Source: Heterotrichella gracilis
Lineage: Eukaryota; Sar; Xanthophyceae; Tribonematales; Xanthonemataceae
Assembly: GCA_032358255.1 (NCBI GenBank)
Contig: JAULBX010032367.1
Location: 1 to 64,000 of the forward strand
Direction: 5' to 3'
DNA: 64,000 nucleotides
Part shown: one piece after another, positions 1-64,000 of the stretch
How positions within the stretch are numbered: position 1 is the stretch's first letter
Layout: every line of letters starts with the position of its first letter
Notes under the pieces: model-generated
What the model was told of the DNA's origin: nothing
The model's input: the letters and a program-made list of their open reading frames with translations, nothing else
Databases searched by the model: none
Made by a program: the position numbers and the translations under genes

Positions 1-2450
1 GACCCCTTGCTTAGTTGAACTCAAGACTCAACTCAAACTCAGGTGCTGAGCCAACGGCTGGGTCGACCGTTGGAGGGCTTCAAATATATCCGAGTGCAAT
101 TCCAAACCCTAGTAGGGCTCACATCTTCCTCGTTTTTTACGTAAATCTGGGGAAATGTCTGAAAATAACGAAGTGGTTTGGGGCCATTGCGTCAGGAATA
201 ACGAGGATTCTGGGATCCCCGGCACTCCTTTCGTCCCACTGTAACGAACAGGCGACCGACGGATTAAGCGTTTTCGTCAGAATGGTCGCCACTTTGAGGC
301 GTTGTACAGTGCTACAGTGCAATACCATCGACAGTGTATCTAAAAAGTTGCAAAACAGCACTTTCGTTCGGGTTCGGGTGGCTAAAGTGTGGGGGTAATG
401 GGCAGGTGAAAACGAACTTTTGGGGTTGCGAAACGGCTCATGTCGTTCCACTACAACGAAAAAATCTGCCCAAGTGGACCCTTTCCGTCCACGAAAACGA
501 AGATTTCAAAATAAGATGTGAGCACTGAACCCTACTCCGGGATCCGATCGAGTATACTCGCGTGAGCAAATCGGCTGCCACGCGTCCAAACGTCGACAGT
601 GTGAACTCCACACCCAGATCACGTAGTATTACGTAAATCCTTGCCCTAGCGGCTATACATGCTAGTCGCGACGCCGTATTGGTGGGAGTGCAAACGTGCA
701 AACGCTAGGCGTTAAAGCACAGGTTCGACCGTCTTTGAGAGCTCCTATGTGGGGTGGCCCCGGCTACGCCTCACCCCCCCCCACACCCCCCTCCCGCCCA
801 ATGCCCAACAAACCCGATCCAAGCCTGGCCAACGTTCAACCTATGTGCGGTGTTCTACGGTTGGTGTTGTTACCGAATACAAGTAGTGAGATTAATTTGT
901 ATCATGTGGGGGTGGCCCCGGCTGCGCCTCACCCCCCCACCCCACCCCCCTCCCAGCCCAATTGGAATGGATACCGGCTTCTCCACAATGAATACCCCAG
1001 TTAAGGGTTTAGAAGTAACACACACTGTTACACCGTGTGGCACACCTAGTAGGACGTTAGTTAAGGGTCACGCAGTAGTGAGCAACTGAACACCGAAAGA
1101 CAGGGCGGGAGGGGGGTGTGGGGGGCGTGGGGCGAAGCCGGGAGCCCCCCGCTAGCATGCCAATATGGGTTTTCATTACATTGCATACAATGTCCCCATA
1201 AATAAAATACAAAACGAGAAGTGTGGTGGTGACCAAATAGACACTTGCACTCTAATCCTGAGCCTAATCTACGACACGGGCGGGAGGGGGGTGTGGGGGG
1301 CGTGGGGCGAAGCCGGGAGCCCCCCGCATGCCATAACAGGTTGGTTGTCCCCACATATCCATAAAGACTGATGAACTATGGTTGGACCCTGACTCAACAG
1401 TACAAACAGTTGAGAGAAGTTGCTATGGTAGGGTTTTGGCAAAAGAATCCCTAGGGTTTAATAAGGCTTTCAAAAAGTTGTGCAACAGAGAAATATGCAT
1501 ATTGCCAGGCCCTTACAAACCCACCAACCATAATGCTAAGCGGAAAGTTGGGGAATGCGAGCTCCCCCAAGGAGCGAGTCTTACCTGTCCTAAGGGTTAG
1601 TACAAGCTGGTGGAGGATGCAAGTCGTGGTTGTATGACCAGTGTTCCAAGTTGGTGGCAAATCGAGCCCATGCATGCATGCATCAGAGGAGCTCATGAGT
1701 CTTACCCTTGTAAGGTTGACAGTGCCAAGCCAGGTTTATGGCACTGTAAAATAAGTTCATACAACCAAGCCACAGTGACGACTCGTAGCTACCAGCCAGT
1801 GGGAATTGCATATGCATGCATGCATTGGACTTCGGTGTTGAGGTAAACGCTATCTGGGTTGTACAGCTACAACGTATGCTTGGCTTATGTTGACCCAAGT
1901 CTCAACAAACTCGTTTTCTATGTACCTGTGGGTCCCTTGGTCTAGCCCGTTCAGGCTGACAGTGGGCAGTCGAGAGACGAGAAGAAAGGAAGTTGTCAAC
2001 CTCTGGTGCAGAGAGCCACGAATAAGGATTGCTCGGTGAACAACGTGCGTGTCTGTTTTAAGGGATGGTGACTCTGTTTAAAAGAGCATAGCCTTCACAG
2101 TGTGTACCCGTTCTGGAATTGTAAGCATGGTCATGGCCTAGTGAACTATCAGTACTTTCTACCTCCTGCAAAATGCACTCTCTATCCGTCGCTTCAAGGC
2201 CAATTGCGGTGACTGGCAGAGGGTGCACAACCCACCGCAGCCTGGTGGGGACACACGGCTTTGCCAGGCGACAGGCAGGCATTGGGTTTCTATCACCTGC
2301 ACCACCACCCAGTGACACTGTGGGCAACAGGCGCTCTGCCGTGTCAACGTCAGCTCCTGCAAACTTCGAGCCAGACAACCCACCGTGCAGCTGCTGCAAT
2401 TGTGTACGACGGGCTTGTTTTGTGTGGAACTGCTCTGTTCTGCTTGAAGC
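1..2450. other. gene-poor region without a supported gene
   Basis: No reading frame here resembles a known family or shows a convincing exon. The only structure I see is the GC-rich repeat cluster at 749-1328, short TGCATGCA runs near 1673 and 1815, and ordinary unique sequence. Confidence 0.6.
749..1328. repeat. four copies of a GC-rich ~50-bp repeat in mirror order
   Basis: Copies lie at about 749-800 and 905-958 on the plus strand, and at about 1101-1153 and 1278-1328 on the minus strand. Each unit reads a GGCCCCGGCT/GGCTCCCGGCTTCGCC core followed by a C-rich tract ending CCCTCCCGCCC. The +,+,-,- order makes the cluster an imperfect inverted repeat with an arm of roughly 200 bp. I cannot assign it to a transposon family. 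Confidence 0.6.
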
Positions 2451-2744
2451 TTGAAGACTGACCACGATAGCATCTGCTTAAAGACTCTTTTGGCACTGCA
2501 GAACTCCGCTTCCAGGCTGCCCGATGCCCAAGCTGGGAGTCGATCCTCAGCCGTTGACACCGAGAGGCTCCCAAACCCCGAGCCCTATTTTGCAGCTATA
2601 GTCGTTGTCTTCTCTCTCGCCGCTATTTGGATCGTGGAGTACTTGATCAGGCTTGCCATGTATTACACTTTCAGGCACCCCTACATCGCCATGGTGATTA
2701 TTGTCTTCCTGTTTGACTGTTTGCTTCGTAGTTTTGATAAGTGA
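2451..2744 (+). CDS. possible small two-helix membrane protein (or last exon)
   Basis: An open frame of 97 codons ends at 2742-2744. Its first 45 residues look unremarkable. The last 52 are strongly hydrophobic and form two likely membrane helices: residues about 47-66, a short loop with Arg and His, then residues about 78-91, ending in a charged RSFDK tail. I recognise no family. It could be the last exon of a longer gene, since an acceptor-like TTTTGCAG lies inside it near 2588-2595, or it could be a chance frame. No upstream exon is evident. Confidence 0.22.
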   Translation: MKTDHDSICLKTLLALQNSASRLPDAQAGSRSSAVDTERLPNPEPYFAAIVVVFSLAAIWIVEYLIRLAMYYTFRHPYIAMVIIVFLFDCLLRSFDK

Positions 2745-3031
2745 TAACAAGCCTAAGGGCAGTGTGTACGTATGCGCCAAGGGCCAGGAGTGACTTGGTT
2801 GTGTACAAGTATATGGACTTTGTTTCAGGAACCCTCTACTTTTTCTGGGCCACTGAGCAAGGTTAACAGTACTGTTGGTAGTAGTGCCGCTATCAGGGAA
2901 GGAAGGGGCAAGGCTTAGAGAGGTTGGACGCGTGGATAGCTGTGATTAACACTGAAGATTGGTGGAGTTGCAGTTGTCTTTGTGCAAGTGGGACACACTT
3001 GGTACCAGGTGTTTCTATGCAACAAGGGGTA

Positions 3032-4842
3032 TCACAAACAGACAATGTGCTGGTGTGCATGCAGAAGTACTGCGGGGCAGAAGTTCTCCATGAAAGCGAC
3101 GAACAAGCTGCTGGGCGCAAAGCACTCCGTGGCTGTATGCAGGCCATGGTTGCTGTAATGCACCAACCAAACATCCCCACTTGTCAACATACTATACACC
3201 CCTTGTTGGTCAGTGGCGTTGCCCCGGAACACCTCATGCACATCCGCCCAATGCACAGGGTTGGCCTGCATCACCGGCACCACCTGGATCCCCGCACACA
3301 CCGCGCGCGGCAGCGCCCTGCCTCCCATCACCGGAAACACACTTTGTCGAGTGCCAAGCGCGCGCTGGACCCAAAGTGTGGCCCCATTTGAGCCCCCCCC
3401 CAGCAATTTGCATTTCCTGGCCATGCGGGTGACCAGCGCCGGGCCCACTACCCCCCACGCGGGGTCATCGTAGTGGTCAAGGTAGTCCTGCATGGCGGCC
3501 TCAAGGAAGGGGTGCTGTGGGGGGAAGGCCAGCATGTGACCGTTGAGGGCGTGGACGTGTGCCAAGTCGGGCTCCTGCTGGGGGATGGCAATGGAGAGGT
3601 GCGCCTGCAAGCAGATGATGGAAACATTGTCTTAGGGTTTAGGGTTTAGGGACTGCGTGCTAGAATTGGGGCCCACAGTGGCTTTGCGCAACGTAGCCAG
3701 CATGACCTCCCCAATGCAAGGGTGTGCTGCACAAGGCGGCACATAATGGGCTCAGCACAACTGCAGCACAACTTTTGCACCTACCATAATTATACTGGAC
3801 TATCAGACTGTCAGACAATTACCCGACCACTGCGCATCAATGTTCATACCATGATACAAGTACATGTACAGTACACCTCAAATAAAGGATTTTAAACGTA
3901 CCAGCTTTGGACTGGTTGGCACTGCATCCGTGTCCAAGTAGATGCCCCCTTGCTTGTACACAAGGGCCAGCCGCAGAGCATCTGACATCATTTGAGTGGG
4001 GTAGGCCATCTGGCGCCACAAGCCCGATGCGTACCAGCCCTCAAGGGGTGTACTGCGCAGTGCCTCCCCAGGGTCAAGAGGGAGGAACTGCAGCTGTGCA
4101 CCTGGCGCTGTCTGGTTGAGCAGCCAGGAGCGTGCCTGCTTCAAATCTGCATGGGACGTGTTGAACATGTGGGTTTGGGTGGACAGGTGCTTGCAACTTC
4201 AAAGCAAGCCATTTAAGCCAGCCCACTATTGTAGTAGTGATCCTAGCTAGGTGGCACAACGTTTTCAGGTAGTTAAAAGCCAGACAGCAGAGTGCACAGT
4301 TATGCACAGTCGACGTCAATCCAGGGGGTCTAGGAAACCTGCTGATTATCAAACACAGGAGGTTGATTGCGTGTAGGCTTCTTATATGCAATGTGCTGCA
4401 TGCACGACTCAATATGAAAACCTTTTTCCCGGTAGTTGAAGCACACTTCGCAGAAGGCCATCTGTTGCATTGCCATGGCCCCCGCAGGGCAAAACTCTAA
4501 CAATACCCTTACCACTTCTGGTGCAATGTGGCACCCACCTGAGGCCAGCTCGCTGCTCAGTTGCAGGACATGTATCCTGATGGTGACGTTTGGCAGCAGC
4601 CTCAGCCCGCTCTCGACGCTGCACAGGCAAACGGGGCAGTCCCTCACGCGGGGGTAATCCCATACCATGTGCACCAAGGTGCCGTTGGGGTGCACTACGT
4701 GGGAGACAGCGCGCTGCGTGCCTCGGGCTAATCGGAACATATCACTGGTAAACGCATAAAAGCAGGCTATGCCCAGCGCGGCGAACACTGCCAGTGACGG
4801 TAAGAGTGTGACCACTACAGGGGATCGACAGGCTGGCCGCAT
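3032..4842 (-). CDS. type II membrane glycosyltransferase, DXD family (alpha-1,4-glycosyltransferase-like), copy A
   Basis: Three exons, 4842-4539, 4146-3902 and 3604-3032, give a protein of about 373 residues with canonical GT-AG introns. Residues about 8-30 form a signal anchor, as in Golgi glycosyltransferases. Exon 2 carries the nucleotide-sugar module: MSDALRLALVYKQGG followed by the DTD metal-binding motif at about 173-175. This matches the 'DXD sugar-binding' family (Gly_transf_sug). Exon 3 matches the alpha-1,4-glycosyltransferase conserved region (Gb3 synthase type), with HPFLEAAMQDYL, VGPALVTR and VHYSNHGL. The likely role is transfer of a hexose to a glycan or glycolipid in the Golgi lumen. 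The sugar and acceptor cannot be read from the sequence. A second copy lies immediately upstream on the same strand. The intron before exon 3 contains three TTTAGGG-like units at 3634-3651. Confidence 0.88.
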
Positions 4843-5982
4843 GCTTGCCTGGCGACGGTCCTATTCAAGAGCCCACACAACTGTAGCAAGAAGCAATCGA
4901 CAGATGGCGTGATAAACTGACAAGAAAATAATAAAGGCTACCCCACTCTTTAGTGTACTCTGCTTCCTTGCTACCGACTGAAATCTGCGGGGCATGATGC
5001 AAGCATGCATGGAGTGCTGCTGATAGAGTGCTTGCAACCTTGACGAGCAAGCGTGACGCTAGAATCTCCACCTAGTCGAAAGGAGACACTTGCATGTGGT
5101 TTAAAGGTTCTGAGTCTTCGTACGTTTCGACACCATGATACGGTATCACGCACGCACATGATACAGTATCACCATGGGGTGTGACGTACCTTGCGGCGAC
5201 GTGACGCAACGTGGCAAATGCAAGGCGTTTAAACGGTGCGATATGAACCCAGGCATATAGAAGCACCCCTGTATGCATTGCTGCGCGATACCACATAATC
5301 TGCTCGAGTACTTGCGAGAACTCTTCAGTCTGTGTATTTATGCCTGGATGCATGTGCCCAGGCATGACGCTGGTACCAACGTACCGGGTGCCTTTTGACC
5401 CGCAAAGGACTCTGCAAGGTTAAGCTGCAATACATCAAGGCGTCATGAGGTGATCTGCAAGATATCGCTTCATATACTGGTGTGGTGTGCACTTGGCATG
5501 CAGTTGGTCAACTGCCATGGCATGCGTACATCTTGCAACGTTGTTATACAGCCAGCTTACCTCGTACCCAAGAACTGCCACTTCCGTTCCGAACAATAGA
5601 CATGTCACAGAAAGTCGGCCAGTGGCACAGCAGGAACTGTGCTGCTGGCGCTGGACGCAGCTGCAGAGCTGATGCAGGCTCATCGTGGTTCTGCTGCACA
5701 TGTGTTGTACAATGAAAGGTACCTCACCTCCTCAAAAGTTTTAAACCTAGGTTGCACATTAGCAGCAAGACCCCAAGCAGTGACTTGCTAATAGTACGCA
5801 CAAGGGAGAATGGCTGTTCCTACTGAAAGTTGAAATCCTGAAGTTTTTGGTAAACTAACGTCAATAACATAAGGAAACCAGACACGGCGCCAGGAAACCC
5901 AGCTGGATCAACATGATACATATCAAAGCAGCACCGAACTGATAATCCACCGCAACAAAAGTTACCACCCCCCAGACCAGCG
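4843..5982. other. spacer between the two glycosyltransferase genes
   Basis: I see no gene here. A CATGATACGGTATCA / CATGATACAGTATCA direct pair lies at about 5133-5172. The rest shows no conserved frame or repeat. Confidence 0.5.
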
Positions 5983-7942
5983 CTATCGCTGACACACAAT
6001 GCGCTGCCGTGCATGCGCAAGCGCTGCAGGGCAGAAGTTATGCATGAAAGCGACAAAAAAGCTGCCGGGCACAAAGCACTCTGTGGTGGTACGCAGGCCA
6101 TGGTTGCTGTAATGCACCAACAATACCTCCCCGCTGGTCAACCCATCATACACCCCTTGATGGACACTGACATTCCCCCGGAACACCGCGCGCCCATCCT
6201 TCCAATGCACAGGGTTGGCATGCGCCAAGGGCACCACCCGAACCCCCTCGCACACCTCCCGCGGCAGCGTCCGGCCTCCCAGGACCGGAAACACACTCCC
6301 CATGCCCAGCACACTCGTCAGTGGCAGGCCGGACCGGTGTTGGCCCCACATGGGCGCCCCCCTCCCCAGCAAATTGCATTTCTTGGCCACGCGGGTGACC
6401 AGCGCAGGCCCCACAGCGCCCCACACGGGATCCTCATAGTGGTTGAGGTAGTCGCGCATGGCAGCCTCCAAGAAGGGGTGGTGGGGCGTGAAGGCCAGCA
6501 TGTGGCCGTTGAGGGCGTGGCCGTGCTTCCAGTCGGGCTCCTGCTGGGGGATGGCGTTGGAGACCAGCGCCTGCAGATGGTGGGAACATGGTCTTAGGGT
6601 TTAGGGTTTAGGAATTAGGCTTTAGGGTTTGCATGCTTCCAGTCGGGCTCCTGCTGGGGGATGGCGTTGGAGACCAGCGCCTGTATTGCAGATGGTGGAG
6701 ACATTGTCTTAGGGTATAGGGTTCAGGGTCTGCATGCTTCCAGGAGGCCCTGCTGGGGAATGGAGACTAGAGCCTGCAGGCAATAGAAACTCTGAATGTA
6801 ATACCTACTCAGTCCGTCCTCAAACACGCGTATTGCTCAGGAATGGTATGTAGTGAAGCAGGGCTATTACCTTGCCCTTATGGTGGAAATTTTCATTATG
6901 TCCACTGCCATCAAAAACACTGGAAATGGTGCAATGGGGGCAAAACATTGCCATACATGGCAACATCCAATAACATGCACGACCTTTAGCACACAACACA
7001 GTGTCTAGTGGGTCCATAAGTCGACACATTTCCTACCGCTGGAAAACACTTCTGCCACAGCACAATGGCATCTGAAACAAGGCACTAAAAACGCACCAAC
7101 TTTGGACTGGTTGGCACTGCATCAGTATCCAAGTAGATGCCCCCTTGCTTGTACACCAGGGCCAACCGCAGTGCGTCTGACATCATCTGGGTGGGGTAGG
7201 CCATGTGGCGCCACAAGCCCGATGCGTACCAGCCCTCAAGGGGTGTACCGCGCAGTGCCTCCCCCGGATCAAGGGGGAGGAACTGCAGCTGTGCGCCTGG
7301 CGCAGTCTGGTTGAGCAGCCAGGAGCGTGCCTGCTTCAGGTCTGCACATGACAGCGTGGTGTGGGATTGAGTGGAGTGCTGATTTGCCAATTCTGGGTTG
7401 CTTGTGGGGCATCGAGAATGGGGTGGGTTGTGGAGAGCAGCTTTCCAAGGGCAAGGTAGCATGTGGGGCACCGCTGTGTTGTTCCTTTTAACAGTGAATG
7501 CACAAATGTATATGGATTCTTGTTCCTGGTAGTTGAAACACAGTGCGGAGAAGGATGCGGCCATCTGTTGCAATGCCATGGTCTCCGCAAGTCAAAACCC
7601 TAACCCTAACAACACCCTTCCTGGTGCAATGTGGCACCCACCTGAGGCCAGCTCGCTGCTCAGTTGCAGCACGTGTATCCTGATGGTGACGTTTGGCAGC
7701 AGCCTCAGCCCGCTCTCGACGCTGCACAGGCAGGCAGGGCAGTCCCTCACCCGGGGATAGTCCCACACCAAGTGCAGAAGGGTACCGTTGGGGTGGGAGA
7801 CAGCGCGCTGTGTCCCTTGGTCCTGGGATAGCTGCAACCTATCGCTAGTAAATGCATAAAAGCAGGCTAGGACAAGCGTGAGGAGCACTACCAGTGACCT
7901 TAACAGCCTCGTTACAGTGGTGGAGCGAGAGGGTGGCCTCAT
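5983..7942 (-). CDS. type II membrane glycosyltransferase, DXD family, copy B
   Basis: This is a tandem paralogue of the gene at 3032-4842 with the same three-exon structure and intron phases: 7942-7642, 7341-7097 and 6570-5983, about 377 residues. It has an N-terminal signal anchor (about residues 12-30) and the DTD motif at about 172-174. The C-terminal domain carries HPFLEAAMRDYL, VGPALVTRV and VHYSNHGL. Exon 2 differs from copy A at only two residues over 82, while exon 3 is far more diverged, with a segment around residue 240 that barely aligns. Both copies look functional. The intron before exon 3 carries two decayed copies of the start of exon 3. Its start codon faces the aminopeptidase gene across 555 bp. 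Confidence 0.88.
6631..6785 (-). repeat. two decayed copies of the exon 3 start inside intron 2 of copy B
   Basis: 6631-6700 repeats the block at 6523-6600 (first ~48 bases of exon 3, its acceptor and adjoining intron) almost base for base, with a 5-bp insertion just before the acceptor. 6732-6785 is a second, more degraded copy. The copies are separated from each other and from the exon by TTTAGGG-like runs at 6594-6630 and 6709-6730. Confidence 0.85.
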
Positions 7943-8497
7943 AGTTGTTGGCGTTGACGATGAGGTCTCATAAAAGAAACAAAAAGTAATGTGGCGGGTG
8001 CAGTAAAAACGAAGAGTAACAAAGGGTCAAGTCTGCAGGTGTGAACGGTTGCTCTGTCTCCTTGCTGCTGGAAGGAAGCTGTGAATGTAGCTGGGGCATG
8101 CGTGTGGCATGCACAAGACAAGTCCCGAGCTTGATCTTTTGGCAAAGTTTCAACCCCTCTAGATTGCGCACTGTCGACCGGGCAGGGGTGAAGCTAATAT
8201 GCCAATAGGATGACGAGGATTGGGCTGCGAAATAACTGAAGTTGGTTGTCTTGGACAGGCTCTCGCTACGACCACGCTGGCACTAGAGTTGACTTTAAAA
8301 GGCTTCTTTCCCAAACGCTTATGTAACGGGCTTTTATATCGTGGTGTTGATCAGCGGAGCAAAGTCTTCAAGTTGGTTTGGACTGGTATCGGTCATAAAC
8401 TCCCAGCAAGCAACGCGTTGCAACGGGGTAGTGTAGTTGGGCTGTTTCGTGCACGCCAGGCTCATACCAGCTTCCGGCTGCACTGGGCGGTGGAGCG
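7943..8497. promoter_or_regulatory. divergent intergenic region between glycosyltransferase B and the aminopeptidase
   Basis: These 555 bp separate two start codons that point away from each other, so both core promoters and 5' UTRs should lie here. I see no TATA box at a telling position and no gene. Confidence 0.4.
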
Positions 8498-11400
8498 ATG
8501 GGAGTCCAGACATTGAAAGATCCTTCCACGCTCTCCAACTGCGAAGACATCGTGGTGAAGCACGCCCACTATGGTAGGTCGGTTGCCATCAAGTAAATGC
8601 ATGCATGTGCAGATGCATGCAATCGAAATGGTGTTGCTGGCGCAAGTGGCAGCCCTCAAGTCGCACCTGTGTTTGATGGATTTGTTGTAATAATAGTGAT
8701 ATGTATGATCACGTGGGGCTAACGCTCGAGATACTCGAAATCAATGTCTCCATACTCGTCAACCCTATCTGACCAACATGCTCCGACACGCCCCTGCAGA
8801 GCTGGAGGTTGACTTTGGAAGCAATGTGATAGAGGGGTATGCCGAGGTGCGAACGCATACCGGGGTGTGGGACAACGCAGCCGCCCAAAGCGGTGCCTCC
8901 ACGTAATAAGTTGCACGTGCATCAGTTGATGGATTGCATCCCACTGAGACCAGCTATGTTATACCTCAGATGTGTGCCTCAATTGAGGTAGGCTGCATCC
9001 CACTGACACCATGTAGGTGTTAGACAGAGTGGCAAATATGTGGGGGAGCCTTGTGGGAAGGGATCGTGCATCTCAATAATGGCATGCCCTTGCCCTAGGG
9101 TGCGAGGCACACTGGACATGGGTGCATCCCAATCAGACACCAGGCGCTATATCATCTCAGGCTCAAGACACCAGCTGTATCCCGCACACCCTGTTCATAC
9201 CACCCTTGTCCACCTGCAGATGTTCGTCCTGCTTATGCAAAACCCTAAAAACCCTGGGCGCATCCAGCCAGGTATTACCAAAACAGCACCCACTATCCAC
9301 AGCTGGATCTAGAGGCGCTTGTAAATGGCGCCTCTGTCAGTAATGCAACTGATGAAGTTGCTTGGGATTTTAGTTACTTAAAACAAGTTCAATGATAGTA
9401 TAATAATATGTCTAATAATGACATTTATAATAGGAAACCACATATCCTGCAGCTGGAGCTGGAGGCGCTTGTGGATGGCGTGTCGGTGCTCCAGCTGGAC
9501 TCCAAGGCGCTCAAGATCCTGAGCGTGGTGTTTGTGACGGAGACCAAGGACCAGGAGATACAGTTCACACTCGATGAACCACACAAGGTACAGCCCCAAA
9601 TCCTGAATTACGATGCCAAGGACCGGGGACACATTTTCCACTTGATGACTGGTGCCTGATCAACAGCCTTGTACGCAACACTGCATTGGGTCGCATCACA
9701 TACATTTTACACCCTGAAATCATACACTTCAAACCCTCCCGCTCGCCCCCAGGTGTTGGGCACCCGCCTGACCCTGCACCTGCCCAGCACCCTAAACCCC
9801 TACCCAAAACCCAAACCCTAAACCCCCTCCCCCCCAGGTATTTGGCAGCCGCCTGACTCTGCACCTGCCCAGCACCCTGGCCAAGGGGGGTAGCGCCAAG
9901 GTTGGGGTGCACTTTGCGACCTCCCCTGAGAGCCAGGCGCTGCAGTTCCTATCCCCTGCACAAACAGCTGGGGAGAAGCACCCCTACCTGTTCACGCAGT
10001 GCCAGGCCATACATGCGCGCTCGCTGGTGCCATGCCAGGTGGGGACCGTAAACCCTAATGGTATACCCTGACCTTCAACCCTTACGCCCTACCTATTTTA
10101 CGCATTGCCAGGCAATCCACGGCCGCTCGCTGGTGCCATTGCAGGTGGGGTGACTACACCCTAAAGGTAGATCCTAGACCCTTGCCTTCAGCCTTAGAGC
10201 CCTACCTATTAATGCAGTGCCAGGGCATACGCGTGTGCTGGCTGGTGCCATGCCAGGTGGGACGGGGACATAAATCCCTTGGAATTCTGCATGCACTCGG
10301 GGTGTACGACGGGTGTTCAATGCGCAATTCCCTGTTTTTGGCTTTGTGCATGGGTCTGGTGTCCAGTTGCAACTGTTGCAGTGCAGGGCTGTACATGCAG
10401 GGCCACACGCCTCCATGTGCACACACCCCACCCAAACCCTAAAACCTTAAAACCCCGCCACCATAGCTCTGAACACCAACCTTCAACCCCAGTAACCCCA
10501 AGCAAAAAGGAATGTGTTGTTAGCAAGCAAGGGGAAAATGCTCAAATTATCATACATTGATAATCAGTGGTATCTAACCCCCCTAACCCCCTTCCAGGAC
10601 ACCCCCGGCATCAAGTCCACCTACTCTGCGGTGGTGCGCGTGCCCGCCCCCCTCACCGCCCTCATGAGCGCAATCAGCGTGCCGGAATTCAAATCCCGGG
10701 CGGACCTCAAGATGCCGCAGCGCATCCCAGGGCCCACACAGCTGTTCTACTTCCGCCAGGTGTGCTAAACCCTAGACCCTAAACCCTAAGCAGCAGCTGA
10801 CCTACATGTGCCATGCGGCACACTCCTTGCTGTGCCTCATCTACCTTAGCCAGCGCACCAGGTTGCAATTGTGTGTGTGAGTTGATCTGGTTGTTCCTTG
10901 TTATACATTCAATCATCAAACACCCACTCGTCAATCCATCCACCCACCCATTATACCAGTCATATGCAAGAAGTCACATTTAAATATCTGTTTTCGATAT
11001 CGCTCTTTCCAGGAGGTCCCCATCCCCTCGTACCTGCTTGCCCTAGCGGTGGGCGAGCTAGAGCGGCGCGACCTGGGGCCACGCACAGCGGTGTGGTCCG
11101 AGCCCAGCATGGTGGACTCGGGGGCTGCAGAGTTTGTGGACACACCGCAATTCCTGGAGATCGGTGAGGGGGGGGGGGGGGGTGGCCGGGGGGGGGGGGG
11201 TGGGGGGGGTCGTGCGGGTGGTGCAGGAAGGCAGTGGGTGTTCGTGTGGGCATGCTGTGCTCACTGCCCGAGATCGGGGTGGGGTGGTCATGCCAAATCA
11301 GGATGCGGAGACTAATGTATTTTTGTTTTCCCCTCAGCCAAAGAGCTGTCCCCTACAGGGGAATGGAAAACCTCCCAAGGGATGGAAAATCCCTGCAACA

Positions 11401-14400
11401 CATGTTCAGCCCAACAATTTGCATTGAATTTCACCTGTTTTATTCAATTTTGTCTCCCTCGCATTTGCCCCAAGCCGAGGATCTGGCTGGCCCCTACGTG
11501 TGGCAGCGCTACGACCTGCTGCAGCTGCCGCCACACTTCCCTTGCATGGAATCAACCCTGGTACTTCAAACAACAGAAATACAAGGCGCCACAAACTTGC
11601 CGTGCAACATGCAGACTGCCGTGTGTGGCAGAAACTAATGTAGTTTGTGTTTTCCCCTAGCTGAGGAGCTTGCTGGCCCCTATGTGTGGCAGCGCTACGA
11701 CCTACTGCTGCTGCCGCCCTCCTTCCCCTACGGGGGCATGGAGAACCCCTGCCTCACATTTGTAACGCCAACCCTGCTGGCTGGGGATCGGTCCCTGGTG
11801 GGCGTGGTGGCGCACGAGATCTCGCACAGTTGGACGGGAAACCTGGTGACAAACGCAAGCTGGGAGCACTTTTGGTTGAACGAAGGTGGGTGGCGCGGGG
11901 CAAAAGGGGGAGGAATATTAGTGGAATGCGGTGGGCAGGGCCGGAAAATGTTGTAAATTTGCCCTACTGGCGGGGGATAGGTCCCTGGTGGTACACGAGA
12001 TCTCGCACTCCTGGACGGGAAACCTGGTCACAAATGCAAGCTAAGAGCACTTTTGGTTGAACGAAGGTGGGTGGGGTGGGGCGAAATGGGGAGTATTGTT
12101 TGGTGGAATGGAGGTGGGCAGGGCCAAGAAATGTGATAATTACCCTACTGGCGGGCGGTGTACATGGTCTCGCACAGCTGGGCGGGACATTTGGTGGCAA
12201 AGTGAGCTGGGAACACTATTTGGCTGGGTGGGTGGGGTTGTGGGTGGATGATGGACAATGCAGGCTTTATCCTAGGGTTTTGGGAGCATGCATCCCAAAC
12301 CCCGAATCTCCAACCCGCGATGCAGGCATTGCCAAGCTCTCTGGGACTCGCGCAATATTTTTGCAAGATGTACCCTACACCCTAAACCCTAAACTCCATG
12401 TCATGAACTGTACACCCCACCATGCAGGCCTCCCAAGCCTCTTGGAGCGCAAGATCTCAAGGCCTAAACTTTAAACCCTAATCCCAGACCCTAATCCCCA
12501 CACCCCACCATGCAGGCTTCACCAGGCTCCTGGAGCGCAAGATCCTGTCCAAGATGTATGGCGAGCCAACCGCACAGCTGTCTATGGCAAGCGGATACCA
12601 GGACTTGATCGACGCGGTTCGCGGGTTTGGGGATACCCACAACTTCACGCGCATGGTGCCTGACCTGTCCAGCAGCGTGGATCCGGACGACGCCTTCAGC
12701 TCCATACCCTACGAGAAGGGTTTCTACTTCCTGTACCACCTCCAGGTGGGGGCGCCTTGCCAGGGTGGCTGCCATTCCATTTCAGCGGCATTGCCAGGGT
12801 AGAAGGTAGTCGCCATAGGAGCCATGCTGACACCTGATATGTTTAGGGTGTAGGGTTTAGGGTCTCGGCTAGCACGTGGTCACTCTGCCACTTTGAGATG
12901 CCACCCCCATTCTGGGTGCTCCACCCGGCTTCTACAAAGCCAATGGACTTGATTCAAGATGATAGCACCTATTCTACTACAACAAATTATATGGTGTCCT
13001 GGTGCGAGCCAGTGGCCCCCTAACTACGCCTCTGTGCGTTCCCTTTCTTTCTTTCTTTCTACCGTACACACCAAATACATAGAATATTCCCTAGTACCAA
13101 ATCCATAAAAATATCCCCTAACTTGCCTGCAGGACTTGGTGGGCGGCGCCTCCGTGTTTGACCCTTTCTTCAAGGCCTACTTGCAGCACTTTGCCTACAA
13201 GTGCGTCACCTCTGAGCAGTTCCAGGCCTTCTTCCTGGACCACTTCAGGGATGTGGCGGGGGTGGCGGACATCGACTGGGACATGTGGCTGCGGGCGCCA
13301 GGTGAGAGGGCCACATGCTTCTTGTGAGGGTGAGAGCTGCACCATATTTAGGGTTTTTTAGGGTTCAGACTTTAGTGTTCAGGGAATTGGGACATGTGGC
13401 TGCGGGCGCCAGGTGAGGGGCCCACATGCGTTTGGTGAGGGTGGGAGTTTAGGGTTTTTAGGGTTTAGGGGTTTGGGGCATGCGGCTGGGGGCGCCAGCT
13501 GAGCCGACCACATGGGTGCATGCAGTAGCACTCCCATCTTGTCAAGTGCGATGCTTGTATGCCATTTGATGGGTGATGGCCACCAGGGGGTGGGCGGTAA
13601 TCTGCGCACACGTGCAAGACCACCTGCAGGTTTGGTCCTTTTTCCTGGACTTCTCCAAGGCGCGCCAGTAGTAGCTGACACCGCCTAGTCCCTAATAATA
13701 TTGATAATGGTAACGCTGCTGATGACGGTTCTTTTCCTGTCACTAGGGATGCCCCCTGCTACCAACACCTATGACACCTCCCTGGCCGACGCCGCGTACG
13801 CCCTGGCAGCACAGTGGGCCTCACCCGATGAAAACGCCACCTCAGCCACCACCAGCAACGACATCGCCACGTGGCGCACACAGCAGGTGATGGTTGTTTG
13901 GGATTCATTTACATTCATCCAGGGTTTGGGGTTTAGGGTTTTTAACGACATCGCCACGTGGCGCACGCAGCAGGTGATCTAGGAGCCATGGTGTTGATGT
14001 TCAACGAATCACTGCATGGACTGCTATGAAGTGCCAGTGTCTTCGCTTCAGGAGCATCGACAATTGTGTCCTCATTTGGTTGGCCAACAAATATTTGCCG
14101 TTTTCCCCCTTTTTGTATGAAGAAAATAAAATTAAAGCGAGAAAGAAACTAAAAGCACAAGCATAATTGAAAAAAGGAAAATGCCACATGGCGCACACAG
14201 AAGGTGATGGCTTTCTGAGTTGTAACCTCCTGCAGGTGGTTGCCTTCCTTGAGAAGCTGTCTGCGCTGGCAGAGGATGTGGCGCTGACACCTGGCACCAC
14301 GCGGCGCATGGCTGACCTGTATGGCCTGGATGACAGCCAAAATGCAGAGATACGGCTGCGGTGGTACAAGTTGTGCATCGCGTCAGGTAGATACATAACA

Positions 14401-14956
14401 ATAATAATAACAAAAATGCAAATTATGGGGTTGAGCAACAGGACACGGAATACAGCAGGTGATTCCAACCCAGCCATTTTTACGAATGCCGGATATTTAA
14501 GGGGGTTGAGCAGGTACTCCTTGTGTTGGAGAGGGATATTTATGTCCAGTGCATACAGGGGATGACGCCCTTCTCTAGGGGGGTACAAACGCCCACTATT
14601 CTGTTCTGTTCTGTAACAACGCCACCACCATATGTGTTTTTTTGCAGGTGACGCCGCCATCCTGCTCAATGTCTTCCTTCCTCAAGCAGCAGGGAAATAA
14701 CACCACCAATATTCTGTTTAATTTCTGTCACAATACCAGCACCATGTGCTTTCCTGCAGGCGACGACGCGATCCTTCCCGAGGTGTCCTCCTTCCTCAAG
14801 GAGCAGGGCAGGATGAAGTTTGTGCGGCCGCTGTACCGCGCGCTGTACGGTTGCCATATGGGGCGGGACCTGGCCATCCAGACCTTCAAGGAGTGCAGGG
14901 ACTGCTACCACCCCATCGCGGCAAAGATGCTGGCGCAGGACCTGCACCTGGCGTGA
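8498..14956 (+). CDS. LTA4H: leukotriene-A4-hydrolase-like M1 zinc aminopeptidase
   Basis: Twelve exons: 8498-8573, 8800-8846, 9453-9587, 9838-10038, 10598-10759, 11013-11163, 11661-11885, 12516-12745, 13133-13301, 13747-13886, 14236-14386 and 14760-14956. They encode about 627 residues, close to the human enzyme (611). The beta-rich N-terminal domain is followed by the catalytic domain, with GGMEN at about 282-286, zinc ligands HEISH (309-313) and Glu332 in WLNEG, and PYEKGF. The helical C-terminal domain ends in the expected basic stretch ([12 protein letters not shown]). It should be a soluble zinc aminopeptidase; whether it also has epoxide hydrolase activity cannot be told. All key residues are present and intron phases agree throughout. 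Eight of its eleven introns hold degraded copies of neighbouring exon ends. Confidence 0.95.
9296..9340 (+). repeat. decayed copy of aminopeptidase exon 3 start
   Basis: This intron segment repeats the acceptor and first ~35 bases of exon 3 (9453 onward), including AGCTGGA and GGCGCTTGT. It lies about 155 bp upstream of the real exon. It is too degraded to code. Confidence 0.75.
9745..9792 (+). repeat. decayed copy of aminopeptidase exon 4 start
   Basis: The acceptor CCCCCAGGT and about 40 following bases duplicate the beginning of exon 4 (9838 onward). The copy stops where CCCTAAACCCC units begin, and these fill the gap to the real exon. Confidence 0.85.
10079..10265 (+). repeat. two decayed copies of aminopeptidase exon 4 end with donor
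   Basis: 10079-10150 and 10197-10265 each repeat the last ~65 bases of exon 4 with its CAGGTGGG donor. CCCTAA-type units and unique sequence lie between them. A third, barely recognisable copy may lie near 10355-10400. Confidence 0.85.
11166..11212 (+). repeat. G-tract just downstream of a splice donor
   Basis: Two runs of 12 or more guanines and shorter ones start three bases after the exon 6 donor GT. The tract could fold into a G-quadruplex on the non-template strand and in the RNA. It may also be unstable in cloning or assembly. Confidence 0.8.
11308..11560 (+). repeat. two decayed copies of aminopeptidase exon 7 start
   Basis: 11308-11355 repeats the acceptor region, including its upstream ACTAATGTA and TTTTCCCCTCAG. 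11472-11555 repeats about 80 bases of exon 7 coding for [11 protein letters not shown] but breaks off before the GGMEN motif. Neither copy can replace exon 7 (11661-11885). Confidence 0.88.
11966..12245 (+). repeat. two further tandem units of aminopeptidase exon 7 end plus donor
   Basis: The 3' part of exon 7 (from about 11784) and roughly 90 bp of following intron are repeated at about 11966-12140 and again, more degraded, at about 12141-12245. Unit 2 keeps the exon and donor almost intact but has TAA in place of the Trp codon before the final Glu. Unit 3 is shorter and lacks a usable frame. Confidence 0.9.
12290..12470 (+). repeat. two decayed copies of aminopeptidase exon 8 start
   Basis: Copies at about 12295-12365 and 12411-12470 repeat the ATGCAG acceptor and the first ~35 bases of exon 8 (12516 onward). 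Both run straight into CCCTAAACCCTAAA-type units. Confidence 0.85.
13386..13510 (+). repeat. two decayed copies of aminopeptidase exon 9 end with donor
   Basis: 13386-13440 repeats the last ~35 bases of exon 9, its GGTGAG donor and the following intron bases. 13477-13510 is a shorter copy. TTTAGGG-like units separate exon 9, copy 1 and copy 2. Confidence 0.88.
13944..14215 (+). repeat. two decayed copies of aminopeptidase exon 10 end with donor
   Basis: 13944-13980 and 14179-14212 repeat the last 30-35 bases of exon 10 and its CAGGTGAT donor. The first copy follows GGTTTGGGGTTTAGGG. Confidence 0.85.
14615..14690 (+). repeat. decayed copy of aminopeptidase exon 12 start
   Basis: The segment repeats the acceptor region (CACCACCATATGTG, TTTGCAG) and about 45 bases of the start of exon 12 (14760 onward), including CTTCCTCAAG. 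The pattern then resumes with the real acceptor. Confidence 0.8.
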
Positions 14957-15853
14957 AGCTGGCCGGTCTACATCATACAGAGAAGGGGAAGGGATGTTCG
15001 GCGTGCAAAGTGCCAACCTATACAGCTTGAAACTGGCAATTCCTGGTGTGAGCAGTGGTCCCCTCTCAGAGATCTCTAGAGTCTCCGCTTTCCATATATT
15101 TCTTCGACAGTTTTCCACACCAGGGTCTGGCAGTGGATGGCGCCTGTGTCATGAAATGGGGTTACAGTGGTCCATCCTCTCAGCAACGTCCTGCGCTATG
15201 CTGCAGTAATTTGAAATTGCAAAATGACTTTCTGGGATTCGATTCCTCAAGGCTCAGCCAGGCTGGCACAGTGCAGTGAATCGTCAGGCAATTCATGCGC
15301 ATGGCTGCAAAAAAAAACCATGTCTAAAGATCATAGTTGTTTTCTGTTTTCTTTAAACCCCAGAATGAGTGTTGCCATTTGGGTGCTGCAGTTTTTATTC
15401 GGCAGTAGCATGATGGGGAAACATTTTGCAGCAAATCAAAACCGTATCATAATGATGAGTGGGCTCCATTCATGCTCATACTTTGCGCACCAAAAATGGC
15501 ACAACCATCAGATGGTGTAGTTAACCTCATGCTCATCAGTTGAGTGCTGTAAAAAAAGGATAATCCATTAATTTCTTTACGAATCGCAAAATTTCACCCA
15601 TTGGAATGTTTCTAGAGCAATGCCGCCGCATGATGCCAGGAGTTCTTCCTGTGAAAGAAAATGACTCTCGCGTGGGAACATCAAGTTGCGTGCAAAATCA
15701 ATTCCTAGCAAACCGAATCGCCAGCCCGGTCAAATTGAATCAGCTCAGAAAGCGACACGCCAGGCATGTTCAAGCCGCTGAGCTTCAAGTGGGGCCAGGG
15801 CTTCCAGACCCAAATGCTGCCTCACGAACCTACTAGCATCAAAATGGTTCCAC
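14957..15853. other. convergent 3' region between the aminopeptidase and CAX genes
   Basis: Both flanking genes end here, so this holds two 3' UTRs. I see no gene and no conserved element. Confidence 0.5.
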
Positions 15854-18800
15854 TCACTCCTTCTCAAACAGGTACAGGATGGCGATGAGCACATACGTGG
15901 CGATCAGCTGCACCCCCATCAGCCAATTAGAGTTCCCATCCGAGGACACAAAGTGCGCGTGGATGACTGACAGCGTGAGCAACAATGTGGCCACGGGGTC
16001 GAAATTGAGCAAGAAGGTGTGGCCCGTGGCCCAGCCCACCACCACCACAAAGGGTATGACGAAGATAGCGATCTGGATGGATGAGCCCAGGGCGACCCCG
16101 ATGGCGAGGTCCATCTTGTTCTTTGCCGCCACAAACACCGCGGTGATGTGCTCGCAGGCGTTGCCGGCGATGGGCAGGATGATGAGCCCCAAAAAGGCCT
16201 CGTTCAGGCCCGTCTGCTTGCTCACCTCCTCGATGGCGCCGGTCAGGTACCTGAGGGTGGTGGGTGGGTGGGTGTCCAGGCGGTGGTGGAGTGCACTTAC
16301 ATGAGCATGGATACAGGATCCCACCAGGGTAGCCTCGAGTCTAGGTAGAGAATGTACATGTACTCTGAACACCATGTACTCTGAACACACCGCCATGACC
16401 CCCCACCCCCACCATGCGCTCTGGGCACACCGCCACCAACACCACCTCACGCACTCTTGAGCACCCCACCACCACCACCACACGTGCCACCATCGACAAC
16501 ACCACACAACCACAACCATTGCTACATGTACGTGAGCACACCGCTGCCGTTAGCACCACCACATGCATTCCCAGCACCCCCATCCCCACCACCCCACTCA
16601 CTCTGAGCACACCGCCACCACCATGGTGATCCCCAGCAGCATGGCCATGGCCCCAGACAGCGACAGCACGGGGCTCTCAGCGTCGTCATCCCCTTGGAAC
16701 AGGTCAGCATGGGTCTTCAGCTGGAACAAAAGGTAGCACAGGTAGCTGCAGGGAGGAGGAGGGGAGGAAATGAGAAAAGGTGTGGTGGGGAAGTCGCGCA
16801 CATGTGGTTCCCGGGAGTGCCTTTGCCATGCCAAGCCAAGCCAATGACCAGCGCAATGTCAAACCAATATGCACTCAAAACGCACCCGGGTAAAGAAAAA
16901 GACAATGCAATGCACAAGGCGCATCCACTCCCGCTTGCCACCCACAGCATTTCGCTTCAGCCCACCCACTTTCCCCCACGTACACGATGATAAGCACAAT
17001 CGCTGTCCCATTGCTGATCTTCTCAAGCACCCCCGTGGAGATGGCCGCCGGCCCGTACAGCAGCGACGACGAGGAGGGTATGCAGATGCCTATGCAGGCC
17101 ATGAGCAGCAGGGATGAGGCCGCCTTGTTGGCCACCACGGAGAAGGACTGCTCCTTGTAGCGTGTGCCGCCGATCAGGAAGCAAAACCCTGTAGGGTTGG
17201 AGGGAGGGGTCAGGGTTTGAAAATGAAAAGCAGATCCCTGGGGGTGAGATGATCAACAGAGCCTTGTGCCGCTGATCAGAAAGCAGAAGCCTGTTGGGTA
17301 ATCGGGGGTGGGGGTGGAGGGCATGTGAGTAACCCCGATTCATTACAGGTGCAAGGGATGTAAGTATGGTGATTTTTTTACTGCTGCATGTGATGGGGTG
17401 ACATGCGCAGCAAATTCGTCACTGTGTGATGATGCGCAGGCATCCTGCAGCTACAGATGCCACAGGGCCTGCCTACACATCTGGTACACATGCCCCCAAG
17501 CCCCCCCCTTTCAACCAACCCTTGCGCCTCACCTAGCACCAGCAGCATGTTTGACAGGATGGACCCGATCAGCGATGTGGCCACCACTGTATTGAGACCC
17601 TTCTGCAGGGCAGCCAGCGACAGGATGAGCTCCACCACGTTGCCAAAGGTGGCGTTCAGCAGGCCGCCCACCACGTCACCAAAGCGCAGCGCCAGGTCCT
17701 CAGTCACCTCACCCAGGACCAGGGCCATGGGGATGAGGGCGAAGAAGTTCTGCGGGGAGGAAAGGGGTTGGGGTGGGAGGGGGGCAGGCGGGGTGGGGTG
17801 GCAGATGCATGAGTGTGCGTGTGGGGAGTTGGGGGGTTTGATCGTGCAATACGGGGTATGGTTCAGAAATTTCACTGTCAGTTGCTTTTCCAAGCTCCTG
17901 GGTCACCTCACCCAGAACCAGGGCGGCGGGGATGAGGGCGACAAAGGTCAGGAGAGAGGGGCATGGGGCGGGGCGTGGTGCAGGCGGGGATGTGTGGCGC
18001 ATGCATGGGGGTGTACAGGGCGTACAACAGCAAGCAGCTTGCACCCAACAGCAAGCAGGGCTCAGGTGCAGTGAACAAGACGTTTGTGAGTGCCCCGCAC
18101 ATGGTGAGCAGCCAGGAATGATTAATTATGCAGGCATGAAGTGATCGGCCAGGGGCCAGGGTGAATATCCACAGTTTGGGGTTGGGATGCGCACCGCAGA
18201 CGAGGCGGCCACTGGGTCTAGAGTTTAGAGTTTAGGGTTTGTGGTGCGCACCAGTGAGAACGTTGCCACCGGGTTCCACTTCATGATGCCTGCCGTGATG
18301 CCCAGCGGTATGCACACCAGCAGCAGGTTGAGTATGCTGCCAGTGAGCATGGACCACACGTGGCGCAGGTCAGAGGCAGGGGCAAACAGGCCTGCGGGGA
18401 CAGGGCACAGCAGGGGGCTGAGGTTGCTGTGGAGGGTTTAGGGTTTGGGATGCTGCCGGTGAGCGAGGACCACTTGTGGCGCAGGTCAGAGGCGGGGGCA
18501 AACAGGCCTGCGGGGGCAGGGCGGGAGCGGCAAAGGTGAGGATGCTTGTGGATGGCAGCGCGTTGATCTAGGTGTCACACCCTACGGGGTAATTATAGCC
18601 TGTGGCGATCTGGGTATAAGAGAGGGGGGAATCCATATCAAATTCCTAAGGGTGATTCAACACCATTTGGCGGGCTTGTAGAGGGAATACATAGAAAATG
18701 TGCTGCATGGATGGGGCTAGCGACGAGCAACGTGTCCCATCCAAGGCGCGTGCTGTGCTGAGTCATTGACCAGTAAGATCTGATTTGCACCTGGCGGCTC

Positions 18801-19479
18801 GTCCTCGTCCTCGTCGATGATTGACTGCGCCGAGTGCAGCACGCCAATGCCCAGCGGCACGCCCTTGTGCGTGCGCTCAGACTCCATGCTGCGGCGGGGC
18901 GAGGCAGCCAGCCGCGCGTCCCGGGTGTCTGACAGGGTGCGGTTGAAGGCGAGGAAGCCAGCTGCGGGTGCGCAGGCAAGGGGCGGTTTGAGAAACGGGC
19001 AGGGGGTGTGGGCAATGAGCGGGTGTGGTGGGTGGGTCTGGAGGGTGGGGCTGCACCACGGTGTGGAGGGTGGCATGGTCGCACACTGGCTGGTGGCATG
19101 GACAGTGTGCAGGTGTTGGGAGTGAATAGGAAAGGACAGGGGCAGCACCAGGCTGGTGCCACAAGGTGAGGGTTGGGCATGTATGTATCCACACCATGGG
19201 GAAGTTTGACACTGGGCCCAGTGTGGACCCAAGAGGTGTTCACTAGACAGTACACCCAGCAGGGTACCCAGCAGGGACTGTTGCCTTACTTATGCGGGCC
19301 AGTGCTAGCCTCCACCGGGTCCTTGCCCGCTCCTGGGAGGTGTTCATGGCATAGGAGTCGTTGTCCAGGAACGGTTGCCCAGCTTCGCCAACGTCCAGCT
19401 CGTCTGCCAGCCGCCTGGAGCGGGCTGCTGCCGCCTCCATCCGTGCAATAGCACGAACGGCGGAGCGTGCGGCCCTCAT
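15854..19479 (-). CDS. CAX: vacuolar-type Ca2+/H+ exchanger (CAX)
   Basis: Seven exons: 19479-19290, 18961-18791, 18391-18252, 17749-17533, 17188-16966, 16745-16602 and 16250-15854, about 493 residues. After a hydrophilic N-terminus of about 125 residues come the two homologous halves of the CaCA family. The first has GNVVEL (Glu about 207) within GGLLNATFGN. The second has GNACEH (Glu about 395) and GSSIQIAIFVIPF. An acidic stretch (HADLFQGDDDAES) lies between the halves, as in plant CAX proteins. It should move Ca2+ or another divalent cation into the vacuole in exchange for protons. The 3' end of exon 5 is least certain: only a donor at 16965 keeps the frame, adding a short GESG loop absent from plant relatives. 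Confidence 0.93.
16350..16570 (-). repeat. string of about five decayed copies of CAX exon 6 end with donor
   Basis: On the minus strand the exon 6 end with its GTGAGT donor (16625-16596) is followed by about five imperfect copies of GGTGGCGGTGTGCTCAGAG. They lie near 16535, 16450, 16430, 16390 and 16365, separated by GT-rich spacers. The intron therefore carries several donor-like sites in a row. Confidence 0.7.
17261..17303 (-). repeat. decayed copy of CAX exon 5 start
   Basis: This repeats about 45 bp around the exon 5 acceptor (17159-17205), including TGATCAGAAAGCA. It lies about 70 bp upstream of the real acceptor in gene orientation. Confidence 0.75.
17892..17965 (-). repeat. decayed copy of CAX exon 4 start
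   Basis: About 60 bp match exon 4 around GGGTGAGGTGACC (source 17690-17765), including the codons for LIP-ALVLGEVT. The acceptor sequence is diverged. Confidence 0.8.
18186..18530 (-). repeat. decayed copies of both ends of CAX exon 3
   Basis: 18448-18530 repeats the first ~60 bases of exon 3 with its acceptor, lying upstream of the exon. 18186-18217 repeats the last ~30 bases with the donor, lying downstream. Each copy is joined to the exon through TTTAGGGTTTGG-type sequence, at 18436-18449 and 18222-18241. Confidence 0.85.
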
Positions 19480-20332
19480 GACCTGGCGTTACGACACACA
19501 CGGGGTTGGGAGTGGGTTGATGGCATCAACATGCATGCATCAACGTAGAGGGGGTGTACGACACTAAACAGGGCCAGTGCAACCAGGTACGAATGAAATG
19601 AGAGGGTACACGCTGCGGTATTGTGGCTTGGCTTAACATGCGTTTGCTGGGCAACACGGGCTAGATCCTTCTCACCAAGCTGAATGCCGATGCTGCCAAG
19701 AAACTTGAGGCACCCACCGGGCAGTTGTGCACGCTGATGGCAACAATACGGTATGATGCAAGATGCTTCGAAGAGGAACCAAGGTACTCACCGGAGCCAT
19801 CACGCCTGTTGCCTAGATCTCTCCGATGCTTGCTTCAATTTGTGCTCCAGCGAATACAACTTGCAGTGGAATTGAGGTCCAGTATCCTTAGCTTTTGAAC
19901 CTGGAACCGTGTCGATTAGACGGTATCGAGCTTGGAAGGTCCCTTTTTGACGGCTAAAACGTTTACTGGTACCAGTACCACACTTGGCGATGCCGAGCTG
20001 AGCAGTCTGGATGCTGGTTACAACAGCATATATGTACCGAAGTATGCAACCGGTAAAACCTGCAACCCCGTCAACTGGCACATTTAACAAAACATCGCGG
20101 TGTTGGGTGTTGTCGCACCACCTGCAGGTTGATGTCAAACTGAGTGCAAGCACCCTTTCAAAGGGCGTTCCTCCCTCCCGCCAAAAATATGGTACAGCTG
20201 GCAGAAACCAGTTTAAACCTTCCTAGGAGCTCACAACATACCAGTCCACCATAATAGCTTTGAATGTACGGGGGAACTGGTTTTCCGTGAGGTTTCTTAT
20301 TGCTCGGACGAGCTTGCAGGCCAGGTGTCGCA
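19480..20332. promoter_or_regulatory. divergent intergenic region between CAX and the DnaJ-type protein
   Basis: This holds the presumed promoters of two genes pointing outward. I see no gene in it. The start of the right-hand gene is uncertain, so the true spacer may be slightly longer. Confidence 0.35.
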
Positions 20333-21124
20333 ATGAGTCTCATTAAAAAAGATGTTGTGCATGCATGCATATGCATGCACAGCCATATGTGTCGAACGTT
20401 CCCAGCGAATAGCAGACCCAAGAGCTATGTACACCTGAATAAAGTCGTGCCAGCTACCAAGTTTCGTCATCAACCCCCATTCCCGGCGCCTGCTCCGCTA
20501 TTGCGGCGAACAAGCACAGGTGATGCATGGCGTTTGCATGCGCAGCAAAGGGGTCCTCGTAAGCGCCCAAAAGAGGACGCCTTCTATTTCTGCGACTTAT
20601 GTGGTACGTGCTATTGAGCTGGTTCCTGTCTTGTTGCCTGACAGAGCAGGCACTGATGTCAACAAGTCCCGTGCAGGAGATGAGCGTGGTACCATCCCCT
20701 GCGAAACTTGTGAAGGCACTGGCAAAGTTGTCACAGAGGTAAGAAGCCGCCTTCCACCTCAACCTGTTGGGTTGTGTCTTGCCATGGAACAGCAAGAGGT
20801 GGGCTTTGAGCCACGCAGCAGAAGTGGTAGCACCTTTTTTCAGCGCCAGTTCCCCATGACTGCAGCCAGGAGGCGCTGGAGTGCCTTTTAAGATAGGCAG
20901 CGCTATGTGTAAAGACTGCAACGGGCAGGTGCGGGACATGTATTCACCTGGAGATATGCATGTGTATGCCCAGAACCCGCCTCCTGACTGTGGCAGTGCT
21001 CCCACTGTTTCAGGGCAAGGTAGCCTGTGTGCTGTGTGCGGGCTGGGAGAACCCTCTCTTCCCACCCGATGGCTTCAGGCCTGTAGACCCAGAGTACATC
21101 AGGGACTGGCTGGAGGACACGTAG
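20333..21124 (+). CDS. small DnaJ-type cysteine-rich zinc-binding protein, probably organellar
   Basis: Four exons, about 20333-20603, 20677-20738, 20893-20928 and 21014-21124, give about 159 residues. The C-terminal half carries four Cys-x2-Cys pairs: CDLC, CETCEGTG, CKDCNGQG and CVLC. Two of them continue as CxxCxGxG, the signature of the zinc-binding domain of DnaJ and of plant DnaJ-related proteins such as BSD2. The J domain is absent. The protein ends in a conserved-looking tail, NPLFPPDGF...RDWLEDT. The N-terminal 60-70 residues are basic and rich in Pro and Arg, consistent with a transit peptide. The start at 20333 is the first ATG in frame; two later ATGs, near 20366 and 20381, are also possible. 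It probably assists folding or assembly in plastid or mitochondrion; the client is unknown. Confidence 0.75.
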
Positions 21125-22627
21125 CCGTGGCCAACCCCAGCGGCTCATGTGGGTCACAAGCACGTGCCCAACTGCAGCGAATCAGGTTTTGCGAGTCGAG
21201 AACCCTAATAGGGACTCGAGCGCTTGGCGTCTGTTGCTCAATAAATGCAAATGGCGAGACCAGGTAAGAAGTGCACTTCACAGATTACTGAGTATACCTC
21301 CAGGGTTTGGGCAAGCTGGTCGCACTTATATGCATGTGCATAATCACAGTTCGTACTGGTACATGGCACAACTGTATGAACCATATGTGGCTGCACATTG
21401 CCAGCACTATGTGAACAAGCTCTAACATTGGCACGACACATCCCACGGCGGTCCGCGCGCCTGGTTGCACAAGAATGGCAACTTGGGCAGTGATCTTCCG
21501 GATATCAACTGCCTGGCTTTGTATGGCTGTGGAACTGGAGCCCTGTTTGGCGGTCAGATGCGGGCCGCATATCCTGTGCATGCCGCGAGGAAGCTTGCAT
21601 TCACACTGCCAGTGCTGCACGGCTGGGTCCTCATATGTGCACAGTGGTATATGATAGCCGCTGCTTTCAAAGGGGTGCCCTTCTTCAGGCGACAACTCCT
21701 GGGGAGTAATACCTCCAACCACCTGGATCAGCTAACATGTTTCCAGAGCCTCGCTGACTACACTCACAGTTCTGCTACCCAACATCAGCAGCACACATTC
21801 TGCGCCAGTATCGACCCACCACGAGAAGAAGGCAGAAAGAGACCAAGAAGAAAGAAACCAACACACCCTCATACCCCCGAATGGTTCACGGGTACCCCAC
21901 TGCAGTGTGCACAGTCACACAGTTTCCCTGTCCAGTTGCTGAGGACAGTCACATTGAGGCTGGGTTTGGTTATGAGACCTCTGGAGACTGAAGATATTAT
22001 ATGGCCTCATGCCACACTTTGTTAGATTGGTTAGGCAACTCGGCCAGGGCAGCCGCATTGGCCAGCATGTGCGGAGCGGTTTTAAATTTTGGAATTGGAC
22101 ACTGGAACCCTGGGAGCATGTAATGTGCAAAGAAAATCAAAAGCAAACTTCCTACAGCTTCAGAAATCCTTGACAGCCAAGAAAAAAAATAGCCTTGGGT
22201 GGCGAGGAAACAACCGCAAGTTGCAGCCTGGACTGTAAACCCTACGCAAGGGTTGGAGAGTTTTCCCTCGGTTTTTCAACGAGGTTTCGCCCCCTTGCTC
22301 GTCGACCTGCAGGTTCAAAATGCATGCACACGCAGCAAACAGAACGCAAACTGCTACCAACCCACAACTGGAGGGTGCCCCAACTCATCTTTGCTCTGCC
22401 ACATTGCCTTGTGGCCTTTTGAGGCAGCACCTTGTGCCAACATCTATCAAGCGAGAGCGAGTGATCCGGTTGTGACGCAAACTCTTGGAAAGCGCAATAC
22501 GCCCGCAGCCCCAGCTGTTTTGCGCCTGCTCCAGCTTTCAAACTTGCATGGAAGTGAGAGCCCAATAGCGCTGCTGGCGTGCACGTGACGCCATGGCTGG
22601 TTGGTCAGATTAGCGAGAGCGGTACAT
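21125..22627. other. intergenic region without a supported gene
   Basis: Short open frames here show neither family resemblance nor splice-supported continuity. TGCATGCA motifs and scattered CCCTA units are the only structure. Confidence 0.5.
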
Positions 22628-25600
22628 ATGGAAGGTGGGCACAGTGCGGAGCTGGTGGCTCTGCATGAGAGCCTCTACGCCCTCAGGACGGGGACCCCCA
22701 GCCGGCCGCTTGCCGCCGAGGTGGTGGAGCGGCTGCTGTCACACTCACAAGCCAGCTCTTCAGAGCCAGCGGAATTGCGTGGCAAGGTGGGGGGGGCTCC
22801 CCCACCGGCGTCAGTGCAGCAGCTACGAGCCCAGAGGGTGGCGCTGGGGCTGCTGTCAAAGGGACTGCCCGTGCCCCAAGAGCTGCTAGACGCCTGTGTG
22901 GGTGACCAGCCACCTCCACCGCTGGTATGGCTGCGTTTTGCACCGCTGTATTTGTCCCATATATTGTGCATGCATGCCTGTGGCAGTGGCTCTCAAGGTT
23001 GACTGGTACTTGCTGGTGGCTCCGCAGTTTGCGTCGCCGGACTCAATCAGAGCTGTGGGGAGGGATGGGCACGTGGGTCCACATGGAGAAGGTGGGTGGT
23101 TTTGCCCACATCCATACATGCAATCTTGTCAGTTTCCAACAGGTCAGGAACTCACCAGCGATTTGCACCCACAGCAGGTACCAGAGCGCAGCATCCAGAC
23201 GGTCAGGTGCCAGCAACGCAGGTGGGTGGGTTGTATCTGGATGCTGTCCTAACCCACACATACTCGCACAGCGTGTGTACCAAAGCAGTGTCATTACATG
23301 GCAACCCTCGCGCACACCCTAAACCCTACACCCGGTGGTGTGCAGGGCAATGGGCCTATTCTTGCGCCGCCAGCTGGCGGCAGCTGGTCGCTGCAGGACA
23401 TCCATGCGCAGCAGCAGCAGCGAGAGCAGGCCAGGCGGTCGCACCGGATACAGGAGCTGGAAACCCTTCCCGAAGGTCTCCCAAATGTAAGCTAAACCCT
23501 ACCGCCAGGACACTGCTACGCCGCACAGCAGTTGGTGCATCTTCACTCCCTGGCGTGTGATGCATACGCACCTCAGCCCGCCACATCTGCAAAGCCAACT
23601 CGCATATTGCATGCAAGGGTGGCGTCTGTCCGTACGACAGCAGCACAACACAAGGTTTGTATTGTCGCTGACTGCGTAAAATGTGGTACCTTGCTACCTG
23701 TGTCCCAAACAACACCGCCCGCCTTCAATAGCTGTGCACGGAGTCGCCTATCCCCCTGGCCGTACCAGGGTGTGGGTCAAAACCCTAAACCCTAAAATAC
23801 AGGAGGTCAAGACCCAGCTGGGCATCACGGTTTAAAGTACATGCGTACAACAATGTGCAAATGCGATTGTCGCATGCAGCTCACATTAGATCCCCCAAGT
23901 CCCTAGATCTTTAGATTTCTAAGTCTGGGTGCATTCTTAGATCACACAATCTCCTTGGTGCGCCAGAAAACCCCGCTGAACTCCAAGTTTAGGATGGATG
24001 TGCCATTTAGACACGCAATGCAGACATGGCGTGGGTCGCCCGCGCACCCTGGCCAGATCAGCAGACGCATACATACCTCACACCACCGCACCACATCGCC
24101 CGCTCCCCTTGGCCCCTCCACAGGAAGTACGGGTGAAAGCCCTCCTGGACCTGAAGGCGCTCAAGCTGGCGGGGCTGCAGCAGCGCGTGCGCGGCGACGT
24201 GCTCATGCAGCGGCGCCTGGAGCGCGACTGCCGCCCCGACGCGCTCCTAGATTGGGGCCGGTGGCGCCGGCGTGAGCCCCTGCCTCAGCTGTTTGATCCC
24301 CCCCAGCTGACGGTGCTGCAGGCGCAGCCCGTGCGGCACAGGCGGGGGCTGGAGGAGCTGGCCATGGAGGCGCACAGGTAGGGTTTTAGGGTTTCAGGGT
24401 TTTAGGGTTTGGAGTTTAGGGTCTAGGGGCCGGAGCCTCCGGCGGAGGAGCTGGCCATGGGGCCGCACAGGTAGGGTTTTAGGGTTTGGGGGCCGGAGGA
24501 GCTGGTCATGGAGGCGCAAGTAGGGTTTTAGGGGTTCAGGGGTTGGAGTGGAGCTTGCAATGGAGGCGCACAGGTCTTCCTTGCTGTGATTGTCACTGCA
24601 ATTGTATTTACGAAGAAAAGCCACTCATGGAATTGCATTTCCATCGATACCGATAGCCAGCCGTTGCCAACCCCGCAGGCAGCACGTTTCCCACCTCGAG
24701 AAGGAGCGCGATGCCACCATCACCCTGGCTGCGCTGCAGCGCGCGGCGGCTGGACAGCAGCGTGCGGCCGACGAGAAGCGGCGCCACTTGGAGGAGCTGG
24801 AGCGCCACAGGAGGGAGCTGGAGATGAAGCAGGTGGGTGGTGGTGGTATGGGGATGGGGGGTTTAGGATTTAGGGTTTTTTGAAAGGAGCGCCACCTGGA
24901 GGGGCTGGAGCGCCACAGGAGGGAGCTGGAGACCAAGCAGGTAAGTGGTGGGAGATGTGATGTGTGTGGGGGGGTGGGGGGGGAGGGGGGGATGGAGGGT
25001 GGTGGGACCAAGTGTGTGGGTGGTAGGGGAATTCGGGGGTGAGGACTACGCAGGTGGGTGGTGGTGGTGGGAAGACCACAGGGGTGCAGGGAAGACCACA
25101 GGGGTGCATGTTTGATTCACGGAAATCCACTGGTTGGGGTAAGGACCGCTGAAGTCGATACTGGCGCGCTGGGAGGGGACGTGGTGTGTCACATGGGGTG
25201 GTCACTGTTTAGGGTGTAGGATTCAGTGGGATGTCATTGTGTGCGCAAATGGGTGGTGGTGGTGGAGAGCTAGGGAAAATGCATTCAACGCACTGGGAAG
25301 AGACAAGCCTGGATGCAATTGCCCTAGTTGCCATGTGCGCGTATGGGGTTGCTTGGGGGATCGTGGGCGGGATCACTTGCCAAAATTTGAAGGATTCATG
25401 TCGCATGCGGTCAGGTCGCATGCAATTTGCCCGTGGCGTGACACACTGTGCAGCGTGGTGGTGCTGTCCTTTTGGGGGACTCCAGTGCCTGGGAGTACTC
25501 GACTGCCTGCTGCCATGCCATTGCATCCATGACATGTGCATGAAAGCCAGTGCTTATTGACCTGGCCCCACACCCACTCGCCTGCTTGTACCCCTGCAGA

Positions 25601-28600
25601 AGTCATCCAGGACCGGCGCAGCTTCCTGTACGAGGTTGCAAAAGGGAATATTTTAGCCATATATCATATGTTTGTAACCCCACACACACCATTTAAGGGA
25701 AACGTCCAAAAGGACGACCATACTTACTCGCTTGCTCTGCCCCTCCCTGCAGAAAGTCATCCAGGACCGGCGCAGCTTCCTGTACGAGGTTGCCACCCAG
25801 CAGCGGGACGTGCTGCGGCCGATGTACCAGCAGCAGGCAAAGAGGCGCGCGCAGAGGAACCAGGGGGTCAGGGGATGGCACACAAGGTGGGGTTCCAGGG
25901 TTTTGGGTTTGGGATGTAGTAGGTGGCGCAGTATACAAGTGGGTCACATGGTGGCACACAAGGTGGGGAGTCGGGGGTGTGGGGTTGGGGTGTGTGTCCG
26001 CAAGGTTGGGGACGGGTGGTGAGGACATCGGGTGGGGGCTGCACCATCCCCCTTGCATGCAAGCACACCACCACTACCACCACCTTGGCCTGCCCTGCAT
26101 GGGAGCTCCCCTTGGCAGCATGGAGAAGCGCACGCAGCAGGCTGAGGCTGGAAGGCGCATCCTTTTATATAAACGAAAACATGCATGGAACAGCTTGTGC
26201 ATGGCCGATGGCTGGTCTGGCTTTGTTGCCGGTATGCATGTAGCAAAAATAACGATGATGGAACAGCCGTCCGTTGTGTGGTTTGCGATGAGACGTTGAT
26301 TGCATCTGCAGGGAGGTCCGCAAGCTGCAGGCGGAGGCTGGCAGGCGCATCAATGCGCTGAAGAGCCACGACTACGAGGAGTACCTGCGCCTGGCCCACA
26401 CCGCCAAGAACAACCGCCTGCGCACCCTGCTGGAGAAGACTGATACGATATTGGAGGAGCTGGGGGTCAAGGTGAGCCATGCAACTCCAAACCTTATACC
26501 CTAAATCCCAAATCCTAACCTGGGACCGTGCTTTGGAGGAGCTGTCATCGTACTTTCGGATGTATATTGAAGCTGGCAACGGTTATGGGCCAAGACGTGC
26601 TTTGGCGAGGAACACACCTGCCTTGCTCAACGTCAGCCTACCCACACCACAAACGCACTCACCACACCTCGACCCTCCCAGGTGGACGACCAGCGGGCGG
26701 ATGTGGGCACCGATGATGCGGATGAGCCCCTGCTTGCATCCAATGGCTTCACCGCACTGGATGGGGCCCCTGTTGATGAGGCGCATCGCCGCGATGAGGC
26801 GCATGACCCCGTGCAGCGCAGCATGCTGGCGGCGCAGGTAATCTCATTAAATTTTGTTTGAAATTTAGCTTGTTGCATTTCATTGAAATGCATTTGGTCA
26901 ATCCATTACATGCTGGCCTCCTTTGGGCTGACTCTTGGGCCTATTCCAGGACCTGCCGCGTTGTAAGTAATGCTTTTTCCTTCCTTTTTTCCTTCTCTAT
27001 CCACTCACACATGCCAATTACCAATTCTGCAGCCCCAGTACTACGGCATGGTCCACAGCGTGAAGGAGGCGGTGCGCCAGCCCGACATGCTGCGCGGGGG
27101 CGAGCTGCGATCCTACCAGGTGGAGGGGGTCAAGTTCCTGGTGTCGCTGGTCAACAACAGGATGAACGGCATTCTGGCGGACGAGATGGGGCTGGGCAAG
27201 ACCATACAGACCATCGCCTTCCTTGCGTTCCTGGCGGAGGCCAAGGACAACCATGGACCCCACATGATCCTGGCGCCAAAGGTAACCCGGGATGCGGCAG
27301 GGCTGGGAGGGCTGTGTGTACAGGGTTGGGGGGCAGCTGATAGCGGTTGCACGAGGTAAGTGGGGAGCAAAATCCACAGCATAAGCACGGATGAGATGGG
27401 GCTGGGCAGGACTATACAAACCATTGCCTTTTTGTGCGTTTTTTGACTGAGGCCAAAGACAACCTGGCAGGGGCAGCATATGATTGTGGCGCCAAAGGTT
27501 ACCCATTTTGTTTTTTAACGATACAGGCTGTTATTTGAATTTTTAGTATTTAATTCCGGATTTCTCCAGGGTAATGCCAACGTGGATTACGATTTCAGGC
27601 TGTGCGCCCTACTGGTCCAAGGAGGTGCCATGGACACTGGCATCTTCGCCATCCAGTTCAGCATTGATAAATAATACCAACCATTTGTTGTTTCCAGGCT
27701 GTGCTGCCCAACTGGTCCAAGGAGGCCGCCAAGTGGGTCCCCAACATGGGCGTGGTGCTGTACGACGGGTCCCCAGAGGAGCGCCGACAGCTGCAGCAGG
27801 ACACCATCCTGCCAGCCACCTTCAACGTGCTGCTCACGCACTACGACCTGGTCATTAGGGACAAGCACGTGCTAAAAAAGGTAAGGGGTGGGGGTGGGGG
27901 TGGGGGTGGGGGGTGCTTGTGGGTGCTTTGCATGTGTGCGCATGCCCGTGTGGATGGGGAAAAAGGTGTGTGTGTGGTGGGGGGGGGGGGTAATTGGGAC
28001 CTCGCAAGAAATGCTTATTCTGTGCATATTCCACAGTGCATGCCAACCTGACATATGCTAGCAAAACACTTCGACATTGATATGTGTCATTCCTTGGTAT
28101 AATCCATTATGTCCTGAAAGAAAGAAGCAAGCAATCGGAATGCACAAATTTAAATGCATTTACCCTGGTTTCAGATCCAGTGGGAGGTGCTTGTGGTGGA
28201 CGAGGGCCACCGCCTGAAGAACAGCGAGTCCAAGCTGGCAGACATCCTGCGCTCCTACTCGGTCAAGCACCGCGTGCTGCTGACGGGCACCCCCATCCAG
28301 AACTCGCTGAACGAGCTGTGGGCGCTGCTCAACTTTGTGCTGCCCAAGGTGTTCAACAGCGCGGATACGTTCGATGAGTGGTTCGCGGCGCCGTTCAAGG
28401 TGGGAATGGGGGGTGGGATGAGAGATCGCATGTCTTGTTGGTGTTAGATAAGTATGTATTTTATCAAATGCATGCTATTGAACTTAAATAATCTCATAGT
28501 CCCTGAAGGTATTTCTACATAAGAGCGACACACTCATACTTAAAAACGCTATGACTAAATATACTCTGACACTGAGAATTGTCCAATATGATATTATTGC

Positions 28601-31600
28601 TTTGTTATTCTGATGATTACTCCCCCAACAGGAAAAATAAAAAAATATTTTATGAATATTCTGAACTCAAATGCAGAACGCCTCCGCCGCCCCCGTGGAC
28701 GAGGCCAGCGCCCAGCTCGACGAGGAGGAGGCCCTGCTTGTGATCAACCGCCTGCACCAGGTACTGCGCCCATTCATGCTGCGGCGCACCAAGGCGGAGG
28801 TCGAGAAGGAGCTGCCTGCCAAGAAGGAGCACGTGGTCAAGTGCGCAATGAGCGCATGGCAGAAGGTGGGTGGGTGGGGAGTGGGCGCGTGGTGGTGGGG
28901 AGGGCTGGTGGTGGAGGTGGAGGGAATCTGGCGTGAGGGTGGGGGCTTGCTGTGACTCGGACTCTGCCCCAATGCTTCTTAGCCCCCTTGGCGCAGGACG
29001 TGTACCTGCTGTTGACATCACCCCCTCCCCCACCCACACATCTCCCCCTCCCCTCCCCCCAGGTCTTGTACCAGCAGATCACCGAGACGGGGCGCGTGAG
29101 CCTTGACAACAAGCAGCGCGTGCTGTCCAACGCCGCCATGCACCTGCGCAAGGCCTGCAACCACCCCTACCTCTTCCTCATGGACCAGGGGTCCTACTAC
29201 GAGCCGCAGGATCCAGAGGAGCTGGTGCGCGCGAGTGGCAAGATGGAGGTGCTGGACAGGGTGCTGCCCAAGCTGAAAGCTGCAGGTGGGTGATGGGGTG
29301 GGATGGACTGTGGGGGGGGGGGGAGGTGAGGTGGGTATGGCGTGAGGTGAGATGGGGGGGGGGGGCAGGTACATCGACAGGGCCATGGGATACCTGCGCC
29401 TTGCCTGTGCCGATCACCACCCAACAACAAACACCCTGCACACACCACCACCCGCTCTTGAAACATCAAACACCCCCACTCTCCCACTCAAGTGCGTCCC
29501 CCACCAATGCAGGCCACCGCGTGCTGCTCTTCTCCCAGATGACCCGCGCCCTGGACATCATACAGGACTACCTGGAGCTGCGCGCGATGCGCTACCTGCG
29601 ACTGGACGGCACCACAAAGACCGACGAGCGGGGGTCCATGCTGGACGAGTTCAATCGCGAGGACTCGGAGGTGTTTCTGTTCATGCTGTCTACCAGGGCT
29701 GGTGGGTTGGGGCTCAACCTGCAGACCGCGGATACGGTGATCATGTTTGACAGCGATTGGAACCCCCAGATGGACCTGCAGGTGGGTGGTGTGGGTGGAG
29801 GGGGAGGGGGGTCTGCAAGGGTGTGTGTGGTGCATGTATGTATGGCATGCCTCACTCCAGTGCTCCTGTGCTTTGCTTCCCCTGACCTGTGCTTTGCTTC
29901 CCCTGGCCTGTACTGCATTCCTCAGGTACCGTATCGTACCTGTCCTGACCAGTAATTTGTGTCCCCTGTGGCACCGCGTCGGTCACAAGCATACCTCCCC
30001 TATGCTGGCCACGTAATGTACTTCCCATGACCTGTATCGCCCCCCCTCCAGGCCGAGGACCGGGCGCACCGCATCGGCCAGAAGCGCGACGTGCTAGTGC
30101 TGGTGCTGGTGAGCGCTGGTACCATTGAGGAGGCCATTCAGGACAGGGCGCACCAGAAGAGGGACATTGACGCCAAGGTCATACAGGTGAGTGGGTCGGC
30201 CTATTAGCTATGCACACCCCTTTGCTTCCCGGTCCATATTGCACACCGTGGTCAGCGGTTTGTTGTATTATCTTGTAGATGGCGCAGCTGGCTTGAACCC
30301 TATCCCGTGACCTTAACCCCACAAATGGTGCAGCTAACCTTGAGTCTAGACCCTGACCCTTACCAAACCCCAAATGTTGCATTCTAGCAAATGACGCCAG
30401 GCTTATGCACCATGTTGTCAATTCGTAGCTTTCTGCCCTCCCCACCCCATTTTGCTACTCACCCCTCCCCTCCCTGCTCCCCAGGCCGGCATGTTCAACG
30501 ACAAGTCCACGCACAACGAGCGCCAGCAGGTGCTGCAGTCCATTATGCGGAGGGGGGGCGCGGATGTGGGAGGGGACCCACACTCGCCCGCACAGGTGAA
30601 TACATGAGCTGCCTCGTGCCTCACGTCATGTCTGAGGGCTTTGAGAAAAATGCAGAATGAGTGAGGGCCATTTCAGAGCCTTGATGTGTTCCTGGTCGTT
30701 CCACTGCAGCTTGACACGTCAAGGACAACTCAAATGGAGTGTCCATAACAAACAGAAAAGGAATTTGAGATATAAAAGCCATATTATTACAATGAAGGGT
30801 AGAGAATAATATTATGTATTGTGAACATTTTTATGTGTGTGTCCCAGGTGAACCAGCTTCTGGCGCGCACCCCCGAGGAGCTGCACATGTTCCAGCGCAT
30901 GGACGAGGCGGCTGAGGAGGCGGCGGGGCCCGATCGGCTTCCTCGCCTCATGGAGCTTGTTGAGATTCCTAGCTGGGTGATGGAGGCGGAGCAGGAGGTG
31001 CAGGAGGAGGAGGTGGGTGGCAAGGGGCAGAAAAGGGCCACAAAATATAATCAAAGATTTTGTTTTACCATTATTGCCAATATTCACATAATCCCAAATC
31101 TTTATGAAAAATTTACTATCATATATCATTGATGCAAGAGATGTCGAAGAATACGTGTTGAATTGATACTGGAAGGGGGAGAGCACACACAAAAGAAGTA
31201 ACAACAACAATGAATTCCGTCTGGGCTGATCCCCATGAGTGTCCCTGCAGGCGTCCGAGGCCAGCGAAGCCGGGGACGAGAACGGCGGGCGGCGACGCAA
31301 GCGGCGGCGAACCACCTCCACCGCCCTCTACGACGAGCAGATGTCGGACAGCCTGTTCTTCAGGCTACTAGAGGATCCCGAGGGGGTGGCGGAGGCGGCG
31401 GCAAGGTCTTTGGCACGCGCATCGGCGCGGGAATTGGCGCGCGAGGGGGGGGATGGCAAGGGGAAGAAGGGGGAGGGGAAGGCTGTGGGTGGGGCCAAGG
31501 CACGGCGGCCGGCGGCGGGGGATAGCAATGCAGGCAATGGCAAGGTGGGCAGGGGGCGGGGGCAGGAAGTGGGGGGAGGAGGTGGAGGCAGACCATAATC

Positions 31601-32460
31601 CTGAATTAGGGTCCAGGGGAGCGTTCTTGTAGGGGGCTGGTTGCGGTTGCTGCTGTTGATTGACAGGGATGGTAATGGTTATCCAGAGTGAATCATCAGA
31701 TTCTCTGGCGACCGCGAAATAATTGCTGGTCCAGGTGGGCAACCAGCATTGGCCAGTGTGTACGCTGATAGCACAAACCCTTAATCCTACAAATGCTGAC
31801 AGCGTGGCGGTGGGTGCGCAGGCGCAGGCCAAGGGTCCCCCTCGGCGCGGCAGTGGCGACACGGACGGGAATGCGGCCTCGGGGGCGGCGGCCAGGCGAA
31901 AACCCCTGCCAGCACGCCCGCCCCGCCCCGAGAAGTCCGAACCGCGGTCCATGCAGCTGCGGGGCAGCAGGGCTGCGTCCTCGTCTCGAGGTAGGCGCTG
32001 CAAATTGCTTGTGCTGGGAAGTTGTTTTGCGGGCACCTTGCTCAGGCAGCCGCCTGTCGTGTGTGGAGCAGCAACTCCCGTGGGAAGTGAGGGCGGATGG
32101 CATGGACTTTGTGCAGCAATGCATGGGCATGGCCTGGAGTTTTATATGTATATCTTTTCATTTCTGAGCATCCAGCAGCTGGCTGGTTGCTGACAGCGGG
32201 GCAAGCACACTAAACCCTAAACCCTAAACAGCATCCATGCATCTACAAGAGCATGTCAGGCATTGCCGGCTGTGGATGTGCACATGTGCTGGTCGCATCA
32301 CAGCACTCCATCTGCATGCATGGACACCGTCCTGCATTTGCTGCGTTGGTGACCTTGTGTGTGCGTCTGTGCAGATGATGGTGGTGTGGAGTCAGACAGC
32401 GAGGTGGTGCAGTCGCCTGGCACCAAGCCCCGCAGGTCACGCAGCAGCCGCAACGCATGA
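22628..32460 (+). CDS. SWI/SNF (SNF2 family) chromatin-remodelling ATPase, BRM/MINU type
   Basis: Nineteen exons give about 1197 residues: 22628-22924, 23346-23486, 24124-24377, 24679-24832, 25753-25886, 26312-26471, 26682-26837, 27033-27281, 27698-27880, 28175-28399, 28677-28865, 29063-29285, 29513-29781, 30052-30186, 30485-30595, 30848-31012, 31251-31544, 31822-31990 and 32375-32460. Order of parts: a QLQ-like stretch near residue 80; RIQELETLP and an HSA domain (about 135-380); and the helicase core with DEMGLGKT (about 482-489), DEGH (585-588), [20 protein letters not shown] and RAHRIGQ (882-888). Then come a SnAC domain ([11 protein letters not shown]) and a basic Ser/Arg-rich tail. No bromodomain is present, as in plant MINU/CHR12 ATPases. 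It should be the nucleosome-moving subunit of a SWI/SNF complex. A small additional exon between the first two is possible. Confidence 0.95.
24425..24575 (+). repeat. three decayed copies of SNF2 exon 3 end with donor
   Basis: Copies of GGAGGAGCTGGCCATGG and the CGCACAGGTAGGG donor lie near 24440-24478, 24490-24525 and 24540-24573. Each is spaced by GTTTTAGGGTTT-type units, starting right at the real donor (24378). Confidence 0.88.
24887..24940 (+). repeat. in-phase copy of SNF2 exon 4 end, possible cassette exon
   Basis: The segment repeats the last 54 bases of exon 4 with about five differences. It is open for 18 codons, keeps phase 0 at both ends, is preceded by a T-rich tract and GAAAG, and is followed by a consensus GTAAGT donor. 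Including it would extend the HSA helix by 18 residues without changing the frame. RNA evidence is needed to call it an exon. Confidence 0.6.
25590..25655 (+). repeat. decayed copy of SNF2 exon 5 start
   Basis: CCTGCAG and about 40 bases of exon 5 (25753 onward) are repeated with one base missing at the junction, so the frame would shift if it were used. Confidence 0.88.
25945..26160 (+). repeat. decayed copies of SNF2 exon 5 end and exon 6 start
   Basis: 25945-25972 repeats GGCACACAAGGTGGGG from the exon 5 donor. 26113-26160 repeats the start of exon 6, with GCTGAGGCTGGAAGGCGCATC, about 200 bp before the real one. Confidence 0.75.
27386..27635 (+). repeat. decayed copies of SNF2 exon 8 end and exon 9 start
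   Basis: 27386-27503 repeats the last ~115 bases of exon 8, from the ATPase motif GATGAGATGGGGCTGGGC through its AAAGGT donor, with several gaps. 27591-27635 repeats the exon 9 acceptor and the bases coding for NWSKE. Both copies sit in the same intron and mirror the two exons that flank it. Confidence 0.9.
29378..29425 (+). repeat. decayed copy of an internal part of SNF2 exon 12
   Basis: This resembles the exon 12 sequence near 29138-29175 coding for [10 protein letters not shown]. Here the copied block is not at the exon edge, so the assignment is weaker than for the other copies. Confidence 0.5.
29965..29995 (+). repeat. decayed copy of SNF2 exon 14 start
   Basis: GGCACCGCGTCGGTCACAAGC repeats the codons for AHRIGQK in exon 14. 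The CCCCTGACCTGT segments before it, near 29877-29911, also recur as CCCATGACCTGT just ahead of the real acceptor. Confidence 0.65.
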
Positions 32461-34026
32461 CTGGCAGCCGCGCTTCACCCTAATTCAATAGCCTTAGACC
32501 CTGAACCCAAGTCCCTAAGCACATCGGCGGCGACGTGTGCGGCACAGCGGTACGCAGCAGCTGCAACGCCATGGCATGGCCTGCGGTCACCCTTATAACA
32601 ACAGCCACATCACTAGACTGGCGGTGGCTGCAACACAGCGGCTGGCGGTGCTGGTGTTTAGGGTTTAATCCCGGATACCCTAACCCTCATACAGCGCGGC
32701 TGGGGGTGATAGATGGCGGTTATGTGCTGCCAGCTGGATGTATGCAATGGAGAGATAGTTGTTTCCAGAGTGCAAGCATCTGCTGACGGGGTCATCTATT
32801 TTGGGAGATGGGTGGTGGCAAGGGAGGGAATGGGTGCCAACTGTGGCGTTATTTCTACTTGGTTTTGTTTGGCACTGTTCAGTCTTTTCCATCTTGCTGC
32901 AGTTTTACGCATCGGTGCTATAAATTGCACATCTCAGTTTATATTTTGTTTCTCGACAGAACTGCATGCTTGGCTGATAAACCTGTTATGATCCAGGGAC
33001 TTTTTTTGCAAGTGCGTCCAAAATTAATTAGCTTGTGCACATATTTCCTTTCGAGACCTGTCGGTTTGCAGCCCATGATGTCTCAATTGAATATTTCCCC
33101 TTGGAATACAATCCATTCCCAATCACGTTGATGCCCTGGTTTCAGTCTTAACACCCATGACCTTTTCAAATGAGTCTTAAGTTTCCATCAGAAGGGTTTA
33201 TTTCCCAACCGCTGTATAACCCTTGACTGCCAGTGACTTGCCAGTCAAGCAGGTTTCCTTGAAGTTTGCGTGCAAAACCTTGCCCAGACGGCTGGAAAGT
33301 GCTACATCTGAGACCTATGGTGCATGTTGTCGCCCGCCTGGTGTCTGATTCAAACATTATGTATGATAACTTGTAAACGTCAACCTGAGAGCCACCCGAC
33401 GTCAACATCATCGTGGTAGCATTATCACAAGGCCATTGTTAGCTGCAATGACGCACCCTGTATTTGAGACAGTTAACCAGTGGCGGCAACTATGGATGCA
33501 ATATTCCATAGTGAACACAACAGCAAGTAATTGTCTGAGCGCTGAACATCTCTGTTCATGTGTGCATGGGACCAAGGAACTGGAAACTGACACAGTCTGC
33601 TTGAGTCAAGTTGGTGTGACAGTTACAACATCCGATGTACAGTGTACTGCAACAACTCTTTGATACCAAAAAAGCCTTGCTATTGATACCCGTGGTGCTG
33701 GAACGGCACCCGCAAACCCAAGTCCATTTGAGCGACAAAGCAGCTGGAAAACCTAGGGGACAGAGCATGGCCCAGGTGACACAACCTGAAAGGAGACCTG
33801 CCAAGCTGGACAGCTGTTCCACTTGCATGCAGAAGGGCGCAGCAAGTCTAAGCGGTTGTCAGTTCTCCAGCCAGTGGTCAGTTCTTGAAGGCACCTAAAA
33901 CGTGCTGTTGCCAGTGTTGGTTTTGAAATGGTAAAGCAAGCTGCCATCGCCCAGGCTGACTGTGCGCCATACAGCACCCCAGCTGCAAACTTCAACCAGC
34001 CTTGGGTGGTAGCGCAGCCGCATTCC
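32461..34026. other. convergent 3' region between SNF2 and cytochrome c1
   Basis: No gene is visible. About 60-130 bp beyond the SNF2 stop codon, at 32520-32590, there is a degraded copy of the last exon end (ACGCAGCAGCTGCAACGCC). CCCTAAACCC units lie just before the last exon, at 32211-32228, and near 32655-32690. Confidence 0.5.
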
Positions 34027-35648
34027 TTAGTTGACCACGTCCACCACGATCCTCCTTGACTTGATGGTCGTCCACCTGAAGCGCTTGTAGTAGGCGGCCT
34101 GGAGGAACACCAGGCACATGACGAAGATCCACTTGGTGCCCATCAGCTTCCTGTCGTCGTGCTCCGGCTCCGCTGCCCAGGCAAGGAAGCTCACCACGTC
34201 CTGCAGGGGGTGGTGTGCGTTTTGAGCGCTCGGTGTTGTACAGCACTTGGACATGGCATGCATCATGCAATGTACAGGGTGGCCACACCAGTCTCATGGT
34301 TGCAGAACTCCGGTTGAGATTCCGTGCAGGCCCACAGGGATGCGTCCACCAACAGTGGGCACAAGCCCATGCACTTCTGCCAAGTGCCAGTCCATGTACC
34401 CTTTGTCATCCAAGATTGCCAACTGTTATCCAAAGCTGACGGTAGACCCATGCGATAACTGCAAACCCAAAATTAGGATTTGCAGCTGCCTAGACTGCGC
34501 TTACCTTGGCTTGTTGTGACTCTGAGGCCTCGGTGCCGTCCTCGTACTCCACCCCACCCTCTGCCAGCATCTTGGGCATGGCGATGGCACCCCCGGGGAA
34601 GTAGGGGTTGTAGTACAGCCCCTCACGAACCTGGCACAGGCAAACAAGTGATTGGGTGAGAACCCTATACAGCCGGGGCACCTCCAGGTCTCACTTGGAA
34701 GTCCCTTATCCTGACTGACAGAGGGTTTGGGAGGATTCGTTCAAGCATTGGGGCAGTGCATATCCACTACTGCGCCCACAGCAACTCCAGATTCCCAGGG
34801 ATGCACCTAAGTGAGGGTCAGAGGGCCTCCCTGCAGCCAGCAGTAGGGCTACCTGCAAGCCTGCAGTGGGGACATGTCCCCAATGCATGGGATCCACCCC
34901 CCCCTGCACCAAAACGCACCGTGACACCCGCTGGGGGCTCGCGGTATCCCAAGAGCAGCGAGAACACGTAGTTCAGCCCGTCGTGGCGCGCCTTGGTGAT
35001 GAGGGTGAGGTCAGGAGGATATGCCCCGCCGTTGGCATAGCGCGCATGGGACTCATTGGCGTAGGGCCTGGGCAGTGGGTCGCTGAGCTTGCCAGGCCGG
35101 CTGAACATCTCCCCCTCGTCATTGGGCCCATCCTCGAACTCTTGCTCGGCTGCCAGGGCCTTCGCTTCCTCCTCCGTGTAGGCCACGCCCACCAGGTCTC
35201 TGTAGTGGATGGACTGCACGCTGTGGCAGGCTGCACACACCTGCTGGTACACCTGATGGCCCCGCCGGATAGCGGTGTGGTCATAGGCGCTGAAGAAGCC
35301 GTTGTGGGGCCAGTCGTACTCTGGGGCGTGCAGCCCGTGCTCGGCCTCGTCTGCCAGTGCCACGCCTACCAGGCTTGCCGCTGCCCCAGCCATCGCACCA
35401 TACTTCCAGTACTTGCTGCCCTGCGCTGCCTGGCCATCTGCCCCGGTGTGCACCTGCTGCGCCCCAACCGCCGCTCCAGGCACAAGCTGCGACACGATGT
35501 CGAGGTTTAAGACAGGTAAAGACAGGTTCAAAGGTAGAAGAGTAGGCAAGGAAGCCCAGCTCACCTTCGCAGCTGAGGATGACGGTGCTCCAGATGCCAC
35601 GCCCTGCCTCAGGGCCCGCCAGAGGGCTGCACCGCCAGAGCGCAACAT
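34027..35648 (-). CDS. CYC1: cytochrome c1, haem subunit of respiratory complex III
   Basis: Four exons: 35648-35565, 35486-34920, 34630-34505 and 34200-34027, about 316 residues. A basic N-terminus and a hydrophobic stretch (about 58-73) form the bipartite presequence. The mature part starts near an [15 protein letters not shown] block. Haem attachment is at CAACH (Cys112, Cys115, His116), and Met235 in [13 protein letters not shown] is the expected sixth ligand. A C-terminal membrane anchor ([13 protein letters not shown]) ends in [11 protein letters not shown]. The first intron is 78 bp and stays open, so an unspliced reading also gives one long frame; splicing removes a segment absent from other cytochrome c1 proteins. 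Its start codon lies 413 bp from that of complex I NDUFV1. Confidence 0.96.
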
Positions 35649-36061
35649 TGTAACCTCTGTGCTTGCTATGCCGTGCGTTACAAGGCCCTGTGCTGTTTGC
35701 TGCCAACGAATGCATACAAAAAAGCTTATAACATCGAGGCATCGTGGCTCAAAACCCTGTTTGCCCTCCCCGCATCTGGGCATTTTACCCCTTGTTGGAC
35801 ATCACCCATTGTCGTGGCCTTTTACGGTTTGCAAACAGCCTCCCTGCTCCATTTCTGCGGCAACACCGCTTGAGCAGGCGTAGATACTCCCAGCTATCAC
35901 GCAGGCTGTCTTGGCGGTGACAACAGATGCATATGTTACTGCCTTGACAATAAATCTGGGAGCGTGTGCTGCTCTGGGGGGAGAGGGAGCAAGGTATCTG
36001 GGGAGGCAGAGACCCCACCGCAGCTTGATTTTTGACACGTTACTGCGGCTGGGTGTGAACG
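35649..36061. promoter_or_regulatory. presumed bidirectional promoter of CYC1 and NDUFV1
   Basis: These 413 bp separate the start codons of two divergently transcribed respiratory-chain genes (complex III and complex I). No other gene fits between them, so a shared or overlapping promoter is likely. I see no repeat or diagnostic motif. Confidence 0.5.
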
Positions 36062-39000
36062 ATGTTGACCAGGGGCTCGAGGAAGGCTATAAGCCAGCTG
36101 AACTTCAGGTACTGTCAGGGGTGACCGAATGAAGGCTGCTCCAATGTTTCCTCAAGCCCTGTAGTAACCTTGTCGTTCCACGTGCTGCACCAGCTTGGCC
36201 AGAGCATACAGCACAGCCGGTGAGAGGACCACGTTTGGTGGGTTGAAGGATGATGACAGAATCTTTCAGAACATCTATGGCAAGCATGACATCTCTATCA
36301 AGGTGGGACTTGCGCTTGGGGTTCCGTGAATGCATGCATGGGCTCAGTTACCTCTTGCAAATGGCGTTATAATCTCAACAGTGCAATTGCTACCTTGGTA
36401 TGAGCCAGCTCTGCACAGTACTGTAGCCACTGGGTTGGGGACAAATATCTTGCTGACTGCCTTGGTGATCCATCTGTGTTTATTGTGCTGTGCATACAAG
36501 GCGTAGTGGTGTGTTGGGCTTATTGTCACTGGTCTTGTGCCCCACTGTAACTGGGCTTGTGGGAAGCAGGGTGCCATGGCGCGAGGGGACTGGTACCGCA
36601 CCAAGGACATTGTCACAAAGGGCACAGACTGGATTATCGACCAGATGAAGAAGTCTGGCCTGCGTGGACGCGGAGGCGCTGGGTTCCCTTCAGGCCTCAA
36701 GTGGAGCTTCATGCCAAAGGTATTTACATGCTGCACAATAGAACGGCTCTCACACCACTCTACCAGCGTTAGCCAAGTTATACAGTTATGCCAACCCCAT
36801 CCACCTACTGCACAGGCATCGGATGGCAGGCCCCCGTATCTACTTGCCAACGCCCACAACAAAATGGTCCATTGCCTTTTTCAAGCATAAACCAACTTGC
36901 ACAGGCCCATTGAATTGCATCCGTTGCACAGGTGTCAGATGGCAGGCCCTCGTACCTGGTGGTCAACGCCGACGAGTCAGAGCCCGGGACCTGCAAGGAC
37001 AGAGAGATCATGCGTCACGAGCCCCACAAGCTGGTGGAGGGGTGCCTGATTGCAGGCGTGGGCATGCGGGCACGGGCAGGCTACATCTACATCCGGTAAG
37101 GCGCACTCCTGCATGCTGAACCAGCCAATGAGCAGCCACTATCACTATTACATCTGTACTTCTGCACTTCTTGGGCAAGGTGGCGCGTATAGGCTACTGC
37201 ATGTGCTCATGGATTATCACCAGTGGCCTATCGACCTGGCCTATTCAACGCCAACAGTGGGATGTTTGTTGTGCCCTGTGTCACTGCCACCCTAGCCTAG
37301 GGTGCATTGCCACCTCAACTGTCGTCCTCTGTGGTGTGTCAAATGCCGGTGTTCTGCCCTGTCCGAATGTGGTCGCATGGTGCGCAGTGGCGAGTTCGTG
37401 AACGAGCGTATTGCCGTGGAGAAGGCGGTGCACGAGGCCTATGCCAAGGGCTTCCTGGGCAAGAACGCGTGCGGCAGCGGCTACGACTTCGACCTGTTTG
37501 TGCACTACGGGGCAGGAGCATACATCTGCGGTAAGCTAGCAGAGACGTGCTTATTGCCAGCCACCCCAACACCATGTTCTGCCACAATCCATGCCTTTCC
37601 ATACCACCGCCCTGCCTCACGCATCCATGCCACCGTTGGTCCCTCACACATGCCACCGCCCACCACTGCACCAGTGCAATGGCCTGAGTGAAAGCGCTGC
37701 TGGCTCACCCGCCCCACCCACCTTTCACTATTGATTCCCTGGAGGGGCAAACCATATCAAGGATATGCCGTCCCATTCGCACCAAACCTCGTAACCTTCC
37801 CACCGCATGGTGCACACCAGCCACAACTGCCCCGGCGCACTGGCACCTGGCCCATCCTCACAACTCCACCCAAACCCTTTAACCCTAAACCCTAAATCCA
37901 CACTCCACACCTCTGCCACAGGTGAGGAGACCGCCCTGATCGAATCCCTGGAGGGCAAGCAGGGCAAGCCCCGCCTCAAGCCCCCCTTCCCGGCCAACGT
38001 GGGCCTGTACGGCTGCCCATCCACCGTGACCAACGTGGAGACGGTGGCTGTGTCGCCCACCATCCTGCGCCGCGGCCCCGAGTGGTTCTCCGGCTTTGGC
38101 CGCAAGAACAACCACGGCACCAAGCTGTTCTGCATCAGCGGGCACGTGAACAAGCCGGTGACGGTGGAGGAGGAGATGTCCATCCCGCTCAGGTAGGGTT
38201 AAGGGTCTAGGCTTTAGGGTTTGGCTGGTGAGGGTTAGGAGGGTTTATGGTCGAGCAGGGTCATGGTGGAGGAGGAGATGTTTTCACCTCTCTGGTGGGG
38301 TTAATTTGTAGTGTTCACCTGGCGACGGTAGAGGAGGACATAGGGGAATGAGGGAGGGCAATCAAGCATGAGGCTGTTGAACATGTTGTCAGATATCCAT
38401 TGGTGCTTGGACCAAGGTGGGGACCTGCACATCCCTACATAGTAGTTGATGTTGGCTTGCGCATGGCATGGCATGGCACTGCCTGCCAAGTGAAGGATGG
38501 TTGGGGGGTTAGTTTGAGCTTGGCATGGCACGGTACCGTTTCGCCAATGGCTTTGGCAAGGGCATGCACATCAACTGGCAGGGTGACAGGGATGGGGATG
38601 ACGAACACCATGAGCTCTACATGACAGGATGCGCTCCGGTGATTCAATACAACGCACGTATTACCTGACCCATTAACCTGCACCTGCAAATTCTTCCAGC
38701 ACGCTTTGTCTTAGGTAAAAGGGTCTGGGTACCCAGGGCCACTCAAGATCGATTGAAAAAAATATGATTATATTAAGTTCAATATATTGCAAAGTATGTT
38801 ACAAGCAGGCTGGGGTAATCGTGAGGGTGAGTGCTATTCTAGCTGTAGCGCAGTAAGAGTGTTATAAGTAATAAGCCATGTCCAACATATTATCTATCGT
38901 ATGCATCGCACATGCAAGCTGTCAGCAGCTGATGCCAGGAGCCTCACCCTCCTGTTCCCATCTTTTCTCACGGCACTGTTTGAGCGTCATAAGCTCTAAA

Positions 39001-39766
39001 CCCTTGCCGCCGTGCTTACCCCGTGCCCCCTTTTCCGTAGGGAGCTGATCGAGCGCCACGCGGGCGGTGTGCGTGGTGGGTGGGACAATCTGCTGGCCAT
39101 CATCCCCGGGGGCTCCTCGGTCCCCATGCTGCCCCAGAGCGTGTGCGGGGAGGTGCTCATGGACTTTGACGCCCTCAAGGAGGTCCAGTCTGGGCTGGGC
39201 ACTGCGGCGGTCATCGTCATGGACAAGTCAACAGACGTCATCGACGCCATTGCACGGTGAGGGAGGGGATGGTGAGGGGTGGCATGCGGGGTTTAGGGTT
39301 TAGGGTTAAAAATGGGGTGTTCATGATTGGCGCGTGGTGCAACTTCATGGAAAAATAAATGCATATTATGTTCACGGAGTATATGAAAGTGAATGAAGAA
39401 GAGTATATTTGGGGTTGTATGATAAGTGTATGATAGTGTGTAGGTTTTTAAACTTCCGCAGACCTTCAACCAACTACCCCCACGCGCAGGTTGTCCTACT
39501 TCTACAAGCACGAGTCCTGCGGCCAGTGCACGCCCTGCCGCGAGGGCACCGGCTGGCTGTACGACATCATGGCGCGCATGAAGACCGGAGACGCGCGCCT
39601 GGAGGAGATTGACATGCTGTGGGAGCTGACCAAGCAGATAGAGGGCCACACCATCTGCGCGCTGGGCGACGCTGCGGCCTGGCCTGTGCAGGGCCTCATC
39701 CGCCACTTCCGGGGGGAGATGGAGGACAGGATCAACCAGTTCCCAGAGCAGCGCATCGCGGCGTGA
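36062..39766 (+). CDS. NDUFV1: NADH:ubiquinone oxidoreductase 51-kDa flavoprotein subunit (complex I)
   Basis: Eight exons: 36062-36108, 36194-36302, 36570-36719, 36932-37095, 37388-37530, 37922-38192, 39041-39256 and 39490-39766, about 458 residues. The short first exon encodes a classic mitochondrial presequence ([11 protein letters not shown]), with a likely cleavage at [18 protein letters not shown] (82-94) is the FMN/NADH-binding loop. CGQCTPC (Cys377, 380, 383) with Cys423 in GHTICALGD binds the N3 [4Fe-4S] cluster. The enzyme takes electrons from NADH at the tip of the complex I matrix arm. Several introns carry degraded copies of neighbouring exon ends. Confidence 0.97.
36808..36865 (+). 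repeat. decayed copy of NDUFV1 exon 4 start
   Basis: TGCACAGGCATCGGATGGCAGGC and the bases after it repeat the acceptor and first ~45 bases of exon 4 (36932 onward), about 120 bp upstream of it. Confidence 0.9.
37722..37765 (+). repeat. decayed copy from NDUFV1 exon 6 start
   Basis: TTGATTCCCTGGAGGGGCAAA matches the codons for ESLEGKQ in exon 6 (37940-37965). The acceptor is not preserved. Confidence 0.6.
38232..38345 (+). repeat. two decayed copies of NDUFV1 exon 6 end with donor
   Basis: 38258-38303 repeats GTGGAGGAGGAGATG through a TGGTGGGGTT version of the donor. 38318-38345 is a shorter copy with GACGGTAGAGGAGG. TTTAGGGTTTGG lies between the real donor and copy 1. Confidence 0.85.
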
Positions 39767-40969
39767 GCTGGGTGTCTGGTTGGGGGTCAGGGCTGGACGT
39801 GCGCGTCTGCGGCATGTGTAGCTATGAGGTGACCTTTGATGGGTTGTCACGCCAGCGCATGCGCATGTCGTCAGTGTAATTGGGGATGTGGGTGTGAATT
39901 TGGTGCGCGTGAACCATGTGCGATGTGGGAGAGGGAGTGGGGCCACGCTGTGGCAGTATTGTGAGGTGGTTACTTGCACAGGGGTATTCAAGTGATCACC
40001 TGGTTGCGCTGTGGGTGCAGTGCAATGGGCGGGGGGAGGGGGGTGGGGGTGCAGAGAGGGTTTGCGGGGCTTTTTGCTGGTAAAGTAATGAGGATGGATG
40101 AGGGGTTTGCTGTTTCCTGCAGCGCCATAGAAGACACATTACAGACGCTGGGAAGCTTTTCCATCCCAGATTGTGACCTTCATTGATTTCAACAGTCACG
40201 ATCAGTGGGGAATTGTTGTCTCGCAATTACATGCTGCACAAAGTGGTTTTGGACAAGAGTTTACAACGCAGCGCGCGATGGCAATCGAGTATGGCCTGGC
40301 CACGTCCACCAACACACTGCACCGGACTACTCTTGTATTGCGCACCTTGCTGCTTGTCATTCGCCAATGGCCGTTGCCACAGCATTTATCACCCTAATTT
40401 AGGTGAGGTTGGATTGACCACGCCAATTGCCGCCGGGCGAGTTACTCCTTACTGTAATGATCCTCTGGTATGTGACTGGCGGTGTAAACTGTCCAATTCA
40501 AGATAGAATTCACTGTGCATTGCGCATGTCTTGCCAAGGGGCAATATTTGCCAGGAAAATCCAAAATAAAAGAGAGAAAATGTGGAAATGTTCCAACCCC
40601 CAGCCAGATACTGGACCAGGGCTGGCACTGTATTGCGAGCCGCATCAATGCTCAATTTATAAATGCAGCCCGCATTGAATTGCCACACACAGTGTCACAA
40701 GCAAAATAACATGTTATAGCGTATACGGGTGCCACCATGGCATGCGCTGCAGTAACTGTTTTAGTAGCTGCACACTGTGGCAATGGCAATGCGAAAGGGG
40801 ATTGGCAATGGCATTGCGCAAAGGGAGTGGGCTAGTAGGCTACAGTACAAGTGACCCTAAGCACTGCGCTGTGGCAATTTTAGTCAACTGGGGTGACTCC
40901 CATTATCATCATGTTGCGTCCTGCCAGGCGCAGGCTGTCCGGCTCTGAAGTCTCGTAACTCACTGAGGC
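39767..40969. other. convergent 3' region between NDUFV1 and the acidic protein
   Basis: I see no gene, repeat family or conserved element here. Confidence 0.5.
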
Positions 40970-43067
40970 TCAAGCCCCAGACACATGCTCAACCACACCC
41001 TCCTCCCTGCCTGCAGTCACCACCTTGGGCACACTGGCAGGCTCTACGCCGGGGCTAGTGATCACCTGCGCAGGGTGCGCAATGCGCGGCTGCTCACCCA
41101 CGTCCACAGGCTGAGCTGGCCCGCTGTCACCCGCAGCGCCCGCAGACTGGCCGGTAGCCCCGCCGCTGCTGTTGCCTTCGCCATTGGTCACAGCAGGCGG
41201 TTCATCCTGGGTGTTGCCTGTGGCAGGCAGCTGGCTCAGAGCCACATCACCCTGTGGCTGTTCGCCAGTTGGGGGAGCAGCGGTCTCGGGTCCACCTTCC
41301 TCTGCCATCTGGTTCAGCTTGTCCACTGCGTGCTGGAAAGGTGCACCAGCCTTCTTGCCGGCAAGGGACTCCTCCTGCACAGGCAGTATACAATTACAAT
41401 CTACAGTGAGGCGATCTAAGCCAACAACGCCCGGCGTATGATACTGTGGTAGAAGATAAGCAGGTAGTCCCTACAGCCTTGACCCCAAGGGCTTCCTCCT
41501 GCACGAGGTGCGAGGTAGGGTGCTTGTGTGCCAGAAATGTAACGCTGCAGAAGGGGTTTGACATGCTTGCTCACAACTTGCTAATCCACATGGACTACTA
41601 GACCCCTAAGGCCTCACAGATACCAACATTCTGCATACTAGCAATAGCTCAGCAACTGCTATGACACCCCGTACAGGGATTAAATGCACCACAAGGTATA
41701 ACACAGATTATTTGCAGTTTGAATTGCTTCAGACTACAGGGGAATGCCCGTTGCCACCTGCAAATTGCCAAACCATAAACCAGGTTTAAACCTATTAGTA
41801 ATACTAATGTGACAGGGTTATAGTAACCCTACACATGCGAGGATCTCACCAGGTTCTCAGATCCTCCTGGTCCATGCAGTGCAAAGGTGGCCATGGTGGA
41901 TGCCATGGCGCCCGCCTCATGCATCGCCTCCTGCACCGCCCCCACAATGCTGGCAGCCACAGGGATGCTTGCTTCCTTCTCACCCTCCCCTTTCCCCTCC
42001 TCCTTCCCCTCCTCCCCCTCCTCCCCCTCCTCGAGTGCCGCGCCACCCAGAACCTCCAGCGAGTGCAGTGCTGCCTGCAGAACCACAGCGTGGGGGTTAT
42101 ATAGCTAATATTAATCATTGTTACCATAAGTATTTTCTCGGCGTAACATGCCGCCATCTGGTCATCGGAAACCAGAAGGAAAAGCCAACACAATGTACCC
42201 AACAGTGAGGGAGGAGAATGTATCTTGGGGTGTGGCCGCGAACACAATTGCGTCACCCAATGCATGCCAACTGTAACGAGCAGTACCACACCCTGCAGGT
42301 CTAATCCGCACAGCCCAGTCCCTGCTACTAGTCACTGCATGGCTGGGTCACCTGTGCTGACACGTAACCATTAAACCCTAACCTCGAGGGTGATCACCCA
42401 CAAACCCTCCGCGTGGTATTGCTGCACCACCTAAACCCAAACCCTGAAACAATCAACTTTAGGGCCTCATAGAATCCATATCACCTGTGCCACATGCTGG
42501 GCCTGCTTGCCTGCTCCACCAGATGCCTGACCCTAAACCCTAGCCCCCTAACCTCCAAACCCTAAAACCTATTCCTGAGAGGTACTCAAGCGTGGCTGCA
42601 TCACCTGTGCTGCGTGCTGCGCTGCCTCCTTGGGCCGCTCGTGATTCTCCTCCACCAGATGCCTGCTACGCTCTGCAGCGTCATCTAGCACACGCATCAC
42701 GTCATCCTGGACGTAGGTGTCCCCAGGCGAGTGCTGCAGCATGGCAGCAGCCACTGATCCCAGCTTGGCCTCCTGGTCCACCTCGCCTGGTGAAGTGGTT
42801 AAGGTTGAGTGAAGGACAGTGACAAAGGGTTCAGCAGCGCAGTGTAACAGTGCGCTACAGTCTGGAGGTCAGGGCAGTGTGCTCATCTTATTCAAAGCCA
42901 AGGGATACTGAGTTGAGGCTTCCTGGTTGGTTGAACTAATGGGGTGGCAGCAAGCAGTCAGCCTCTAATGCCGTTCATGGGCACTGCGCCAAGCTGCTTC
43001 AGATGCACAACACACGCTCACCTGTGCCAGGCTTCTGCTGGCCCTCGCTACTGTGCACAACCTCCAT
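40970..43067 (-). CDS. unrecognised acidic hydrophilic protein
   Basis: Four exons with consistent phases, 43067-43022, 42786-42605, 42074-41850 and 41374-40970, give about 285 residues. I do not recognise a family. Exon 2 encodes a helical stretch rich in Glu, Arg and His (DDAAERSRHLVEENHE). Exon 3 has a Glu/Lys/Gly low-complexity run near residues 89-108, then an Ala/Met-rich helix (GAVQEAMHEAGAMASTM). Exon 4 starts with a further helix (FQHAVDKLNQMAEEG) and ends in about 110 residues rich in Pro, Gly, Ala and Thr, likely disordered. There is no signal peptide or membrane segment. The exon model rests on splice sites and open frames only. Degraded copies of exon ends in its introns support the boundaries of exons 2 and 4. 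Confidence 0.55.
41485..41515 (-). repeat. decayed copy of exon 4 start of the acidic protein gene
   Basis: CAAGGGCTTCCTCCTGCACGAG repeats the acceptor region of exon 4 (41360-41385), about 110 bp upstream of it in gene orientation. Confidence 0.6.
42335..42540 (-). repeat. decayed copies of exon 2 end of the acidic protein gene
   Basis: 42480-42532 repeats the last ~60 bases of exon 2 with its CACAGGTGAT donor, with an internal gap. A shorter donor copy lies near 42345-42365. CCCTAAACCC units fill 42375-42445 and 42532-42572. Confidence 0.75.
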
Positions 43068-44020
43068 ACGGAACGTGAACTAGTCACGAGAACTGTCCCA
43101 GCCCTGGTGCCACCTCACAAGTTGGTCAAATCACGCAGCGGGAGACTATTCTCTATTGGAAGTAAGGTCTTGAGCGTGATTCATAGCAAAAAACATATAA
43201 CATGCAAGAACTGCTGTTGGCAGCGTCTTTTGGGTGTTATATCTATGTCGGAGCTCGGGTACCGTATGTGACCTTCACCACAGCTTCAAAGTAGGAGCCA
43301 TAATAGATACTTTCCACGTATACATGCGTTACTGCAGTCTTTTTAAGCCCAACTGCAAGTACTCAACGAGCCAGATACACCGAATATGTTGACGGTGGGT
43401 GGCTATGTGTGGAACTGAGGTTTGTGCATGCATGCGTGTGTGCGTTCTCCCATGTCTTCTCCGTATCCTCTGACTTTCGGGGATAAGCGCAGCTGCATAT
43501 GCGAGTTGTTGCAACATGAAATCACCACCATGCAGGTACCTGGAAACTGTCTCACATACAAAATTTGCCTAATGCATGCATGCATCCCTCTCCGAAACCG
43601 CGGGAGTGCATGCCGTTGCATGCCAGCAGTCACTGTTCAGCTGAACAGGGCACACTTGCGCATACAAATGCCCCTGTGACTCGCTCACAGCTCTACATCT
43701 GGCGCACTGGAGCACTCGACCTACCTCTGCAGCCGACACCGTTCCACCCTGAAACGCTACCTGGATACGTCCACCGTTCGCCCACAACCCAACATGGTAG
43801 GCAACCTGCTCATATATGCGAGACAACACCTTGCAATAACAGTAGGTTATTATATTTATGCACTTTCCACTGCTTTCGATCCCGTACGGTTGACATGCTT
43901 GCATAGCCATCTTTGACTGCCGACCCCATGCAATTCCCCACACTTCCTGCTTAACCGACGTCCATAGGCAAACACCCACCTTTCCTGTCCCTCACCCGGT
44001 GCAGAGGCGTACACACAACC
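43068..44020. promoter_or_regulatory. divergent intergenic region between the acidic protein and ankyrin genes
   Basis: About 950 bp hold the presumed promoters of two outward-pointing genes. TGCATGCATGC runs occur at 43427-43435 and 43573-43582. No gene is supported. Confidence 0.35.
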
Positions 44021-47000
44021 ATGGCCGACCACTGGCGGACCGCCGCAGCAAAGCTTTCCAGCCTAAAACCAGCCACCAGCACTGTCACCAAGACCCTGTT
44101 GGACGTGGTGGTGCGTGGCGACACAGGTGCAGCAGAGTACCTACTCAGCGACACCACCCTCCCACCAGAGCGCAAAAACGTGGACGAGGCGCACCCCGAC
44201 AGTGGCCTGCGGCCCCTCCACTATGCTTCGGGCAAGCATGGGGATACCCGCCTGTGCGAGCTCTTGCTCAAGCACGGTGCAGACCCTAATGCGCAGACCC
44301 TACAAGGGCTGACACCGCTGCAGCTCACAGCCATGAAAGCCGGGTTTGGGGCAGCAATGCAGGTGCTGCTGAAGCACGGGGCAGATGTGAACGTGGCGTC
44401 AGGGCCGCATAGCCGCACCACGCTGCACCACTGCACCGAGGCCGCAGCCACCTCTGGTACCACAGCTGACCTGCTGCTGCTGCTGTCCAGCGGCAAGGTA
44501 GTTGTGGATGCCAAGGACGCGCGGGGGTTGACGCCGTTACACATAGCCGTCCAGATGGTACGCATTTGCAGCCACAGTCACAGTTTATACCTATGCAAAC
44601 ATACACACACATATAACACCGTGGCCCTCTTGACTAGGGGAAGTGTCATTGGAAACCCCAGGCAAACCACTTTGTCTATGTATGTGTCAAGTGCACTTGG
44701 TACATATTTGCAAGGGATGCATTGTCAGCAGTACCCTTGGATGGGTGCTATTTTGTACCTTCAACCTTAATCCCTTGTGCAGGGTGATTCCCGCTGCGTG
44801 CGCCTGCTGCTTGACCACAAGGCCAAGGTCAGCCTGCAGACCGAACAGGGCTGGCACGCGTTCCACTATGCTGCAGCACCCACAAAGTGAGTTGCCACAC
44901 AACTCGACAGTAGCACCGCCCTTATTGCCCATTAGATCAGCTGCATGTCTCACTGGGTTGACTGTGAATTGCTACATGGATATAGATGAAAGCACTAAGC
45001 ACGTCAACCTTTGCTGTGGTATTAAAACAAGCATTGCAAGAACTAATACTTTGTAAGGGCCTAAAAATCAATAACCAGCGTAATGCGTGTCCTTTGTGGG
45101 GAAATATAAAATTAGGCATAAATCCAAAAGTTTGCGACCATCATTTGTGCAATGGAACCCAATGGTACTAACCCCGTACGCAGGTACTCCCCTGCCGACA
45201 TCATGCGCGTGCTGGGCCTCCTGCTTGACCAGCCCGGCACCTACGGACTGTACGACTCCCCCGACCGCCAGGGCAAGACCCCCCTGCACCTGGCTGCTGA
45301 GCGGGGCCACGTGGAGGTGGTGCTGGAGCTCATGCGGCGCAGGGCAACGGTGGCGCAGGCGGACTGCAGGGGCTGGAACGCGTTCCACTACACGGTGTGC
45401 CCGCTGGAGAGGCCGGCGCAGGAGGTGGGTGTGGGTGGGGTGGGTGATGAGCAGTGGTGCCCATGCAGCAGCACTGCAAATTGTTGCAAACTATTTTGTT
45501 GTCATTCTCCTCGTAGCTTGGTGGACTTTGGCATGACATGGGATTCAAGCAGAATCAGCTGCAACACCAAGCCACATCCTGCACCTCAGGCTGTGCCATG
45601 CCTCCCCATGCCCTGGCAGCCACGTTAACACATTCCCCGCATTCACACAGGCCCAGCCATCCTCCTCCCAGCTCCCCCAGCCGCCCTTGCCCCTCTCCCT
45701 GGCCCCCCACATCTCCACCCTGGAGGTGCTCCTCATGCACAGCCTGGCCAGCCCCGCAGCCAGCACCTACAATGCGCGCGACTGCCAGGGCCGCACCCCG
45801 CTGCACATCGCAGCGGACCAGGGCCATGTTGAGCTGGTGATGCGCCTGCTGGAGGCACACTCAAACACATGGTGTGCGGAACCCTAACCTTAAACCTAAA
45901 CCCTAAACCTAACTCCCACGCATGCATGTAGTGCATAGGCAGGCTGGGTGGGGGCACAGTTTGCCAGGGGGATTGATGGGTGTGCCAAGCCAGATGTGCT
46001 ACAAGCAGCAGCGGTTCACTGTATTGTCTATTGATTGAGGTATAGGAAGACTGGTTTACATGTGCACATGGATGCATGTGCTGCATCGACCACATCTCCC
46101 GCTGGCATTGAATTTCAGAGGGGTCCTCTGCTATGCGCATTTATTTTTTTGTCATCTCAAATCAGCGTCAATTGATGAGCACCTGCAGGGTAACAGATCC
46201 ATTGTGCAGGGTAACAGACGTTGATGGGCTCACTGCCATTGATCTGGCCAAGCGCAATGGGCACACCCGCGTGGCTGCCCTCATCCAGCGGTACATGGCA
46301 CATCAGCAGAGGCCAATGGCTGGCACAGGGTAAGCTCAGCGTTGCTCACTGCGCACTGGTTGAAACGTAGGAGTTTGCATTGCATATCTAGGCTGCATGG
46401 GATGGGCAAGGCAGTCATTTCTGACAGAAAGGCCCCATCATGACAACAGCTTTGTGCATTCCACTTGATTGCCCAGCCTAAATGTCACATGTTGTAAACT
46501 ACAGCTTGTAATGCTGGCCTTCCTGTGCAGGACTGATGGCACAGCAGTTGATGGCATCACCATTGTCCCCCTCCCCGGCGACGACGGTCACCTGCTGTTG
46601 CCCCCTTTGCCCAGCTACCCGCGCAACAACTACGCAAGCGTGGAGCGGGAGGTCACACACTCCATCCCCATCAAGGGGGCGAATGCAAGGGGTTTATCAT
46701 ACTTAGACTCTGATGGCGCAAGCTCGCCCAGCTCCACCACAATGGCCTACTCCCCCACCAGCCAGGTCCCAGTCGCTGCACACCTGTGTGATGTGGCAGC
46801 ATCAAGTGGGGATAGGCAGCAGGCGGGCATGCCTTGGGCTCAGCATGACGCACATGAAGAGGCGGCTGCAGCCTGTGCCGCACTTCGGGTCCACAGTGGG
46901 AGGCTGCACTCGCCTAGGAGGCGCACCCTGGATGTGGGTTTGGGGCAGGCGCCACTGGGGAGCAATACACCCCCCTGCAAGTCACCTAAGGAAACCCAGT

Positions 47001-47311
47001 TCATGCTGGCTGAGTCAGCGGCATACAGCGGTCCAGCGGTGGTGCGCATCCAGTCAGCCAGCCCTTCCTTGTGGACCGCTGAGGTGCGGGGGTGCCACAC
47101 GCCCAGGCGCAAGGACCAGGTGTGCGCCGCGTTTGGCGACTTCATGCGGGATATGAGCGGCAAGGGGTGGAAGGTGTGCTGTGACATCAGCAGCGACACA
47201 TACATTGCCACATTTGAGGCGGGCGAGCAAGGGGATGTGTATGGGTTCATGCTGGAGGCCACAAAGCTGCAGCATGCCCTGTCGGAGAGCGGGATTGAGC
47301 TACAAGAGTAG
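44021..47311 (+). CDS. ankyrin-repeat protein with a long unrecognised C-terminal region
   Basis: Six exons, 44021-44557, 44783-44886, 45184-45424, 45651-45871, 46210-46329 and 46531-47311, encode about 667 residues. About nine ankyrin repeats cover residues 30-405, from LRPLHYASGKHGD and LTPLHIAVQMGDSR to KTPLHLAAERGH, RTPLHIAADQGH and LTAIDLAKRNGH. The remaining ~260 residues begin with a Pro/Leu-rich linker, continue as a Ser/Pro-rich probably disordered region (SSPSSTTMAYSPTS), and end in a compact-looking block. That block contains FGDFMRDMSGKGWKVCCDI and FMLEATKLQHALSE and resembles a small alpha/beta domain I cannot name. There is no membrane segment or signal, so it is probably a cytosolic or nuclear scaffold. 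One acceptor, before exon 5, is duplicated. Confidence 0.85.
46177..46220 (+). repeat. duplicated splice acceptor before ankyrin exon 5
   Basis: TGCAGGGTAACAGA occurs twice, at about 46191 and 46206. The second is the acceptor that keeps the frame. Using the first would add 15 bases and keep the frame too, giving a possible NAGNAG-like alternative with five extra codons. Confidence 0.6.
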
Positions 47312-47766
47312 TGGAGATGGGACTTCAGGTCTGTGTCCCAAGGGTGAGGGCCATTGCCGTGCACAAGTATGCAGTACAAGTTCAGAGTACAAGTACAGAG
47401 TACAGGTACAGAGTACAAGCACAGAGTACCTCTCAAGCCGCTCAAAAAGAGCGTATTCGTATGTCACATGGCCAATCCTTGCTACCACTGGGCACGTAGG
47501 CAAGACACTGTTACTTATTACACAGCATGGGCTGATAATAATCAACCTCTTTCTTCTTACTTGCACAGCCAGACATCCAGTTAGAACAGCCCGCAGGCTG
47601 GTTTCAGGCAGGGTTGCTGGCTGCTGTTCAGTCCAATGCTTGCTTGTTGTGAACCATAGGAACTGCAGATGACACTGCAACAAGCTGAATGAATGAAACA
47701 ATTGTGGCGCCCCCCTCCCTCCCCCTGTTGTAGCTGGCAACTCTCAGTACAGCTACTGGTGTACAT
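47312..47766. other. convergent spacer with a short tandem repeat
   Basis: Both neighbours end here. A run of degenerate 12-bp units (CAGAGTACAAGTA type) occupies about 47370-47430. Nothing else is seen. Confidence 0.6.
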
Positions 47767-48302
47767 CTAGGCAGTGCTTTCGGAGCTCAGTTGTTCGCCT
47801 GCTCCCAAGATGGGGCTGTCTACTGGAGGTGCATAGCCCTTTGGCAGGCGTCTCAAACTGTAAGCAAAGTGCTTGGACCCAGGTCCAGAGGGCCTGGTCA
47901 ACACGTAGCGGTTCTTCTTCATCCACTGCAGCTGCTGCTTCATGTGTCGCTTGCTCTTGACGTCAATGTGCTGACACACCTCCCACAGCTGCTCCGAGGT
48001 CTTGGGACCCTCTATGACTTGAAGTAGCTGGTAGAGCTTTGCTCTGATACCGTCAGCTGCAACAGTGGGCACCGATGAGTCAAGAAATCTCAGGTAATTA
48101 GCTGTGCAATGCAATGCATGCATATGACTTGGGCCAAAGCCATACCTTCTAGCCCGTCTTTGTCTTTCCTCAGCTTTTCAGTAACTTTTCTCGCGAGCTC
48201 TGCTGCCGGTGATAGTTCCCTGCCTGTAGTGGACGCTACATCTGAGAAGCCCCTTAGCAACGCCGCACTGGGAAAGCGCGACCTGAGTTGGTTCAACATC
48301 AT
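47767..48302 (-). CDS. small mitochondrial-looking protein, function not recognised
   Basis: Two exons, 48302-48146 and 48056-47767, encode about 148 residues. The N-terminus (MMLNQLRSRFPSAALLRGFS) is basic, lacks acidic residues and is rich in Leu and Ser, as in a mitochondrial presequence. The rest forms a helical, possibly winged-helix block (GIRAKLYQLLQVI, KTSEQLWEVCQHI, MKQQLQWMKKNRYV), then KHFAYSLRRLPKGY. Size, basic charge and the head-to-head position with complex I NDUFB9 suggest a mitoribosomal or respiratory accessory protein, but I cannot place it in a family. A second ATG, three bases downstream, is equally plausible as the start. Confidence 0.7.
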
Positions 48303-48799
48303 GGCCAGGTGGGCTGCAACCAGCTGTTACCACAAAAGGCAGAGGTGCCGCTAGTATCGAATGAATTAAGTTTCAGGCTGTTCGAACCCTATCACACTAC
48401 CGGGTTCAACCGACCGTTGCGCTTGGTCCAAACCCCGGGTGCATGCGTCTCATTGGCTGGACCAAAAATAAAATCCGTATGGGGTAGGCATGCACGGGTT
48501 CAACGACAGACAGTTCAGGTGGACGACAAGTTGGCCTAAGAACAACGCAGGCAGACCCAAAAGTGCTCTTTTTATTGTGTAATATTTCCAGGCCAATTGC
48601 CAAGGCAAAGTGCCCGAAAACCCGCATATCTCTTCGAAGTGCGGTATACAATATCAGCGCAGGTGAAGTGTCTGCAACAGAACTCCGTTAACGAGGACCA
48701 CAAGACTGTACAGCTCCGTTTGGTGTTGACAGTTCACCATTGTTGCAAGGTTTTGGGACTGTTTACGCATTTGGGTTGGGGCACCTGGGCTGGGCCAAA
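48303..48799. promoter_or_regulatory. divergent intergenic region between two mitochondrial-protein genes
   Basis: These 497 bp hold the presumed promoters of the 148-residue protein (-) and NDUFB9 (+). No gene or repeat is seen. Confidence 0.45.
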
Positions 48800-49120
48800 A
48801 TGGCTGCAGCAATCACCATCCGGACTAAACACCTGTATCGGAAAGCCCTGAAGACCGTGTCGAGTTGGGCAGTGCGAAGGGAGATTTTCTGGGAGGAGTC
48901 CAGGAGAGTGAGAGGAGAGTTTGAGAAGCACGCCCATGTCACAGACACCCCAACGGTGGAGAGGTTGCTGGCGAAAGGGGAGCAACGGCTGAAGGACCTC
49001 ACCCACCCAGATCCGTACATCGTACCCTACTACTACGGAGGGAGCTTGTATGCGAGGAACCCTCCCTTCCCCAAGGAAATGAAGCAGCACCTGGATTTTG
49101 GGAGGGAAGGCTACCACTAA
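48800..49120 (+). CDS. NDUFB9: complex I subunit NDUFB9 (B22, LYR-motif protein)
   Basis: A single exon encodes 106 residues, the only intronless gene in the window. The LYR motif is at residues 12-14 (HLYRKALK), with the family's conserved arginines following (REIFWEESRRVR). The C-terminal half carries the NDUFB9 hallmark HPDPYIVPYYYGGSLYARNP. It is an accessory subunit of the membrane arm of mitochondrial complex I, where LYR proteins bind acyl carrier protein. The frame is open 60 bases upstream, but the start at 48800 gives the length and N-terminus usual for the family. Confidence 0.93.
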   Translation: MAAAITIRTKHLYRKALKTVSSWAVRREIFWEESRRVRGEFEKHAHVTDTPTVERLLAKGEQRLKDLTHPDPYIVPYYYGGSLYARNPPFPKEMKQHLDFGREGYH

Positions 49121-50072
49121 GCTGGATGGGGTTGCCCACTGAGGCCTCGGCTACTAAACAGAGTACACTGGTGGCAAGGCTTCAATATCCAAAGGGCAGC
49201 AACTTCGTTTTCCGCTGGTGTGTGTGGAGTGGGTGATGGGGACAGTGTGATGCAGCGATGCAGCATGGGGACCAATGAACACTTTTGCTCCCTTGCTTTG
49301 TATGTTGTCCCATAGCTTAGGTTGGTTTGCTTTGGGCTTGACTAAGGTATATCTCACTGAACTTCCTTGATAGTGCCAAGCTGTTCCGTGCATAATTCTT
49401 ACAAGAGGCCTTTTGGCCAAGCAGTTGAAAACCCGCTTTTGGTAGCATACGCTACAGCTTTTCATCAATGGCAGTACCTATTTGATGACCGAAAGGGGCA
49501 ACGTACAAGCCATTCAAGTATTCTCCACAGTCTCAACTCCAACAATATGTCTCACAAACCTCGACACACTGCCAGCTATCGGATGTGTTGAAAAACCCAC
49601 GACTGTGCGTACTTTTTAAGTGTCAGGCTTTTGGCCCCCGTGTGGCTAGTAATGTTGAGCCTTTAGTACTTGTAACCACTCTATCCTACCGCTACAGAAT
49701 AATACTCAATGTACTACCCCCCCTCCACACATGTTGCATATTACAGGAGTGCAACTGATATCAGCACCAAAATAATTGCAAATGCTCCACACAACATCAA
49801 GGTACCACCGGGCACCAGGCAACTCCTCCGCTCTCCATTCACAAGTGCATGCTCGCTCTGTGCACTGTCCCAACCCCATCGCTCGCTAGGCACGCCACTC
49901 GTCAGTGCACGTCCGGCTTGGTCTTCAGTTCTTGGCCCCAGCCTCTACTACGACTCCATTCTGCAAGCAGATCAAACCACGGCTTCAGCACAGCACACGG
50001 CACAACATACACAGGTGGCTGCACCCAACAGGTCCATCGCACTCAGCCTTGAAACATAGTAGGGTTCACACA
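49121..50072. other. convergent 3' region between NDUFB9 and accA
   Basis: No supported gene, repeat or conserved element is seen. Confidence 0.5.
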
Positions 50073-53000
50073 CTAGGCAAACCAGACAGCGTGGTTGTCA
50101 CACACCTCAGCGGTGGCCTCACTGCCCTCCTGCAGCTGTACCTGCACGTCCACCTCAGTCGACTGCTCCTTCTGCTTGTCCAGCTCCTTGAGGGCAATGG
50201 CCAGCTCCAACAGCCCTGCAGGTGCAAGCAGCCAGCCTCAGCACGCATGGGCTGCTCAGGGAGCCCAAACCCTAAACCCTAACGCCCCAATCCAGTGCCA
50301 CCACACACTACTACAAGGCCAAGGCTGCCAAAGGAAAGGTGCTGCAAAGCTCAAGAGGCATCGCACCACTATGGCAAGGAACATGGTAGACAGGCGTGCA
50401 ACCCCCCCCTCTTGCCAACTCCTCCAAGGTGCCTGTTCACGGACCCGCTGCGCATTAGGGTTTAGATTAGGGTTTTTTTGCTGCGCGCACCTGAGTTCAT
50501 GAGGCCTGGGGGCTGCAGCGGCTTGTTGATCCACTCGTCCTTGCCCTCCAGGTTCTTCTGCCACTTCTCGTCCATGTCTGTCATCAGCTCAATGAGCTCA
50601 GCCTCCTCGGGGGACGCAGCCCAGGTGCCAGCCTTGGTGTACACACCTTGGGCCTGCAAGATGGTGAACAAGCCCGTCAGACCCTCAACATTCAAAGTCA
50701 GTGCCCAATGACCTATACACACATGTGTGTACCCCTCATGGGAGTCATGCAGCCATGTGCAGATGTGTGAGTGCGTGCCAGTGTGTGTGGCTGCGATTTG
50801 AGCCGCCACAGCAGGCGTCATCCCTTGCAACTGTCTGGTATAATTTTGTCCCAGCAGGCCTCCGTCAGCTGGACAGTTTGTTGCATGCATTCCAACAGTA
50901 CAGCCAGCCAGTGGCAGCATGGCGCGTATGCGAGTTTGCAGCAATGCCGTGCAGGCACGCCCAGGGCCCTGCCCTGTCAGCCTACCTTTTCCCGCTCCGC
51001 GCGCGCCTCGCGCCACTTGCCGCCGTGCACCAGGAACTCCTCAAACTGGCCCAGCTTGCGGAACTTGGAGTACCTGTCCAGCTTGATCTCCTCCTCCTCC
51101 ATCACAGAGTACCTGGAGCAGCAGCAAATACATCTCCAACAAGGTACATCAGGTGGGATTATGAACACAATCGTTCAATCATGCGGCATGTAGGCACAAA
51201 TGGCTGAATTGGCTGTGTCCATGCCCAGCATGTTTGCGGCCCCCGTGATTTTGTGTTGCACAATTGCATACAGAGATGCATGGCAGAGGTACATGACAAT
51301 GCCACTCACTCTTTGTACGTCTTCATGATTGCGTCCCTGACCGCCGGGAATGTGCCCATGGGGTCGGAGTGCGCCCCGCCCAGCGGCTCGGGGATGATCT
51401 CGTCCATGACGCCGAACCTGACGAGCTCTGGCGCAGTGATCCTCAGTGCCTCGGTAGCCTACATGGGGCATGCGCAGGTCAGCATGTCCCCAGTCCGGTG
51501 CATGCAGCACAGCAGAGCGATACGCGATTGTACTCTACTGTAAGCAGTGCTTAAACCCTAAACCCTAATGCACAAACAAGGTTGCCGCCATAGTCAAGGG
51601 ATCGTGAAAATGTTGCAAGGGACCATGGATTTGCGCATCATTTTTACATACCACTGCGGCCTTGTCTCTGCTCTTCCACAGGATGGCTGCACAGGCCTCG
51701 GGACTGGCCACATAGTACACCGAGTTCTGCATGATCAGGTTGCGGTTGGCGCAGCCGATGGCCAAGGCACCGCCCGAGCCGCCCTCCCCAATGACCACGC
51801 TGATGATGGGCACCCGGAAGCCGAACATCTCCCGCAGGTTGACCGCAATGGCCTCACCCTGCACGGGGTTTAGTATTGCTTGTCAGCAGCTACGCCACAG
51901 CTTCCATAACCTAGGTTACTGCTGCGGCAAGGGGTACTGGCGCACCTGCCCAAGCTCCTCTGCGTTCTTGCCGGCATAGGCGCCTGGCGTGTCCACAAAC
52001 GTCAGGATGGGGAAGCCGAACTTGTCTGCATGGCGCATGAAGCGCAGCGCTTTCCGGTACCCATTGGGCTGGGGCATGCCGAAGTTGCGGTAGATGTTTT
52101 CCTGCAGTCACAGGCTAGATCAGCAAACCAGCAAGCCCAGAATGGACAACTAGCAAACCCAGCCACTCTGGTAGCTGTCAAAGATGGGTTCTTGGGTGAC
52201 CCACCTTTGTGTTGCGGCCCTTCTGGTGGCCAATGCACATGAAGGATACCCCGTCGATGCTGCCAATGCCGCACACCATGGCAGGGTCGTCCAGGCCTGC
52301 CCTGTCGCCATGCAGCTCAACAAACTTGTCTGTGATGTTGAGGGCAATGTCCAGGAATGTGGGGCGGTTTGGATGGCGGGCAACTTGCAGTCGCTGCGTG
52401 GCTGTCAACCTGCTGTATGTGTCCTTGCGCAGCTGCAGGAAAGAACAGGCCATGCTCAGATCTACCAGATGCCGCTTGTGAAGCTGTGGTTGTTGGGTAC
52501 CACACTACACCTTTGGCGAACCAAGCAGTGCCAATATCCACACCAAGCCAAAGCTAACACACATATGCATCTGATTGGTCCATATGCTCTGCATGAAAAC
52601 GATAGGATCCCTTCACCACGACCTCTGTATGTGCAAGACACTCAACCAAGCCACTAGCAAGCAACGCTATTCCTTGTTGTACGGTAACTACCAGCGCTGT
52701 GCTGCCAGGGACATGAGTGGCATGTGGTAGTGCCTACAACAGTAACCAAACATCTCGGCATGACGACCAGCAAGAGTACTGCCCAAAGGTGCCTTTATAT
52801 TTTCCGGTTGCGCACCTGCTTTGCGCGCTCCTCTAGCTCGATGATCTGCTCGGAGACATCGACCCCATTCTCCTCCGCCACTCTCCGCACCTACACACCA
52901 ACATGCCCAGTTCACGCCAACCCATTGTGCTCTGCATGCGGGATATGGAAGCTGGATACCGCACGCAGTGCATACCTCCTTGATGCGGTTATCCAGCTCC

Positions 53001-53260
53001 ACCAAGGGCTTCTCGAAATCCAGGACAGTGGTGTTTTCTGGCTTCTCCCTGATGGGTCCAAAGCGCGACAGGAATGTCTGAAGCCACTCACGGCCACCAC
53101 GACGCTCCTCGCGGGGTGCATCTGGCGGGTATGGCTTCTTGGCGTAGACACGCTGGACGTTGGCACGGTTTGAGAGCCTTACGTGCTTGCGGGGCTGGCC
53201 GAACGAGCAAACCGCATTCTTCGAAACGGTACCAGCGCTGAGCATGGTGCCCAGTTGCAT
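50073..53260 (-). CDS. accA: plastid acetyl-CoA carboxylase carboxyltransferase subunit alpha
   Basis: Nine exons: 53260-52976, 52890-52816, 52432-52205, 52101-51946, 51858-51652, 51458-51310, 51112-50986, 50653-50491 and 50215-50073, about 510 residues. The first ~55 residues are rich in Ser, Val, Arg and Lys with few acids, as in a chloroplast transit peptide. The AccA core follows, with [38 protein letters not shown] and [12 protein letters not shown] (about 272-283, CoA-binding loop). A C-terminal extension of about 150 residues follows the core, helical and acidic, and is also known in plant AccA proteins. With AccD it transfers the carboxyl group from biotin to acetyl-CoA, the first step of plastid fatty-acid synthesis. 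Confidence 0.96.
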
Positions 53261-53956
53261 TTTAGGCTGGGCAGGAATAGGCAGCCTGATGTCGGAGACA
53301 GTGGGTGAGCTTCAAGCCTTTCTAAAAACGGTTCTCAGCATGCAAGGTTGCTGCAGTGCGTCACACAAGGCGCATTATAGAGGCGTGGATCGATCCAAGT
53401 TCGGGCTGCCCAGCAGGGTTCATGCAAAGCTGAGTTAGGCAAGTCGCACTCTCGGTGCTTCAACAAGACCAGCCACCACCCACGAGTGTGCCTTGCTTAA
53501 TACACAGCACAGCAGGTGTCAATGGCGAGTGCGTGGATCTGCCGTGTTGAAGCACTTGTGCAAAACAAGAAGGCCACCCCTCAGCGGTGGAGGCCAGGCT
53601 CGATCCAGCCCAGTCACCATCATCCGTTCGACACCAGCACATGCATGGGGGCCATAATAGGGTGAAGTGAAGATCTGGAACCCCGCGCGGATGGTGAAAG
53701 GTCTCGGGCCTTGCGCCGCCGGCCCGGCAAGGTCCGCGCTTCTACTAGAAGTTCTAGCCTTGGCCTAGCTCAAACCCAACACACGTTTAGCCACATACTC
53801 TTGCTGCACTACACAATACCTTCAGATACCCATATCAGTGCGTCATCCAAAGGCTGGTTATTATACAAAGAGTTTTCTGCTATCGTATCAAACAGCTGCG
53901 CAGAGGTGGCCGTTCACCTAGGTTGCTCTATCTTGGCCCCGCTATCCCTAGTACCA
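53261..53956. promoter_or_regulatory. divergent intergenic region between accA and YchF
   Basis: About 700 bp hold the presumed promoters of two organelle-targeted proteins pointing outward. No gene or repeat is seen. Confidence 0.4.
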
Positions 53957-56900
53957 ATGAAGCTACACGCTGCAAGGCAGCTTTCTTTGGGCACCGCTAG
54001 GTTGTGTGGCGCGAGGGCGTACTGCAGCCAAACCGCGCTCCACGCACCAGTGAGGCAGAATGCCTTGCACAGGGCACACCAGCTGGGCAGCCTCTGCCCC
54101 ACCAGCCTGCGGCAGGGACTTGAGGGAGCGCGCAGTGGAGCTGTTGCTGCACGGTCATATGCAGGACACCAACGAGGGTTCCGGTGAGCGCTTGCATGCT
54201 TTCCAGGGCACCAGTCCCTCCTAGCTTATGTGCATGCATATATGGTAGTGGGCAGTGGTTTGTGCTTAAACCCAGCCTGCAATCACAGACTAAAGCAGGG
54301 TTGTGCTGGTGGATGTTGCAGGTCGTCAACCATGATTATGGCCTTGAAGACCGGCATTGTGGGCTTGCCTAACGTGGGCAAGGTATGTGTGCACTTATTG
54401 GCAACCACAGACTACCTGTATCAGTGCTGCCCAATGTATCTTTTGTGCGCTGTATTCCACAAGCTCCATGCACACAAAATACATTTGCTTGCTGGAACAA
54501 CGTCAGAATGTGGTGCACATTGCAATTACATGGCAATGCCGCCCCGGCATGCCGCCCCGCGGGTAATGCCTGAACAGCCATGCACTGCCGCCCCGCAGTC
54601 CACCATGTTCAACGCGCTGTGCAAGAACGGCAAGGCGCAGGCAGCAAACTTCCCCTTCTGCACGATCGAGCCCAACGTGGGCATCGTACCTGTGCCGGAC
54701 CCACGCCTGGACATCCTTCGCACCATCAGCGGGTCCCAGGCCACTCTGGCTACCACCGTTGAGTTTGTGGACATTGCTGGGCTGGTGAAGGGGGCATCCA
54801 AGGGGGAGGGGCTGGGCAACCAGTTCCTTGCCACCATCAGGGAGTGCGACTCCATCGTCCAGGTAACCATGGGCTGCAGGCCGATTTGTGCGGGGGCATT
54901 GGTCAGATAAATCATGCCTGCAAATTTGCCAGGTTATGTGGGGGCCAATGGCAGCCAGCGTTGCCAGAAGTAATTTTGCAAGCCATCGTGACTCGCAAAT
55001 TTACTTCTGGCAACCTGGGCTGGGTTTGCTCGCAACACCCGCACATCATGTCATAATGACGTGAGGCATGTCCAGGTGCATGCACATACCAAACATTTCC
55101 CACTGCTCGTCACCATGCGGTACTGCCACAGCATGCCAGAGGCGAGCGTGTGCTTTTGCCATGCAGGTTGTGCGGTGTTTTGAAGACGAGAACGTGATCC
55201 ATGTGGCGGGGAAGGTGGACCCAGTCGATGACACAGATGTGATCAACTTTGAGCTCATTCTGGCTGACATCACGCAAGCAGAGAAGCGGCTGGAGCGGGT
55301 GCAAAAAGGCAAAAAAGTGAAGGAGACTGACGTGAGTGTGGGGATCATACCTGTGCCCGTGCTACTGTTAGATTGTTCAAGATGATGTGTCTATGTGCAT
55401 GTGCATGACGCAATGACACTAGCAGCTCTGCATTTTCAGTGTGCTGCCAATATAATGAATCATCTGACATTGCATGGGCACGGCTCACATCAGTCACATC
55501 GGTCTTGGAGTTGACTGCCACATGAAACCCTGGCGCAGGCTGAGATTGCTGCCCTCACAAAGCTGCTGGACGGCTTCCAACAATCTCTCCCTGGGCGGTC
55601 AATCGCGCTAACGTAAGCCCTATCTGCATGGGGTGCTCCATTGCATCTGCCTGCCGCATGGAGAACCTGGAAGTCATTCCACGCTGCATCATTTGCAGGT
55701 GTAGCTGGGACTTTTACATCAGATTGCAATTGAATAGTTTTTGTTTCATTATAAAATATGGTTTTGTCGTAACATGATGCTTTTGTAACGTGTTTCATTT
55801 TTGAAACGAATTGAAGTCCTCCTGTCACATGCTCTTTTGGTGTGATGCAGGGATGATGATCTTGCTTTCATCAAGCCCCTGTACCTGTTGACGATGAAGC
55901 CCATGATCTACGCGGCAAATGTGGCGGAGACCGATCTGGCAGACCCCAGCAAGAATGAGTATGTGCAGAGGCTCAAACAGAAGGCTGCTGAGGATGGCTG
56001 CGAGGTCATTGTGGTGTCAGCACAGGTGCGTACAGCTTTTAGAATGCCAGCAGCTGTTTCACTCGTGCTGATTGCATAATGCTGCGGACTTGCAGCCACA
56101 CATGTTTGTGCCTCCTGGGCAAACAACGAACCGAGCCGATGGCCTTTGGGAAGGGCTTTCACGTGAAATTGTATCAGCCTGTTTGATTGCAATAAAGTGC
56201 ATGGTTGAGTGCTTCGTGTGCCCACTTAAGGTACTTGCTTACACCCTTGACATGGACAACCCGGTGGCAGTGTGCTGATGCCAGAGTGGTAGACGCACAA
56301 ATTTCCAACATGTTTTTGCATTTATTGGCCACAGGTTGAGGCTGAGGTCCAGGAGCTGGATGAAGAGGAGGGACAAGAGTACTTGGAATCGCTGGGCGTG
56401 ACAGAGGGCGGCTTGCGGTCCCTCATCAGGTCGACATACAAGCAGCTGGGACTCCTCACCTACTTCACCACAGGTACTGAACTCTTGACTGAGGAAAAAG
56501 TGGTCTGCTACTTGTGGTATTTTGGCCTGCATGTGATTTGAAGCGATTTGTGATCAGACCAATCATCCAGTGCCTTAAACTGCGCATTGCACACATGTAC
56601 CAACATGGACAAAATCCCTGGCCAATCATAGCCTATGCAAATCTGGCTGTACTGCTGGAATGTATGTCAGTCAGTTAAGGGTTTAGCGGTTATTATATGT
56701 TTAGGGTTGAGAGTCAGTCAGCCATAGCCCATGCTTGACGCGATCATGCCACTCCCAGGTGAGAAGGAGACGCGGGCATGGACCATCCGCAACGGCATGA
56801 CAGCCCCGCAAGCTGCCGGCGTCATCCACACCGACTTTGAGAAGGGCTTCATCCGGGCGGAGACGATCGCCTACGACGACTTTGTGCAGACCGGTGGCTA

Positions 56901-56994
56901 CAATGAGGCCAAGGACAAGGGCCTGCTGCGGTTAGAGGGCAAGGACTATGTGGTCAAGGAGGGCGATGTCCTGCAGTTCAGGTTCAATGTGTAG
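53957..56994 (+). CDS. ychF: organellar YchF-type ATPase (Obg-family P-loop protein)
   Basis: Eight exons, 53957-54183, 54322-54382, 54599-54862, 55167-55331, 55539-55612, 55851-56025, 56335-56473 and 56759-56994, give about 446 residues. A basic leader of about 80 residues, without acids near its start, precedes a bacterial-type YchF body beginning [17 protein letters not shown] (P-loop about 90-98). Then come [26 protein letters not shown] (G2/G3), and NVAE in place of the NKxD guanine motif, which is the YchF/OLA1 feature that favours ATP over GTP. A C-terminal TGS domain follows ([27 protein letters not shown]). It resembles bacterial YchF more than cytosolic OLA1. The leader implies import into plastid or mitochondrion, with a role in ribosome-linked stress response likely. 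Confidence 0.95.
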
Positions 56995-57784
56995 GTTCCC
57001 AGCTCTAGGCATGGTGTGTGGCTCTAGGTTCTTCTTTTTGTGTTTTTTTGGTGGTTGCGGTTGGAAGGTTATTTTGTGCTCACCCTCTGGCTTGGCGGCC
57101 ACAGCTTCGGCCTTGCCCATGTTTATTCTTTATGTCCCCTGGCTAGCTCAGCTGGGAGTTGTAGCTTGGATGATGTTTTTTTGCAGGTGGTTTGTCTCAC
57201 TATTGGGGTAAAATTGAAGGTTCTGAACTTTGCACAGTAGTGCTGTGTTGGCCAGTACTGCAGGCGTGCATGCCAATTGGCGTGACCACACCAAAGGGAT
57301 GTAAGCCGCTGCACTTTTAAGTGCTAGGTTTTGTTGCCATGCTCTTCCTGAAAATACTCTGCAGTACAAAATTGTGCAAATTGTGCCAATACACAGCCAC
57401 GAGCATCCGCATCCACTGACACATGCATGCAAAAACATGCATGCATGCAAAACAAGGGTGCATGCATGCATAATCCCTACAAGTGGTTCTCACAATGCCA
57501 TATAGTTAGGTACATCTGTCCACTACTTCTCCGACGAAACGTCACAATACGATTTGCTGGGTCGTTCTAGTTACATTGACACAACGTGATGAGTTGCAAT
57601 CAGTGATGGGCTCCACTTGTTGTGGGTAACCCCAGTCCTGGTCGCTTGTAGGAAGGAAGTGGGCTTGTGCGTGCTTAGGTACCAATTGCAAGTCGCACAG
57701 GCCTTTGGTACGTAAGGAGAAGGTGTTCGCTACTCTACTTCTCTTTGGGCTTGGACGTCACTGTCCCCCATCGCATCAGGGGTG
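56995..57784. other. intergenic spacer between YchF and the methyltransferase gene
   Basis: Two genes in the same direction flank it. TGCATGCATGC runs occur near 57423-57470. No gene is supported. Confidence 0.5.
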
Positions 57785-60700
57785 ATGGAGGGCAAGGTGA
57801 CCAAACGCAAGGAGTTGCTGATCCCAGGCAGCCTGTTGGATCCTCCTCAGCTGGGGAGGTTCCATGTGAGTGCGTTATGGCAACGTGACGTTTGAATCAT
57901 GTTGTAATGAGGACCGTTTGGCCTCTGACCTGTGGATTCAAGGTTGGGACTGGGCAACCCATTGCTGGGTACACACTGACGGTGATTGGGGCGCAGGGCA
58001 CAATAACTAGGACTGTTGTGGACGCAGCTACGGGGGAAAGCATTTGCTTCGTCAAGCTTACAGATGAGCCCATCAAGTTGCAGTTGCCTGGGGTTGTCGT
58101 CTCCGAGTACCTGATCGTGCACAAAGGTATGACCCTGACTTTGCGGTAGGAGTCTGACTTTGGCTTTGTCAAACTCCTTGCCTCCTATAGCATGAACCTT
58201 CTGTACATTTTACAATAAGCACTGTTAAGTGCATTTCTGGCGCCGATTCCCAGACCTGGCATAACCCTGCTGGGGCGTTGCTTATGCAGACACACTCAAA
58301 CGCCCTCGAAGCAAAGCGAGCGGAAAGCACGCCACACCAAAGAAGCAAAAGTTTCCTTCAAAAACAGAAGAAAACACCCTTGCCGGTGGTGTGGAAGACA
58401 GCGCAAACCATGGCCAGCACCTTGGGCGTGCTCCCAGTGGTGCCATCACGTCACCTTCAGCTAGCCAACACCAGGCAGTGACTGGCGATGAGCAGCAGCA
58501 AAGCTCGGGCGAGGGTGTGCACCCCTCCACACCCTCACAGCCCTCCAAGAAACGCGGCGCACCCCTCAAAGCACCCTGCAAGGCCCCTGGCGCTGCTCTG
58601 ACCAAGCCCCAAATAGAGCTGGAGGGCAAGGTGTGTGACATATGGATACACATTGTCAGAGGGCTCACGCATAACAAGCCCTTGTGTGCCATGGATTCAG
58701 TTGAACACATTTGCATGCCCATGGCGGCATGGCGGTGGTTAAATCCACGCCAGTGCAACATACTTCCTTTCTGCTGCCTTTACAAGGTGTGCCAAGGCGT
58801 GGCGCTGCAGCAGCACCTGGAGTTGCTGAGTGGCGCCAGCAGCAGCAGATGGGCGCAGGGCACCCAGCTGTGGGTGAAGCTGCGCGGCGTTTGCCGCTGG
58901 CCGGTGGTCATGTGGGGCACCAGCCTGTGCAAGAAGAGGGACATGGCCAGCGTGGTGGAGGCGTATAAACCTGGTGGGTTGAGGGTGTGGTGGATCACGT
59001 TGGGCACTGTGAGTGGCAGCAAGTTGTTCTATGGAATGCGACTTGATGATGAACATCCACTGCATATATATGTACCTCACAGTGGAGATTGGTTGTAAGC
59101 TGGATTTTTTTCCATGGTTTTCATCCTGTTAATCAGTACCCATTTATATTTACCCTTTAATCTATAATTAATACCCAAAATCCATGATAAATGGTCTCCT
59201 GTGAGGCCTAAGCTGCGCCTGGCAGAGGCTGCATGTGTGGTGACATGGCACTGGTAAATCAGAGTTGCATCTGTCCAGGGCATGTGCTGGTGCGCTGCTA
59301 TGGTGAGCACAGCAGCGTGTGGGTGAGGGAAGGTGACTGCCAGGACCTTGGCGCATCAGATGCAGCTCACCAGAAGGCGATGAAGCAGTGGGGGAGGGCA
59401 CAAAACAAGTGAGCAATGCAGACCCATTGCTGCATCCGCTATCTCAGGACTCTTCGCTTCATTGTCATGAGAAGCCTTGCAAGTGCCGTTGTTGCAATGC
59501 CTGGCAGTCTCAGTGACTTCGTTTAAACAAGCAAATGTAACCGCGATCCCAGTTCCATGCTTTTGCTCAGCAACGGACTAGCACACCGCTGTCCCCTTTT
59601 GCTTTCAGGTGCAAGACTGTTGATGCTGCCCTTGAGGAGATGTCTGAGGCGTGTGGTGAGCCAGAGGCTGAGGTGCAGCGCATGATCAGGCTGTGGGACG
59701 AATACCTCTCCGCCAAAGGTATGCTGCTTGTACAGTGCTGAAGATATTCATGCAGAACTATTTGGTATTATAATATCGTTTTTCGTTTGGACACCGGATA
59801 TTTTCAAAGTATATTAAATATGTTATCTTCAACAAAAAAAATAGTAACGAAATGAAAAGCTGGATTCAACCCTACAGATGCAGTTGTTATGTTGTGTCCT
59901 GAGCACGGTTGGCTCCCTGAACATAACTGCCGTACGCCTCTGCTACCTTGTTTCGTTTGCTAGTAGACGCCAGTCATGCCTCAATGCGCCTGTACACCAT
60001 ATATGGTGACGGTTGTCATCTGGCATGCACTGTTGTCATACTGATACCGCTGCTGGGTGCTGAAGATCAGCAGGAAGAATGCGACCAATGTCGAGAGCCA
60101 GGTGCTGGGATGGAGTGCCTGCAGTGCGACAGGTGGTTCCATCCACTGTGCCTTCACCCGCCAGCCCTCAGTGCTGCAGACGTTGTTGACGGGGCGTGGG
60201 ATTGCCCATGCTGTGGCGAGCACAACAAGGTCTGACAAGACTCCACACATGACATATGACATTCCATCATGTCTCACCAGTGGATTATTTTTGTGCTTTT
60301 CTGTAGAGATTATCAACCATTGCGAGTGTGTTTTGCAACAGTTGCAAAGGTTATTGGTGACAAGGTCCCTACAAGGCAAGGCACTCCAGCAATAGTTGCC
60401 TTCCAGCGTGGCAAAAGGACATTGGCATGTTCATCTGATCTTGTCTTGTATGTAACTTGTATGCCTTGCAGTACGGGCAGGAGCTTGAGGAATCTCGCAA
60501 GAAGGAGGAAAAGACAGAGCGCATGGGCCTCACACCCGATTGGATCATCGCGGTATGGTCGCATTGTTGTTCCCACTTCTGCTTTTATACTGTGACAACA
60601 ATGTTCTCTTCATGTGGATGCACTAAGCACTCAGTAAATCGCACATCTGGATAACAGTGATCAAGAGTTCGCACATCTGGATAACAATGATCAAGAGTGG

Positions 60701-63397
60701 GTATTTCTGCTTGTCACAGGCTGCTTGTCATCATGTCTTCCAGTTGCCTCTGCCCAGCCAGGAACAGCCCTTCATTAAGAACCTCCTCGACCCATGCACC
60801 AACTCGAAGGTGGCACCCAATATTCCAGCTGAAAAGCTGTACGACAAAGCGGTGGGTGTCTGCTGGCAATGGTCAGCTGCCTGCTGCAGCAGAGCAGGAG
60901 CTGCCATGGAAAATGTGCAGCAATTATCCATGCTGTGGACCACCTCCTTCAAACTTGTCCGCTTTGTGGTAATCTGCCCACCATCACTTTCCTTGCTTAA
61001 CAAAATTTCAGATCATGATTGTGTTTCTATGCTGGTATCAGGACAATGGTTTGAAGCTCAGCAATTCTTGGGAGGGCCATTATGTGCTGCTCAACCCAGA
61101 CTTCAAGGCTCAAATTCAATGGAGATTTGTCAACAGGGCAATCGATGAGGTGGAGAATGAAAAGGTACAGTACACTGGGAGCAATGTTGGTGTCCGATTT
61201 GGTCCAATGATCCTTGCACCTGCTCACCATTGTTGCAGTACAGCTGCAAGGCCTAGTGCTGCAATTGCAATGGAAGGGTATTCACGCACCAATGATCGTG
61301 TGCATCTCATACCATTTAAAGAGTGTGAAATCTACTGCAGACTGGCCAGGAATTGTGATGGGTGTTGACAGCTGCTGCTGCTTGCACACAGGTACCTGCC
61401 GTCATCCTGGTGTGCCGCAACTCCACCGACACTGCCTACTTCCAGAGGCTGCGGCCCTACCCGCGAGTGCTGCTGCGCCGCATGAGTGCACTGTTCAAAG
61501 ACTACGACAAGACGCCTATCGGGTTTGGGATTGTGGTGTTCTGCATTGGGCACAAAAACACAAAGTGAGGCAGCCTCCACATTTCCTTGGATTTTCAATT
61601 ATGGCAACCGTTTTGCAGATCGTTTGGATGCATGTGTAATTGGGTATCTGGTTTTGTATCTTCCTCATTGCAGTGGGCATTGGCGTGAGCATTGGGCACC
61701 AGCAATCATGATGTCGAGAGCCTGGTACCCTTTTCTAGGTAGTACATGGGTACTACATGGAGCTCTATATGCTAGTACAGCTTCACCCATCTCATTAGCT
61801 CCAAAGCCTAGTCACCTTTGACACTCCTCTCGTATGTGCAGGGAGCTGTACTCTCGCTTCTACGACGCATTTGCAGAAATGGGTGAGCCAAACATCCCGA
61901 TTGACAAGGAGATCATGCAGACAGGGGAGTTCTACTCTCTGCTGGACCGCCTGAGGATGCACGCCGAGCAGAACCAGCGGGACCACTGGATCCAGTGCGG
62001 TGCGTGTGACAAGTGGCGGATTGTTGCCTACGAGAAGCGGGTGGAGCACCAGGAGTCTCAGGAGTGGAACTGCAAGATGTTGAGGTGAGAGAATAGGGGC
62101 TGTGCATGGCATAGCAAGTAGGCCATAAATCGACATAGCACAAGCACACACATGCAATCACAGTGTTTTGCACATTGTAAATGGGTAAAATTGGGCATCA
62201 AAAGAATTTATTTTTGTCACACCAGGTCACTCTTGTCAGCATGTCGACATCAGCACCCTTAGGTGCATAGAATATAATGGCAGTATATCCCGTATGACAC
62301 CTTGCTCATTTCAGTAAATCATCATGGTATTATGGCATGGGGAGCATGGTCTTAATTGTTGGATCAAAGCTTGGTGGTGACGTGTACAAGGGCCATGCAG
62401 GCCCCCCTTCAGCTCGTGCTACACGCCCCAGACCCGCCGGGAAACCATTGGTGCCAGGTACGCAGCTGGAAATGGTAGTGACGATGAGGGCAATGACGCT
62501 GAGGAAGAGGCATTGCCAGGCAATGGAGGAGGTGATGCCCTAGAGCTGCCTGCCATGGATTCTCAGCTGCTTGACCCTGATGAATACAGGTAAGAAGGAA
62601 AGGAAGAAAGGCACAAAAGGCGGAGTTAAGGGGCCACTGGCTTGCACCACAACCTGCAAGATCACCCCTGTGCATGACCCCGGTATGCTGTGGTTCGCCT
62701 TGCCAATCTTTCCCAGCACATTGTTGGACAGCACAGGGAGAGGCAACGTTGCAAGCGCCGGTGGATTTGCAGGCATGAAACCCACATCCAAAGCCTCTAC
62801 TCAGTCAAATATGCTTGCTACCTTTTTGCATACAGGCCACAGGGAGTAGAGGTTGGGGTGATCGCGACTGGCCAGGGGGGGGCATTGGACGCGGCAGTAC
62901 CCAGCAGCACAGGCGTGGGGGCAGGGTCCATGTCAGTTGCTTGCATCGACACTCTGCGGCGCTTTTCGAAACCGCCCCCGCGCAACCCAGTGTTTGTGCT
63001 GGAGGATGGTGACCAGCAGGTGCGTCTCATCACCAGGAGGACTTCCATTTATTTCTGGTGTACTGATATGTTAGGTATTGAGTCCTCTTGTCATCGCTAC
63101 TCCAAATGCCACCAAAATGCATGCATGTGGATACACATGTGGGCATGGGTGGCGATTCAACACAGTTGCAAACAGGTTGCAATTTGGAAGCCAACAAGGT
63201 GTCCAGGATCTCTATGAGAATTGCCAACTGGTAACATTACCATGTCATCAGAGCATTTGCAGCGCTTTCATTCAATGCAGCTTGCTCTCATTCGAACCTA
63301 CTTTCCAAATCTATGTACCCTGCAGAAATTTGCCTTATCCTTCGGCGTACCTGCAGACCAAGGGAAAGGAGGGAAACGGCAATGTGTGCCGCTATAG
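57785..63397 (+). CDS. chromatin protein with PWWP-like, PHD, Dam-type N6-adenine methyltransferase and CW zinc-finger domains
   Basis: Fifteen exons give about 797 residues: 57785-57865, 57943-58126, 58290-58630, 58787-58973, 59279-59408, 59609-59718, 60066-60229, 60472-60552, 60720-60851, 61042-61164, 61392-61564, 61842-62084, 62401-62589, 62836-63019 and, less certain, 63326-63397. Order: unknown N-terminus; basic Ser/Pro-rich linker; PWWP-like fold (GTQLWVKLRGVCRWPVVMWG, then VRCYGEHSSVWV, about 225-290). Next a PHD finger (CDQC, CLQCDRWFHPLC, WDCPCC, about 350-397). Then a domain matching the phage/bacterial Dam N6-adenine methyltransferase family (LLDPCTN, YVLLNPDF, VILVCRNSTDTAYF, about 445-566). 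Then a CW zinc finger (WIQCGACDKWR, WNCKM, SSCYTP, about 616-660) and an acidic tail. It probably methylates or reads adenine in chromatin. The usual NPPF/Y motif reads NPDF, so activity is open. Confidence 0.82.
60639..60698 (+). repeat. perfect-phase tandem duplication of 30 bp in an intron
   Basis: Two adjacent 30-bp units beginning TCGCACATCTGGATAAC differ at one base. They lie just before the acceptor of exon 9 of the methyltransferase gene and look recent. Confidence 0.9.
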
Positions 63398-64000
63398 ATG
63401 GATATGTTTTTCGTTTGTTGTCTGCTGCCCACAAGATCGTTATGCCTAACTCTGAGTCTGTCAAATCCTTCCTTTAACTGCCTGCTTAATTCAGGTCAAT
63501 TAAATATCCATTTAAAACTCAACTCCATTCAGCAGTAATGACCAAATGCCACACATGTCCAATTGATTGTCAGGGACACTTCCATCACACCACTCAGCAT
63601 AACACCTATCTCACACGGGCCTCGCCAAGCAGTCAGCTATCCGCCTCAGGGCCTTCCAAGGCCCACCAGCAGACTGCAGACTCCCAAAGTATACGTAGCA
63701 GCGCAACTCTCTTCTTGGGTGCATTTTACGTCTGGATCATGTCCTTCCATAACTCCTATCTCAAGAATGGATTGACTTGACGCCTGTATAGTTACCACTC
63801 TCTTTCCCCAAAGTTTGAGTCAGACTCACTCCCCATTAATCACAATTGACTACCGCATGTGCAGTTAACATCCATATTTGTTTTGTAGTGATGGTACTAA
63901 CCCTTGTTCCTCACAGCATTTCGCGTCCGAAAGTTATACTGAACTATGTATAACCTATCATAATTCAATTATGTCATCGCCGCTGCCCTGCCCCAACAAC
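63398..64000. other. right-hand end without a supported gene
   Basis: This is 3' UTR or intergenic sequence beyond the proposed last exon of the methyltransferase gene. If that last exon is wrong, the gene may continue here or past the window edge. A CTTCCAT...CACCTATCTCA segment near 63580-63615 recurs loosely near 63740-63768. Confidence 0.35.

Follow-up and report, generated by a model that had tools for sequence, protein, structure and literature searches.

Decayed copies of exon–intron junctions, half of them with telomere-type repeats at the joint, in introns of Heterotrichella gracilis

Genes, introns, and junction copies

The window analysed here, a 64,000-nt stretch of DNA from Heterotrichella gracilis, contains genes for an LTA4H-type aminopeptidase, a CAX exchanger, an SNF2 ATPase, NDUFV1, and two paralogous glycosyltransferases (GT-A and GT-B), six genes in which 34 GT–AG introns were modelled, together with an acidic-protein gene that was tested separately. 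Two features recur in the introns: decayed copies of the neighbouring exon–intron junction and, absent from the original prediction, tracts of the plant-type telomere repeat (TTTAGGG/CCCTAAA). The copies and their associated tracts are as follows.

6524..6593, minus strand: original GT-B exon-start junction (exon begins at 6570), from gene model and alignment
6594..6630, no strand: telomere-type tract at the GT-B joint, between original and copy, from tract scan and alignment
6634..6708, minus strand: GT-B junction copy by alignment, exon part 47/47, intron part 20/23
6725–6790, minus strand: partial older GT-B copy by alignment, further upstream, 26/29 to the exon
8774..14955, plus strand: LTA4H-type M1 aminopeptidase, 11 modelled exons; internal exons of 521 amino acids without a stop, outer ends placed by eye
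9290..9351, plus strand: aminopeptidase exon 2 start copy; original 9438–9497; tract 9240–9255 outside the joint
9616..9648, plus strand: aminopeptidase exon 2 end copy; original 9544–9577
9742..9788, plus strand: aminopeptidase exon 3 start copy; original 9827–9873; joint tract 9789–9825
10087..10261, plus strand: aminopeptidase exon 3 end, two copies; original 9982–10043; tracts 10049–10058 before and 10158–10165 between them
11464..11541, plus strand: aminopeptidase exon 6 start copy; original 11650–11727; weaker copy 11305–11347
11997..12238, plus strand: aminopeptidase exon 6 end, two copies; unit of about 181 nt; joint without a telomere tract
12311..12456, plus strand: aminopeptidase exon 7 start, two copies; original 12500–12544; tracts 12379–12394 and 12463–12494
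13387..13517, plus strand: aminopeptidase exon 8 end, two copies; original 13277–13335; tracts 13347–13365 and 13447–13470
13944..13978, plus strand: aminopeptidase exon 9 end copy; original 13857–13891; joint tract 13921–13941; third copy 14174–14217
14593..14694, plus strand: aminopeptidase exon 11 start copy; original 14706–14808
16388..16441, minus strand: CAX intron 5, exon end copy; original 16575–16623
17265..17285, minus strand: CAX intron 3, exon start copy; original 17163–17183; decayed telomere tract 17192–17218
17893..18013, minus strand: CAX intron 2, exon start copy; original 17694–17817
18450..18551, minus strand: CAX intron 1, exon start copy; original 18334–18432; joint tract 18433–18446
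24444..24574, plus strand: SNF2 intron 1, exon end, three copies; original 24344–24378; tracts 24379–24422, 24472–24487, and 24521–24533
24884..24951, plus strand: SNF2 intron 2, exon end copy; original 24776–24843; joint tract 24859–24878
25568..25639, plus strand: SNF2 intron 2, exon start copy; original 25718–25793; non-telomeric joint of 78 nt
27422..27504, plus strand: SNF2 intron 6, exon end copy; original 27212–27288
27572..27630, plus strand: SNF2 intron 6, exon start copy; original 27672–27731
36809..36857, plus strand: NDUFV1 intron 1, exon start copy; original 36925–36973
38259..38281, plus strand: NDUFV1 intron 4, exon end copy; original 38157–38179; joint tract 38194–38247
42480..42529, minus strand: acidic-protein gene, exon end copy; exon ends at 42605; joint tract 42530–42566

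The junction test aligned the 70 nt of exon beside every splice site with the adjacent intron, 68 exon edges in all, and the score cut-off of at least 18 was set after the scores had been viewed. Decayed copies were found in the adjacent intron for 22 of the 68 edges, against 0.03 expected from other introns: 1 of 2,240 comparisons of exon edges with other introns reached the cut-off (scoring 22), as did 0 of 68 comparisons with the adjacent intron in reverse complement (maximum 12.5). When the cut-off was relaxed to at least 15, 23 copies were observed and 0.46 expected. The proposition that these introns hold degraded copies of their own exon ends is therefore upheld. The copies also lay on the side predicted, those of exon starts upstream and those of exon ends downstream of the exon; on the opposite side, a control limited to exons 140 nt or longer, none of 48 comparisons scored 15 or more (maximum 13.0).

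At least one junction copy was present in 18 of the 34 modelled introns, namely 8/10 in the aminopeptidase gene, 4/5 in CAX, 2/5 in NDUFV1, 3/12 in the SNF2 gene, 1/1 in GT-B, and 0/1 in GT-A. For the acidic-protein gene, the exon end scored 18.0 against its downstream intron, 10.0 against the reverse complement, and at most 13.0 against 34 other introns; third and fourth copies suspected by eye in that intron are not claimed, the second-best score being just 9.5. The eight aminopeptidase introns with copies were recovered, but the total of eleven introns given for this gene was not, 10 being modelled from the first modelled exon onwards. The phenomenon is patchy, with no copy scoring at least 18 in SNF2 introns 7–13. 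The SNF2 model lacks a donor for the exon at 25753, and SNF2 intron 3 was therefore excluded from every count; to this gap we attribute the single stop in the translation and the "exon-only" class of the pair 26118/26308. Introns with copies were longer than those without (P=6.9e-5).

A self-BLAST of the window with telomere repeats masked, which uses no gene models, was dominated by direct local pairs; inverted repeats were few (29 direct to 3 inverted pairs at scores of at least 22, and 17 to 0 at 30 or above). Inside four modelled genes, 23 of the 25 direct pairs scoring at least 22, which are not independent events, paired an exon edge with intron sequence. A search for relatives among viral contigs found none.

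Structure and preservation of the copies

All 22 junction copies are in direct orientation, 72–218 nt from the original, and are kept apart from it by 11–156 nt outside the aligned parts. The aligned copies are 21–102 nt long, and in 18 of the 22 the alignment crosses the splice site and takes in flanking intron, which the original prediction had claimed for every copy. GT or AG is retained in 16 of these 18 copies, a match that is partly an effect of the alignment. Pooled identity was higher in the exon part (823/938) than in the intron part (369/450; P=0.005); detection favours copies that contain exon, because exons decay slowly. The exon parts diverge from their originals by 0–24%, the sequence in each joint is different, some copies contain in-frame stops, and copy number and position vary. 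Direct orientation, proximity, placement on the expected side, the usual inclusion of the splice site, and better preservation of the exon part together fit the proposal that splice junctions were duplicated locally in tandem and the copies then decayed.

Telomere-type tracts

Telomere heptamers occur 375 times in the window, whereas none of 19 other permuted families exceeds 93. They form 41 tracts of the TTTAGGG type with at least 3 heptamer matches, although TTTAGGG may not be the species' own telomere repeat; in Chlamydomonas reinhardtii, the available text of one report gives the telomere repeat as TTTTAGGG (PMC6549138). Of the 22 duplication events, 11 had a tract in the joint that separates the copy from its original (4.7 expected, P=0.00035), and the other 11 had no telomere heptamer there. 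In 9 of the 11 events with a joint tract, the 170 nt past the outermost copy contained no heptamer, which is what insertion at the joint predicts. Three aminopeptidase events (introns 1, 2, and 6) have heptamers beyond the outermost copy, at 35, 5, and 31 nt, respectively. Per intron, tracts were present in 12/18 introns with copies and 5/16 without, a difference that was not significant (P=0.084).

The tracts are concentrated near splice sites: of 24 tracts, 16 lay within 50 nt of one, against 6.3 expected. None of 5,000 permutations reached 16, and the signal weakened to P=0.0075 when all introns were set to 250 nt. The donors of SNF2 intron 1 and NDUFV1 intron 4 lead directly into the tract, GTAGGGTT. 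Abutting direct repeats flank 14 of the 41 tracts (10 loci), compared with 1/41 in the reverse-complement control, 0.9% across tracts, and 4% at random positions; for the remaining 27, including the near-perfect tracts at 3632–3651 in GT-A and 39289–39307 in NDUFV1, no anchored flank repeat exceeded the 99% null. Within the six modelled genes, tracts nearest a 3' splice site read CCCTAAA in 10 cases and TTTAGGG in 0, and those nearest a 5' splice site read CCCTAAA in 3 and TTTAGGG in 11 (P=1.5e-4). This pattern was absent from 9 further tracts judged by eye (CCCTAAA 2 and TTTAGGG 2 on the 3' side; 3 and 2 on the 5' side), and no conclusion is built on orientation, for which pooling gave P=0.004.

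Comparison with known systems

Introners and introner-like elements likewise place repeated sequence inside introns. We rejected this class, as the original prediction had done, because the exon edges are not shared with other introns (the 1 case in 2,240 noted above) and what is copied is the junction of the gene itself; the unmasked self-BLAST of the window contained 1 pair more than 5 kb apart at E<=1e-4. In the AGGT model of intron gain, the duplicated unit is an uninterrupted exon, and a single exonic site, present twice, supplies both intron ends. Such gain through tandem genomic duplication, of which a potato case has been published (PMC4974935), resembles the present case in that exon sequence with splice sites is duplicated, but here an existing intron was lengthened, with intron flank beyond the splice site in the 18 junction-crossing copies, and this model was also rejected. 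Direct repeats near intron borders occupy the same borders, but in the accessible part of their description they are 4–30 bp (mean 11.4) pairs near two borders (PMC11782384), whereas the copies here are mostly longer and lie inside the intron.

Closer parallels exist in DNA repair. Break-repair tandem duplications, made by CST–Pol alpha fill-in and end joining, are direct, local, and small according to the available text of PMC8355091, and the 22 events share this form of direct, near-adjacent repeats spaced by tens to hundreds of bases (72–218 nt). That text ties such duplications to the telomere fill-in complex CST, stating that those at breaks with complementary 3' overhangs need CST together with Pol alpha-primase, which carry out fill-in at telomeres, and it cites work on patch-mediated repair in plants. 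What differs here is that an exon edge takes part in nearly all pairs detected in modelled genes and that half of the joints are telomeric, the break itself being presumed. Short interstitial telomeric sequences inserted at mammalian double-strand breaks also consist of a short internal tract with flank duplication reported in some cases. In the portions available, telomere repeats are described as inserted at staggered breaks with the flank duplicated (PMC7215372), and such duplication is a minority type, at 6/130 rodent and 4/25 primate loci (PMC2246262) and 3/66 horse loci, with 2 more that combine deletion, addition, and duplication (PMC7215372). By comparison, 14/41 tracts described here show flank duplication (1/41 for the reverse complement), the aligned copies measure 21–102 nt, and the tracts cluster at splice sites, whereas 31% of human interstitial tracts are in introns, a share that the authors, in the same available text, judged compatible with random insertion (PMC7215372).

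The earlier view that no named class fits these introns accordingly stands in part. As far as the accessible parts of these sources extend, duplications at offset nicks (PMC8355091) and telomere insertion (PMC2246262, PMC7215372) together account for the anatomy, but they do not cover the focus on junctions or the large proportion of joints that are telomeric. Each ingredient, tandem duplication at breaks and telomere-repeat insertion, is already known from other organisms. Among the titles and abstract openings listed in searches of open-access literature, we found no report of junction copies with telomeric joints, nor of duplications concentrated on exon–intron junctions.

Origin of the junction copies

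The best explanation, and one that we consider fairly probable, is that staggered breaks near splice junctions were repaired by fill-in and end joining, producing tandem duplications with often telomeric filler, so that introns in this genome would grow through small tandem duplications at exon–intron junctions. A break with long staggered ends, for example from offset nicks on opposite strands, would arise near a splice junction; both overhangs would be filled in and joined, duplicating the segment between the nicks; and filler, frequently telomere repeat, would be added at the joint, either by telomerase at a 3' end or by capture. Later duplication of the array might yield further copies. 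Because the outer splice site preserves an intact protein, the event would be tolerated and the spare copy would decay as intron sequence. The junction focus may mean that breaks arise there, perhaps in connection with transcription or splicing, or that mainly events near junctions are kept. Counting against this repair model are the 11 joints without a heptamer, the 27 tracts without a flank repeat, the non-significant association per intron, and the three aminopeptidase events with outer heptamers, which are what a history with tracts preceding copies would give. A stronger reading, which we hold only tentatively, is that breaks in this lineage are concentrated at exon–intron junctions and repaired with telomere-type repeats and junction-straddling duplication, the telomere machinery driving intron growth and seeding the neighbourhoods of splice sites with such repeats.

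Intron lengthening is poorly resolved because old events are unreadable; here, the exon provides a fixed reference for dating each copy, and the repair has left its record in the joint. Should the focus on junctions and the telomeric joints extend to the whole genome, DNA-break repair, the telomere machinery, and splicing would be tied into one process, which, if true, could be tested in living algae.

The reverse order of events, which strikes us as unlikely, would have telomere-type repeats near splice sites, placed by random insertion or kept as an aid to splicing, predate the copies, their fragility leading to slippage or breakage and thereby to duplication of the junction beside them. Tracts do sit at splice sites that have no detectable copy, they are often near-perfect next to decayed copies (by eye), their orientation is patterned in the six modelled genes, and interstitial telomere repeats promote rearrangement according to the available text of PMC11626172; the three events with heptamers beyond the outermost copy fit this order as well. 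Yet half of the duplications have no tract, heptamers are missing beyond the outermost copy in most joint-tract events, and the orientation pattern is absent from the further tracts. Introns with a 3' tract showed no significant excess of CTRAY branch-like motifs (3/8 versus 5/26, P=0.36), and CCCTAAA tracts as a source of CTRAY branch points are unsupported. Ordinary intron decay, in which random small tandem duplications occur everywhere, exonic ones are purged, and the tracts are unrelated simple repeats, seems to us improbable. Duplications at exon edges would be easier to recognize because the exon stays fixed, a bias that predicts the better preservation of the exon part, and small tandem duplications, according to the available text of PMC8355091, occur frequently in the human genome and have been inferred for plants. 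Two weak intron-internal pairs at scores of at least 18 (25049/25244 and 27878/28863), which are not copies of one junction, and the lack of a significant tract–copy association per intron also agree with such decay. Against it, the sole intron-internal pair at 22 or above is copy against copy of one junction, and tract positions, which are independent of copy detection, cluster at splice sites even with intron lengths equalized.

The retained GT or AG dinucleotides might suggest that copies are kept as functional decoys, spare splice sites that regulate splicing. We regard this as very improbable, since that match is partly an alignment effect, the copies are just 82–88% identical (pooled intron and exon parts, respectively), some carry in-frame stops, their number and position vary, and GT-A has no copy at all. 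Assemblers can generate local near-repeats. An origin as an assembly artefact is scarcely credible given the divergence of the exon parts, the different sequence in each joint, and the GT-B copy, which matches its own exon at 56/60 positions and the exon of its paralogue GT-A at 48/60. The closer match to its own exon also indicates that this copy is younger than the gene duplication. The GT-B intron is 526 nt long versus 297 nt in GT-A, where a telomere-type tract is already present at the corresponding site.

Genes and gene models

The window is 64 kb of eukaryotic DNA whose genes are rich in introns. Exon borders were set by reading frames, with GT–AG introns and uninterrupted coding sequence, which gave the following genes.

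2900–7906, minus strand: GT-A and GT-B, tandem glycosyltransferases (Pfam Gb3_synth and Gly_transf_sug above cut-off)
Plus strand: LTA4H-type M1 aminopeptidase (family match)
Minus strand: CAX-type exchanger (Pfam Na_Ca_ex)
Plus strand: SNF2 ATPase (family match)
Plus strand: NDUFV1 (family match)
Minus strand: acidic-protein gene (by eye)

The aminopeptidase model translates into 521 amino acids without a stop and the modelled internal exons of NDUFV1 into 264; in the PDB, the latter protein is closest to subunits of complex I (entries 9f5x, 7ar7, and 7arc), which we take to be green-algal or plant complex I. Similar blocks of GT-A and GT-B are 79–89% identical, and their region has a weak Pfam match, under cut-off, to a clostridial-type glycosyltransferase domain, which we read as a common sugar-binding fold.

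Copies of exon–intron junctions

Each intron end was tested by aligning the bordering 70 nt of exon to the intron next to it. Of 68 such junctions (34 modelled introns, excluding SNF2 intron 3), 22 scored at least 18, against 0.03 expected from the rate in the other introns (1 of 2240 comparisons). The reverse complement of the adjacent intron reached this score at none of the 68 junctions, and no wrong-side comparison, restricted to exons of at least 140 nt, reached 15 (0 of 48). The original prediction, made from the sequence alone, that introns hold decayed copies of their own exon–intron junctions is thus confirmed. Overall, 18 of 34 introns bear a copy: 8/10 in the aminopeptidase, 4/5 in CAX, 2/5 in NDUFV1, 3/12 in SNF2, 1/1 in GT-B, and 0/1 in GT-A. 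In a separate test, the acidic-protein gene scored 18.0 against its adjacent intron; its reverse-complement score was 10.0, and none of the 34 other introns gave more than 13.0. All counts refer to this one 64 kb window rather than to the genome. The distribution is patchy even within a gene: SNF2 introns 1 and 2 contain both a junction copy and a telomere-type tract, whereas introns 7–13 (27881–30847) contain no copy scoring at least 18 and no tract of at least two heptamer hits.

Model-free comparison of the window with itself, telomere repeats being masked, is consistent with the exon-edge test: the ratio of direct to inverted local pairs was 29:3 at scores of at least 22 and 17:0 at scores of at least 30. 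Among the 25 direct pairs scoring at least 22 within four modelled genes, 23 joined an exon edge to intron sequence; one paired two copies of the same junction, and one lay at an SNF2 exon whose upstream intron was unlisted. At a cut-off of at least 18, two weak pairs were classed as intron-internal and unrelated to copies of one junction. The ankyrin-repeat gene has a direct repeat (45223–45325 and 45742–45842), probably ordinary protein repeats.

The copies start 72–218 nt from the start of their originals, with 11–156 nt of unaligned sequence between the two; in aminopeptidase intron 3, this stretch contains another copy. The alignment passes the splice site into the intron in 18 of 22 copies, 16 of which retain the GT or AG. 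Identity is higher in the exon part (823/938) than in the intron part (369/450; P = 0.005), as expected if selection holds one exon copy. Introns with copies are longer than those without (median 430.5 nt, n = 18, vs 261.5 nt, n = 16; P = 6.9 × 10−5).

Telomere-type tracts at splice sites

The window contains 375 heptamers of the TTTAGGG family; the next most frequent among 20 permuted families has 93. With a tract defined as at least three heptamer hits, 41 were found. Of the 24 that fall in modelled introns, 16 (6.3 expected) are no more than 50 nt from a splice site, a count that 0 of 5000 permutations reached; when all introns are assigned a length of 250 nt, which makes 40% of positions near, P = 0.0075. 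Since this clustering is independent of copy recognition, slow exon decay alone is insufficient as an explanation. Of the 17 tracts outside modelled introns, 11 were inspected by eye, and eight had a likely splice site no more than about 50 nt away (three in the SNF2 5′ part, two in an ACCA-type carboxyltransferase gene, and one each in the acidic-protein, ankyrin, and YchF-type GTPase genes), a count that lends weak support, as the splice sites were sought with tract positions known. The other three were about 83 nt off (ACCA gene) and about 159 and 223 nt from the donor (acidic-protein intron). Only the tract at 42530 among these 11 adjoins a junction copy. The donors at 24378 (SNF2 intron 1) and 38193 (NDUFV1 intron 4) lead directly into a telomere-type repeat, GTAGGGTT..., and the splice site is thus itself partly telomere-like.

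In transcript sense, tracts in modelled genes read CCCTAAA in 10/10 cases nearest a 3′ splice site and TTTAGGG in 11/14 nearest a 5′ splice site (P = 1.5 × 10−4). CCCTAAA:TTTAGGG ratios were 9:0 (3′) and 3:7 (5′) with one tract per intron end (P = 0.003), and 12:1 and 5:11 with two-hit tracts included (P = 0.002). The bias was absent in nine further tracts judged by eye (2:2 and 3:2), so it may be local or due to chance.

Tract flanks align as direct repeats (score of at least 16.5) at 18 of 41 tracts, against 9.3% of random positions; under a stricter test of copies abutting the tract, 14 of 41, in 10 loci, exceeded the 99% cross-tract null (random positions, 4%). Reverse-complement flanks matched at 1/41 in both tests, at the tract at 1004. 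This tract lies within a small near-repeat family (747–1342) with direct (e.g., 747–802/904–962) and inverted (e.g., 903–959/1278–1330) members, unlike the junction copies.

Origin of the copies

The joint between copy and original contains heptamers in 11 of 22 events, against 4.7 expected when tracts were shifted inside their own introns (P = 0.00035). In nine of these 11, the first 170 nt past the outermost copy are free of heptamers, and this majority pattern fits insertion at the point of duplication. The exceptions are aminopeptidase introns 2 and 6, with a heptamer 5 and 31 nt past the copy, respectively; intron 1 of this gene, whose joint holds no tract, also has a heptamer, 35 nt beyond its copy. 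The most likely origin of the copies is staggered-break fill-in and joining with filler. Breaks near splice junctions would be staggered, and their ends filled in and joined, duplicating the segment between the nicks; filler would enter the joint, in half of cases as telomere repeat, possibly through telomerase. Duplications straddling a junction would be tolerated, the outer splice site keeping the protein intact. Junctions may be the focus either because breaks arise there or because events close to them are the ones mostly retained. The local duplication originally proposed holds in outline but is incomplete.

The main rival, that telomere repeats lay near splice sites earlier and their fragility then duplicated the neighbouring junction, seems rather unlikely. 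Counting against the repair account, half of the joints lack a heptamer and flank duplication cannot be recognised at most tracts, and the two features hence overlap without coinciding; tracts were found in 12 of 18 copy-bearing and 5 of 16 copy-free introns (P = 0.084). The glycosyltransferase paralogues bear on the same question. The GT-B intron exceeds that of GT-A by 229 nt (526 vs 297 nt), about two 110-nt units, and its nearer copy matches the GT-B exon at 56/60 positions and the GT-A exon at 48/60, indicating that the copy is younger than the separation of the two genes. At the corresponding place, GT-A has a perfect tract (3632–3651) and no recognisable copy, which fits either a tract that came earlier or an old event whose copy has since decayed.

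Fill-in and joining with filler has precedents, and the phenomenon is a variant of what is known of duplications made by repair and of inserted telomere repeats. One study of mouse and human cells found that breaks with complementary 3′ overhangs give rise to tandem duplications in a manner dependent on CST and Pol alpha-primase, which carry out telomere fill-in (PMC8355091). Studies of telomere-repeat insertion at mammalian breaks report flank duplication at 6/130 rodent and 4/25 primate loci (PMC2246262) and, in the horse, at 3/66 loci plus two mixed, attributed there to staggered breaks (PMC7215372). What would surprise specialists is the clustering at splice junctions, present also for copy-free tracts.

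By eye, tracts seem better kept than adjoining copies. The near-perfect tracts at 3632–3651 and 39289–39307 adjoin splice sites and have no recognisable flank duplication. Elsewhere, an overlapping inverted repeat (54937–55037, 71% identity) lies in the YchF-type GTPase gene region, and two tandem 30-bp units, 96% alike, occupy 60639–60698 in a region without gene models.
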